Below, in pieces: positions 1 through 64,000 of a stretch of DNA of 64,000 bases. The translations under genes and the position numbers were made by a program. Position 1 is the stretch's first letter. Every line of letters starts with the position of its first letter. The notes beneath the pieces were generated by a model, which saw only the letters and a program-made list of their open reading frames with translations, did not search any database and was not told the origin of the DNA. Source of the DNA: Sipunculus nudus (lineage: Eukaryota; Annelida; Sipuncula; Golfingiida; Sipunculidae); assembly GCA_026874595.1 (NCBI GenBank), contig CM049321.1, positions 1,610,479 through 1,674,478 on the forward strand, written 5' to 3'.

Positions 1-204
1 AAGTGTGGTCATGGTAACAAGCATTCAAGGCTAAGTCAGGTAATATCTAAGTGCTCCTGTCCAAAATACTCCACACAGTTCAGCTCTACTTTCACAAACA
101 GTGAAAGTAACTGTTCATGCCCTTTAATCATAAAACATGATTTCCCATAGTGGAATAGAAGTTGTTTCTCAAGCACAACAGGATAATTATGGTAATTAAC
201 TAAC

Positions 205-453
205 CTGGAGAGCATGGCCCATTGGGGTTAATGAGTCCGTATCCATTACAGTACTCGCCGGGGTTGCAGTCACGACACTGAGACTGAGCCTGTAGACCTG
301 TGGTGTTGGAGAATGTGCCGTTCGGACACTGGTATGGGTTCTGTGTGGCCACGGGGCAATAGTATCCCATGGGGCACAGCTCTTGGTCCTGGCGTTTAGA
401 GCCTACTGGGCAGTAGTAACCAGCGTCACATGGGCCAACCACAGCCGTCAGAC
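205..453 (-). CDS. Exon 60, last visible exon of the giant repeat gene
   Basis: 83 codons, phase 1 in and out, acceptor tttag after 453 and donor gttagt before 205. Carries GPCDAGYYCPVGS, CPMGYYCP, CPNGTFSNTTGLQAQSQC and CNPGEYCNGYG. It aligns with exon 17 of supermodule 2, which shares the GLQAQSQC string, so it sits about a quarter of the way into supermodule 6. The gene must continue to the left of the window; bases 1-204 are intron with nothing recognisable. Confidence 0.93.
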
Positions 454-2892
454 CTAAACAATATATCAAGTTTATATAGCATGAGCGAAATCATAAAAGA
501 GATAATAAATACATATTTCACTTATCAACATCTAATCTAATATTATTCATTCTTTTAACTAACATCTTATGAATACTTTAGATTTACTGTCTTAGTTTAC
601 TATATTTTGCCATCTATGAATACCTTTAAACCAGATAATGGCTTGTTAACAACACACATGCACATTTCTGTATACATGTTATTTTTAAAGCATAATGAAT
701 TTATCTTATCCATCTGATCTCTCAAATACAACAGTTCCTTGGATGTTTACTACACCTGCTTTAGATGTTGTGACTGTATAAGCATCTTTGTGCTTGTCTG
801 TTACAAAGGCTGCAGCTAGACTGATAAGAGAATATACAGCTTTTACAGACGAGAGGTACATAACTGATATTGGTCCACTCAGCAACATATGACCTTTCAT
901 GGTCCAAGGACTATTGAAGTATTTATACAACACCACACATATGCATTTGAGTTTTTCATGTACATCTACTGAGTGATCAAGCATAATACAGAAGGTGGAG
1001 AGACAGGGGGGAAATGATTGGTTGTCAATTTATCACATGCACTTGATCAGTTCTCCACTGCACATGCACATGAATCTTGTCAGAATTCAACATGTAACAA
1101 TCAGTCTTTCCACTTGCGCAATATTATTAGAATATGTCTTTTTCATTAATTCAATGACACAATCATAAAAGCCAAAACACAAGTGAATTTGATGTCATGA
1201 TAGCCAAGGGAACATATTACTTTGGCAACATTACCTGTCTGGTTACAGTAGTAGCCTCCAGTACAGTTAAGACACTGTGAGGTTGTTGACAGTGTTGTTG
1301 TTGGGCTGTAGGTTCCCTCGGGGCACGGTTCTGGCTCAGCAGTGCCCTCTGGACAGTAGCTGCCTGCTGGACACACATCAGCTGTTGATCCTAAAATAAA
1401 AACATTTCGAATAATTAAAAGCAAACATCAATTACTATCAAAATGATAAAATATTAACTACCATAACGCTAGAAAAAAATTCCCTTCTATAAAGCAGATA
1501 AAAACATGAACTACCATAAAGTTGATAAAACAAGGGACCCATGGGTCACGGCGCTCAGCTGATCATGATTGGACTATAAAATATATCACCATTGTGATAC
1601 TATACTGAGTAGATAAAGCTTAGAATATCATGGTCATGTTGGGCTTTTATAAAGGAATATAATGTAATATGTGAGTAAATGATATATGAAATAACCTGAC
1701 TGATGGATTAATATGGAGTAAAATATAGTGGTTTATTTTTTATTTATTTGGGAGGGGTCGAAAAAAGCAATTTATTTGAGCAAATATGAATGCAATGACA
1801 GTATGCTAAGCAGTGGTATAATGATGATAAGGCTATTTGTTGAAGGATCTATAGTGTATGGAAAACTGCAAGAGTTCAATTTGACAGATACAAGGTTATG
1901 ATTAACTATGCTGATGAGGGGATTTATGAATTTGTGACTGTAGGACATAATATCTTGACAAGATCGGTCTTGACAAGGTGCATTATTTTGATGCCCCTCA
2001 CGTCTACATATTACACAATATTGACATAATTTCTGGCATGTACATAGGTACCTATCGACAAATGGTCAACAGTACTAAACCACCTGGAAGGTTAAAATCT
2101 TAAAAATATGATGAAATGTAGATAATGTTTTGGAGGAAGAGGTAATCTGGGCCATGGTTGGTTTATATGATTGAAGAAAATGTTGCAAATAATATTTGAG
2201 ACCTGACCATGCCTTTCCATTGGTTACCTTTTTGATAAGCTGTTGACAGTTCAACAGTTTACACATTTGTCTGATGAGATCCAATTTATTTGGTAAACCT
2301 TTTTTTTATCAATTTTATGATATGTATACAGTTGCCATAACGTCCCCATTCCACAGGTGCAATGACTTGATGGGGGGGGGGGGGTGTTATGATCAGAGTT
2401 ACAATGCCTCTGTCTCTCTGTAGATATTTTCTTTAATTATTAAATTTTATGCTATAGCCATAGAACTATTGTTCACAGTGCCAAGGAGCAAAGCCTCAGT
2501 GGGATGAAGAAGGGGATGGTGAGAGTTACAACACCCTTGCATATACATACAAGATATGAAATTGAATTCAACAGTGCTTATAAAAAAAAAGTTTATTAAT
2601 GAACATTAAATATTTAAAACAGACAGAAAGATGGAGAAACAAAGCAAATAATTTTTTTCCCCATTCCACTGAGCCAAGAAAAAATTAACAATATTTGCAT
2701 TTATTCCTTTTTTTATTACATAATTTTAATCCAAGTTTCCGAATGTTACTATAAATTTACAGTATAACATACATGTTATTGTGAATATTTTAGTTGATTC
2801 GCATTTCTAAATTGCATCAACATTTATAGCTAATGTATCTAGTTTATAGTACCTGTCAATAGAATGGGATGGAGGGAAGAAGGGAGGCAATT

Positions 2893-2937
<45 letters not shown>

Positions 2938-5900
2938 GAAAGATGGAGAAAGAAAAGAGAAAAAGCAGAGGAGAGAGAGAGAGAGAAAGAGAGACCTAGA
3001 CCGCCAGAGAGAGAGAAAGAGAGGCTCTCTGGTAATTACTGCCTGACCCAGCCTGACCCAGACACTCACAGTGGCAGTAGGTCAGACCTGAAGGTGTTAT
3101 GTAACTGCCCAGTACACTGCATTTATACTGATCTGATGTAAACAATGAAGACATGGTACCTGGAAACTTGAATAAAATCTGCAGTTTTTGATCGATTGTT
3201 TTCAAATTTCAGATTTTAACAGATGAAATGTTAATGCGTACATGCTATGAAAATTAAATCCACAGCACTAACAGGAAAAATTTGAATATTTATATTTTTT
3301 TAAATGGTATCAGGAAAAAAAGAAAAGTATTCTCAGCTATAAAACTAATACATGTGTTAAAATTAATCCAAGGATCAAAACACCCAATATATCATACCAG
3401 GAGCAAACTGGAGTTGGGAATGTTTAATTTTATGAACTGAAATAAAGGACCAGCAATTAAATTTTGATTATTTAGCCAGTATCATGTAACAACTGATACA
3501 ACCATGAGTTATAAGTCAAACAAATTAAAATCTTTAATGAGCACTTGTCTGAGTAATATTTTAAATTTTTGACACATTTATTTATTATTTTAATTTTGTA
3601 ATAAATATAAACCAACAAGTTAAACACCTGGAAAAGACCTGGAAATTTAGATTAATTTAATATAATCAACTGCATCCTTGTCTATCATTATCTTGCTTCA
3701 TATAATCCCTAATAGTAAACAACAATTTATTTTAATTATTTATTTTTAATTTTTATGGTTGAAATGAAAAATACCCAATGGTGACTGCATGGTGTCATTT
3801 GAAATACAATTTTGGCCATCCATGGAAGATCCATAAATGATCAGTTATTGCAAGGTACTCCCCTGTAACTCATTAACTATAAATTCCTTTTCCATTTATT
3901 TTTTTTAAGTTCTTATCATAGACCAAGAATTAAAAAAAAAAGTTTATTAATATGTTTATGGCCTAAACAAATACTAGTGGAGGGGGTTGGACAGTTAGAT
4001 CCAGTTGAAGCCACCCAAGAGCTGGCTGGCTGCAGAGTGCCTCCCTTCAAGCATGCATAATTGGCCTGAAAGGTCAATGTGGGGACATAAAAGAGGGGCT
4101 TCAGTACAGCCAAGGTGTGATATGGTCTCATAAAAACTTTCATAAAAACTAGTTTTTGACCAATTCCTTTTATAACTTCAGAACTGAGAAGCTAAAATCC
4201 TTACGTGTGCAAGATATGAAAATTAAATCAACAGTGCTTACAGGGAAAAAACATGCCATGGCCAAATTTGGGAAAAATTTAAGGTACTGATCTTATATTT
4301 ATGCTAATAACTTATAAAATTTGAAAAATTCAGAACTAATTTTGGGAATACAATTGAATCTTGATTAAATAATGTTATATCCCTGGCAAAAAATGTCTAC
4401 CTTCAGCAATTTTCATGTTAAGAGAGTAAATATATTTCTTGATTTTTTACAAAGTGCATTATGTTTGGGCCTAGAACTTAAAACAATTACACAATAATGA
4501 CATCATTCCTGGCATATGCATAGCGAATGTATAGAAAAATATGTATATTATATATGATCAAAGTCAGATCAGTGGTTTTGATATGAGGCAATCTTAAAGT
4601 GTAACAATGGGGTTTTAATGGAAAAATGAAGTTTTTTCTTAATATCTCGAGGGAATGCAGTCCTAGTGACCAAACTTTTAGTATGGTAGAGGATTTGGGG
4701 GACATCTAACTGTATGCAAAATTTAAGGAACTTAGAGCTGAAGCTGGGGAGCTGAGCTCTAGTAATCTGCATAACACTAGCTTGATGTAAACAATATGTG
4801 ACATGGTGCTTGAAAACTTGAATAAAATCTACAGTTTTTGATCAACTGGTTTCAAATTTTTTGTTTTAACAGTTGCAATGGTAACAAAAACATGCTTTGA
4901 AAATTAAATCCACAGCAGTTACAGGAAAAAAACGTGCCATGGTCAAACTTGGGCAAAATTTAAGGTACCAATTTTATATTTTTGCCAATATTTAAAAAAA
5001 TTTAACAGATTTTGATCTAATTTTTGGTATACAATTAAATTTTGAATATTTAAAGTAGTATTACTGAAAAAAAATTCCTAACTTTAACACTTTTGGTCTT
5101 AAGTGACAAAATATCTTTCCTCATTTTTTTACAAAGTCCATTATGTTTGGGCCCATAACTTTTTTAAATTTAATAATACAGACTTAATTTCTGGCATGTA
5201 CATAGGAACCATATAGAGGAATATTTATGGTAGAAATGAAGAAAACCAGATGAGTGGTTTTGATATTAGGCAGTCCTGAAGTGTGAAAATAGATTTCTAA
5301 TAAAAAATTGAGGTTTTTCCTTAATATCTCGAAGGAACGAAGTCATATTGACCCAATTTTTGGCATGGTAGGAGATTTTGGGGACATCTAACTGTATGCC
5401 GAATTTCAGATTCGTAGGTCCAATGGTGTCGAAACGTGCCAGTCTTATGTACGGACAGACAGACGGACGGACGGAAGGACGGACAGACAGACGGACTGAC
5501 GACGGACAATGGACCACAACTATAGCTCAGATGACTTATAGTCAGCTAAAAATTAATTTACCATATAGCTGATAAAAAACTGCCATAAAGCTGATAAAAA
5601 AATTTCATTAACATAAAACTGTTAAAAAACTGAACTACCATCAAGCTGATAAAGAAATCAAGCACATGGCTCTTTACTGAAGCATTAGATCGACTAACAG
5701 ATGAATGTCTAAAACTAAAAATGATAAACTGCTCATCATTAATTATTATATATGCAAGTACATATTATTATCATACATCCCTTTTAACAGTTAAAAAATA
5801 AGGTACTCTGCAGAGCTACCTTTGCTGGCCAAGATTTAACACTGTTTAACCTTACCGTGGTTAGGTGTTGTGATGTTAGCACCAATACGACAGAAGTAGC

Positions 5901-8900
5901 CGGGAGCACATGGACGTGGTGGGTAGGCGAGACCTTCCATGTCACAAGCCATACCCCCAACACAAGGTGTACACTGAGCAATGTCTGTCAGACCTGTCAA
6001 TCAAATGACATTTATCCATTTAATATTAAATTTCTTATAGATTTGATTGCTTATTATGTGACTATATAAAATCATTATCAACCTGGATAATACTATAACT
6101 GAGCATACAATGTTTATAAATGCATACCACAAATCTACAAAGCATGTTGCCTGATAATTTCAGTAGATCGTTGTTTATCCAAACAGCTCAGGGGGCAAGA
6201 TTTATCATTCAGATAAACAATTTTTCAGGGTTCACCATGATCGCAAACCTACTGCCAGGTACCAGATTTTATCAGTTACTGACACAAACAAGATTATGAA
6301 GCTAATCCATAACAAACTTTAGCAACAACGTTTTTGTTAAGTCTTTCATCACTTTAATTGATATATTATGTTAACTGCATTAAGATTGTTGCTAAGGGGC
6401 CCTTAAAAATCAGAGTCAGTTATCATATCTTAACATTATGCCTGGCTTGCTGGGGATAAGATGTTCTCTTATATCCCCTTTTGGAATTGTTTTATTGTTT
6501 CTGATAAACGATCATTTTTCAATTTTGGAGAAAAATCTTTTAATATAAATTGTGTTTGGTAATATGAGGTTCCATTGTAACCACAACTGACTGCATTACC
6601 ATCATACTTTGAAAAAAACATCAAACCTTTACCTAACTTTCAGATGAATATATCACCTGTATTTTAGCAGGCTCAAGGTTTTTGATAATATTTCACCTGT
6701 GTTGTTATAGACCTGTTCCTAGGTGCAAGTGTTTTTATAATGACTAAAGTGACAAGAAATCATGTATGATAAGCACTGTCAGCAAACCTATATAGTCAGT
6801 ATGGATGGTCTTGTATGTAAGTACCTGTTCTGTTGTTGAATGTTCCCTTTGGACAGGGGTATTGCTCTGCATATTCTGTTCCGTTAAGGCAGTAGTACCC
6901 TTCTGGACACTGGTAGGCTCCATACCAAGTCACTGGACCATACGTAGCGTTACAGTAGAAGCCAGCTGGGCACATGTTGCAGTACCACCTGCCAAGGGTG
7001 TCCTGGAAAGCAACAAATAAAATTTTACATACACATGTATACACATTTCTCAGACAGCTTGACCTTAACCAACACTAAGTACAGTATAACCCAATTAATT
7101 TACCACTGGTTTATTTGCTAAACCCACATACTACATAATACAACACTGTTTACTGTCCATTTCCCTTGACTATTAACCAGACATGGTGCCAGCCACTTAA
7201 CATGTGTTTAACTGGCCCCTTAGTCATGTTGCTCACATTACCTGCCATTTTCCTGGCAGCAATAATGACAGTTAAGAGTTCAGTATTACATGACCAATGG
7301 TTCATTTACTCAAGCCAGGATTAATTGCCCTAGGCTAACCTTTTACAATATCAACACCAGTGCTTATTCATCACCTTCAACAACTGGTAATACATAAGTG
7401 TGCCATTTGTATGAATAGCTCAGGGAACAAGGTTTTTGTTCAGATAAACTATCATTTGGATAGACAGTCATTAAGATTAACAATTCTGCATGAGACTACA
7501 CAAAAATTTACTGCTGCCAAGAGCAAGACATTATAAGAGACTGATATATACAAATTAATAAACTAGCCTAAACCAAATGTTTGCAAACTATATTTGTTGT
7601 TACATTTCCATCAATATAATTAAGGTATCATGTTAAATACATTAAAATCTGGGAAATCAGCACTATTTATCCCTGCTAATAGCTGAACCTGTGTTTGAAC
7701 AATCTTTCATCACATTTTTCAGATTGTTTTTACCTCAGTCTTCGGATAAACAATCAAATTTTTGGTTCTCAGTTTTTAATTATTGATAAATGATTTTTCA
7801 GATTAACAGTGTTCAGATAATTGAGCCTCTTCTACAATTCCTGCTGGCTACATAACAAGGTTATAATATACTTAAATTTGTACTCGACTCACCTGGTAAG
7901 TTCCTGATGGACAGGGGGCAGGGTCACCAACACCCTCCAGACAGTAGTGGGCCTGGGGACAGGTGTAGTTACCCGGGGTAGGCGTAACTTGACCGACAGG
8001 ACAGTAGAAGCCCTGTGTACAGTTACCAGATGGGTAGGCAAGACCTACAGTGCCACAGTATTTACCTGGGGAAAAAATAATGGAGAATTGAAAATCAACA
8101 AGTTTGTGTAAAAATGTTTATATCTCATTCTGAAAACATAATCATGCAAAACATGTTAATGTTATGTCTATGTTCCAAAGTCTAGCATATATGATTATGA
8201 AATTTTAACAGGAATTAAAACAGACTGGGAGAAACAGTATTTTTTATGGCACATATATTCACAAAAAAATCTTACTTCAAAGTACTATTAAGATATTTCA
8301 TCATAATTACAAATGAATTTTTTTAAGAGATTCAAGAATGTTGAGTGGTAATTGCAGACACCAAATATTCAATTTGACACACACACACACACACACATAC
8401 ACACACACACGACTAAAAAGTGCCTAACTTTGAAATGTAGTTTCAGTGTGTGTAACAGTTATAACTAATATCACACTTACCCTTGTCACAGATCTTACAG
8501 CTTGTAACAGCAGAGTTTCCTGTGGAGTCAAGATAATAACCACTGTCACAGGGTGTTGGTGTCACACTGCCATTAGGACAGTAGTTACCCATGGGACAGA
8601 TATCACCAGTGACGCCATCTGTTGGGCTGTGCACAGAAGCTCCAAGTGTACAGAAGTAACCTGTCAATGTCCAAATAGTTGAAAGATTATGACTGGATAG
8701 AAGATTAATGTCTATAAGGTATGTACTCATAATATGAAAACTACAGGCACCATTCTATTTCTTCATACCTGATGGGGTCTTTCAATATCACAGGAACTAC
8801 AACTAAAAGTGATACCTCAGTAGCTTATCAGTGCCATCTGGGGTTCATGTCTGACACTATTCATTCATTTAAATGTTTCATGATACATCACACAGGTGCT

Positions 8901-11900
8901 TGAATCACACAGCTTTGCGTAAGAGAACTGATCTTCAGATATATCCAGTGAAACCTTGTTGTATCAAACTCGCTTAAGTCGAATACCTCGCTTATGTCGA
9001 AGTTACTGAGTAAATATTCCAGACAACTCTAGTTAAATTATAACCAAATAAATCTGCTTGTGTCAAACCTCAGATGTTGTAAGGTTTTCTGAGAGTCCCT
9101 TCAACTTTGACACGAGGTTTCACTGTATTTTATATATCAATTTACATATAAAAGATATTTCAAGTATAGTTCTTTTCCTTTTATTTAAAATGTTACACTG
9201 ATTGCTTTATAGCTGGTTCCAATAAGCAAAAGAGGTTTTACTGTATATAACAAATCATTCAGTTGTGAAAGATCTTTTATCAAGGATTCTAATCCTACTT
9301 CAAAACCATTTTGTGACTTAAAAAAACTTTTCTTTAAGCAACATAACCATATAGCACTAAAGACTTTGCAAAGACTCTGGTATACCTCATGGACATTCTA
9401 ATGGAATTTCTAAGCATTGTAATGCTATTCGTTGTTCAATCAGTCCTTTCATACTGACCCTGATTGCATTCGGCTGTTGGAGCAGCAAGTCTTTCCGTGG
9501 CACAGTACATGCCTGGGGTGCAGTTCGTTGGGGCCACGCTGCCTCCCGGACAGAACGTTCCTGGATAACACTTGCCACCCTCTGGTGGGTTCGTTGGCAT
9601 GGGCTGGGTGGCGCCACTGGTGCAGTACCATCCTTCACTGTAACAGAACAGTCATCATAACATTTAATGTAAAATGACATCAGAACTTTCAGCATTTATT
9701 ATGCATATATTTTAACCTGCCTTATATATCATGTGAGGAACATGATCTTGAATCTAAGATTTTTGAGATAGTTGATGATGTTACTTTTAGAAAATTTTTA
9801 AGCTTTTAAACAGCAGGGAATAATCCTAAATCAAGTCTATATTACAGTATTACAGTGATATTTTTAGAGTTATTATAAGAGTATCCTTGATGTTTTTTTA
9901 ACCTCTGACTTTTGTTTCTAAAATAATTAAACTGAATACCTTGAAATCTATAATATTTAAATTAATGTGCAAGGTTCTAGATTCTGAGATACATTTAACA
10001 ATATCTCAATTGATATTATACAAAGAACAGAAGTATTTCAAGTATTTGAATGAGTATGCAAAATTAAAAAAAAAAGTGGAAATGAAATAGACATCTTCCA
10101 CCTCACTAGGGACATCTGTTGGCGAAGATTGACACTAACAGTTCGGGTGAGCTATATAATTTAAAAAAAAAGATTAATTGCTATATCTCAAATTTTGAAA
10201 GCAAAAGAATCCTGTCTTATCATTAATAATATGGTTGCTGTCCTCGTCTGTAGCATTATAATATTGGCTTAAAGGACCTGCACTGTTATGTGCAGTGCGC
10301 ATGCTCGTGGAAAAGGTCTATTCATCCATGTTTCTTTATTAAACATCCAATGACAGAGATTGATAGTACAACAATATGTCACATACCTGCAGTTACTGGT
10401 GGGCTGGTCAAGGCCGTTCCCCATACAGTACATGCCCCCAGTACAGGGCTTGCAGGCTGTATCATTGGTCTGGTATGACAGAGGGTTGAAGGTGCCACTG
10501 GGACATGGGAATTCGTCCGACCGCGTGGTTCCTGCCGGGCAGTAATGACCGGTCGGACATGGCTTGTCTGTGAAGTCCGTGGAATTACCTAGACAGTAGT
10601 AGCCTGCAATTATAATAAGAACAAAAATATATCTGTGTCAAATTAAGAATAAAAATTCAATTATTTCCACTCAGCTGAAGCTGCACTGCTATCAAGTATG
10701 GTTTTCCATAAATTCACATTCTCTTGTAATAAACTATATTAATATTTCACCGATAACTCCTTGCAAATACTTGAGATAAACAGTTCCCTCTAAAGCCACA
10801 CCACATGACCTGTGTCCTTGGCCCCAGTTACTAATTATCCTGCATTTTAAGCCTTATCTCTATTTAAAGCCTCACACTAATTGTCTGCGATTTCCTCAAT
10901 GGAGGGAGACCTGGAACACACTATTCTTTATTCCCTTTGAGTATTCATGTTTGAGCTGTTTCCCAGGACACACATTCTGTATGATTATTCTGTTTGAACA
11001 AGTTCATACCTTCTGGGCATGTCTTGCAGGTCCACTCTCCCTCTAGGTCCTGGTAGGTACCAGCAACACATCCCTCAGGATATGTGGATCCCAGCGGACA
11101 CTTGTAACCACGAGGACAGATGTCTCCGTAACCTGTAACAGATATTTAAATCATGACCTGTAACCACCATAAGGGATACCACCTAAGATGAGACTGAGTG
11201 TTAAATATACGGAATATATATGGAATTTCTGTAAGCATGAAAACAATACTGATGAATTCCAAACGGATGAAGTTCAGCTAGATGATTTCCAAATTTGATA
11301 TCTGCATCTGTTGAACTTGCACATGACCTAGTATTAAATTGTAGGAATAAATACACTGCAAAGGTCTTGAGAGTATGGAAATGAAGTTATCCATGGGCAA
11401 CTGACAAACAAGAAGATAAAGTTATTTCCAAGAAATTTGGAAATCATGACAGTCAAATGACAAAACTTTCATGTGTTGTTTTTGGCAGGCCATGACCATA
11501 TCATTGCACATTACACTCATTACACATAAGTTTAACTGCTTCATGCTATGTAGAGTATGCCTGTTTTACACTTGTTCAAACCCATGACAGTGACATTCCT
11601 GGACATACGCCAACTTCCTGGTCATGATACTCAGCAAACCCAGTTAACAAAAGCAGTGGTTAAGTGAACTGAATTACAGAACAATGTAGCCTGACTACTG
11701 CATAAAAGTAAAGTACAACAGAAGTGAGCCCAGAAGATATTGGTAAAAGGATTTTAAGGGGCCTATTTCAATATCTGGTGTTAAACAACTAAATATAACA
11801 CCTTGAACCTTTTATGAAAATAGGCCAGGAAATGCTGACCCCACTGACAGGCTGTTCATTTTATTTACATCCACATGTTTAATAATTCTCTTCATTTTGT

Positions 11901-14900
11901 TTATACCCACATTTTCATAACATGTAGGGGCCCGCCAAAATAATCCAAACAGGGACATCTGGCGACTAGTCCGACAAACCAGAGTTTTGCAAAAGGCGTT
12001 TTGCAAGTATTGACCTGTCAACTTCTGCACATATGCAACAACCATTTAAAATATGTTTCTTTTCATTTGTCAACATTTCTGTGTCTATTAATAACTTCTA
12101 GATAAATAAATTCAGACGTCCTTACAGTGGCATTACAAGAACTTTCTGACCAGGAATCACCCAGAGTTCATTAACATGTACACAGAGTAAGCCAAAAATC
12201 ACAATAAAAATCTATAGGAAGATAGATGAATAGCTGGATTAACGTACCTGTGTGACCACCAATGAGTGGGCAGGTTGGGGGCCAGGTGGTGTTGGTGTTA
12301 GCGTGGTGCGGGTTGCCTCTGTCCACCCCTGATTCACAATAATAACCAGCAGCGCAGACACCCGTGACGTTAGTTGCAGCTTCAAGGTCACAGTAGAAGC
12401 CTCCATCACAGTCACGGCATTGTGTTACCTGTAAATAATGTCAATATAAAGGACTCAATATCTGTAAAGGAGATCTGCAGATTTCTTTTTTATAGGGTTA
12501 TATAAAAGAAGATATTAAATATTACTTTTTAAAAACATGATAGTTTACACAATTTAAATCTCAAATCTCTGTGCAGGTTCGTCAAATCTGCAAGTCATTT
12601 ACGTTTCAGGTTTGAAGCATTCAAAATTTGTAAATTTTTCATTTGAAGTGCACAATTTTCAGGTAAGATTTGTTTGCATAATATGATAAAAGAATATGAA
12701 CTAAAATATTCCTTTTCCTATTTGAATATTTCTTTTTGTTGTAAGGGCTTGAACCATATCAATTAAAAACCCATCCTGAGTTAAAATATTTAATAAGATT
12801 TTTTATTCCTACTTCAATACTACAATACAAAATCATAACAGTCTCTGCTGATAATTCAGTCTCTAGGCATGAAATAGAAAGTTTTAATATTATACTTAAA
12901 CTGTAGTCTGACCTTGAAGAGGTTCTTCTGGTTGCTGTAGGTGCCTTTGGGACATGGCTGCCAGTTCAGGTGTGTTCCGTTGGCGCAGTAGTAACCCTCT
13001 GGGCAGTCATGGTAACCAGACACTGGGTTGCCAGCAGTAACGTTTTCTGGCAGACAGTAGTAACTGCAAAGGCAAAAGACATATGCCTATAATATAAACA
13101 CAAATAACTTACATTCAAAGTTAATTAAGACTTTGGGAGTATTCATCATTTGGAAATAGTGACAAAAAGAAAACATTTACAGAGAGTTTCATGAAAATCC
13201 ATAACATTCTTGGGACATCATCACAGTGCTACCAAAGTCTGATGACCTCTGACCTCTGCATGGATTCTACCAAGCATCAAACTTAGATGAGATATTATAC
13301 TGGATGATATTTCTGTTGAGTTTAATCCAAGTCCACCCTATCCCTGGTAATTAACTTATCGCAGCGACCTCAGAGGGAAGCCTGGTGATCTCTGACCTCG
13401 TGGATTTTGATGAGGGAAGTACTTAGGTGAGATAATCTAATAGTACAGGCGAGTTTTGTGAAAATCCATCAAATCCCTGGCAAGTTACTGCAGCACCACT
13501 TCAAGTTAACAAAAGGTGAGACATACAGACGCTGCCAATAATATAACTCATCTCAGGTGGGCTTAGAAAATAAAAAATCATCAAAGAACATCATAATCAC
13601 CAAGAAGCACAAGAAAATGGTCAACATGTCGACTTACCCGTCAGGACAGATGTCACAGTCCCACATGCCCGTCCTGTTGGTGAAGTAGCCAGGAGCACAG
13701 GACTTTGGTACATCTGACCCCTGTGGGCAGTGCAGGCCGATTGGACATATCACTGGGTTGGGAACATTGGAACCTGAAAGACAACATTCCATGGTCAAAT
13801 TAAACGGGGAAAATGACATTCCATTACAAAATTTTCAATAACTAAGATTTGTTAAAAGTTAAAGGGTGACCCATTTGTACTTAAATAAGTAAGTACAAAA
13901 GATATCTGTAAAATAAAAGATAAGGTAAGGTAATAAAATAAAGGTAAGTAACATTCACATACTTTCCTACTTGTCTGCTTATCTTCATTCTATTTCCATT
14001 ATCTCAGAAATTAAGAATTTTTAATTATTTACTGGACCTGCTTTGCTCACCTTAGCTATACAAGTGTACATGTTATGATACACACTTTGAGGTCAATCAT
14101 TTTTTCAACAAATATAACATAAGGGTACAATACAACTGACCATTTTCTATTGCTGTATGCTGATAACTAACAAGTGACCCATGGGTCATGACGCTCAGCT
14201 GCCAAGCATGACCTGTGACATCATGGACTGAGATTCACAACTTCCAGTCAAATTTTGAAGAATCAATTTGCCAATTTGTTGAAAATTTTCTATGACAACA
14301 GAAATATATATCACCTATGTCTGGTTAAAACACAGTGAATTGATGGTCTGAGGAAAATGCATGATTGTTAAGCTATCAGGAACTATTCCAACAGCTTGCT
14401 TGAAACCTGTCAGTCTCAAAGGAACACCACAAAGGGAAAATATAAGATCAAAATATATAGCAAAAATCAAGGAAATACATGCAAGAATTATTGAGAACCA
14501 GGTGCTTCTGTATGAATTTTTATTCAATACAAGCCAACTGTACTGCACTTTTATAAATGATGGTAATATTTTTTCAGAAATATTTGACCCAATCCTTTAC
14601 AAGATTACATAAATATACATCCAACTGCATTCACTTTAACTGTTCTTGAGATAATATGATCAAAAGGAATTAAAAGATGGTTGCCTGGTGGCCATATTGG
14701 ACTTCTGACAAGTCTGAAATCAGACAACAAACATTCTCTAAATCGGACCAAACATTAAAGAAAAATTACTGAAACTGCACTGAAGAAAGAATTTCCAAGG
14801 TGGCTAACTGGCAGACATTATGGATTTCTGACAAGTATGACATTTGATTTCCCACATTCTCCAATAAGAGACCAAACTTGGGCAAATTATCCAGTAATGA

Positions 14901-17900
14901 ATGCCCAAAATAATTCAAAAGGCATGTCCAGGCCCTCATATCAGATTTATAGATATGCAATTGTAAAAAGTGTAAGTCCAATATTTTTTATTATCACTCT
15001 GCTTTTCAATGGGGTCAGCAGGGTAGGTAAACTGCCAAACCTGAAAGAAAAGAAATGCAGAAAGCATGACTAAGAGTCTTGAAATAAAACAAAAAGCCAT
15101 CCTAAATCAAGGTACACATCCACATATTATGAGAACAAACACTTGCTTTTATATGTGGTGATATATATTAAAATATTCAGATATCTAGGAAACTAAGTTT
15201 ATTGCTAGGATTCCATAAAATAAACTGCAAAATGTTCCCATCATCTTATAAATCAGTAGCTAAACCTTAATACTATACTCTCATAGTCTTAATGCCTGGC
15301 TGAAGCATTCTGACAACAGTGTTTTTGTTATGAAGTAACGAGGTACTTATCACTGAGCCTTATCACTTAATAGGCTGATACAAAAGGGAGTCATATGTCA
15401 CCAGTGTCACTCACAATTACAGCCACACAGGGAGATATACCAGCTGGAGTGGGATGGTTATATATACAAGAAAAATAGAGATGGTCTATAAAATTAGTAA
15501 TTGTGAACATCCCTGACCTATGACCTTGGCCTTTTGCCCATATATCAACTGGATTCTTTCTAAATGATGGGTAACTACTAACCACTTAAATCTGGTGTAA
15601 TTACTTGGCAACCAATGGGTGAATAATTTTGACCTGCAACCTTTAACCTGCTGACCAGCTGACCCCAAAATCAATAAGTTATTTATTCAAGCAAAAAGAC
15701 CCATAAATATGAAGTTTGAGTCAAACTGAGTGATGCATAGATGTGGCATATGTGAAAGACTGAAGGTTTGGGTTGAACAGTTACACTTGAAATATGCTCA
15801 CAAGCATTTAGAACAATTAAATATTGTGACCTTGACCTTTGACCTTTTGAACTCAACATCAATAGGCTTCTTCCCTTATTGGTAGGTAAGCCATATATGA
15901 CAGATGGAAGGTACAGATTGAAAAGTTTGCCTGAAAATGACTCCACGCAAGAAGTGGGTGCTGTGAACTTGACCTTTGACCTCAAAATCAACAGGTCTTT
16001 TCCCCTGTTGGCAGAGAAGCGATATCAGTGCTGGAAGGTTTGCAATGAAAAGTCTAGCTTGAAATGTGTCCACAACCTTTTCAAAGAAGTGGATCCTGTG
16101 ACCCTGACCTTTGACCTTGTGACCTCAAAATCTATAGGATTCTTCTCCAACTTAGTAGGTGAGCTATATGTGAAAAATCAAAGAATTGGGATGAAAGGGT
16201 TGGCTTAAAATGCATCCACAGGCTTTTCAAAGAAGAGGCTCCTGTGACCTTGACCTTTGACCTTTTGACCTAAAAAAAATTATGGTTCTTCCCCTGTTGG
16301 TAGGTGAGCTGTATGTGAAAGATGGAAGGTTTGGGATGAAAATTTTGTCTCAAAGAGTTATTTCTGGGGGGTGCAAACACACCCCATAACTTCGAGAATA
16401 TAGGTCGCAGTGACCTAATATCAGGTTTGCAAGGAGATCTTTTTATAACCTCTAAGACTGCATAGGATTCATGGCCCTAGCCCCTACGGTTACGATTTGT
16501 GCCCTGCTAACGGACGGACGGCCGGCCAGACGGCCGGCCAGCCAGCCGGCCGGACGGACAGACGGAAGGACGACGGACAAAGACCCATCGCTATAGCCCA
16601 GCATGACTTAAAGTCAGCTGAGCTAAAAATTAAACTTATACATATGGCAATTATCATTATATTTTCAACTAGTACATAATATTTTCAACCATCTCTGTGA
16701 AAGGGCAGGTTTTTTTACTTCATATTTTGTTGCGATTTGATTAAATACCTGAAATATATGGAGATGCGTGTACTATGCAGAGAGCAAGTCAAAAACCCTG
16801 CTGGTACAGGCTTTTAGAAGGTGTCAGTTTAAATGCTATTAAGTGAACATTGCTGATAAGTGGAGCTGTGTATACCTTGTGGACAGTAGTATCCCTGCTG
16901 GCACAGTCCTTCAGGATCTGTCAGTCCGTTCTGCTGACAGTACCATCCTGCTGGGCATGGGGTGCACTCTGACACATCCGCAAGACGAGTAGCGTTGGAC
17001 CAGGTGCCGTTAGGGCAGCGGAATGGAGTGTGTGTTGCTGAAAACATATTCCAGTTCTCAATACATAATACTGGTTTGGAACAATCATATCAGATACTGA
17101 CCTATTCATGGTTTCACAGATAACTGGAGATTCTGATAGGGATTTTACATATATAATTACCCACTTGTCCTAGGTTAACAAAACTACAACTAGGATGAGC
17201 TTACCTTTTGTTTATACTCATCCTGTAGGAGAACAACACATATTAGAACATGCCCTTGTTCAGTTGACTTATCTATAAATTTGTACCCTGTCTAATACAG
17301 TCACAATCAGTCAATTCATCAATATCAGAGACAGGTGCAATTACATTTATTAATTACAGATTTCTCTCATTTATATACCAAGCAAACAAAAATATCTGAA
17401 TAAAAAAATCAGTAATTAATGTTACTGCAGATGGACTGTTGGCTAGTTCTGTTAAGCTCACCTAGAGGGCAGTAGCGTCCAGCTGGGCACACGATGGATG
17501 TGTTTGTGGTGGAGCCCTCCAGACAATAGAAGCCTTCTGCACATGGGCCAGTTGGTTCAATGATGCCAAGTTCAGCACAGTAGTAGCCTGGAATATCATA
17601 TTATATAAATAGTGCAATAATATTCTCATAACACAAGGTTCCTAGTATTTCATGAGAACATATTTTGCTGAATATTACCTGTTTTTTATGTAATTTCAGA
17701 ATTCCAGTATGACAGATGTTGAAAGTTATGGCATTGTAAAGCAGTTGCAATGAACAAGGGTTAAAGTAAGAAATCAGTATGCATTGTATGTATCACACAG
17801 TAAATACAATATTTTAACTTTTTTAAGTTTTTTTTATTAATTCCAGGATATTCACAAATCCTGTCAATAACATCTATTTCACTCTAGAAACAGCACCTTG

Positions 17901-20900
17901 ACGATCGTCTATATAGATTGTTTGTTTATACATACCCTTGGCACATGGCTTGCAGTCAGTCTCATTTCGGAGTCTGGTGGTGTTGGAGTAAGTTCCAACT
18001 GGACACTTGACAGGTTCAGCAGTCTGCTCTGGACAGTAGTGACCCACTGGACATTCATACGCATCAACTCCCTGCATGGGAGTGGCTGTCTCTGCCCCTT
18101 GTTTGCAGTAATACCCGGCACTGCATGGCGTGGTCGGGTACACAATGCCACCTCCAGCACAGTAGTATCCACCTGGAGGTAACAAACAAAATATGACAAT
18201 CAATTTTCCTAAAAATTCCAATTCTTCCCATTAGTGGTGTAATGTAACACAGTGTTTTCTTATATAAATCTAAAGTATTTTAAAATTTCCTGTTCTACAT
18301 ACAGTTAAATCTATACCGTACAGTTAAGTTTTAATCCATTTAAAAAAAAGCAGTGAATAAACGCAAAAATAAATCTTACAAAGAACTCAATAATACACCA
18401 AATAAATTCTATCCTGTTTGCATATTTCATGATTTTTATTCTTAATGACTTTCAAAAGTGGTAGTCTAATAAACCATGCATGTTATACATTTGTTTCCTT
18501 AATTCAGATACATTACAAATAATTGTGAATATAAAGCATACCAATACAAGGCAGACATTCAATTTGCCAGCTTAGACCAGTATCGTTGTTAAATGTTCCA
18601 GCAGGGCATGGGAACTCAGTGGCTGACTTGGTGCCATTCACACAGTAATGACCTGAAACAGCATGACATATTGAGTACAGTTGGTCCCATTTATTTGCAT
18701 ATCCATAAAATATGTACCAGTTAATTGCATAAAACATTGACAGCCAAATCATATTTTCTTATGTGTTCTATGCTTAATTCTCCACTTTATACACAGATAT
18801 TGTAAAGGTAGTGTATGGTCTTAAAACATATCACTAGCAATTGTGCCCATGTAAACCATTCTATAGACATAGGGGTCATCCAGGATTATGATACCCTACG
18901 TTATGCTTAAAAAAATTGTTATATTTGCAGTATCCTTTAGGTCATATATGGGCAGATTATTTGAAACAATGTTATCACTTTCAGATGTTCATCCTATGTA
19001 TTAAATATAATTCAAATATATGCAACTGTTCTTAAGATATTCTGCAGACACAAAACAGTAACTGTAATACACAGACACACAATTCTGAACTCGGTGAAAA
19101 CAATTCTCCACCTTATAGAGGGGTAAATATTGCACATGACTCTAAATATATTATATGTGCAATGGACTAGCTCTCTGTTTAAATAGTCCAATTAATAAAA
19201 GGGGAAAATATACACATACATGACCCTGTCTGTACTTTACGAATGTTGAACCAGCTATCTATCCATGTTTAACTGACCTACCTTGTGGACATTCATACAT
19301 TGTGTAGTTTACGACAGGAGCGATGGCATTGTCACAGTAGAAGCCAGCTGGACACTCCTTACAGGTCCACTGCTGCAGCTCATCTTGGTAAGTACCAGAT
19401 GGGCAGAGTGTGTACAGTGGCGACCCCTGTGGGCAGTAATATCCCTTTGGACATGGGTAGGCATTTGGATTACGAACTGTCTGGCCCTCTGGGCAGTAGA
19501 AACCTGTAAGGATGATTAAATATGCAATAAAGATAACTACACAAACATAATCACACTACATTTAATGCTCAGGGAGGAAAAGAAGAATGCTAATCACCCA
19601 TAATTATGGTATAAAAGTATATTATTATGCTTGTGGTTAAAATTATTATGCTCCTAACTCATAGCCTAAGAACATGTATTTATAATGTCTACATAATTAC
19701 TATCATCCTGCACTTAAATTGTACCCTACTGGGTTACACCTTTAGTTGTCAGCTCACCACTTGCTGTTGATATTCATCCTTTTATATCTAAAACAAGAGC
19801 ATTGCAAATGGTGCATAATACAGCTATTGTGTATCTGGTGACATCTGACCTCATTAAATATTCACAAATTTCACTGAGAATGTAATTCAGGAGAGAAACT
19901 CTATTAGTAAATATTTATAATTAGTGCCATAAAAATCCATAAGATTTTTGGTAAGTCACTATGGTGCCTCCAAAGTCTGACCTCATTAAGTATACATGGA
20001 TTTTGATGGAAATAAAACTTAGGCATGATATTATACTGATTAACATTTCTGTTGAGTTTTATCGAAATCCATCTAATTCTTCATAATTTATCGCAGCGAC
20101 AACACAAAGTAGCCTGTTGACCTTGAACCTTATTAAATATGTGGGGAATTGCCCATAATCGAACTCAGGTGAGATAATCTTTTGGTATGTAGTTATGGTG
20201 AGTTTGTGAAAATCAATCAATGCCCCGGTTATTGCTGTGACACTTAAAAGTAAATTAATGCACAGACACACAGACGGACCATGGGTATACCATAATACGT
20301 CCCGTCAAAAGCGGGTGAATAAAATTATATCCATTTATTACAGATTACCCCTAAACAACAAAAGCATTCTCCATTCAGCATAGGCATACAATTTTGTGAA
20401 AGCATGTTATGAATGACTATCTCCTGGATATAAATGTTAACAGAAATGTGAAATTAAGTGCATTCATGAAAAGTTTACGTAAATCAGACATCAGATACCT
20501 TGGTCACATGGTCCTTGAGGTCCAGCCAGTCCGCTGCTGTTACAGTACTGTCCTGCCGTACAGGGCAGACAGTAAGTGATGTTCTTAGCTCCAACACTGG
20601 GCAGGTAGTAGGCAGGGGGGCAAGGGTCCTCTACATAACTACCCTCAACACAGAAATGACCGGGGCTGCACTGGTTGCCTGAAAACAAGTACACAATCTG
20701 AAGTCACTAGATCTAATGCAAAAACAGGTTCATTTATACGGAGAACTTACCAAAAAACAGAGATGGTTAATTTCATGACCTCCATCTGTGAAAATATTAA
20801 TTATTATCCTTTGGGTTCATATTTATTAATGGCTTCTACCATGAGATTGTTTAAATTTTGCTACATATCTGTATGACTTTATTTTGTAGTAATTCCTTTG

Positions 20901-23900
20901 CAGTATATCAAGCTGCATTATACCTTTATGGTGATAAAAATCACACTTGATATAATATAATATAAATAATAATATGATAATATATGATATAACATGACAT
21001 AACATAATATAATATATTTAAAATCACTAAAAAAAAGTATACAGCATATAACAGTTACATATAGTGATAAATGCAACAATAAGTTTAATCTACAATAAAT
21101 ACAAAGCAAAGCCAGAAACATCAAAATACAGTGTCCCTGGGAAGAGTTATTAGGATAACATCCTCTGGTACTGACCTCCGATTCCCATTGGTTGGCTTGT
21201 AGTAGAGTTGCCAGTGCAGTAGTAGCCAGCAGAGCACAGACCGCGTGGAGCGCTCATACCATCCACATCACAGTACTGTCCAGGGTCACAGCCAATCGGG
21301 GCCGAGCTGCCTTGTGGGCAATAAGTTCCTGAAAGAATAGAAAGCTCCAATTTATAGGATCATCCTCTCATGTTAACTGTTTAATTCATCTTTTGTTTTC
21401 TTACAATAACCAACTGTTTAATTCATACTGTTTTATGTCAGGACCTTGGTTTGCATAGGCAAGGTAAGAATGATATTCCAGCATAAACCAGATAATATAT
21501 TTTATTCTTCAATAATAAGTTATCACTGACCTGACAAAAGAACATGGTAATTACCATTAAAGATAATCCTTGCACATGAAAAGGAATTCTCTACTCACCT
21601 GCAACACATTTTCCACCCTGTGGAGCGCTCGGCTGAGCCAACCATGAACCAAGAGTACAGTACCATCCAGGGTCACAGAGTGCAGTAGGAGCACTCAGAC
21701 CGAGGCTGCCACAGTAAGAGCCTGGTGTACAATCACGGCACGCAGTGTCGTTACCCTGACCTGAAAATACAAGTCACGTGGTACAGATCATGTGATACAG
21801 CTAAGGAATCAGGATTGGTTAAAAGTCAAGGATCATGTAGTCATGTGACCTGGACATTGATCACAGACTGGTTAAAGGTCAGGTCATGTGATATAGGAAC
21901 TTGCCCAGGGTTGGTTAAAATAGGAAGGATTCTAAAGTAACACGATTCAAAAGACTGACTGAAAATAAGCCCTCTGTGAAATTTTGATATATGTAATTTT
22001 GCAAATCTCAATTCAGATTATTTGTTTGTTTAAAAAAAATCAAATATGTTGTAATATCTATAGGATTATTTTGAGACATTAAACTTTTCCAAGTAATTTC
22101 AAGTTTCATTTTTTTTTTTCAAATTTAAAAACTTCATACAGTATTTGAAATGACACTATCATAACAGTCATTTTGTTTCAATTATACATTCCAACTATCA
22201 AAATTTAAATAATGTCAATAACTTTATTTGTCAGATTTTTAACATTTCATGAATATTCTATGCAGTCTGTATGATTTTTTTTAATTTCATGGAAATGCAT
22301 TCCACCATGATACAAATGTTTGTTGTTTAAAATATTATCACCTGAAACTTATGAGATTTACCTGTAAGGTTGTTGAATGTGCCGAGTTGACACTTGTACT
22401 CGATGTCATACTTAGTTCCATCTGGACAGTAATGGCCGCTGGGACACACTTGGTGCGTGTAGGTGGTTGAGTTGGCCACGCAGTAGTAACCGGCTGGACA
22501 TGTCTTACAGCTCGCCATCTGGGTCAGGTCCTGTGTAATAAAATCTGTATGATTAAGAATCTGTGCAGCTTATTGACTGTTCAAGTAAAATTCTTCATTT
22601 TTTATACATACCGTGTTCCTTCGGGTTTGTTCTCAGCATATTAGTACAACTATGTTAAGGTTTTTGTTGGAAGTGTGTAAAACAGGATTCATAAAAGACA
22701 TTAAGAGTAAGCCTTTAGGATATGACATCATAAGAGGCCAAGGAATCTGACTACAACAGGGTTCCCAGAAATTTATGAAAACAAACTTCCTTGACCTTCC
22801 CCTGGATTTTCTAATTTAAAAAATATTTTGACTTTATTTCAGGTCTGAACCTGAACAATGTCCTTGCAGTGAACAGTAGTTGCAAAGAACAGTAAGAATA
22901 AGACACTAGCACATATTGTGCCAATGTACGTTATGTGCTGTGTTAACGTATATAAAGTGTAGCTAAACATCCAGTGGAAAAACTATTTGGAATGAGACAA
23001 TTTATTTAGATTGACCACTTTCTCATGTGTACAGTTAAATCCCATGTCTTTTGCTTCAGCTGAGCCATTTTTTCCTTGAATAGAATGAAAGTAATTTATC
23101 TTCCAGATTTTCCCTTGATTTTCATCACTAGAGACCCTGCTCAATAGACTGTCTGGCTGCTTCTAAGGGGTGCCCTTAAGCAGGAGTTCTACTGTTTATA
23201 AAACAGGTATCTGGTATGTGTGCTTGTTTATCACTCACCTGGTATGTTCCTGCTGCACAGCCGATGGGGTTCACTGTGGCTCCTGGACAATAGTGGCCTT
23301 CTGGACAGATGCCTCCTGTACCAGTGTGTCCTCCAGATGGGTTTGGACGGTCCACTCCGGATACACAGTAGTATCCGGGATCACAGTCACCTGCTGGGGC
23401 TGTCAGGTTACTGCGATCGCAGTATTGACCACCTGTGTGTTATATACAAACACAGTATATATATATATATGTCCTCTAACTTAGTAATCATATACAGAAC
23501 ACCTTATTATTAAATAGAGCAAAAATCAATGGTTAATTGGAGTCTCTGTGATAATGGTGATGGATTACAGCAATGTCATAGACTGAAAATTTCTGTGACA
23601 ATTCTGTAGAATAATCATATTGGCTTTAAAATTCCAAAATGCAATGCATTTTTTATGAATTGTCTAGTATGAAATGCAGCAAACTGAATGAGTCAGACAA
23701 CTTTAAAAGTAATACATTCCATGACACCACTGGTGATGTCTCATTATATTAGTCTATATCAGTAAATACACTTATCTGTCACTAAATATCATTAAAAGTG
23801 AAATCTAAATATATAAAATACTATCATTTCTTTATTTTTACAGTCACAAGGTCAAATGCTTAACAGTAGTCAACAAAGCAGAGTCATCCCTTCTTTCGAC

Positions 23901-26900
23901 TAGCTGGTCCTGTGAGGTGCTATGTTGTAAATTTCAAAGCTTGATGTGTATTAAATTTCAACATACCAGAGCACTGCTGGCATTGCGGTTCCATCTCCAG
24001 ACCTAGAGCATTGCTATACGTCCCTGGCGGACAGGCTGTCCAGTTACGTCCAGTTCCCTCCGGACAGTAGAAGCCTCGAGGACACAAACGGTAACCTGTG
24101 CTGGAGTTTCCTGCAAGTATTTACACAAAACCATAATACACTGGCCGATTATCAAATAATAAATTTGTTTTATCATGATTTACAATACAGATGAAACAAA
24201 TTAACACCCTTTTTAAAATTACCAATCTCTTCTTAACTTTATTATAGCAGTAAACAATGGATAAAATGCAATATTTAATTGATTTTCCCTTACATGGAAC
24301 TGATTAAAAAGTACACAATTTAATACATAATAAGCTTGAAGTTAATTTGAAAATCAGTTATACTGCAATAAAGTAAGTTTCAACTTAGTTATTTAGTAAT
24401 TAAAACATACTGCACAGTTCACATCATCATTATTATGTGTATCATCAGATATGTTATATTATACTAGTAAAACATTAGTATTTCAAGTATGCATCATGAA
24501 TAAAGAACACATTTATTGAAGTATACTTCAAGCAAATGAGCTATTACTTCAGTTCCACCTGTTAATATTTCATGAATATTCATGAAGCTGACCTGCAACG
24601 ACCTCTTCAGGCACACAGTAAAACCCAGCAGGGCACACCAAGCAATACGATGCCTGGGTGAAGTTCGTGTAGGTCCCAGGATCACACGGTATGGGAGCTC
24701 CGCTGCCACGGGGACAGTACAATCCGATCGGACATGGCGTTGCTGTGGGGTTTGGCAAATCATCCCCTCCTGGGCAATAGAAGCCTGGATCGCAATCGTC
24801 GGTGGGAGCGCTGAGCCCGGTGTCATTACAGTACTTGCCAGCATCACATGGGACACAAGCCGTCAGGTTTTGGTTACCCACAGTGTTAGAGTATGTGCCT
24901 CTTGGACAGGGTGTTGGTGCCCCAGAGCCCTCGGGGCAGTAGTTACCGATCGGACACAAGATACTGGTTGCATTCTCTGATCCAATCTCACAGTAGTAGC
25001 TGCAAAATAAGTTTAATATTAAACTCTAGTCTCTCTATCTGTCACTAAATCTATCCCCAAGTCAAGATTCCAAGTATTTTATTTATGAAAATGAAATTCC
25101 CTAAATTTTTTTTTATGATTAATTATTATAATCCCAGAATGACCATTTCAACAACTTTCCCATTTAAAAAGGCAATTATATCAAAACACCCAGTGGATGC
25201 ACTGTTTGGCATGAGAGATAATATATCAGACCCAGATTAATTTTACTTCTGGGACAATTAAATTCCCTGATTTAAGGAATTGTTCTCATATTCAATCAAT
25301 CCCTGATTGAAAGACTTTTCTTTTCCTTTCCTGACTTTACCTTGTTACAAAAAGTAAACTGTTCAAGGATACTTAATGCCATGTGAATTCTGCATTAAAT
25401 CTTTTAATTTCATAATTACCCTGGGGAGCAAAGTCCGCTGGTGACGATCAAGCCGACCTGAGCACAGTACTCTCCAGCCGGACATAGAGGGCAGTCAGAC
25501 GCCTGCTCCAGTCCTGTACCGTTATTGTACGTGCCCTTTGGACAGGCCACGGGGTCAGTTGTACCTTGGGGGCAGTAGTTACCTTGAGGACAAATGTTGG
25601 CATCCAGACCTGGAGAAAAAGATTTATAATGTAAACTCTATGACCTGCCTTATTTGTCATAAGGGAAGAAGGTAGTAGGTTCAAGTAAAAACTTGTATAA
25701 AGATATCCTAAACAACAACTAAATCTAACACCTTAATCATGATAATATTTGAAATGGTATGTACTAAGAGAGAGACAATATTCCCAGTATGTAACACTTG
25801 GAAAGATTAGAAATGCTAGCAAGAAAATATAACAGATACCAAGCCTACCTGGAACAGGTTTTGAATAGTTATAAATATAAAGCTATCATGTTACATTTTC
25901 AATATTTAATTGATTATGTTATAACTAGCATTCATATAAAATTCTCAGAAATACATACTTGTCATGCACTTTACATTTTTTAATAAATGTCATGTGATTG
26001 GGAAAGGTTATTAAAGTTATTTACTCAGGCTAGTAATTAAATCTCAATGTTACAGATGACAGAATTATGCCAATGATACACAAGCAAAATAATACTTTCA
26101 GGTGCTCAAATTACAATCTTAACCAACATATATTTCCTTCTGAATGAAACATCATTCTATTAGAAAATAATAAAATGTTGCTTTTATGACAAATTAAAAA
26201 TAAAGTTCCACTTGAAATATTACATAGTTTATGGATACAGTGGAACCCCGTCCTGCGACCACCCAACAATTGCGACCACCCCACAACTACGACCAGTTTT
26301 CTTGGTCCCACATATAAGATCCAGGTAACTTAGAGTTTCACAAATACGACCATCCCTAAATTACGACTACTTTGGTCGGTCTCCAAGGTGATCTTAATTG
26401 TGGGGTTCCACTGTATATTCATCTGAAAAAAATCATATTTTCAGAATTCACTTTTCATCTATAAATGCAGAAAATCCTGGACAGGGAAATGTTGAAAAGT
26501 TAAAAGGGGCTTCACTTACTTTGATCTGGAGCTGAGATGTTTGCGTACTGTTTACAGTAGTACCCAGCGGCACAGTCACCGTAAGGAGTAACCAGACCAA
26601 CCATAGGACAGTACTGGCCACCCAGACATGGTGTACACTGGGAGGCGTCTTGCATACCTGTCAATCAAACAGATAACCAATCAAATTACCCAGAATTAGT
26701 GGACAACCAGAGACTCTCTTATATACCTGTCAATCAAACATGCGTATATCATAAAAGTCTGATCAATGAAATTATAATGCTTGCCAAGACAGTGGAAGGA
26801 TGATTGGTGTCTAACTTAACTGTCAATCAACATATGCAAATGATGAGCTATCATTCATTCAATGAAAGGAAAGATACTATAAGTTGACAGAATGAAATTC

Positions 26901-29900
26901 AGTTAATTCTAGTTTGAGTTAATTTGAAGTTTTTATTGCAGATAAGATGAAACAGTTAAGTCTGTTTTCCACAAACTGTTTTGTCTTTACAATATAAATA
27001 ATAAAAAATAGTATAATTATTCTAATCATTATTTAATTATAATATTATTATTTATATTATGAATTGTATCAAAACATTAAAATAAATGTCTTTAAAATCT
27101 AAAAAAAAAATACATGATTTACATAAATTAGAAAAATGAACTTACCTGTCCTGTTGTTGAAAGTACCAATTGGACATGGGTGCTCATTTGCATACTTTGT
27201 TCCCATTGGACAATAGTATCCCATGGGACATACTGTGGTGCTGTTGTCGAGGACAACAATTCCCATGGTGTTATCACAGAAGTAGCCGGCAGGACACGTC
27301 TTGCACTGCCATGTTGTCTGCTGGTCCTGGTATGTGCCGTTCTGACAGCGGATCGGGGCGCCACTGCCTGCAGGACAGTAGTGGCCAATAGGGCACCTAC
27401 AAATGTAATTAAATATTTAGCATTTCAAAGAAAACAGGAAACACCTGAAAACAAAAAATAATCCCAAGGATTTAACCTAATTTGAGTAAACTTAATTAGC
27501 TGAGCTTTGCTCCCTAACATATGCCATAAAACCAAATCAAAAATCTTTTTTTTTCCCAGAAAAGCATCATTTGCCCGGGGTAATTGTTTTCAAATGTAGG
27601 ATATCCCAAGAACAAGCTAGTCATCAATTAAGATACTTAACATAAGGCTTGTGCTTGCCACACCTGAAACTCAACTGAAATCTTGTAGCAATCAATGTAG
27701 AACTGCTACTGGTGCTGTCATCTACTGGAGAAATTTAGTACTGAGTATAAAGTTTGATGTAAAGCAAGGTGATGTTGATTTTATAATGAGGGTGAACTGG
27801 ATAATGAAATAACACTGCATTGGGCCACATCCCTAAGAATGTTCTTATAAGAGCTGGTTGGTTATCTGTGCAACATATACTGGTCATCAGTCCTGAATAA
27901 TGTAGATTTTTAACAGGTCTGTGTATCAAGCTGTCATTTTTTTGGTCAGTATACCACTTTCAAGGAGTGAAAGGCTCTGTGTTGGGTTAACCTGTTGAGT
28001 TAATTTACATTGAGTGGGGTGTCCTTGGCTAGTAAGTCATAAGCAGGGACTCCCACCAGAAATAAATGGGTCAAATACTGGGTCACAGATGAACCAATGG
28101 GGAAAGAGACAACCCGGTCATGTGATAACGTTCACTTCAGTCAAATCAGACTGTCACATACGGATGATTTGTTGGACCATCAACAACTTCCACAGAGAAT
28201 AGTTACAGGTATTTATATATGTATATACCTGTATGTTTGAGGTTGTGAGACGTTCTGTCCACCAGGGCAGTAGTATCCGGCCCTACAGATTCCAATAGGG
28301 GTCTGTCTACCGACACCCGGGCAGTATTCTCCCAGAGGGCAGCTCTTGCAGTCTGACACATCGTCGCTCTGCGTGACGTCCAGGAATGTGCCGGTGGGGC
28401 ACGGGGTCTTGTCACTGCTGCCTTCTGGACAATAGTGGCCGACGGGACAGACATTACCAGTAACGCCATCTACTGGTGTCGCAACGCTGGCATTCAACAC
28501 ACAATAGTAGCCTGGAAGACACAGAGGAAACCACCGTCATCAGCACCATCATACAAGTGCTGAGTATATGTTTATACTGGTCAGGCTGTATTTTTATAGA
28601 GCTGTTAATTCAATTTTTTCCATAAATAAAGGTATCAATAAGCATAGATATCCTTTGCCTTGATATTACTGACTAAACAAAACAAGAAATGCAAGATAAA
28701 CAAATAAGCATCTAATTGAAGCAATGGTAGAATTATAAAGAAAATGGTCATGATTGTTGATGCAACTGATCCAATAATTGATCTTGCAGTGCCATAATCA
28801 ACTGCAAATTGTTTGCACATAACTTAGACTTTGTAGAGAGGGAATGTGCTTTTATATACATTAGGCAAGCAAACAACAGGAACGTCTGCATTTACTAAAT
28901 AAACTAAATTCCTAAATTACTATTTAGACACGTAGGCTGTAGAATTATGACATTATTAGCCTAAATGTATGCTTACATATCAGTTGAGATGATGTACTGG
29001 TCCATGTATGGTCCAAAAGTTCATACTTCTAAACAACCAATTATTTCCGATTATCGGTCAACCAAATTTTACTGATGATCGATTATGAAATTACAACCAA
29101 TTCCCAACACTACCTTGCAGGGCAGACAACTATTGTCATGAACTGTTCTAGTCCTCATTACCTGCTGTGCAGTTTCCAGTTGGTGCTGGCAGTCCGTTGG
29201 TCTGGCAGTACATGCCAGGGTCACAGGAGGTCATCTCATACGAGCCCTCTGGACAGTAGTAACCTGGGATACACTGTCCACCATATGTCGTCTCCATGGC
29301 AGCGCTGGCATTACCAGTACAGTACCATCCTGTAAAAGGAGTTACATATAGGCATTAATGTACAATCCTAACACATATGTTGTACCTCTCCTTTAAAATA
29401 GACATGCAGAGGAAATGGAACTTCATCTAGCAGTTCAAGTAAAACTTCCTTTGCAACTCATCAAGCTTAAGTTACCTTTATTTAAGATTAAGATAAATAT
29501 AATTACATATAATAACAGTAATATTTTGCCTAAAAATAAATATACATTATTCCAGTCAAGAACTACAACTACAAGGGGTTAATTTAAAATATGTATGTGA
29601 TAAAAAATACCTTTCCTTTAAAGATATACACTAAAATGATATAAAGAAGCAAAATAAATACTGAGCAGAGTACAAGAATATTACAAGGAGCTTTCAGTAA
29701 ATACAGTATACAACAAGTTATCTGAAGTGCACGCAATACTTAATTTGGTAAGTAAATGATTACCAAAACTTAGTACAGTGAAACACCTCTATAACGAACA
29801 GTCACAGGACCCAGAGGGGTGTCTGCAGCCTGGGGATTCACTGTCTTTGGAGCTGTTATGCAGAGAAATTAAAGTCCTATATATTTCAACCTACCTGGGG

Positions 29901-32900
29901 AGCACTTGCCAGTCGGGTAAGCAAGACCATCAACTGCACAATACTCTCCAGGTGGACACAGGAGACAGTCTTGGACATCCTTGGCCATGGTGGTATTGTA
30001 ATATGAGCCGACTGGACACATGAACTCATCAGCATGTGTGGTACCTGCAGGGCAGTAGCGGCCAGGGGGACACGGTGTGTCCATGTAGGTGGCAGCACCT
30101 GTAATGACATTTATTTCATGTGTATATCTGACATGAGTAAAGAAAAAATACTTCAGCTGTCATGGCTATTGATAATCAGTTACACAGCATATTATAATAT
30201 ACATTCTTACATGTATGTAATCAATGTCATATCATAAATGCAAATCTATCAGACCTATTTATTACAAATGAAGAAGGTTCTAAATATGAAATAATTTACA
30301 CTAACACTACAGAGGTTATTTATCAGGATATTATAGTTTGAAAGGTAAAACTTGAAAAGCATTTGCAATTGCGCCACAAAACAAATTAATGTATAGGTTC
30401 TATGAAGCAATTAATAAATACTGACAGGACAAAGATTATAAATCTGGATATTTTAACATATGACAGGTATAACCCGGAATATATAATTAGTTATAACTAA
30501 TATAAAAGTTCATTTGTTGGATTATTTAGTCCATAGTTCATGAGATCTGTTCAAAGTCTATAAAAATATTAAATAATTCACTTGAATTCCTTAATAAAGA
30601 TCATTTCTAAAATGACATGGTGGTCATTTGTATTAAACTTTTTAATTTAAATTTAAATTTCACTTTCACTTACCAGCTAGACAGTAGAATCCAGCAGGAC
30701 ACTGGTGACATGCTGCCAGTCCAGTAACATTGCTGTATGAGCCTGCGAGGCAGGCCTGGGGGTAGGTTGTACCAAGAGGACAGTAGCTGCCGATGGGGCA
30801 TATTCCTCCCATACCAGTCTGACCTCCTGAATGAACAAAATATACAAAATCATGAATTAGTAATACATGTACTGTAACATGGGGCAGAAACTACCGTGTG
30901 GATTGCTGGCTGAACATCCAGGGGAAGCTTGTCTGAGTGGCATCTGACAGAAAGCATAAAAAAGGAGACAGCCAACAGCACTGGGCAGGTCGTCACAGGA
31001 GCCCAGGAGAGAACACCTCTAAACAATACTTGACTCGCCACAAATTAACAGTATACCAGCCCCAACAACTACACAGTTAAACAAGTTCAGTATAAAGCAT
31101 GGCTCCAGGGAGCACTAGGTTTGAAGGGTAATTTAAGTATGTTGGGAAAAAACTTCTTATACTGTGATCTTTTGTGGGTAAATTATCATGTTTAGGGCAG
31201 GGCGATTTGCATTGATAAATAAGAGATTTTTTATGGTTGAAATAGTTTGATACCCTGGTTATAACCAGACTGTAATATATGATGTTTAATTGTTTTCATA
31301 ATTAAATACTGTTAAGTTAATGCTGTTTTATCAAATTACTTCTAATATTATATTTTGAATGACTGCGAGTGAACTAGCATGAATGGTGACTGTTATATGA
31401 ACTCTGACCTGTAAGGTCACGGCTACGTTACAATACAATTGGTGTTCCCTTATATTGACTGCAACATGCAACTTGCAACACCTAGGTTTTAGTCTGTACA
31501 AAATATGGCGGCACGTGAACCCTTATGAAACACTCCACTTATTCAAAGTTTGAAAACAGCTACGACATAAACAATTATATATTCTGTGGATAGTCTTGAG
31601 GGAGTTATCTATCTGCAGAGTAAGTTTGGTGGTAACTGTGCCCATATCAGCTTGGAAATTGGAATAAAACTTTTGTTTGGATTTATTTTCCATACAAAAA
31701 GCACCAAACCAGTTTCTGCAAATCCACATTTGCCAAATCAGGTTTTGGCCCAGTTTAAATATTTATCACAGGCCACTGCAGCTTTGAGATGAGTTTGTAA
31801 CTACCAATGACAACACAGTGGCTAACATAGTGTAAGTGAATGGCAGTTCATTCTTTGTACTTTTACTAACCCTGGTCCTGCATATAGATACAGAATTAGG
31901 TGATCATTTTGGCTGATACAAAGTTGAGGCTGGCCACCATTATGAAAACACACATTACAGATTCATAAAGCATTAAAAGTATAAAACCCTACACACCTTG
32001 CAGCACACAAGTGCCATTGATAACATTTGTGTAGTTGCCACTGGTAGGGTCAGCTCGATCCATTCCATATTCGCAGTAATAGCCCGGGTCACACTGAGCG
32101 GTCGGAGTGATTGCAGCATAGTGGTCACAGTAGTACCCTCCAGGGCATGGTTTACATTCCGTCACGCTGGTCAGTCCCGTGTCATTGTTGTAAGTACCAG
32201 GTGGACACTGCTGCCAGTCGTGACCTGTACCTTCCGGGCAGTAATATCCCATGGGGCACTTGGTGACGATGTCTCCATGGATACAGTACCTGAAAACATT
32301 AATGAGATTTTATAAATTAAATGTAAATCCTTTACCTTTGTATATGTAGATCTCTGTTACTCCATATGTAGGTCTCTGTTACTCCTCTATTTCTCCATCT
32401 GTTTTTCTCACAAAATAATACATCCAGAGAAAAAGCATCATTATATTATAAATTAGATAATACATTTTAGAGGTTTTAGACAACTAATCACATCTTTTCT
32501 ATAAAATATAAGACAACATGTAAAATTTACAAATGGTACCCTCTTTCTGCCTCATGGTTTGTACTGTATTATATCCTGAGCTATTTATATCAGAAGCATT
32601 TATTTTTATGAGGTTTAGGGTAAAATATGAGCCAACATGAATTTTTCATTAATCTTAATTATCACTAACGGCAATAGCAGCGGAAATAAAATATAGACCA
32701 CAGTACAAGTGTACAGGATTGTGGGAAGTTTTATTTACCATCCAGCTGGACACACGTAGCACTGTGCTGCCATCGTGTGGTTCATGTAGGTACCATTGCT
32801 GCACGGGATCGGCTGTGAGGAGTTCAGTGGGCAGTAGTGACCTTCGATACAGGGGTACGCAGCAGGTCGTGAGGAGTTCTGACCGGGCGGGCAGTAATAA

Positions 32901-35900
32901 CCTGGTTCACATGGTCCGGACGTCACATTGAGTCCCTCACTGTCACAGTACTGACCCTCCATACATGGCGTGCACTGGTCTGAATTGTTCAATCCCAGGT
33001 ATGGGTTGAATGTGCCCTACAAATAAGTAAGAAAGCCTGGTCATACAAAAGTTTTTTTTTAAAGAGTCTACATTTATTAGGACTGATCCAAGTGTCTGCT
33101 GTTATAGTAAAGCACTTGTGAAAGGGATGTATCAACATGGACATGTCTCCCTGTAATTATTTTTTATATTAAGTTTATATATCTATGGTTTATACTTTAT
33201 ATATATTACTACCAACCTCTGGACATCTGAGAGGGACACCAGTGCCTGTTGGACAGTAGTGACCAGTAGTACACAGCTCTGCAGTGGCTGTAACGGAAGC
33301 TTCCACACAGAAGTAGCCAGCCTGGCAGTCACCTGATAAAAATAATTTTTAATTATTAACTGAAGGTTAGCAACCTAATTTATTTATACAATCCCCAAGA
33401 TGTTTATTAAGATATTGCAAAGTATGAAATATGTAAACAACTGTAGAAACTAATATTTATAGTAATGCTTTCTTTATATTTGTATTGGCTGTTACTGGAA
33501 CAATCTTTTTATATTATTATCATTATCACAGAATTTTATTCCTTATCCCAAACCCTATGACCAGTGGCAGATTAAACCAAAAAGAGCACACAAGAGCACA
33601 GCATGCATTAATAATTATACTGCCTGACTTTTTTAATCAGGAAGCATTCACCAGTAAAACCTACCTTCATTGTCCAGAAGTCCCTGCTGTTGGCAGTATT
33701 TTCCAGGGTTACAGTTGGTACACTCTGTTACATTGGTCAGGCCTGTTGTGGCACCAAATGTGCCAGGCGGACATGGCACTGGATGAGCTGTGCCCTCAGG
33801 ACAGTATGAGCCTAAATAACAGATATCAAATGGTCCAAATCATGAAGAAATTTAAGAAGTTAATTCACTCATGATTTATCAAAAGGGGAAGGTAAAATGT
33901 AGCAACTTAAATTATTTTTTTTTTCATATGAGCTCTTGGTATTTCATATCTTTTTTTATGCAATTCCTCTATTAGATCAATAATTGTCAATCATTCTAGA
34001 TTTTAGAAAAGTTTCTTTTTGTTTATAGATAAGCCTTTTATTCTTATTGAAATTATTATAAAGTTTTACAATATATTTTACCATAAAAGATAACTACACA
34101 TAAAAAAACTTAGTTACATATAACAAGTATTATTACAGTTACTATATTTTATTGATTTCATTACTGATGAAGTTTTTCCCATACAGTCTAAATTCAAACT
34201 GATTTACAGTCAACAAAAGCAGGAAAATGCAAAACTGACATGCACTTGTACAGTATCTCATTAACTGATCAACATATTAAATCGAAATAAAATTAAATAC
34301 TGGTGGCTTACCCTGTGGACAGATGTTGGCATCAGTTGTCTGGTTGGGTGTTGAGCTTTCAGCATAGCGTTTACAGTAGTAACCAGCCTGACACAGCCCT
34401 GTGGGTTGAATCTGTCCCACAATGCCACAGTACATTCCTCCGACACAGGGACTACAGTCACTGCTGGCATTGTAACCAGTGGCGTTACCGTACGTACCCA
34501 GGGGGCACGGGTATTCATCGTGTCTCTTGGTACCTGAAAGAGCCATTAAATATATTGGTGTATTTTTTCTATGTTATTTCACTTACTGTTAATGTATTCT
34601 GCAGCTAGATACAGCAGGAAGCTATATATACTTCAGGTTTGCTGCTGAACTACGATTATATTACCATAAAGCTAAAAGACTGGGCCTAAACACCCAAGTA
34701 AGGCATGGTATATTGCCTTCAAGTTTGTTCTATCTTAACACTTACTTCAGGTAATATATTGCAACAGTCATCTTGATGTCTAAAAAGCCTCTAATGCAGT
34801 TTACCTGTAGTTCTTATTGAGTATAATGGGAAATCTGTAAAAAGTGACACATGAAAAATTATAACAACAAAGCTAATGTATGAAATTATAACAATATATG
34901 AAACAGGTTTAAGGTCAAGTCTGGAATATGGGTTATGAAGGGAACCAGATATACAATTAGTTTTCATGAACATTCATGACATACCCTGTGGGCAGTAGTA
35001 ACCAGCAGGGCACTTGACGGTATCGTTTACGACCACAACACCTGCCGTGTTGTCACAGTAGTAGCCGGCAGGACACTCCTTGCAGAAGGACTGTCCGGGT
35101 TGGTCCTGGTACCATCCGCTGGGACACAAGAGGGAGACGAACGAGTGCTCCGGACAGTAATGGCCGACTAGGCATGGCAGGCGAGTTGCGGTTACCTCAC
35201 CCTGAGGGCAGTAGAAGCCAGCACTGCAATTACCTGTAAATAAATTAAATTACATCAATACAAATGTCACATATTTTCTCTCGTCTTATTTAATTTTAAA
35301 GTTTATCAGCTCAAACAAGAGAAACAAGCAACCAACCAAATGACAGTGAAAAATTTAACAAGCATGGATATAAATATGAACAATTTATAAGTAACTAATT
35401 TCAAAAACAGTTTCTAACTTCAATTAAATGAATCTCTACAGTATCTATATACCTTGAATGAAATATTCATACCAAAATACCTGATGCATTACACTGCAAT
35501 ATATATATATATATATATATAAAATTACATATTGAAATAACTTTGAAATCTTAACATCTCAGAGTTTAAAGTGGATATATATATTTAGAATCTTTAAAAA
35601 AATGCTAAAAAACAGTGCAGCAATTTATTCAATCAGAGCACCACTTACCTGAAATTTCAATTACAATACATACAGATAGTTAATATTGTTGTTTTATTTT
35701 ATATTTACAGATGATGATGTACTGGCACATTGCTTTGACTGCAAAACACATAAGAACACTTTTTTCTTCTAATCAGCATAAGCAGTACACAGTCCACTCA
35801 CCAGATGTCGCTGTCAGGTTGTAGTCACCACACCACTCTCCGAGGCTGCACTGCAAGCAGTCTGACTCGTTCTTGTTACCGGTGCTGGGGCTGTACGTCC

Positions 35901-38900
35901 CAGGGACACAGGATGTAGGCCAAGATGAGGCTTCAGGACAATAATTCCCTGGTGGACAGATGGCACCAGTGGCGTCCCCTGGTGGTGTCCCAGTGACAGC
36001 TCGTTCCGTACAGTAGTAGCCGGCAGAGCAGTTTCCTGTTGGTTCAGCAATGCCAGCAAACTGACAGTAAGATCCTCCAGGGCAAGGGGTGGGACTTGAT
36101 GAACCTGATGAATATTCATAATTACCATAAATTATACCATGCAATAATTTACCATACTTCATTCATCAAATAAAAAGTGAAATATTTAATTTTTGACAGT
36201 TAGATATTCAATCACACATGATTTGAAAACTGGTTTTAATGGCAGAGATGTAACCACCTACAACAAGCCGGAATGAGGTCATCATGACCTAACTTTTAGG
36301 TAACATCATTACCAAGCATGAGATGTCCCATAGCACAACCTACAACTGTAGAGTTTAACCCTAATGGTAATAACAGCAAGCATTCAAAACCAGCCTGTAG
36401 CCTACAGAACTTAGGTAACAGTGACCATATTTTCTGGCTGCCTGGCAGATTTAACATCATGGTTGATCTAAAAGATGAAAAAAACTCTTGATATATTGTG
36501 GTTGGCTTCTCATTTGTGGGTTAGCTTTTCATGATTTCCACCATTTTTAATGTTCATGAGGGTTCCATTTTCGCAATCTTACCATTCAGTAATCTTCAGT
36601 ATATCTATTATTACATTTAATTAATAAATTAATTTGGCCCTAAAATTTTATCGATTTGACTTAAACTGAAGAGAATATGTTAAATCTGAGGAAATTCTTG
36701 TTCATTACTGGATGATATTATAAACAATCTGATATTATTTACGATTACAGTTTTTGGCTCATGGATGATATAAATTTTTTAGTTTTTTCTAGATAATGTG
36801 CATTGGATGCCAGTGAGACTGTAGTATATAATGCTGTTCACCTGTGTAAATGCATGGTACATATTATTCAAAAAGGGTTTAATTTCGTGATGTTTTCACT
36901 TTTGCAAAAATCGCATATCTGAAACATTCCTGGACAAAAATACAACTACAGTAACTCTTGATGACCAATGTATCCCAGAATCCATGGGGGATTACTTACC
37001 CATGGGGCAGAAGTAACCAGGCTGGCACTCGCCACCGTGTGTCGTGGTATTTGGTCGGTCAGCGCCCCCTGAGCAGTACCATCCTGCACTGCAGTTGGCG
37101 GTGGGGTTGGTGTTACCCTCGCCCTCACAGTATTCTCCACCGGGACACTGCAGACAGTCGTTAAGATCCCGTCCTTGCGTGGTTGGGTTGTAGGTGCCTG
37201 CTGGACACTTGAACTGTGTAGAATACTGAGTGCCGTTTGGACAGTAGTGTCCTGAAAAATATTAGAGTAAATATTTAATGTGTATGAAAATAGGAAAATC
37301 AGGTTTAAATAGCTACTTTCCATGTTCCTTTAATATAGGACCTCTCCATTTTACACACCTATATTTTACTAACATAATGTAAATTTAAGTTTGTTATGTG
37401 TAGTTAGGGATAAATGTAAGGGTATATAAAGACAATCAATGGTGTATATAATGATAATGATTGTCAAATAATATCAAATGAAAGGCTGTATTATGGTTTT
37501 GTATATTTAAAGCACAACACTACATTATTGTAAATTAATTATATTATGTTACATACACAATTATCTGATTTCAAATATATCTTATTCAGTTTCTGAATGC
37601 ACACAAGTCTGCACATGTTGATTAGATTTGCTTATTCATCAAGTTATTATCTGATGGGTTTTTATTTTGTTGCACAGTATCACTTACCTGTTGGACAAGG
37701 TGTACTGACAAATTCTGAAGCATTTGCCAGGCAGTAAAAACCATACGGACACATGGTGCAGTTATCCATGCCGATCATGTCAGCATAGTAACCAGCCTCA
37801 CATGGTATGGCGTACTCTGTAGCTCCGGGGCAGTAATGTCCGAGAGGGCAGATACCACCAACTCCGGTGTGTACAGCTGAGCCCGGGCATGAACATGAAA
37901 TGGTGGCGTTGTCTGATCCTGGGCGAGGGCGATCAACTCCAGATGTACAGTAGTAGCCTGTAATCACATTCAATATCAAAGTCAAATTTAGGTCAAAGAA
38001 GATATCTCAATATACTGGTTTTTTTTTCAATATTTTTTTTGTTGGAGGTATGCGCCTCCATTTTTTTCCAGCTTAACTATGTATATTACTCACATTTACA
38101 GAATTGCATTCCACTTTAGGAATACGTGACAGGGCAGTATGATCTCTTTTTATAACCTGGCATTAACCAGGTCCAGTGACAACTGCACCTGCGGCCCTGG
38201 GCGTGTTATCCTTCCTGTTGCTGGGTCTTTTTGGGAGTTAATCACAGCCTTTTGGCACAGCTTTTCCATTAAGCCTGCAGAACGCTCACCCTTGATTGGG
38301 AGCCAATGGTGAAAAAATCTCATCACCTTGGCTGAACTTCAAACTAATGATCTCCCAGCTTTGAGTCCTGTGCTGTATCCCTGAGCCACAGAAGCCAGTA
38401 TCAATACACGGTTATACTGATCAGTGCTGATCTGATTACTGATGGCTGTGACAAGAGTAAATCTGATAATTTATCTTACTGAAAAGAACTCATATGATTA
38501 CCAATGGCTCTGACAAATTTAATATGATCGCTGTCTCTGTCAATAAATTAACCGGTAAAATCAATACAGGAGCACCATAATAAACAAGGCAAATGTCACT
38601 AAAGATGTCTTCACTATGATAGTCTTACCAGACAATTCTTTTTCAACCAATGAATATCCAGACACACTGATGCTCATACATTTGCACTGATGAATGTATA
38701 TGTAATTTGTAGTAGTTATTATAATTTTAAACTCTCCTTGACAATAACCCAGATTGACTTTGGTTATATCAGTATAAGTGAAGAATGTAAATTTGAATGA
38801 TGTTTACAGATATCTACATATGTTTGTATCTGTGTTATTACTGACCTGGATCACAGTCCCCTGTGTGTGATATCTGATGTACACCCGCACAGTATTTACC

Positions 38901-41900
38901 AGCTGGACAAGGCTTGCACTGTGACAGTGCATACAGCCTTTCCTGGTCACTGTATGTACCAGCCGGACACGACTGCCAGTTCATTCCTGTGCCTGTAATA
39001 AAATGAGAAGACATTCTGTGAATCACTGTGACTTTTTAAACAAAAGTTTATTGAGAAACACTCAGAAGTAATCATATGTCACTATCTGGTGATACATAAC
39101 TGTAATGGGATAAGATTCCATCAAAAATGTTAGGAAGACAAATGTTAAAAAAAAATTAACTGGTTATACATGAGGGCCAGAGTCCATTATCTCACAAAGA
39201 GGTGGTCCAGTTTGTCCATATATGGCAGCTCTTATATACCACCTGTAGGCAATTATGTAAACTACTACTTACTCATCAACAAAGTGTACATTCTCATGTG
39301 GGATGAATTATGTGCATATTTAAATTTAATGATCCGTGTGCACTTCATCAAACCGGATCTGAATAGTAGATATATATATTTTTATAAATTGTGTGGATAT
39401 AAATTAACTAAAGCAACATTTGCTGGAAAATCACTTACAATCATTGATTGCTTTATCATGTAATTAAGAAAGTAGAAGATGAAAATCTTTATTTTGTAGA
39501 TTTCAGTAACTGAATTAAATAATAATGACTTGGATCTGATTTCTTCCTTTTGCTGAATGTACCTGTGTTTGAACATATTTCAGTCTTACCTTGTGGACAG
39601 TAGTAACCCTGTGGACAGGCCTGCGCATTGAGTGATGCATTATGGGGCTGCACTGGCAGACAGTAGTAGCCATCTGGGCACAAGCGACACTGTGACTGGC
39701 CGGTCTCGTTGGTGTAGTATCCAGACATGCATTCCTGTTATAAAGCACAACCAATCGTAATTACAGTGACAACACAAAGCCTTGGGAGTTATCATACAGT
39801 GATTCCTTAAATTTAATATAATTAAGCAGACAGGTCCATTAAAACAGACATAACACAAATAAACTTTTATTATAGCAACATTTGAGGGTAAAGAGGTTCA
39901 AAATGGTCTCTTTTCTTGTGGCCAGTCCTACAATCTTTGATCAGTACATTATCAAAAACACAGATTTCTGCTACCTTGGTTATCCTCTGTTAAGTCATGA
40001 GATGTCAGGGAAAATGTTGGACCAATCAGACTACAGATGATGCAGCAAAAGCCAAATTTGTGATACATACTTTGGCCAACTGATAGTGCTGGGACCAATG
40101 ACTGATTATAATTGATGATTCGTTGGCTGATGCAGATGATCCTTTGATTGATCTTGCATTGCCATAATTGATCACACATAGGTTAGTCTTTAAAATAAGG
40201 GATAAGACATTTTAATAAAACTTATGCTTAAATATTTTAGAATGTGTGTTTATTAATAGATTCACACCTACATTTATCATATACACATGTAGGCTATAGC
40301 ATTATTAGATATATAAGCCAATATTAGGTCTATATATATATCAACTGAGAGGTCATACAGGTCTGTATTTGATAAGTAATTTCATACTCCCAGAGGTCAA
40401 CCATTTTACTGATGACTGATCATGGAATTACAACTGAATAACAACAATTCTAAAAAGTGACTTTTAACCAATAGGCTGCCTATGATCGATTACAAACAAG
40501 GAATTGACTCCAAATGCTACTGGCTGAAATATTCAGCTGAATTGGTATATAACTGGCATGCAGAATCATGATTAAATCTGTTGAGCTAAATGTGAAATAC
40601 CTACCTTGTATATCTCACTACCGTTAGGACAGTGCATGCCAGTTGGACAGATGAGGTGGGCTGGGTTTGGTACATCCAGACCTGAGGGGCAGTAGTAACC
40701 TCCCCAGCACTGTGGTCCAGGTTCTGTCATACCTGTAAACAACAGGAAGAGTGTGTTAGATAGAGTGACATGTCTATGTTTTTATAACAGCCATTTGGAA
40801 ATTCGATGAAGGGTTAAAATAATTTCAAGGAATAATCCATTAAATGTTTAGGTACTCTCATTCACCACAACATTTTTTTTTATTCAAAGGATGCTATCTA
40901 ATTGTGACATATGGAGGGATAGATTGTTGCTTGGGACATATTATTGAACGGCCACAGCAGAGTATACATTACAGCATTTTGTATAACTCCTGGTGAGGTT
41001 TGGCATCTCCAACAACTTGTATCACATTATACTTTATGGTCAGTGTTAATGTATGGTGGTAAGTTCATAAACTATTAGAACATAAGTGTTCAGCACTTCC
41101 TGTAAGCAAAGCTGGCAAAGGGTACATCCTATACAGAATAGGTGTCAAACAAAATCTCCATTTAAAACTATCATCTGTGCATCTTCCCCCATACATAAAC
41201 ATACTTTATAATAAACAAAATACATACTAACATATTCTGCATCTTTTATTTATATCTCTCATGCAGATTTGAGATCCTTGTCAGAGATATTTCTTCCCCT
41301 GACAAGAAAATTACAGGTTATAAAACATGTGTGTGTTTCTGTGTGTGTATTTACCAGTGGTTGGACAGTAATTCCCTCCTGTACAGTTAGTACACTGGCT
41401 CTGGGCCTGAAGCCCGGACTGGTTGGAGAATGTTCCGGCGGGACACGGTGTTGGCCACGTGCTACCCTGCTGACAGAACGACCCGGCTGGACACTGAATA
41501 AATGTTGCAACATCAGCCTTACTGGGGCAGTAGTAGCCTGTAATGAATTATATATGATCGTTAAATTAATTAATATAAAATCTGATTATCCATAAATGTT
41601 TATTAATTTGTAAACATATAACTACTGATATGAATTACTCTTATCAATTAAACTAAAAAAACTATGTAAGACAAATTAGCATTAAATACCTCTCTTAAAA
41701 TAACACTCCAATGCCAACATAAATAATGATTATCATAACTGTTATATTTCAATGTCTATTAATTCTTCTAAAACCATAAAACATGACAAAATGATAATTC
41801 ACTATAAATTTTGTTCATACACTTTGAGAGATACAAACAGCACGAAGTTCATGACATTCTTTTCCAGTGAAACACTCCCTCTCTAAGAAGTGTTTGAAAA

Positions 41901-44900
41901 AGTACTCTGAATTATCTGCCGTCTGATTTTTATGTGCAAAAATAAACCATGAAACAAACACAATACAAAATTCAAAGTGCTCTGGCAAATGGATTATGAT
42001 TATTGATATTTTAAAATATGTTGTTTTTTAATGGCAAGTAATTCCACTGATTCTGAACACAGAATGATAAACTGTTCTTCTACTGACCTGCTTGGCATGT
42101 TGGACCCACACTGCTCATATTGAAGCTCGGGCAGTAGTCACCACCGGTACAGTTGAGACACTCTGACAGGTCCTGCCTCCTGGTGGTGGGATTGTAAGTT
42201 CCTGGTGGGCATGCTTGTGGGATCACCGTGCCCTGTGGACAGTAGTGACCTGTAGGGCACTCGTCAGCCTGACTTCCCAAGTTTGGTGTAGAGCTGTTAG
42301 ACCCATAGACACAGAAGTAACCTGGAAAAGGCAAAGAAGATGGTGCTTTGATACTTATATATAATTATATTTAACTATACCTGAGTATGTATGTCCCCTG
42401 TGTAAAACAACCTGAACAAATTCAGTGCTAGAATTTAAGCAAGAGTCCAGCAGTTGAGAAGGTGCCAGACTTTATTACTGAGAAAAGAGAAAAGTTCATG
42501 AAATTTTGGAGTGGGTCTAGATCCAGAGTTAGACATTAGAATTAATTGTCTGTCTGTACATCTGTCTGATTTTTATATTTTTCTTGATATCTCAATTTTT
42601 ATTTTTAAATTTGTAAATTATTCATGTCAAGATAAGGATGGATGATCTGGTTTTGTTCAATTAGATTTCTGGATTCCAGCATTTAATTTTGCTGCAACTG
42701 CTGCTGCCATCTGGCAGAGGAAATTTGTACTAATAAACAAAGTGTTCAAAATGACAAATATGTTAATGATTCCGGGCAGAGGTATGTGATCTGTAGCTGC
42801 TCTCTTGTCATGACGACCTACCTGCATCGCAGTCTCCTGCTGGTTCAGACAGACCATCCTGGTCACAGTATTTCCCTCCCAGGCATGGCTGGCAGTCTGA
42901 CACGTCCACGCGGTGGGTCTGGTTGTTAAATGTTCCACGAGGACATGGGTACTCATTAGCTCGGGTCGTGTTCTGTGGGCAGTAGTAACCTAAAACCAAA
43001 CCAGGATTAAATTAGCACTCAGGAATAATGTATACACAATTTAAAGTATTCCATGTAAGAGACTGTACAAGACTTGTGCACAATTAAACATATTTTTTTA
43101 TAAACTTAATCATCTGCAAAATCAAACAGAATTGGAGTTGCTAACAGTCTTCAAATTTTATCACTTTGTTGCACAGAAAATTACTCATGTTAAGAAGTAT
43201 CCCAAGTAAAAGAATTGTTCCTCATAAACACATACACAAATCAATTATTTTTTTACAGATATGGTACCTATTCAGTGTCATGGGGTACACATATAAGCAG
43301 ACCAAACTGTCTCACAACTGAAGCTTGCTTCTGAAGCCAAGCAGCTGGATCAATGGACATGTGTGCCACCAACATGGGTTCTAATCAAGGATCAGCCCAA
43401 TATTTTTCTCTGGGCAAAATTTTTATGTAACAATAGTAATTAAGTTTGAATACCAATAGCTCCAATTAAAAGGTGCACTAATCTTCATGCATGTGTTTTA
43501 TCAGTGCAAGGTGAGCCTGACCTGTTGGGCAGCCTGTGTTGTTGTACAGTATGACTGGTGCCATGGTGTTGTCACAGTAGTAGCCGGCCGGACAGATGTC
43601 ACATGACCACTGTCCTTCCTGGTCCTGGTAGGAGCCTGATGGACATCTGATGGGGGCGGAGCTTCCCTCAGGACAGTAGTGACCTGAAATATGTGAGTGA
43701 GGGGATATCAATATTCACATTGATAGGACATAAGCCAGTTAATAAATTCTAGTGATAAGGTGTCAATATTCAGATTTGGGCGATTGAAAACTTTGATTTC
43801 TTATTGGAGCAAATCTTACCTCTGGACAAAAGAGACCCCATATATATAGACAAATGAAAGGTAACTGCTATTACGTGCAAATGAGAGAGTATTAATGCAT
43901 AAGGCTACAGTTAATTTAGGAGTGACTGGTGAGAGCATTTTTTATATTTAAAATCCTAATGAAAAATTACCCAGGGTGCAGTTGAGTCCATATGGCCTGG
44001 CATCATCCTGGCCTCCGGGGCAGTACCAGCCAGCAGCACACAGACCTGTAGGGGTGGGGTTACCGTAGCCGGCACAGTAATACCCAGCAGTGCACATGAT
44101 ACAGTCACTGGCGTTGGTATTACCAGTGCTGTTAAGGAAGTAGCCTGGAGCACATAGCGTGGGAGAGTCGCTTCCCTGAGGACAATAGGATCCCATTGGG
44201 CAGATATCACCTGAAAACAGGTAAATGGTTATATTAATTAAATAATCTTAACAATTTATTTTGATACTACTGGGTTAGACCTACAGAAAAACTGTCCCTA
44301 TTCTAGCATGCAATGTTAATTTGAATTTTCATACTTCAATCAGTAGCCACTTCAAACTTAAGAGTCAAATAAAGTGGAACTTCATTCCTTCTCACTAGAC
44401 TACAAAGTATCATGTTATACTCTTTTGTTCTAAAGGCAGATGGCTTTATTAAAAAGGAAAATGCAAATTATGTTCATAATATCTGTTTTGATCAGGTATT
44501 TCACTTTTATTATTTTAGCCTTCTCAACAGACAACTTTGTTCTTCTATGCTTGTAGTCTTATTTAGAAGACCTACTGTTGGATTAAATACCATGGTAAAC
44601 TCAGAAAACCTAAAGTAATTAAACAGATGCATTTGTTGATGAGAGTATTAGTTGTCCCACAAACAAAATCTTGGTACAGTTAAGGAAGGTTGTGAAACAG
44701 GGATACGCTTCTTGACCGTTTTTAGTGGAATAAAATAACTTGCGTGTCATTTTAGGAGCTCAGCACACAACAGACCACTTAGCTCAGATTTATATACCAA
44801 TGAAGCAGACAACAAGGGTAAGACATAAACATGTAAAATGTATATGTTAACAGTCAATTTTAACTGTAAGATTAATTCACAACATTTAAAGAGCATTATC

Positions 44901-47900
44901 ATCAGAAAAAAATCACACACAGACACAAAATATAATGTAAGTACTGCTGTACTTTCTTAAAATAAATTCATCACAACAAAAGTGTTCATTTGCAAAATTC
45001 AACTTTCACACATTGATTAAATTTGGCTTTGGTTATATTTAAACAGGAAAAAGCAGTTAAGCATTTAATCCAAACATCCACCGATATCCTGTTATGTCTA
45101 TTGATTCTGGAAGATGATTCAGATTTTGCCTGGGCTAAAATGTATTTAAACTGGATGATTTTTAAACCAGATGATTTTCAAAAAGAATTCATTAACTTAT
45201 TTTTTAAAACTGACCTCAACAAAAGCAGTCTTGAACATATCTATAGTATTTCCTGCTGTAACCAGATTTATTAGAAACACAATTTAAAAATGTCACAAAT
45301 GCAATGAAGAGATACTTTTGAAGTATACAAGTTAAATCATCAGAGTTTTAGTACAATTTTGACAGCTCTAAACAGGTGGGGTGCACTGTGTTTTTTTCTG
45401 TGCTGGAAAAAAGCCTTGAAAATCTATTAGTTTTTACAAACTTTCAGAGGTATAATATTTGGTACTTAATTTTTTAACAAAGGGCATTTGCAACCTGTTA
45501 TCACCATACATCAATAACACACCTCAATCAACAAACACTAACTTACTAGTAAGCACTCCTGTAATGATAATGTCTCATATCAATGACATCAATAAAAAAA
45601 TAGATATCACACTGAAAGTTCATTATCATCAAGTAACTTACTATAATCAAGTCGTTATACCTTAACCATCTTTGAACCTGTCTACATGTGAAACACATCC
45701 AGTTGGCAAAGATTATTTAAGTGGCTTGTATGACCTAACAGGTATTTCAGTTACAGCAACAAAAAGTGAAACATTACAACCCCAACATACTAGAAAATTG
45801 TCTGGCAATAGTGATTGTCTACAGAATTCCCACTCAAAAAACTTTAATAGTACAAATTTAAGCATTTTTTAAGGGCTTTTAAGGACCATATCTGTCTGAT
45901 TTCAGCAACCAATATCTGAATTTATCATAGAATTTCTGAAGAATGGCAATGAAATAAAAAGGTGCTCATGCATATCATTGATGCTCCATCCTAATGGTGA
46001 ATTCAGAAAGTTAAAGGGGCCCAATCACCTATAAAGCTAGTTGAGTTAACACAAAAAATAGCTTCTTCCCTTTAAAATAAATCTGTACCTGCCTAAATAT
46101 TGCCTTGAAACCGTTTGCTTACTCTTGTAAAAAAATGTAAAAATACTGTGGACTGGGCGCGATCACATGTGTCAACATAAACAGAGTGTTGGGCCGTGTG
46201 CAGCGCGGAGCCACAACACTTGTCATTCAGGAGATGTCCTGACTGACTTGGCCAAAAATATAATGCATGTTAACTCTGGCTGAAACACCACGTGTTGCCC
46301 CTCATAATCAGAACTCCCGTCACGTGGCCTTGTTTTGTTAAACAGACACACGTGGACTATGTTTACCAACACTCAGAAAAAATAACAGTGTTAAACAGCA
46401 GTATGTGAGAAAATGAGACTTTGGAAACTTCTATATAAAACAAAACTAAACTGACAGTGTGAAAGAATAGGCATTATATTGCTCCTGATTATGTCCCTTT
46501 TACCATGAACACTTGAGACAGTCACTTGACAAAGAATTCAGGGACTGAAAAAGCAGATAATTTTAGAGTACCAACATGGACCAAGAAAGCAAAGTGCAGC
46601 TTTGCAGTTCTACTTTTCACTGTTTAAATAATTTAATTCAGCATTCTCCATCGATAAAACTGAAAGAAAGTTAAAACTTTAAAGGATCTCTGGTAATTCT
46701 TAAAGAAATTTAAGGATGATTATGTACTTCAATTCTGCAGTATAGAATTCTTGCATTTTCATGGATTTTAGGGACCACAATGAACTTGGGTCTATAAACA
46801 TGCTGCTATAATGAAATTAGTAACACACATACCTGTTATGTTGCCATCAGTCGGGTTTGGCACTGTAGCGTAGGCCAGGCAGTAGTAGCCTGGGTCACAT
46901 GGACCAGTCGTGGAGTTAAGGTAATCATGAGCACAGTAATAGCCGACAGGGCACGGGATCTTGTACGACGACCCCTCCGGGCAATAGTATCCCTTGGTGC
47001 ACTTGTCACCTCCGACCCCTGATGGCATGATGCTCGTAGAACCACCGGAGCAGAAGTAGCCGGGGGCGCACTTACCAGCGGGCTCTGACATAGCTGACAT
47101 GTGACAGTACTCGCCACCTGTTTGAGATGTTCAATAACGTTAAAAAAAAAAGCACTGCAAGGGTGAATAATATGCAAGTGGTAAGTCTAATGACCTCTGA
47201 CCTCATTAACTATGTCTTGATTCTGCTAAGAATTTATCCCAGATGATCTAATCACACTTACTGTAAATAGCACTCCATCTACTTGAATTGAGTAAAGCAT
47301 CAATATATTTTAATTATACAGAGTGATCATCAAACAAATTGCATTAGATTGTAGGTGCTCTTTAATCAAAGTGCAAATGCTTTGAAATGTTAATTTAAAT
47401 ATATTCTTCAGTAGGATTAAAACTGCAAAGCACACTGATTGACAGCCATGAATGTTTCAAAGATTTACATTATTTTGTTTACAAATATGTATTACATGAA
47501 ATATAAAAATTATCAGCAACCAATAGCGAGTTCTTAATATGCAAATTTTTATGCAAATGATGTTGACATCTTACCTGGACACTGGACGCAGTCACTGGGG
47601 CTTGACCTCAAGGTCATGTTATTGAAGGTACCAGCACTGCATGGGTACTGGTTCCAGTTCTTTGTTGCAGCTGGACAGTAGTAGCCCATTGGACAAGGGA
47701 AATCTGTGTAATTAGCCGTAGCCTTAGGACAGTAGTAACCTGAAGAAAATACAAAATGTGTTCAACACAGACACTTGGGGACATCTGGTGATGTTGTCGA
47801 GCTAATTTCTACATGGCAGGAGCTGATGACTTAATTAAGATTATTAAGGATGTGAAGAATACAATGTCAAATAATGTGATACTCATTGCAATATTTTGAT

Positions 47901-50900
47901 CAGGATATGATACATGATACAACATATATATGATACATTATATTTTAGATTACAAGCTGAATTTTCCATTGTTTACAGAAATGTTAAAATACTATTTCAT
48001 AAAGTTAATTTCCAAACCATAAATAAAATCGATTTCTAAAAAAATTACAAATCGGCTAAATGCATTTCAATCTGTTTTTACGCAATTTTACCTCCGATAT
48101 TTAGATTGCACTGAGAGAGATTTTCTTTTCAAATTTTAGGCATCACTTATCTTTAGTTTTTTATATTGTGATAATATTGATACAGGGACAGCTGACTATA
48201 CTTATACAATATTTGAGTTGTACTGCAATGTATCGGTGCACAGGTGAATGGTTACAGCCAGGACGACCATTTTTGTTTGTCCATCCATCCTGTTATTTAT
48301 CTACACACATCATATAACATAATTTGTTGGCAATCAGTAACAAAGTACAGAGGCTGGATAATCTGTATGCTTGTCGCTATCTTGAGCAAATTACAAAAAT
48401 TTCCATAAAATTTTGTTGACAATCAAATAATATTGTAATATTTATAATATTTTTCTATAGAAACCTCAATTTGATAATGCCAAAATCTGAAGGTCTATTT
48501 AAAATTGAATATTTTTTTTGTAAATTTTTACATCATTATTATGTCATCAAATGCTTGTTTCATTGCAGAGTTAACACAGTTGTGCGTTTTTTTTATGAAC
48601 TTTGAAATTATCAGTGACTTCTGAATTAGCCAACTTTGATCTTTTCAGTCCAACAGGCAGAAATTTGCATGTATGATTGGATGCTTGGACCAAGTGTCCA
48701 AAGGAGACTTTGAGTGTCACAGACACTTATCCCTTAATTCCTGTAAAAAATAATCATAAATATAAGTGTGCAGGTGTATAGTCTCCCTTACCCGCTGGAC
48801 AGGTGTCACACACTGACTGTCCTTCTGACGCTGCATATGTTCCGTTATCACACTCTATAGGGTAAATGCTGAGCACACCACCAGGGCAGTAGTGTCCAAC
48901 TGGGCACAGACCACCGAGACCTAACTGACGATCATCATAGCACGTGTTGTTCAGTGGCTGTGACTGATTCGGGCCTGCTGGATACTGCCGGTCTATACCA
49001 TAAGCACACCAATGTCCAGCAGCACAATCCCCTGAAAAAAGCAGCAATATATCCATAACCAAGCTCTGTAGCTCTATGATTCAGTGCTGGGTTTCCCACA
49101 GCAAATACAAGTTGATGATATAATAGGGCACACATAATGACTGTACTGGATGCTTGCTGATGAAAACATAAATCTAGATGAGTCATGTATATTAAAAAGC
49201 AGAATGAAATAAAGAGAGAGAGAGAGAAAAAAATAATTTATTCAACATAAAAGTAAAGAATCTATACAAAATATGTTCAATATGTCAATATTTTTGTTTT
49301 TATTATGTCTGGAGACTGGTGTTAAGGATATTTATCAGCTTACACAACTGCTACCTGTGACACATGGAAAAAGAAATTGTACATAAATATGGAGGTTAAG
49401 TGTTATACATTTCTAAATATTTGATACTATATGATTTAATGAGGAAATTGGTGAGAATTGGGAAGATTTTCAACTTGAGTTCCTGAAAAAACAGTTTGTG
49501 AATGATTTAAAAGAAATTTATTTTTGGCTTAGTCTAATTTTTGTTACAGATGTAACAGTTTATCTGGAGGCATTTGTCTGTATATGAATTTATAAAATGT
49601 TGTTTGGAGTAGCAAATCAATCCTTGAAGACTATGAGTGAAGAATTTGTCAACAATGATTTGGTCGGTTTCATTTATGACTTTTGGTGTTATGTTACTCA
49701 GACAGTTGTCAGCTATGTTACTTCTGGTTCTGTTTTTAACAAGAGATATCTTTGAAAAGTTGAGAGGTTCCTATGATAAAAGTTTCCACTGTATTTGCAT
49801 AATCGTCTGAAAAATCACACCTTTTGTATACCTTCACCGCATTTTGCTGGCAGAAACTACTGGCTTGGACATTAATCTATGCTACAGATTATTCATGTAT
49901 ATTATTGTGCAAGATAAAATAAAGAGATATATATCATTGAAAACTTGAGAGGTTCTTATTACAAAAGCTTCCACTGTATTTGCATAATCATCTAAAAAAT
50001 CACACCTTTTGTATACTTTCACCGCATTTTGCTGGCAGAAACTACTGGCTTGGACATTAATCTATGCTACAGATTATTTATGTATATTAATGTGCAAGAT
50101 AAAATAAAGAGATATATATCACTGAAAAGTTGAGAGGTTCCCGTGATAAAAGTTTCCATTGTATTTGCATAAGCATCTGAAAAATCACATCTTTTGTACA
50201 CTTTCTCCACAAGTTGCTGGCGGAAACTACTGGCTTCGGCTTAGTACTGAATAATTATAGACAGAAATACTCCTTAAACAAAAACACTCTAGTTCATTCT
50301 CTTTAGTAACTATGTATGTCCTGTTGTTTGATTCCTTTGTTACTGTATAACTGTACTGTAACTGCTATTAATCTCTATATGTACGATGTATGATATATGT
50401 TTGTTACCTGTGATGTTTTCTTTTCAACAAAAAAAAAAAAAACACTCTAGTTTTCAACTGATATTATGAATCTCAGCTAAGCACTGTAAACAAGGGGCCC
50501 ATGGGTCACAAAGCTCAGCTGAATTTTGTAAAATTTCAGTAAATGCAAAATATACTTATTTCAATTGTTATTGTTTTTATATATTGTTTTTTAATGATCA
50601 TAAGACTAAACCATACCAATTACCAACTGGTGACATCCTTTTCAAATAACATCTTAATGCACTCAAGTAAATATACAGCAGGACATAAAATCACTGCGAC
50701 CCTACCTGTAGGCGCTGTGAGATGTTCGGCACCGCAGTACTTCCCGGGATCACATGGTATACACTGTGCCTCCTCGTACAGTCCTTCCTGGTTGCTGAAC
50801 GTTCCTCGTGGACACGATTTCCAGTCGATACTGGTTCCCTCGGGACAGTAGTAGCCAGCGGGACAGATGATGCTCTGACCCTTCTCAAAGCAGTAGTACC

Positions 50901-53900
50901 CTGCTGGGCAGTTGTAGCACTTCACGGCATGAGTGTGGTTCACCTGAATCAAAGGTTTTTAACATTAAAGATTTTGCACATATTTTCTGTGATCAAAAAT
51001 GGGCCTATTCCAATATCTGATGTCCGTCAACTAAAGGTAAATACTGACTTTTCATATATTTCATTTTCATCCTTTGGATAAGCTTTAAACAATATAGAGC
51101 ATTAGGCCATAGAAAAGATTGGTTCCAAAGGCTTTATGGTCATCAATTTTATTTTAAATTTTTGTAGAAATTTACCAATTTTGAGCTGAAGACTTTTCTT
51201 TAAAAAAAATTGAATTCATTTTATTATGATGTGCTTCACCTGTTTATAACAAGTTGTCCCCTGACCATATGAAATTTTTATTGTAAATTTATGATTTAAA
51301 GGTAAACTAAATTCACTCTATTGCAATGATTTCAGAATAAAAGTGCTCAAGAACCAAAATTTTTGTTGGCCTGAAGATGTATTTTTAGTCAAGTCAATTA
51401 CATATTTGTTCTCAATCTGACTTTATAATTATCATTCTGAGAGTTTAGATAAGCTCCCCAAATACAAGGTAAAATAGACAAAACGGGGGAGACAGCAGAA
51501 ATGAAACAGAGCAGAATTTTAATTACTTACATGGCTATTGTTCCTACATGGCAGTGGTTGTGATGACCCAATTGGACAGTAGTGACCGATCGGACAATAT
51601 GTGTTATTTGGCTCCCTGTAGACGGAGCCAACTGGACAGTAGTAGCCTTCTCCGCACAGTCCTGTTGGTTCTGTTAGTCCATCTGTCTCACAGTATGACC
51701 CGCTGGGACACAGCAAGCACTCACTCTCTGCAGTGTAACCTGTCTGGTTGCCATAGGTACCTGTATTGTAGAATATTGTAAAGTTTAATATGTAGATTTA
51801 TTGTAAAGTCAAGGTGATCTGCAAAACTGTAAGATGTGACATTTAATAATTCCATGTAACATACAAAAAATGTTTAGGTTAATGAAAGGTGTGCTTGCAA
51901 TAAGGGGTGGTAAATTGGGAATAATACTCTTATTAATTATCCACCAAGTCAGATATCTGATTATAGATAAAACACTGATATTTTATATACCATGACATTC
52001 AGAAAATATCTTACATAAATGATACAAACATGTGGCATCAAATTAAATTGAAATTAAGTCAGTTTCATTGACTATTCATTTCCCCTTTTCAGCATTACAT
52101 CTGACAACAAATAAGTATAAGGTCACACAGAAAAAATATTTAAAAATATATATATCTCATCCAGTCATTTCATTCTGATTCCACAATTTCATTTAAAATC
52201 AATATTTTTACCCAAAGAAACATAATTCCCCCTGCACATAATAAAGTTTACACTAAGAATCATGTTTTATGTGTTACAGAATTATTTAATCCTGAAATAA
52301 TTTCCATTTAATTAAGTTAGTTTTATCATTTTTTTTATCAGAATTAAGACCAATTATATAAAAAGACAATGCTTTTCATGACCACCCATAATCTTGTGGT
52401 TTTGTAATCATGGACAAGAAGGTCAAACAAGACATTGCTCTGACCTTGAGGACAGGGTTGCGGTGCATAGCTGCCGTTAACACAGTAAGATCCTGCAGGA
52501 CAAACAATGAAGTCTCCGTTGGTCGCTCTGTGTGGGCAGTAGTAACCGGCCCAACATGGTCCACTGGGTGCTGTCAAATTTGTCTCACCGCAATAATAAC
52601 CTGATAATTATAAATATATCCTTTTGTAATCAAACTGAGAATATGTCCCATTGGATTGACAGAAATACAAATATGTGTCTAATAACACCAGGCACATATC
52701 ATATTTTTAAAGTTTTGTATGTATAGTTGTATTGTCATTTAAAAAAAATATCACCAATAACATTAGCAGTAAAAGTGGCAGCTGTTATTCTTCATAATGA
52801 ATTTACTTCTTATTAGTATTATTATTTTTATTTCTATTGTTATTTTGTATTAGAAACAGATTGAGTGGCAATGTCTCATTACAAACACTTGAACATTTCT
52901 GTGTAATTTCTTACTTTCATATTTTAGTGAGCCAGTCACAAACAACACTTTTACTCTCAATGTCATATTTTTAAGTGTCACAAATTAAGATCTTTAATGT
53001 GAATAATTCAGGTTCACATTTTTTTAAATATTACAATGATCCTCTTCAATTTACACATTTCACTGAAAGAACAATATTTAGACTGCTAACCAATTTCATT
53101 AGTCATTTTGTTTCAACTGCCAAGTGCACTATACACTAAATATTTATATTTTACACAACATGCCTCCTAGCACAAGTTCAATCTTTCCTAGAAACCCTTG
53201 CAGACATGTATTAACTTTGAAAACAGCCAAGTCCACATATACACTAAAGTTCCAATTTAATCTCTCTTACCTGCTGTACAGTTGAGGCACTGCTCCTCAG
53301 CTATTAGTTTAGTGGTTGGAGAGTACGTGCCGATCGGACATTTCTGTGGCTCACTGGTCTGAGTAGGACAGTAGTGACCGGCTGGACACTCGTCAGCCTG
53401 CCAGCCCTGGTTAGGTGTTGCAGACTGTGCATATTCTCGACAGTAATACCTGTAGTAAAGAAGTACAAATATCTTAATAATGATGACCATTCTTGTTCTA
53501 CTAAGACAATGTAATATTCCTGAGTTATGTTTCATTGAACTTTTGGATAATTTACTTTTTTTCACAAAACATGAAGTGCCTTTTTTTATCATGTTACATG
53601 CAAACACCTATTGTTATCCCCACAGAATTCTCCGCACATGATACAATATAATGTTCTTATTTTAATATATTTCAAATTAAAAGTCATATTTTAATTTATT
53701 ATATGAATTAAACTAACTATGCTTCAAATGAAAAGTCAAACATTATACTTTCTTGTCAGATATATGGGTACAAATACATCTGTGTGGAGCTTATGCAAAT
53801 TATGTGGTCATGTGACTTACCCAGCTGGACATATCTTGCTGTAGGTGATCTGAGCTACTTGGTCGCAGTAGTAGCCACCTGGGCACGCCTGGCAGTCTGA

Positions 53901-56900
53901 TACATTCTGTACGCCAGTGATATTGGACCATGTTCCCACCGGGCATGGATACTCAGTTGCATATTTAGTACCGGCGGGGCAATAGTATCCTGTAAAGATA
54001 CACATTATAGAAATATATGTATTAATACATACTTTGACACATTGTCTCTATATTTTACAGGAAATTACTTGGATTTTTCTGGCTTACTGATACACTGCAT
54101 ATTGACTTTGTACTGTAATGTAGTCAAGCCCTAGTAATATCATCCGAGTTGGAGTCCAAGTCAACCTTTAAGTTAAAAGTCACCTGGAACCCAGTCCAAG
54201 TCTTAGTCTGAGTCCAATACAAATCTCATCATGAAAAGATAATTAAAATGGAAATTTATTCAAATTTAACACAGTATGATGATTATTGTAAAAAGACATC
54301 CATTTATGATGACAATATTATTTTTTTTTGTATTTAAGTGGTCAGTCTGAACAATGAAGCACTGAAAACCCAAAAACAATGAAGCACTGAGTCCTGTTAC
54401 TACAATCTATATGTTGCACCATTAATTCTAAACTATGCTTTCCATACCTTCTGGGCAGTGTGTTGAGTTGTACAGGACTACTGGTGCCATCGTGTTGTCA
54501 CAGTAGAAACCAGCGGGGCAAGTCTTACAAGATCCCTGTGTCGTCTCGTCTTGGTAAGTACCAGATGTGCAGCGAATCGGCTGGTGGCTGCCAGCAGGAC
54601 ATGAATGACCAATAGGACATATGAGGCCGCTCGGTGTGGCTTCGAACATGCCATCTGGACAGTAGTAACCTGGGTCACATGGTCCTGTGGGAACGACGTT
54701 GCCATAACCAGCGCAGTAGCCTCCCTGAGTACAGTTCAGGCAGTCTGTGATAGCCTGGCTTCCTGTCGTATTCATGAAGGTCCCCGGTGGACAAGCTGTG
54801 CCATTCATACTTCCAGCCGGGCAGTACTGTCCAAGAGGACAGTAATTACCTGTTCATTATAAGAATATGAATACTGTGATTATTACAATTTAATACTAGC
54901 ATTGTTCATGTGGTACCTGATAGATGTTACTTCAAAAGCCTCTTGCATGGTTTAAAAATGTTAATTTTCTCAAGATCATTTGGGAAATATGAGAATTAAC
55001 CCCCCCATAGGACACACTAGGCATCGTTTCTGACAGTTCAAGGCTAAAATGGCTATTTCAAAGGCATGACCACACAGGAGTTGTGTGACAATGTTCAGAT
55101 GTCACACCGTCAATTATAATACAGACTGAGGGGACAAATGGTGTAATGTTATATTGTTGTTTACAGTATTAATTGTAACCACTGACCTTTGACGCCATCC
55201 ACTGGCGTAGCTGTGGCGGAGCCCAGATTACAGTAGTAGCCAGCACTGCAGTCTCCAGTTGGAGCAGTCAGTTCCGGATCCTTGCAGTACTTTCCAGGAC
55301 TGCAGTCCACCATGGCAGCACTACCGTTTGGACAGTAGTAACCAGGCTGACAGCGGCCACCTTCAGCGGAATTGAGAGGTTTGGACACCGTGGCCCCTGT
55401 TGTGCAGTACCATCCTCCATCACATGGTCCAGTTGGGTAGGACAGTCCGGGTGTCTCACAGTAGGATCTAATTTTTTTTATTAAAATGAGAAATTTGTTT
55501 AAACGAAAATTCTGAGAGAAAAATTATCTTCATTTAACAAGTACAGAGATAGAGAGTTGGTTATAATAAGTTCCTGTGCAGTGGTTGCTCTTTTGAAATG
55601 GTCCTTTTAATTATATTAATTTAGTTATGATATTAATCAACAAGTGAGGGTAATTTACCTTCAGTAATGCTCAGATATAATATGTTTGGTATGAGGTTAC
55701 AAGACAGTTCAAACAGATTAAGCCATATAACTTCAACTATCTAAACATCATAGATGTTCCTAAGGACTAACAAGGATTCAGCCATTATAACATGATGTCA
55801 ACATAGCTACAATATGCCTCCTTTTTCCTAATATGACAGTACAATATGCAAATGTCAGCATTTATTTAAACTTTAGATTTTATTGAGGATCTCGTACATG
55901 ATTCAGATTCAGAAACATCACTGAGTAATATCCACAAATGTAAGTTTATGCATGAATAAACCTTGGAATATGAGCCGAATAACTGAATGCAAACATGGTA
56001 TAGGGACCTCCCCCCCCCCCCCTACCCCGACATAGCAGATGCTTGCATTCCTTAGAATGCCGATTTCTAGTTTTATTGGATACTATCCTGGATCAATTAT
56101 CCCCGATATTAGATTGTAAGCCCAGAATCAGACTGTAAGGTCAGAATTAGATTGTAAGCCCAGAATTAGATTGTAAGCTACAATTTCTTGCACCATACTC
56201 ACCCAGGAACACATGCGAGACAATATGTTTGAGCGTCAGCCAAGGTGAGGTTATTAAAGGTGCCCACCGGACATGGATACTGGTATGGTTCAATGGTTTG
56301 GGCCAGGCAGTAGTGACCAGCTGGACAGTCCATTGGCCATGAGGTGTTCATGGTACAGTAGTAGCCTGCGGGGCAGTTCTTGCAGCTTGTCTGGCCGGTC
56401 TCGTTCTGGAAGGTTCCTGGTTGACAGGCCTGTGGCTGATCACTTCCGGCAGGGCAGAAATGACCTGTAGTAATACATAAAGTAATAGATAAAAGATAGG
56501 CTGACAATAATTGACCTAACCACCACAGCTCCTATGCTCCGCCCCTTTGACCTAAGTATGTTAATACACACTAAAAATGCTCCCACACAAAAAGCTTTCC
56601 ATGCCTATGGTTGCAAGAGCTGTTTGTAAGACAACTGTGACATCACAAAGACGTCATAAAGGTGGGTCGCATGTGATGTTGCATTGACTGACATCAGCTT
56701 GAATTACTATAACTCTGTTTTCCGGTGATGAATATATCGCAGTCATTGTGCAGTGTTTTGCCATATTTTGGATTATTTGTCTCATACAAAATCAGTGTAA
56801 GGTAAGATATTATTATTCACTTGACAGTCCATGGAACAGCTCCTGCAACATTTTGTATAAACATTTTTTTAACCATCTCTTTTGTATAAAAATATCTAAG

Positions 56901-58769
56901 AAAGAAATGCTGACCCTTGTACATGTGTTTATTTTGGAGTGTCACCCAAATAATGCAAATTTCGCTCTTGTCAGGTGATTGATTGGTTGCACACAACTGC
57001 TCTTCTCATGATTACTCACTGAATTAATATGCAATTAAGGTCACATAAGAGTTTACAGTTAGGTCAATTAATAAGGCCCAAAGGACCCATAATTCACCTG
57101 TAAACATTTCCAATACAAAACAAGGGACCCATGGGTCATGGCCCTCAGCTGATTCAGACAGTTATAACTGCATAACCATAGATTTTTTTAAGTTGCAATA
57201 AAAATACTAATATCCTCAGTGCTCAGGAACTAGGGCTCAATGACTGGGGGGGGGGGGAAGAGTTACAACACCTTTGGATATAAATACAGAATACAGATTT
57301 AAATTCAGTGGTGCTTACAGGGACTGGTAGGAGTTACAGCACCTCTGCATATACATGAAGGATAAAATTTAATCAAATGAAAATATTTTTAAATATTTAA
57401 AAACAGGCAGAGAGATGGAAAACAAAGCAAATAACTTTAATTTCCATTCTACTGAGACAGGAAAATAATGAACAAATATTTGCATTAGATCCTATTTTTT
57501 CTTTTGTTAAGTCATTTTTTAAGCTAATATGACTTATATTCAGCTGAGCTAAAAATACTGGAAAAAGTGAAAATCATTCTCTTTTTTCATGGAACCTTTC
57601 ATAAGTTGAAAATCTATTTCAGTGGCCAAATATGTACAGATGTTGGACAGGAAATTCAATTTGAGGCACAAATCTTCTGCAATTTTGAAATGAGCACCAA
57701 TCTGGTAGATTCCACAATTGTGTCTGTGAGAGCTCTCATTAATTTCCTTAAAAATTTGCATAATTGCAGAAATATATGTGGGGAGGGAGAGACTTTGTGG
57801 ATGCATTTTGGATATTAATTTAACTAACCCTAACCTTTCATTTCTGGTTTCAACATAATGGTTGAGGCCAGCATTGTCCAGTGAACAAAGATAAGGGTCT
57901 AAAATAAAAGCTATATGTTTTTTGTTAAGCCTTGTAGAGAAAAGCTTTAAAATTTGGGAGTGACATATTCTATATCTGATATCTTAAGTTGTACTGCAGT
58001 TAACTGTCTAAAGCAGCAATTTCAGGCCCCACTGAAAGTTCATTATTTTGGTTTATTCAAAATGGAAGCAATCAACTCATAAGTCAAATGGTTTAGAAAT
58101 CAAACAATTCAAAATCCTAACCCTATTGGCAAGCAGATGGTACTTGCTATATGATATTTTCCAAATAGTATAAAATAATCAACTTAACTTCAAAGTCGGA
58201 AGAATTTTTATTCCAGTTAATTTCCCAAACAATCAGTAATCCAGATATTACCTGTAGGTATTTATTACCTACCAGATATAACCTATCCCCACAGGTAGAA
58301 CAGCTGTGTTTCACTCAAAAATGAGTGTGCCTTTGGGGGGGGGGGGGTTCCTTGGTAATATGACCCAGCAATGGGGATAACACACCAAGGACCCATGGGT
58401 GCAGTAGTTACCAGGCCTGGTTAACAACAGGATATAAAATAAGAGGAAGTGTGCATGATACTGCCCTGTCACAGTCTGCAACCGGAATGGAATTTTCTGC
58501 AGATGTATATATACTTAGAGATAGGGTAGCATTGAAAATGGAAGAAGGTTACCTCCAACAACAACAAAAATTGAAAAAAAATCAAGTTATTACCTGTAGG
58601 ACAAATATCACCGTAGGAAGAATTGAGAGGATGTTGTACTGGAGATCCACCAGAGCAGTAGTAGCCGGCGGCACAGTCAGGTCCATCAGTTGTCATATTG
58701 AGTGACGGACAGTACTTTCCTGCAGCACATGGTGTGCATTCACTCACTGCTTTCATCTGCCAACTGAAC
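205..58769 (-). CDS. Giant GCC2/GCC3-type cysteine-repeat extracellular protein gene, internal part (60 exons)
   Basis: Sixty exons, numbered here in transcript order from exon 1 (58594-58769) to exon 60 (205-453), join into one open frame of 12,035 bases. Of the 59 internal introns 46 are phase 1, seven phase 2 and six phase 0, and every junction agrees in phase and restores the expected motif, usually a Gly codon before YYC. The protein consists only of Cys-rich units (CPxGxYC, GTYxNxTG, CxxCPxG), like the Ephrin_rec_like / GCC2_GCC3 family found a few copies at a time in extracellular proteins such as SVEP1 and SCUBE. Role is unknown; secretion or surface display is inferred from paired cysteines, frequent N-x-T/S sequons and phase-1 symmetric exons. 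Both ends lie outside the window. Introns not described in separate entries are AT-rich and show nothing I can name. Confidence 0.93.
1235..1390 (-). CDS. Exon 59 of the giant repeat gene
   Basis: 52 codons, phase 1/1. Reads STADVCPAGSYCPEGTAEP, then CPEGTYSPTTTLS and QCLNCTGGYYCNQTG. The SPTT...CLNCTxG block recurs in exons 6 and 16 at the equivalent supermodule position. The following intron (454-1234) holds no repeat or exon that I can identify. Confidence 0.94.
2895..3028. repeat. (GA)n purine-rich simple repeat
   Basis: A long run of AGAG/GAAAGA purines inside repeat copy A. It generates Arg/Glu-rich and Ser/Leu-rich reading frames on the two strands that are artefacts of the low-complexity sequence. 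Confidence 0.9.
5452..5505. repeat. ACGG/ACAG tetranucleotide microsatellite
   Basis: Tandem ACGGACAG/GACGGACGG units close to the right end of repeat copy A. The same tract recurs at 16505-16575 in copy B and starts at 63984 in copy D. Confidence 0.9.
5856..5993 (-). CDS. Exon 58 of the giant repeat gene
   Basis: 46 codons, phase 1/1. Reads LTDIAQCTPCVGGMACDMEG then CAPGYFCRIGANITTPNHG. Equivalent to the end of exon 15 plus the start of exon 16. The usual Tyr before Cys in GGxYC is Ala here (GGMAC), a deviation not seen in the other copies. Confidence 0.92.
6175..6570. repeat. Dispersed repeat, copy 1 (related to 7405-7825)
   Basis: Starts GTTTATCCAAACAGCTCAGG and ends near CTGATAAACGATCATTTTTC. 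The order of similar blocks (AGCTCAGGG, TTCAGATAAAC, GATAAAC.ATCA) is repeated at 7405-7825, so the two introns flanking exon 57 carry diverged copies of one element. The inverted TTATCC / GGATAA ends suggest a short DNA transposon, which I could not confirm. Confidence 0.45.
6825..7002 (-). CDS. Exon 57 of the giant repeat gene
   Basis: 178 bases, enters in phase 0 and leaves in phase 1. Begins DTLGRWYCNMCPAGFYCNAT, directly continuing GTYQ at the end of exon 56, then CPEGYYCLNGTEYAEQYPC and CPKGTFNNRTG. This is the anchor block of supermodule 6. The CDNTMAPVVLYN string of other copies is degraded here to CNATYGPVTWYG. Confidence 0.93.
7405..7825. repeat. Dispersed repeat, copy 2 (related to 6175-6570)
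   Basis: Shares AGCTCAGGGAACAAGG, TTCAGATAAACTATCA and GGATAAACAATCAAATTT with the copy on the other side of exon 57, with similar spacing. Similarity is partial and was judged by eye. Confidence 0.4.
7893..8065 (-). CDS. Exon 56 of the giant repeat gene
   Basis: 173 bases, phase 1 in, phase 0 out. Reads KYCGTVGLAYPSGNCTQG, FYCPVGQVTPTPGNYTC, CLEGVGDPAPC and ends PSGTYQ. It closes supermodule 5; the phase-0 intron falls between Gln and Asp of the GTYQD anchor. Confidence 0.93.
8377..8411. repeat. (CA)n microsatellite
   Basis: About 17 CA dinucleotides with a single CATA interruption, in the intron between exons 55 and 56. Confidence 0.95.
8481..8660 (-). CDS. Exon 55 of the giant repeat gene
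   Basis: 60 codons, phase 1/1. Reads YFCTLGASVHSPTDGVTG, DICPMGNYCPNGSVTPTPC, SGYYLDSTGNSAVTSC and KICDKG. The VDGVTG/TDGVTG...ICP block and the cysteine-free GYYLDSTG turn are found at the same supermodule position in exons 13, 33 and 43. Confidence 0.95.
8946..9125. mobile_element. Short TIR element (CAGTGAAACC ends)
   Basis: About 180 bases with near-perfect inverted ends: CAGTGAAACCTTGTTGTATC on the left and its counterpart ending GAGGTTTCACTG on the right. TA follows the right end; the left flank is TATC rather than a clean TA. The inside lacks coding potential, so it is MITE-like. A further right-end fragment, AGAGGTTTTACTGTA, lies at about 9229-9244. A pogo/Tigger-type relationship is inferred only from the ends. 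Confidence 0.65.
9459..9637 (-). CDS. Exon 54 of the giant repeat gene
   Basis: 179 bases, phase 2 in, phase 1 out. Reads EGWYCTSGATQPMP, EGGKCYPGTFCPGGSVAP, CTPGMYCATERLAAP and CNQG. Matches exons 32, 41 and 42 (GGxC.PG.YC). The previous exon supplies AG of the Ser codon. Confidence 0.92.
10387..10603 (-). CDS. Exon 53 of the giant repeat gene
   Basis: 217 bases, phase 1 in, phase 2 out. Reads YYCLGNSTDFTDKPC, PTGHYCPAGTTRSDEFPC, PSGTFNPLSYQTNDTAC, CTGGMYCMGNGLDQPTS. The GTT..DEFPC...GT block parallels exon 31 (GTTHADEFMC). Confidence 0.94.
11010..11132 (-). CDS. Exon 52 of the giant repeat gene
   Basis: 41 codons, phase 1/1. Reads YGDICPRGYKCPLGSTYPEG, then AGTYQDLEGEWTCKTCPEG. The GTYQD..W.CKTCP block resembles the supermodule anchor, but its neighbours show that it is the second short-type unit, homologous to the exon 39/40 junction of supermodule 4. 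Confidence 0.93.
11133..12247. other. Intron between exons 51 and 52
   Basis: 1,115 bases, AT-rich, no exon. A stretch near 11760 (GCCTATTTCAATATCTG) resembles one near 51002 in another intron over about 30 bases, perhaps a fragment of a common repeat. Nothing else recognised. Confidence 0.6.
12248..12428 (-). CDS. Exon 51 of the giant repeat gene
   Basis: 181 bases, phase 0 in, phase 1 out. Reads VTQCRDCDGGFYCDLEAATN, CAAGYYCESGVDRGNPHH, then CPLIGGHTG. The YYCxSGVDR...GGHTG/GG block is the same as in exons 21 and 39. Confidence 0.94.
12913..13063 (-). CDS. Exon 50 of the giant repeat gene
   Basis: 151 bases, phase 2 in, phase 0 out. Reads YYCLPENVTAGNPVSGYHDC, EGYYCANGTHLNWQPC and PKGTYSNQKNLFK. 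The GTxxxWQxCP string is shared with exons 9, 20, 29 and 38. Confidence 0.94.
13199..13525. repeat. Dispersed repeat, copy 1 (related to 19830-20325)
   Basis: Shares ACTTATCGCAGCGAC, AAACTTAG.TGAGATATTATACT, TTTCTGTTGAGTTTAATC and GTGAGATAATCT with the longer copy at 19830-20325, in the same order and orientation. A fragment (GACCTCTGACCTCATTAA) is also present near 47190. Noncoding. Confidence 0.6.
13638..13773 (-). CDS. Exon 49 of the giant repeat gene
   Basis: 136 bases, phase 1 in, phase 2 out. Reads SNVPNPVICPIGLHCPQGSD, CAPGYFTNRTGMWDCDICPDG. The short unit (only four residues between TG and Cys) matches exon 19 of supermodule 2. The Gly codon before YYC is split GG|T, one base later than the phase-1 introns at the same codon elsewhere. 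Confidence 0.94.
15500..16330. repeat. Tandem array, about 140-base unit with DR1-like sites
   Basis: The phrase CTTGACCTTTGACC or close relatives recurs at about 15832, 15969, 16105 and 16248, followed each time by ...TTCCCCTGTTGGTAGGTGAGC and GGAAGGTTTGG. Earlier, more diverged units occur from about 15500. Each TGACCTTTGACCT is a perfect match, on the minus strand, to the DR1 nuclear-receptor consensus AGGTCAnAGGTCA. Confidence 0.75.
16505..16575. repeat. ACGG/GGCC microsatellite of repeat copy B
   Basis: GGACGGACGGCCGGCCAGAC and related tetranucleotide repeats near the end of copy B; strikingly GC-rich within AT-rich intron. Confidence 0.9.
16876..17037 (-). CDS. Exon 48 of the giant repeat gene
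   Basis: 54 codons, phase 1/1. Reads THTPFRCPNGTWSNATRLAD, SECTPCPAGWYCQQNGLTDP and CQQGYYCPQG. The split first codon joins the final G of exon 47 to CA, giving Ala. Confidence 0.93.
17462..17587 (-). CDS. Exon 47 of the giant repeat gene
   Basis: 42 codons, phase 1/1. Reads YYCAELGIIEPTGPCAEG, FYCLEGSTTNTSIVC, AGRYCPL. Parallels exon 7 (YYCGETNLTAPSGPC) of supermodule 1. Confidence 0.93.
   Translation of the reverse strand, partial: ATTVLNLASLNQLAHVQKASIVWRAPPQTHPSCAQLDATAL
17936..18172 (-). CDS. Exon 46 of the giant repeat gene
   Basis: 79 codons, phase 1/1. Reads GYYCAGGGIVYPTTPCSAG, YYCKQGAETATPMQGVDAYE, PVGHYCPEQTAEPVKC, GTYSNTTRLRNETDCKPC. The xATPxQGxxAxECPxGHYCP block is also in exons 6 and 16. 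Confidence 0.95.
18542..18652 (-). CDS. Exon 45 of the giant repeat gene
   Basis: 37 codons, phase 1/1, the shortest exon in the set. Reads HYCVNGTKSATEFPC, PAGTFNNDTGLSWQIEC and LPCIG. Matches exon 5 (GTKYATEYPC) and exon 15. Confidence 0.93.
19282..19503 (-). CDS. Exon 44 of the giant repeat gene (anchor exon)
   Basis: 74 codons, phase 1/1. Reads FYCPEGQTVRNPNAYPC, KGYYCPQGSPLYTLC, then the anchor GTYQDELQQWTCKEC and CDNAIAPVVNYTMYEC. It ends supermodule 4 and begins supermodule 5. Confidence 0.95.
19830..20325. repeat. Dispersed repeat, copy 2 (related to 13199-13525)
   Basis: Longer copy of the repeat at 13199. Includes TTTATCGCAGCGACAACACA and ends with CACAGACACACAGACGGACC followed by an inverted CCCGTC...GCGGG stretch. 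Noncoding; lies in the intron between exons 43 and 44. Confidence 0.6.
20499..20678 (-). CDS. Exon 43 of the giant repeat gene
   Basis: 60 codons, phase 1/1. Reads NQCSPGHFCVEGSYVEDPC, PPAYYLPSVGAKNITYC, TAGQYCNSSGLAGPQGPC. The cysteine-free AYYLPSVG turn is the supermodule 4 version of GYYLDSTG in exon 55. Confidence 0.94.
20935..21015. repeat. AT-rich low-complexity tract
   Basis: Irregular ATAATATAATAT units in the intron between exons 42 and 43. It opens a spurious Ile/Tyr-rich frame. Confidence 0.8.
21176..21328 (-). CDS. Exon 42 of the giant repeat gene
   Basis: 51 codons, phase 1/1. Reads TYCPQGSSAPIGCDPG, QYCDVDGMSAPRGLC, AGYYCTGNSTTSQPMGIGG. Parallels the middle of exon 12 and exon 32. 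Confidence 0.94.
21599..21760 (-). CDS. Exon 41 of the giant repeat gene
   Basis: 54 codons, phase 1/1. Reads QGNDTACRDCTPGSYCGSLG, CDPGWYCTLGSWLAQPS, QGGKCVAG. Its GWYC...GGxC arrangement equals that of exons 22, 32 and 54. Confidence 0.94.
22362..22530 (-). CDS. Exon 40 of the giant repeat gene
   Basis: 169 bases, phase 0 in, phase 1 out. Begins DLTQMASCKTCPAGYYCVAN after GTYQ in exon 39, then HQVCPSGHYCPDGTKYDIE and LGTFNNLTG. The acceptor follows GTYQ exactly as between exons 56 and 57, although the two sites belong to different supermodule positions. Confidence 0.95.
23239..23432 (-). CDS. Exon 39 of the giant repeat gene
   Basis: 194 bases, phase 1 in, phase 0 out. Reads GQYCDRSNLTAPAGDC, PGYYCVSGVDRPNPSGGHTG, GICPEGHYCPGATVNPIGC and ends AAGTYQ. 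The SGVDRP...GGICPxGHYCPGAT block is nearly the same in exon 21. Confidence 0.95.
23967..24110 (-). CDS. Exon 38 of the giant repeat gene
   Basis: 48 codons, phase 1/1. Reads NSSTGYRLCPRGFYCPEGTG, NWTACPPGTYSNALGLEME and QQCSG. Parallels exon 20 and the middle of exon 29. Confidence 0.94.
24593..24999 (-). CDS. Exon 37 of the giant repeat gene (longest exon)
   Basis: 407 bases, phase 2 in, phase 1 out. Reads YYCEIGSENATSILC, IGNYCPEGSGAPTPC, GTYSNTVGNQNLTAC, GKYCNDTGLSAPTDDC, GFYCPGGDDLPNPTATPC, IGLYCPRGSGAPIPC, GTYTNFTQASYC and FYCVPEEVVAG. It covers the ground of exons 17, 18 and 19 in supermodule 2, so at least two introns present there are absent here. Confidence 0.95.
25420..25609 (-). 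CDS. Exon 36 of the giant repeat gene
   Basis: 190 bases, phase 1 in, phase 2 out. Reads LDANICPQGNYCPQGTTDP, GTYNNGTGLEQASDC, GEYCAQVGLIVTSGLC and SPG. The DANICPQG string also ends exon 25. Its Gly codon is split GG|C, a one-base shift from the usual G|GC. Confidence 0.94.
26238..26413. mobile_element. Short TIR element (CAGTGGAACCCC ends) with TA flanks
   Basis: 176 bases bounded by the perfect inverted ends CAGTGGAACCCC and GGGGTTCCACTG, and flanked on both sides by TA. No coding potential. Structure fits a MITE of the TA-inserting (Tc1/mariner/pogo-like) class. Related ends are seen at 8946-9125 and at about 29775. Confidence 0.8.
26520..26657 (-). CDS. Exon 35 of the giant repeat gene
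   Basis: 46 codons, phase 1/1. Reads MQDASQCTPCLGGQYCPMVG, CAAGYYCKQYANISAPDQ. Same place in the supermodule as exon 58 and the end of exon 25 (KRYAESSTPNQ). Confidence 0.94.
27146..27396 (-). CDS. Exon 34 of the giant repeat gene (anchor exon)
   Basis: 251 bases, phase 2 in, phase 1 out. Reads CPIGHYCPAGSGAPIRC, NGTYQDQQTTWQCKTC, GYFCDNTMGIVVLDNSTTVC, MGYYCPMGTKYANEHPC, GTFNNRTG. It ends supermodule 3 and starts supermodule 4, and fuses what exons 14 and 15 hold separately. Confidence 0.95.
28229..28511 (-). CDS. Exon 33 of the giant repeat gene
   Basis: 283 bases, phase 1 in, phase 2 out. Reads YYCVLNASVATPVDGVTG, NVCPVGHYCPEGSSDKTPC, GTFLDVTQSDDVSDC, GEYCPGVGRQTPIGIC, GYYCPGGQNVSQPQTYR. 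The ATPVDGVTG/VKG string also ends exon 3. Confidence 0.95.
28720..29112. mobile_element. hAT-like MITE, copy 1
   Basis: Matches 40084-40455 in the same orientation, including GATTGATCTTGCA.TGCCATAAT, TCAACTGAGA/GTTGAGATGATG and TTTTACTGATGA.CGAT followed by GAAATTACAA. The outer ends are imperfect inverted copies of TAGTGCTGGGA...ATTATAATTGAT, a style seen in hAT non-autonomous elements. Noncoding. Confidence 0.5.
29162..29329 (-). CDS. Exon 32 of the giant repeat gene
   Basis: 56 codons, phase 1/1. Reads WYCTGNASAAMETTYGGQC, PGYYCPEGSYEMTSC, GMYCQTNGLPAPTGNC, TAG. Parallels exons 41/42 and 54. Confidence 0.94.
29775..29894. mobile_element. Fragment of a CAGTGAAAC-ended TIR element
   Basis: TACAGTGAAACACCTCTATA begins here, as the left end of the short TIR elements at 8946 and 26238 does, but no right end is seen before exon 31. 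Probably a truncated or diverged copy. Confidence 0.4.
29895..30098 (-). CDS. Exon 31 of the giant repeat gene
   Basis: 68 codons, phase 1/1. Reads AATYMDTPCPPGRYCPAGTT, DEFMCPVGSYYNTTMAKDV, CPPGEYCAVDGLAYPTG and CSPG. Parallels exon 11 and exon 53. Confidence 0.94.
30674..30826 (-). CDS. Exon 30 of the giant repeat gene
   Basis: 51 codons, phase 1/1. Reads GQTGMGGICPIGSYCPLGTT, CLAGSYSNVTGLAACHQC, GFYCLAG. The GGICPxGxYCP short unit equals that of exons 10, 21 and 39. Confidence 0.94.
30827..31996. other. Intron between exons 29 and 30
   Basis: 1,170 bases. No exon or clear repeat. A lone CG-bearing stretch at about 31503-31519 (AAATATGGCGGCACGTGAAC) resembles a YY1-type ATGGCGGC site beside an E-box CACGTG. 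Whether it is functional cannot be told from sequence. Confidence 0.4.
31997..32289 (-). CDS. Exon 29 of the giant repeat gene
   Basis: 293 bases, phase 2 in, phase 1 out. Reads YCIHGDIVTKCPMGYYCPEG, HDWQQCPPGTYNNDTGL, CPGGYYCDHYAAITPTAQC, GYYCEYGMDRADPTSGNYT, GTCVLQG. Its first base completes a Trp codon begun in exon 28. Confidence 0.95.
32739..33016 (-). CDS. Exon 28 of the giant repeat gene
   Basis: 278 bases, phase 0 in, phase 2 out. Reads GTFNPYLGLNNSDQCTPC, GQYCDSEGLNVTSGPC, GYYCPPGQNSSRPAAYPC, GHYCPLNSSQPIPC, GTYMNHTMAAQCYVC, AGW. Confidence 0.95.
33217..33332 (-). CDS. Exon 27 of the giant repeat gene
   Basis: 116 bases, phase 1 in, phase 0 out. Reads DCQAGYFCVEASVTATAELC, TGHYCPTGTGVPLRCPE. 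The phase-0 intron cuts between CPE and GTF, one unit's GTY segment. Confidence 0.92.
33665..33811 (-). CDS. Exon 26 of the giant repeat gene
   Basis: 49 codons, phase 1/1. Reads SYCPEGTAHPVPC, PPGTFGATTGLTNVTEC, NPGKYCQQQGLLDNEG. Parallels exon 36. Confidence 0.94.
34312..34533 (-). CDS. Exon 25 of the giant repeat gene
   Basis: 74 codons, phase 1/1. Reads TKRHDEYPCPLGTYGNATG, SSDCSPCVGGMYCGIVG, CQAGYYCKRYAESSTPNQTT and DANICPQG. Corresponds to exon 15 plus the start of exon 16, without the intron between them. Confidence 0.95.
34985..35233 (-). CDS. Exon 24 of the giant repeat gene (anchor exon)
   Basis: 83 codons, phase 1/1. Reads NCSAGFYCPQGEVTATRLPC, GHYCPEHSFVSLLC, anchor GWYQDQPGQSFCKEC, GYYCDNTAGVVVVNDTVKC, AGYYCPQG. 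Ends supermodule 2 and begins supermodule 3. Confidence 0.95.
35499..35521. repeat. (AT)n microsatellite
   Basis: Eleven uninterrupted AT dinucleotides in the intron between exons 23 and 24. Confidence 0.95.
35802..36104 (-). CDS. Exon 23 of the giant repeat gene
   Basis: 101 codons, phase 1/1. Reads SSSPTPCPGGSYCQFAG, CSAGYYCTERAVTGTPPG, ATGAICPPGNYCPEASSWP, GTYSPSTGNKNESDC, GEWCGDYNLTATSG. Parallels exons 12 end/13 and 33. Confidence 0.95.
37000..37251 (-). CDS. Exon 22 of the giant repeat gene
   Basis: 84 codons, phase 1/1. Reads HYCPNGTQYSTQFKC, AGTYNPTTQGRDLNDC, GEYCEGEGNTNPTANC, AGWYCSGGADRPNTTTHGG, GYFCPMG. The intron after it (36105-36999, 895 bases) shows nothing recognisable. Confidence 0.95.
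37688..37957 (-). CDS. Exon 21 of the giant repeat gene
   Basis: 90 codons, phase 1/1. Reads YYCTSGVDRPRPGSDNATIS, VHTGVGGICPLGHYCPGATE, AGYYADMIGMDNCTMC, GFYCLANASEFVSTPC. Contains an extra close cysteine pair (SCSC) not seen in the other copies. Confidence 0.95.
38100..38402 (-). mobile_element. Probable tRNA-derived SINE
   Basis: Reading the minus strand from about 38402, TGTGGCTCAGGGAT (38377-38390) fits a pol III A box and AGTTTGAAGTTC (38334-38345) a diverged B box, at normal spacing. It is followed by about 230 bases of less AT-rich body. No poly-A tail was identified. Confidence 0.5.
38846..38992 (-). CDS. Exon 20 of the giant repeat gene
   Basis: 49 codons, phase 1/1. Reads TGMNWQSCPAGTYSDQERL, SQCKPCPAGKYCAGVHQISH, GDCDPG. 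Parallels exon 38 and the inside of exons 9 and 29. Confidence 0.94.
39590..39734 (-). CDS. Exon 19 of the giant repeat gene
   Basis: 145 bases, phase 0 in, phase 1 out. Reads ECMSGYYTNETGQSQC, PDGYYCLPVQPHNASLNAQA, QGYYCPQG. The cysteine-free GYYTNETG turn and short loop match GYFTNRTG of exon 49. Confidence 0.94.
40084..40455. mobile_element. hAT-like MITE, copy 2
   Basis: Starts TAGTGCTGGGACCAATGACT; its inner sequence and right end (ACTGATCATGGAATTACAAC) match 28720-29112. Lies in the intron between exons 18 and 19. Confidence 0.5.
40605..40732 (-). CDS. Exon 18 of the giant repeat gene
   Basis: 128 bases, phase 1 in, phase 0 out. Reads MTEPGPQCWGGYYCPSGLD, LICPTGMHCPNGSEIYK. Parallels the VPNPVICPIGLHCPQGS block of exon 49. 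Confidence 0.94.
41355..41537 (-). CDS. Exon 17 of the giant repeat gene
   Basis: 61 codons, phase 1/1. Reads YYCPSKADVATFIQC, AGSFCQQGSTWPTPC, GTFSNQSGLQAQSQC, GGNYCPTTG. Shares GLQAQSQC with exon 60. Confidence 0.94.
42088..42321 (-). CDS. Exon 16 of the giant repeat gene
   Basis: 78 codons, phase 1/1. Reads YFCVYGSNSSTPNLGSQADE, TGHYCPQGTVIPQAC, GTYNPTTRRQDLSECLNC, GDYCPSFNMSSVGPTC. The DYCPSFNMSS block resembles exon 1 (KYCPSLNMTT). Confidence 0.95.
42822..42989 (-). CDS. Exon 15 of the giant repeat gene
   Basis: 56 codons, phase 1/1. Reads YYCPQNTTRANEYPC, RGTFNNQTHRVDVSDC, GGKYCDQDGLSEPAGDC, DAG. Confidence 0.94.
43522..43683 (-). CDS. Exon 14 of the giant repeat gene (anchor exon)
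   Basis: 54 codons, phase 1/1. Reads HYCPEGSSAPIRC, anchor GSYQDQEGQWSCDIC, then GYYCDNTMAPVILYNNTGC. Ends supermodule 1, starts supermodule 2. Confidence 0.95.
43971..44210 (-). CDS. Exon 13 of the giant repeat gene
   Basis: 80 codons, phase 1/1. Reads DICPMGSYCPQGSDSPTLC, GYFLNSTGNTNASDC, GYYCAGYGNPTPTGLC, GWYCPGGQDDARPYGLNC, TLG. Exon 4 carries the same stretch (GGYCAGYGNVVPTGPC) fused to its anchor. Confidence 0.95.
44211..46832. other. Large intron between exons 12 and 13, with an E-box cluster
   Basis: 2,622 bases, the largest intron not explained by the interspersed repeat family. Several plus-strand frames of 66-83 codons exist but resemble nothing and have no support. A less AT-rich patch at about 46145-46360 carries three CACGTG E-boxes (46289, 46321 and 46349). 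Confidence 0.5.
46833..47117 (-). CDS. Exon 12 of the giant repeat gene
   Basis: 95 codons, phase 1/1. Reads GEYCHMSAMSEPAGKC, GYFCSGGSTSIMPSGVGG, KCTKGYYCPEGSSYKIPC, GYYCAHDYLNSTTGPC, GYYCLAYATVPNPTDGNITG. The PTDGNITG end joins DICPMG in exon 13 as in exon 55. Confidence 0.95.
47575..47739 (-). CDS. Exon 11 of the giant repeat gene
   Basis: 55 codons, phase 1/1. Reads YYCPKATANYTDFPC, MGYYCPAATKNWNQYPC, AGTFNNMTLRSSPSDC, VQCPG. The following upstream intron (47740-48791, 1,052 bases) holds nothing recognisable. Confidence 0.94.
48792..49031 (-). CDS. Exon 10 of the giant repeat gene
   Basis: 80 codons, phase 1/1. Reads DCAAGHWCAYGIDRQYPAG, TCYDDRQLGLGGLCPVGHYC, GGVLSIYPIEC, GTYAASEGQSVCDTC, PAG. 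The IDR...GGLCPxGHYCPGG pattern equals VDR...GGICP in exons 21 and 39. Confidence 0.95.
49743..50265. repeat. Three tandem copies of an about 185-base unit
   Basis: GAAAAGTTGAGAGGTTCC and the following AAAGTTTCCACTGTATTTGC recur at about 49753, 49939 and 50124. Copies are highly similar and include GCTGGCAGAAACTACTGGCT. Noncoding, in the intron between exons 9 and 10. Confidence 0.88.
50491..50530 (+). mobile_element. Start fragment of the long interspersed repeat, copy E
   Basis: CAAGGGGCCCATGGGTCACA then AGCTCAGCTGA matches the start of copies A-D, but no end is found before exon 9. Likely a truncated copy. Confidence 0.55.
50706..50943 (-). CDS. Exon 9 of the giant repeat gene
   Basis: 238 bases, phase 0 in, phase 1 out. 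Reads VNHTHAVKCYNCPAGYYC, GQSIICPAGYYCPEGTSIDW, RGTFSNQEGLYEEAQC, GKYCGAEHLTAPTG. Confidence 0.94.
51531..51760 (-). CDS. Exon 8 of the giant repeat gene
   Basis: 230 bases, phase 1 in, phase 0 out. Reads TYGNQTGYTAESECLLC, GSYCETDGLTEPTGLC, GYYCPVGSVYREPNNTYC, GHYCPIGSSQPLPCRNNSH. The phase-0 intron after NNSH falls near the equivalent intron after EIYK of exon 18. Confidence 0.95.
52445..52600 (-). CDS. Exon 7 of the giant repeat gene
   Basis: 52 codons, phase 1/1. Reads YYCGETNLTAPSGPCWAG, YYCPHRATNGDFIVC, GSYCVNGSYAPQPC, PQG. Confidence 0.94.
53271..53449 (-). CDS. Exon 6 of the giant repeat gene
   Basis: 179 bases, phase 2 in, phase 1 out. Reads YYCREYAQSATPNQGWQADE, PAGHYCPTQTSEPQKC, GTYSPTTKLIAEEQC, LNCTAG. 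Confidence 0.94.
53821..53989 (-). CDS. Exon 5 of the giant repeat gene
   Basis: 169 bases, phase 1 in, phase 2 out. Reads YYCPAGTKYATEYPC, GTWSNITGVQNVSDC, GGYYCDQVAQITYSKIC, PAG. The last Gly codon is split GG|G. Confidence 0.94.
54448..54849 (-). CDS. Exon 4 of the giant repeat gene (anchor exon)
   Basis: 134 codons, phase 1/1. Reads NYCPLGQYCPAGSMNGTAC, GTFMNTTGSQAITDC, GGYCAGYGNVVPTGPC, GYYCPDGMFEATPSGLIC, anchor GTYQDETTQGSCKTC, FYCDNTMAPVVLYNSTHC. Equals exons 13 plus 14 of the next supermodule joined without the intron. Confidence 0.95.
55187..55467 (-). CDS. Exon 3 of the giant repeat gene
   Basis: 281 bases, phase 2 in, phase 1 out. Reads SYCETPGLSYPTGPC, GGWYCTTGATVSKPLNSAEG, GYYCPNGSAAMVDC, GKYCKDPELTAPTGDC, GYYCNLGSATATPVDGVKG. 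Matches exons 31 end through 33 start. Confidence 0.95.
56107..56180. repeat. Short tandem repeat, about 20-base unit
   Basis: AGATTGTAAGCCCAGAAT and close variants occur four times in succession, in the intron between exons 2 and 3. Confidence 0.8.
56203..56464 (-). CDS. Exon 2 of the giant repeat gene
   Basis: 262 bases, phase 1 in, phase 2 out. Reads HFCPAGSDQPQACQPG, GTFQNETGQTSCKNC, GYYCTMNTSWPMDC, GHYCLAQTIEPYQYPC, GTFNNLTLADAQTYC, LACVPG. Confidence 0.95.
57121..57555 (+). mobile_element. Long interspersed repeat, copy C (internally deleted)
   Basis: Only about 435 bases, but with both termini: CAAGGGACCCATGGGTCATG at the start and ATATGACTTATATTCAGCTG then AGCTAAAAAT at the end. Its inside (poly-G then GAGTTACAACACC..., and AACAAAGCAAATAA) matches 2365-2720 of copy A. 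The flanks 56465-57120 and 57556-58593 hold nothing else recognised apart from a poly-G run near 58336. Confidence 0.65.
58594..58769 (-). CDS. Exon 1, first visible exon of the giant repeat gene
   Basis: 176 bases, phase 2 in, phase 1 out. Reads FSWQMKAVSECTPC, GKYCPSLNMTTDGPDC, GYYCSGGSPVQHPLNSSYG, DICPTG. The acceptor at 58770 is supported by the SWQ string also seen in exon 45. A shorter variant starting at Met (after the internal cag) is possible. Upstream exons must lie beyond 64000. Confidence 0.88.
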
Positions 58770-60372
58770 CTGTTTTACCAAGAGATTAAACAAAAAATTT
58801 CAGATTCAAATCTTCCCACATATATCAGGGTTGAAATTCAGTCTTTTACAAAATAGAAATCAAACATATTTTTTCTTTAAAACAAGGGACCCATGGGTCA
58901 CGGCACTCAGCTGATCGTGATTGGACCATAAATGTTTCTCCACTGTGATACTATATCGAGTCGATAAAGCTTATGAATATCATGGACATGTTGGGCTATT
59001 ATAAAGGAATGTAATGTAATATGTGAGTAAATGATAAATGAAATAACCTGACTGATGGATTAATAGAGTCATATATAGTAGTTTATTTTTTATTTATTAA
59101 AGAGGTGTAGAAAATTGTGATATATTTGAGCAAATATGAATGCAATGACAGCAGTAATAAGCAGTAGTAGAATGATGATAAGGCTATTTGTTGAAGGATC
59201 TAAAGTGTATGGTAGTCTGCAAGCTTTCAATTTGACAGATATGATGTTATGATTAACTATGCTGATGAAGTGATTTATGAATTTGTGACTGTATGACACA
59301 ATATCTCTTTAGTCTTGACAAGGTACATTATTGTGATGCCCACTATGTCTACATATTACACAATATTGACATAATTTCTGGCATGTACATAGGTACCTAT
59401 GGACGAATAGTTATACAAAATATTAAAGTATGAATATATCTGATTCATCTTGTTCTTGCTTACTGAGGCTGACTTTGGGATGGGGTTCGGAGAAGGGAAA
59501 AGTGAGGGCAGCACGAAGGTGGATGTAGAAATATTCTATTGTAATGTTTTTCATTTATATAAGAATATGAAAAGCTAAGAGGAAAGGGGCCCTCCTACTT
59601 GGTTATAGCAAAGTTCTAAATATATGATTGCAAACTAATACTCTGACAAGACTGTCCTGAAGAAAAACAGTAAAAGTTTTGAGATACTGTAATGTATGAA
59701 AATTTACAGATGGAAAATTTACAGATGGACAGGCAAGTGGACAGAATGGACTAATACCTTTATTTCACTTTCAAGGGGATAATGCATTTAAGTTTATATA
59801 TAAGCCTATTTTTTTTTAAGCATATCCACTTTTTCCATTAAGAAGTTTTTATCTGAATCATTTTTTTTATTTACAGGTTTTATAAATTTTAAATGAAAAA
59901 AACGGAAAAAAAATAAATTAAAATATTAGAATTGTTGCAAAAGTTGCAATCATTATATATACAGAGTAAAAAACTGAAACTATAAGTTAAAATATTAGAA
60001 TTGTTGCAAAAGTTGCAATCATCATATATCCAGAGTGTAGCTCATATTGGGTCATATTATGCATACACATATATTTTATTATTTTTAAATCATAAATGTT
60101 TAAACTGAATTTAAAAGAAAATAATGCCACAACATGGCATCTACAAGAATATTCCTTGAATCACTATTAAAAAGTTTTGCACATTGGAGTTTTGAGTACC
60201 TGCTTAATTTTATTCACCAAAATAAAATAAAAGATTCAGTAAATTTGATAAAATAAAACATCTTTTCAAATAAAGTATACACACTGTTGGTTGAATGAGA
60301 AACAAACAATATCATTGTGCTAATTACTATCCAAGTTTTAACTAGATATTTCTTGGCACCGCAGGTGCCATA

Positions 60373-62285
60373 GTATCGCCAGACAATTATTCCCCCCCCC
60401 CCCTTTAAGAATAGGCCCCCCATCTTCAGCAACAATTAATATCAGACCACACTCATAGAAAAGGTCATTCTCATAGAAAAGGTCATGATCCAAATTTCAA
60501 TATACATCATCCCCTAACCCATGTCTATGTATATGCAAGAAATCTGTCCATTAGTTTTTTACTTATAATGCTCACAGTAATGTTAAGTGGCAATGATGGG
60601 GTATTAAACGGCACGAAAACAAGTAAAAGAATAACAGGTGGCACCACCTGTTTCCCGTACATGACAACACTATCCAAGATCTTGGTTCAAGTTGATTTTT
60701 GGACCAATCAATGCATCCCTTATTGAGAAATTAATGATTTTGTGTGATTTTCACCATATATGGCAATATTCAAGGTCAAGGCCACTCATTGGAAAGGTCA
60801 TGACCCCTATTCAAATAAACATTATCCTATAACCCATATCCATGTATATGCATAATATGAAAGAAATTTGTCCATTAGTTTTTGACTTATAATGCTCTCA
60901 GTACTGATAAATGGCAATGATGGGGTATTAAACGGCACAAAACAAGTAAAAGAATAACAGGTGGCGCCACCTGTTTCCGGTACATGACAATACTTTCCAA
61001 GATCTTCGAACATGTTGATTTTTGGACCAATGCATGCATCCCTTATTGAGATATTAATGATTTTGTGTAATTTTCACCATATATGGCAATATTCAAGGTC
61101 AAGGCCACTCTAATAGGAAAGTTCATGACCCCAATTTATATATACATTATCCCATAACCTATGTCTATGTATATGCATAATATGAAAGAAATCTGTCCAT
61201 TAGTTTTTGACTTATAATGCTCACAGGTTATAAATGTACTGTTAAGTGGCAATGATGGGGTATTAAACGGCACGAAAACAAGTAAAAGAATAACAGGTGG
61301 CGCCACCTGTTTCCGGTACATGACATTACTATCCAAGATCTTGGTTCAAGTTGATTTTTGGACCAATGCATGCATCCCTTATTGAGAAATTAATGATTTT
61401 GTGTAATTTTCACCATATATGGCAATATTCAAGGTCAAGGCCACTCATTGGAAAGGTCATGACCCCTATTCAAATAAACATTATCCTATAACCCATATCC
61501 ATGTATATGCATAATATGACAGAAATTTGTCCATTAGTTTTTGACTTATAATGCTCTCAGTACTGATAAATGGCAATGATGGGGTATTAAACGGCACGAA
61601 ATCAAGTAAAAGAATAACAGGTGGCGCCACCTGTTTCCGGTACATGACGTTACTATCCAAGATCTTCGGTCAAGTTGATTTTTGGACCAATGCATGCATC
61701 CCTTATTGAGAAATTAATGATTTTGTGTGATTTTCACCATATATGGCAATATTCAAGGTCAAGGCCACTCTCATAGGAAAGGTCATGACCCCAATTTATA
61801 TATACATCATCCCATAACCCATATCTATGTATTTGCATAATATGAAAGAAATCTGTCCATTAGTTTTTGACTTATAATGCTCACAGTACTGTCAAGTAGC
61901 AATTTTTGGGATATTAAACGGCATGAAAACAAGTAAAGAATAATAGGTGGCAACACCAGTTTCTTGAACATGACAACCCTATCCATGATCTTCCATCAAC
62001 TTGATTTTGGGATCAATCCATGCAAGTTTTCTTGAGATATTTAAGAATTTGTGTGATTTTCCCCAAAACTGAACCTATTCAAGATCAAGGTCACTCTCCT
62101 AGTTGAGGTCATGACCTCATTTTAAATAGGCGTCGTCCTCTCACCCATATCTATACATATACCAAGTTTGGTAAAGATCCGTGAAATATTTTTTGAGTTA
62201 TTGTGTCCAAAAGAAATCTCGGCGGCGGCGGCGGCGGCGCAACCGTGCCTAAAACATAGTATCTCCAGACTATGTCTGGCGATAC
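60373..62285. mobile_element. Satellite-bearing insertion with 13-base inverted ends
   Basis: GTATCGCCAGACA at 60373-60385 is mirrored exactly by TGTCTGGCGATAC at 62273-62285. Between them lies a tandem array whose CAAGGTCAAGGCCACTC phrase recurs at about 60771, 61094, 61430, 61754 and, diverged, 62080 (spacings 323, 336, 324 and 326). Most units contain the perfect palindrome AACAGGTGGCGCCACCTGTT. A (GGC)n run lies at 62220-62239. No transposase is visible. Confidence 0.75.
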
Positions 62286-62532
62286 AATTAATTACTGAAA
62301 TTAATAGTCAATTTCACACCTGGTGAAGTTTTTACTCCTCTGAAGTAAGGAATTACTTATCTCATGAACATCCACACTTTCATAGCAATACGCCACTTTG
62401 TGGACACAATTAAATGTACACTTTAATCATTGTAACCCTGGTGGTACAATACAAAATCTAAAATGTAGCATAGCCTAGAATAAGAATGAATCACATACAG
62501 AAAATAATAACATTCATCTAGTTTATGCAATA

Positions 62533-62551
62533 TCGGGGGGGGGGGGGGGGG
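62533..62551. repeat. Poly-G tract
   Basis: An uninterrupted G run within repeat copy D. Shorter G or C runs mark comparable places at 2372-2384, 57247-57258, 58336-58348, 56010-56022 and 60392-60404. Confidence 0.85.
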
Positions 62552-64000
62552 AGGGAGTGCAGAGCAGAAGGGAAGCCTGCTGGTAGTGGCCAAGCTGACC
62601 CAAGGCAAGCTGCCTGGGGTGGGTTACATAATGCAAGTGAAGGCTGTACTACTAGGTGGGCTAGATGTAAACAACACTTGACATGGTGTATGAAAACATG
62701 AATAAAAGCTATTCTTTCCAATCAATTTCTTTGAAATTTCAGATTTTAAAAGATTAAATCCTTATGTATATATGCTGTGAAAATTAAATCAACAGTGCCA
62801 AAGTTGGACAAAATTTAAGGTATTGATTTTTTATTTATGCTAATAACTTGAAAAATTTGCAAAATTCAGATCTAATTTTGGGTAAACAATTGAATCTTGA
62901 TTAAATAAAGTAATATTCCTGAAAAAAGTCTCTAGGTTCAGCAATTCTCATGTGAGTAAATATATTTCCTGATTTTTTAAAAAATTGCATTATGTTTTGG
63001 CCCATAACTTCAAAATAATACTCAATACTGACCTAAATTTTGGTATGTTCATAGAAAATGTATAAAAGAATGAGAATCCTAAATACGATCAAAACAGATC
63101 AGTGGTTTTGATATTAGGCAGCCCTGAAGTGTTACAATGGCTTTTTTTATGGAAAACAGAGTTTTTTTTCCTTAATATCTTGAAGTCCTGAACATAGTCC
63201 TAATGACCCAATTTTTGGTATGGTAGGAGATTTTGGGGACATCTAAAATTATGTCAACAGCCTGGGGAGCATAGAGATGTGCACTGAATGACCTACAGTC
63301 ATCAAAGTGGACTGCTTGACAATGTAAGGGAATACAACAAGAGCCTCCAAAAAAATTCAATAACTAGCCTTATTTTGCAGCTTTTATTTTCAAATTTCAG
63401 ATTTTAACAGATTAAATCCTTATGTATACATGGTGTGAAAATTAAATCCACAGTACTTACAGGAAAAAAACGTGCCATGGCCAAAGTTGGGCAAAATTTA
63501 AGGTACCAATTTTATATTTTTGCCAATATTTAAAAAAATTTAACAAATTTTGATCTAATTTTTTGTATACAATTAAATTTTGATTAATATAAGTTGTATT
63601 ACTGGAAAAAAGTCCCTACCTTTAACACTTTTGGTCTTAAGTGACCAAATATCTTCCTGATTTTTTTACAAAGTCCATTATGTTTGGGCCCATAACTTTT
63701 TTAAATTATATAATACTGACTTAATATCTGGCATGTACATAGGAACTATATAGAGGAATATTTATGGTAAATATGAAGAAAACCAGATGAGTGGTTTTGA
63801 TTTTAGGCAGTCCTGAAATGTGAAAATAGATTTTTAATAAAAAATTGAGGTTTTTCCTTAATATCTCAAAGGAACGAAGTCCTATTGACCCAATTTTTGG
63901 CATGGTAGGAGATTATGGGGACATCTAACTGTATGCCGAAATTCAGATTCGTAGGTCCAACGGTGTCGAAACGTGCCAGTCTTACGGACGGACATCCAGA

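What the first reader, a model, noticed from the sequence alone, without database searches (positions are those of the whole stretch)
7905..54562. Five full tandem copies of a ~687-residue supermodule in one protein
The exons between successive GTYQD anchors add up to 688, 687, 685, 679 and 693 residues. The order of distinctive sub-blocks is the same in each copy: anchor and CDNTMAPVV, GTKYATEYPC, ATPNQxxxADxCPxGHYCP, SPTTxxxxCLNC, GxHCPxGS, short loop, WQxCPxGTY, [VI]DRxxP...GGICPxGHYC, second short loop, GWYCxxG..GGxC, VDGVTG.ICP. Nested repetition (about 70-residue units inside a ~690-residue unit) over at least 4,000 residues is unusual for the GCC2/GCC3 family, where a handful of units is normal. 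It implies growth by segmental duplication of blocks of roughly ten exons.
Basis: seen in the sequence. Interest (0 to 1): 0.85.

Follow-up and report, generated by a model that had tools for sequence, protein, structure and literature searches.

The report
Giant membrane protein, six equal modules
An animal gene encodes a giant cell-surface protein whose outer part repeats a block of about 687 amino acids six times, a second gene in the same genome keeps nearly the same plan, and the nearest solved structure is the filament protein of an alga's ciliary hairs, so both may be rods built to a set length.

Summary
The spliced minus-strand gene (K16) has modules of 688, 687, 685, 679 and 693 residues, as read, plus a sixth (680) cut by the window edge. 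Copies are 45-50% identical, 72 of 73 cysteine columns are invariant, and units group by position, not copy. The gene is far larger than seen: 139 modelled exons over 158 kb, at least 9,820 residues, one transmembrane helix, a ~2,280-residue tail. A paralogue (K8) has six ~700-residue intervals between the same flanks, two of a variant type; copies cluster by gene. Module number thus seems kept while copies turn over. K16's 62 module introns use 52 positions, 43 private to one copy, so most introns came later. The nearest solved relative, by sequence and predicted fold of one exon, is the cysteine-rich domain (678 residues, 26 nm) of the Chlamydomonas mastigoneme protein MST1. Best reading: a membrane-anchored, disulphide-ribbed, glycosylated extracellular rod of set length. 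Function is inferred, not shown.

The parts
54563..58769 (-). End of 'module 0' (the ~690 residues before the first anchor, variant type B) and the exons just upstream of module 1; the gene continues to at least window 111447, outside the window
43637..54562 (-). Module 1 (688 residues)
35118..43636 (-). Module 2 (687 residues)
27339..35117 (-). Module 3 (685 residues)
19397..27338 (-). Module 4 (679 residues)
7905..19396 (-). Module 5 (693 residues; exon 18542-18652 uses the corrected donor)
1..7904 (-). First part of module 6 (680 residues in all); it ends outside the window at about -6771. Beyond it lie divergent repeats, a juxtamembrane region, one transmembrane helix (~ -24.4 kb) and a charged, coiled-coil-like tail that ends in a stop codon near -46.27 kb
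24594..24998 (-). 135-residue exon of module 4 used for the AlphaFold2 model and the MST1 matches

Best explanation
It is a single-pass giant cell-surface protein (called K16 here). Its ~7,500-residue ectodomain is a continuous disulphide-ribbed rod of GCC2/GCC3 (Ephrin_rec_like) type units. Six equal ~687-residue modules of nine CxxCxxG intervals make up the middle, preceded by a variant seventh module and flanked by more divergent units. A juxtamembrane region, one transmembrane helix and a long cytoplasmic tail anchor it. Most likely the rod is a spacer or tether that holds something a set distance from the membrane, or forms a cell-surface filament, and modules stay in register because the 687-residue block is the structural repeat. 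History: modules multiplied in an intron-poor gene; after that gene had duplicated into K16 and K8, each array was homogenised or re-amplified separately while module number stayed the same; most introns were inserted independently, mainly in phase 1 at Gly codons. Shown here: the modules, the single helix, the paralogue with the same flanks, the largely unshared introns, the sequon enrichment. Inferred: rod shape, disulphides, length-setting role, site of expression, the order of events.
For: Six modules of 679-693 residues, each over 1,030 bits to a profile that was built from these same six copies; 72 of 73 cysteine columns invariant, 43 of 699 columns gapped. Phase-free exon prediction gives compatible phases at 106 of 116 ectodomain junctions and 131 of 145 overall; chance agreement from the phase shares would be about one half. 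One hydrophobic transmembrane segment in each protein; in K8 two overlapping windows of one segment. Paralogue K8 on C8: six anchor intervals of 698, 699, 704, 698, 716, 708 residues; flanks match position by position (823, 1336 and 369 are the best scores for m1, 7 and 8). Copies cluster by gene, 97/95. AlphaFold2 of one exon (mean pLDDT 80.9) matches mastigoneme MST1: Foldseek E 2.6e-7, VIA Z 10.6, 3.6 A, 124 residues, 29% identity; phmmer E 0.0014. NxS/T sequons in modules: 117 against about 28 expected from composition.
Against: No transcript, protein or localisation data. Only one 135-residue exon was modelled well; the second model was poor (pLDDT 58.2). Foldseek's TM-score for the best MST1 chain is only 0.40 of the query (0.58-0.60 for 8tx1 and 8wa2_D), and the phmmer stretch (chain 1681-1773) is in another register than the VIA one (1620-1767). 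Whole-module and N-terminal searches of the PDB found no MST1. Of the six K8 intervals, three match the K16 module profile in one piece, one in two pieces and two only in parts, so 'six' in K8 rests on anchors I chose; equal number could be coincidence, as copies pair by index in 0 of 6 cases. The N-terminus and signal peptide were not established.
Confidence: 0.55

Rival explanations
1. Animal counterpart of a mastigoneme: the modules pack against each other, between chains or with partner proteins, to form a hair-like filament on cilia or microvilli, anchored by the single helix and the long tail.
For: The closest solved relative of one exon, by sequence and by predicted fold, is MST1, the mastigoneme filament protein; its Cys-rich domain has 678 residues and spans 26 nm (PMC11015965, passages), close to one module. 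MST3 of the same filament is an 8,572-residue repeat protein proposed to set filament length, with a 1,600-residue intracellular end (passages).
Against: MST1 shares a widespread repeat fold; ELAPOR1, EphB2, thyroglobulin and the calcium-sensing receptor also match. No poly-proline helix (longest Pro run 3) and no PKD family in the Pfam scan of the membrane end. MST1 has 26 disulphides in this domain against 72-74 Cys per K16 module. The equal length may be chance: the two domains were not aligned end to end.
Confidence: 0.2
2. The arrays grew by chance unequal crossing-over. Number and register of modules are not selected; only the disulphide frame of each unit is.
For: Copies cluster by gene, K8 mixes two module types, and adjacent copies are not specially alike.
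Against: Both genes keep seven module-length blocks (0 to 6) inside the same flanks, and module length in K16 varies by only 2%.
Confidence: 0.2
3. A receptor of immune or adhesion type with a TNFR/Eph-like ectodomain, in which modules are ligand-binding platforms rather than spacers.
For: The fold lists include 4-1BB, DR4 and Eph receptors; the tail is long, 38% charged or Gln.
Against: The invariant columns are mainly Cys (72), Gly (43) and Pro (25), which looks structural; no Pfam signalling domain reached its cut-off in the tail pieces scanned, but about 1,200 residues of the tail were not scanned.
Confidence: 0.1
4. Several neighbouring genes, or a decayed gene, rather than one protein.
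For: Large introns near window 58-87 kb; no transcripts; the absence of stops inside exons is partly built into the model.
Against: No stop in 139 joined exons, split codons included; 106 of 116 ectodomain junctions phase-compatible without being forced; K8 paralogue with matching flanks.
Confidence: 0.07

Closest known systems
Chlamydomonas mastigoneme protein MST1 (PDB 8wa2, 9b4h, 8tx1)
   Same: Cysteine-rich rod of the same repeat superfamily (the PDB also names it an ephrin type A/B receptor-like domain-containing protein); best sequence and fold match of one exon; its Cys-rich domain has 678 residues.
   Different: MST1 (1,987 residues in the PDB) has nine Ig-like domains, one Cys-rich domain and a poly-proline helix; K16 has six such-sized modules in one chain plus a transmembrane helix and tail.
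Chlamydomonas MST3 (passages of PMC11015965)
   Same: Giant membrane-linked repeat protein (8,572 residues) with a long intracellular end, proposed to set filament length.
   Different: Repeats are poly-proline, not Cys-rich; the membrane end is PKD-like.
GCC2/GCC3 (Ephrin_rec_like, PF07699) proteins such as Babesia BboGDP1-4 (passages of PMC9843837)
   Same: Large surface proteins carrying the same Pfam domain.
   Different: 2,678-3,719 residues with 8-10 transmembrane segments and few annotated domains; no ~690-residue nested period is mentioned in the passages read.
ELAPOR1 (PDB 9vql, 9vqm)
   Same: Its Cys-rich part matches the model (Z 8.0).
   Different: The solved chains are 767-814 residues long, about the size of one module.

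Membership tests
Ephrin_rec_like (GCC2/GCC3, PF07699) | Match over the curated cut-off of 23.1 bits | tested here: met
   N-terminal 400 residues 106.8 bits; exon 54428-54853 26.1 bits. Against this: module 5 as a whole 20.2 bits, below cut-off; three other window pieces 12.2, 22.8 and 15.0 bits, below it.
Mastigoneme MST1 | Growth-factor-receptor-type Cys-rich domain fold | tested here: met
   Foldseek E 2.6e-7 but query TM 0.40, VIA Z 10.6, phmmer E 0.0014, for one 135-residue exon only.
Mastigoneme MST1 | Poly-proline helix after the Cys-rich domain | tested here: not met
   Longest proline run is 3 in K16 and in K8.
Mastigoneme MST1 | Forms an extracellular filament on cilia | not testable with these tools
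   No expression or imaging data.
Mastigoneme MST3 | PKD-like membrane domain | tested here: not met
   One transmembrane segment in the modelled protein; no PKD family in the Pfam scan of the membrane end.
TNF receptor superfamily (TNFR_c6) | Match over the Pfam cut-off of 29.4 bits | tested here: inconclusive
   N-terminal part 30.2 bits, just over; window pieces 18.7 and 12.7 bits, below.

The most novel reading that the evidence does not exclude
K16 and K8 are single-chain mastigoneme-like filaments of an animal: each ~26 nm module corresponds to one MST1-type Cys-rich domain, six to seven fused in one membrane-anchored polypeptide, whose fixed module number acts as a molecular ruler maintained by selection in two paralogues while the modules themselves turn over and gain introns independently.
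Probability: 0.15. Interest if true: 0.85.

Novelty: new variant of a known kind. Interest (0 to 1): 0.6.

Why it matters
It gives a clear case of two-level repetition in a giant animal surface protein, with a paralogue that makes a question testable: is the number of modules selected? If so, the protein is a genetically encoded length standard on the cell surface. The link to MST1 suggests that the material of algal ciliary hairs has an animal relative of the same kind. The mismatch between conserved modules and largely unshared introns points to extensive intron gain after duplication inside one gene.

Tried and rejected
Blocks of ten exons as duplication units: rejected, since 43 of 52 intron positions are private to one copy. 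Against a clean rejection: exact position-and-phase sharing in K16 (11 pairs of at most 150) exceeds a circular-shift null (mean 1.3, 0 of 500 as high). A null that draws phase-1 sites only from CxxG glycines predicts more sharing than seen (15.0 +- 2.2 against 9 extra), but it is generous, because only 28 of the 62 introns sit at such a glycine. Site preference may explain the coincidences; a few positions may be inherited. Within the modules 9 aligned positions are used by both genes.

Intron loss from a common ancestral module: unlikely. 52 positions in K16, and 80 in both genes, would mean ancestral exons of roughly 26-40 nt (positions).

Introner-like origin of the introns: no intron family spanning splice site to splice site was seen, apart from a 149-bp spacer of a tandem repeat in K8. 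73 of 236 introns share stretches with another intron at E 1e-8.

Paralogue of the tail by genome search with 752 residues from the transmembrane helix on: 11 matches, all in K16. A direct alignment gave 28% identity over a coiled-coil-like stretch that lies beyond those 752 residues; that may be composition rather than descent.

PDB searches with a whole module, the juxtamembrane region and the N-terminal 400 residues (one chance-like row) gave no relative. Tail pieces gave no accepted family. The second AlphaFold2 model was discarded as poor.

N-terminus: two upstream ATG frames with hydrophobic starts were listed and not followed.

Naming the animal: Wnt-family matches on five contigs mark an animal (that Wnt is animal-only is recalled). 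A molluscan haemocyanin Pfam family gave nothing, with no positive control. Phylum not established.

Literature: seven searches aimed at this kind of protein listed no paper describing it; two more were on mastigonemes and intron gain. They cover open-licence PubMed Central only, by these words. Two papers were seen in passages, the rest only as listings.

Weak points of my gene models: the K8 model holds 4 or 5 in-frame stops; their 23-residue spacing places them in a tandem repeat upstream of the modules. K8 module 3 is 704 residues. Two predicted K16 exons (window 3058-3087 and one below -47,000) were dropped by hand before the protein-based counts; searches use a model without those drops. 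K8 module intron counts use the, 33 model; the flank comparison uses the, 40 model. The codon and splice weights were trained on the gene itself, so the strand and phase controls are not independent.

Full report
Where it lies. The window is C16:1610479-1674478 of a 1.43-Gb genome in 153 contigs. It is an animal: Wnt-family matches lie on five contigs (that Wnt is animal-only is recalled). The gene is on the minus strand. I fetched 60 kb below and 60 kb above the window and predicted exons with a Viterbi model built from codon log-odds, splice-site weights and phase coupling. The weights were trained on the gene itself.

Extent of the gene. Modelled exons run from window 111447 to -46217: 139 exons over 157,665 bp, giving 9,820 residues without a stop, after two weak exons had been dropped by hand. 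The last exon reads on to a stop after 16 further codons, so the C-terminus is probably found; the N-terminus is not. The protein has one transmembrane segment, about 7,515 residues outside and 2,281 inside. Without phase coupling, 131 of 145 junctions, and 106 of 116 in the ectodomain, still have compatible phases. Given that 94 of 138 introns are phase 1, about half would agree by chance. The opposite strand gave 57 exons and a score of 211, against 4,515 for the gene strand. This supports one transcription unit without proving it.

The repetition. Anchor intervals are 688, 687, 685, 679, 693 and 680; 693 depends on one donor that I corrected. Copies are 45-50% identical in all 15 pairs, with no clear gradient between neighbours. 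Of 699 aligned columns, 178 are invariant, 72 of them Cys. Offset analysis, signature spacing and the 54-unit tree all support the module; in that tree unit position 3 does not group. Inside the module, residues 35-183 resemble 519-667 and 186-277 resemble 598-689, so it has older internal duplication. Just before module 1 lies a variant 'module 0' (type B), and divergent module-like pieces lie further out on both sides.

The paralogue. A locus on C8 (fetched 33,423,001-33,533,000, plus strand; the model is open at both ends) encodes a second giant, K8. Anchors that I chose at the starts of profile matches give intervals of 698, 699, 704, 698, 716 and 708 residues (the third is 738 in the model). 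Against the K16 module profile, K8 modules 3, 4 and 5 match in one piece (645.8, 660.7, 648.6 bits), module 6 in two pieces, and modules 1 and 2 only in parts, with a different middle. The same partial modules lie before and after; a similar juxtamembrane region (36% identity), one transmembrane helix and a coiled tail follow. Flanking pieces match their counterparts best: m1-m1 823, 7-7 1336, 8-8 369. K16 module 0 scores best with K8 module 1 (1535) and next with K8 module 0 (1447). I therefore call K8 modules 0-2 and K16 module 0 type B, and K8 3-6 and K16 1-6 type A. Counting module 0, both genes carry seven. In a 12-row tree, K16 and K8 copies are separated by one branch (97/95), but end branches are long and the program warns of long branches meeting. 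Index-to-index pairing is the best in 0 of 6 rows. I infer either homogenisation within each gene or separate re-amplification, with module number kept.

Introns. K16 modules hold 10, 10, 10, 10, 12 and 10 introns; K8 modules 4, 3, 4, 10, 10 and 12. K16's 62 introns use 52 aligned positions; 43 are private, 8 are in two copies and 1 in three. K8's 43 use 37, and 9 positions are used in both genes. In the parts compared outside the six modules (m1, 0, 7, and 8 with the juxtamembrane region), 33 K16 and 28 K8 introns share no position with the same phase. In K16 94 of 138 introns are phase 1, and the commonest junction is AG|G (71 of 138). Exact sharing between K16 copies is above a circular-shift null (11 pairs against 1.3) but below a null restricted to CxxG glycines, where only 28 of 62 introns lie. 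So the duplications probably took place when the gene had few introns, most introns were inserted later at preferred sites, and a few may be inherited. I found no intron family that would show the mechanism.

Structure and relatives. The Pfam family of the units is Ephrin_rec_like: clear in the N-terminal part, below cut-off for module 5 as a whole. An AlphaFold2 model of the 135-residue exon 24594-24998 had mean pLDDT 80.9 and pTM 0.63. Foldseek's seven best chains all come from Chlamydomonas mastigoneme entries, though the best one has a query TM-score of only 0.40. VIA-align gives Z 10.6 over 124 residues, then ELAPOR1 at 8.0 and thyroglobulin, Eph and calcium-sensing receptor pieces at 6-8. 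phmmer with the same exon also ranks MST1 first (E 0.0014), then DR4 (0.018), in another register than VIA-align. Whole-module and N-terminal searches found no MST1. From passages of PMC11015965: the MST1 Cys-rich domain is residues 1,176-1,853, 26 nm long with 26 disulphides; it mediates filament formation; MST3 (8,572 residues) is proposed to set filament length. If K16 has the same rise (26 nm per 678 residues), six modules would span about 158 nm; this is an extrapolation.

Mechanism, shown and inferred. Shown: the module frame, the single helix, the paralogue, the sequon excess (117 against about 28 expected; 6 of 69 sequon columns shared by at least 4 of 6 copies). Inferred: a stiff glycosylated rod, fixed in length by module number, tethered to the cell interior by its tail. 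The mastigoneme analogy is the boldest reading; it is not a membership claim, because the poly-proline helix and the PKD-like domain are absent as far as tested.

Verdict. A real, well-formed two-level repeat in a giant animal surface protein. It is a new variant of a known kind (GCC2/GCC3 Cys-rich rods). The unexpected parts are the paralogue with equal module number, the largely unshared introns, and the MST1 match.

Noticed in passing
G000:C60, C61, C62, C66, C72, C74, C75, C89, C123: Several small contigs of the assembly carry bacterial-type cytochrome oxidase genes: nine near-equal COX1 matches (two on C89), and a cbb3-type gene on C123. The one tested (C60) is at most 59% identical to the 80 relatives kept from a capped GTDB scan. 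They look like associated bacteria assembled with the host.
   Followed up: partly
L012:7854-9085 (C8, upstream of the K8 modules): A 218-bp tandem repeat, its 149-bp spacers 97-99% identical, carries an exon-like 69-bp stretch; joined in the gene model it brings in-frame stops, so it is probably intronic or an assembly issue.
   Followed up: partly
window 60461-62154: Tandem array of about 5 copies of a 326-bp unit in a large intron upstream of the modules.
   Followed up: no
window 49746-50236: Tandem array of 2.7 copies of a 185-bp unit inside an intron of module 1.
   Followed up: no
K16 cytoplasmic tail, about window -28.3 to -33.4 kb: Repeated [H/D]PxTG-type motifs in K16 (5 matches to the pattern used) that a similar pattern did not find in the K8 tail; no Pfam family.
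   Followed up: partly
K8 gene (C8): Intron-poor front half (exons of 1,773, 1,184 and 1,431 nt, modules 1-3 with 3-4 introns) and intron-rich back half (10-12 introns per module).
   Followed up: partly
G000:C2:13.88-14.01 Mb and 54.06-54.17 Mb, C5:36.7-37.0 Mb and others: Other clusters of Ephrin_rec_like exons, possibly further large genes of the same broad family.
   Followed up: no
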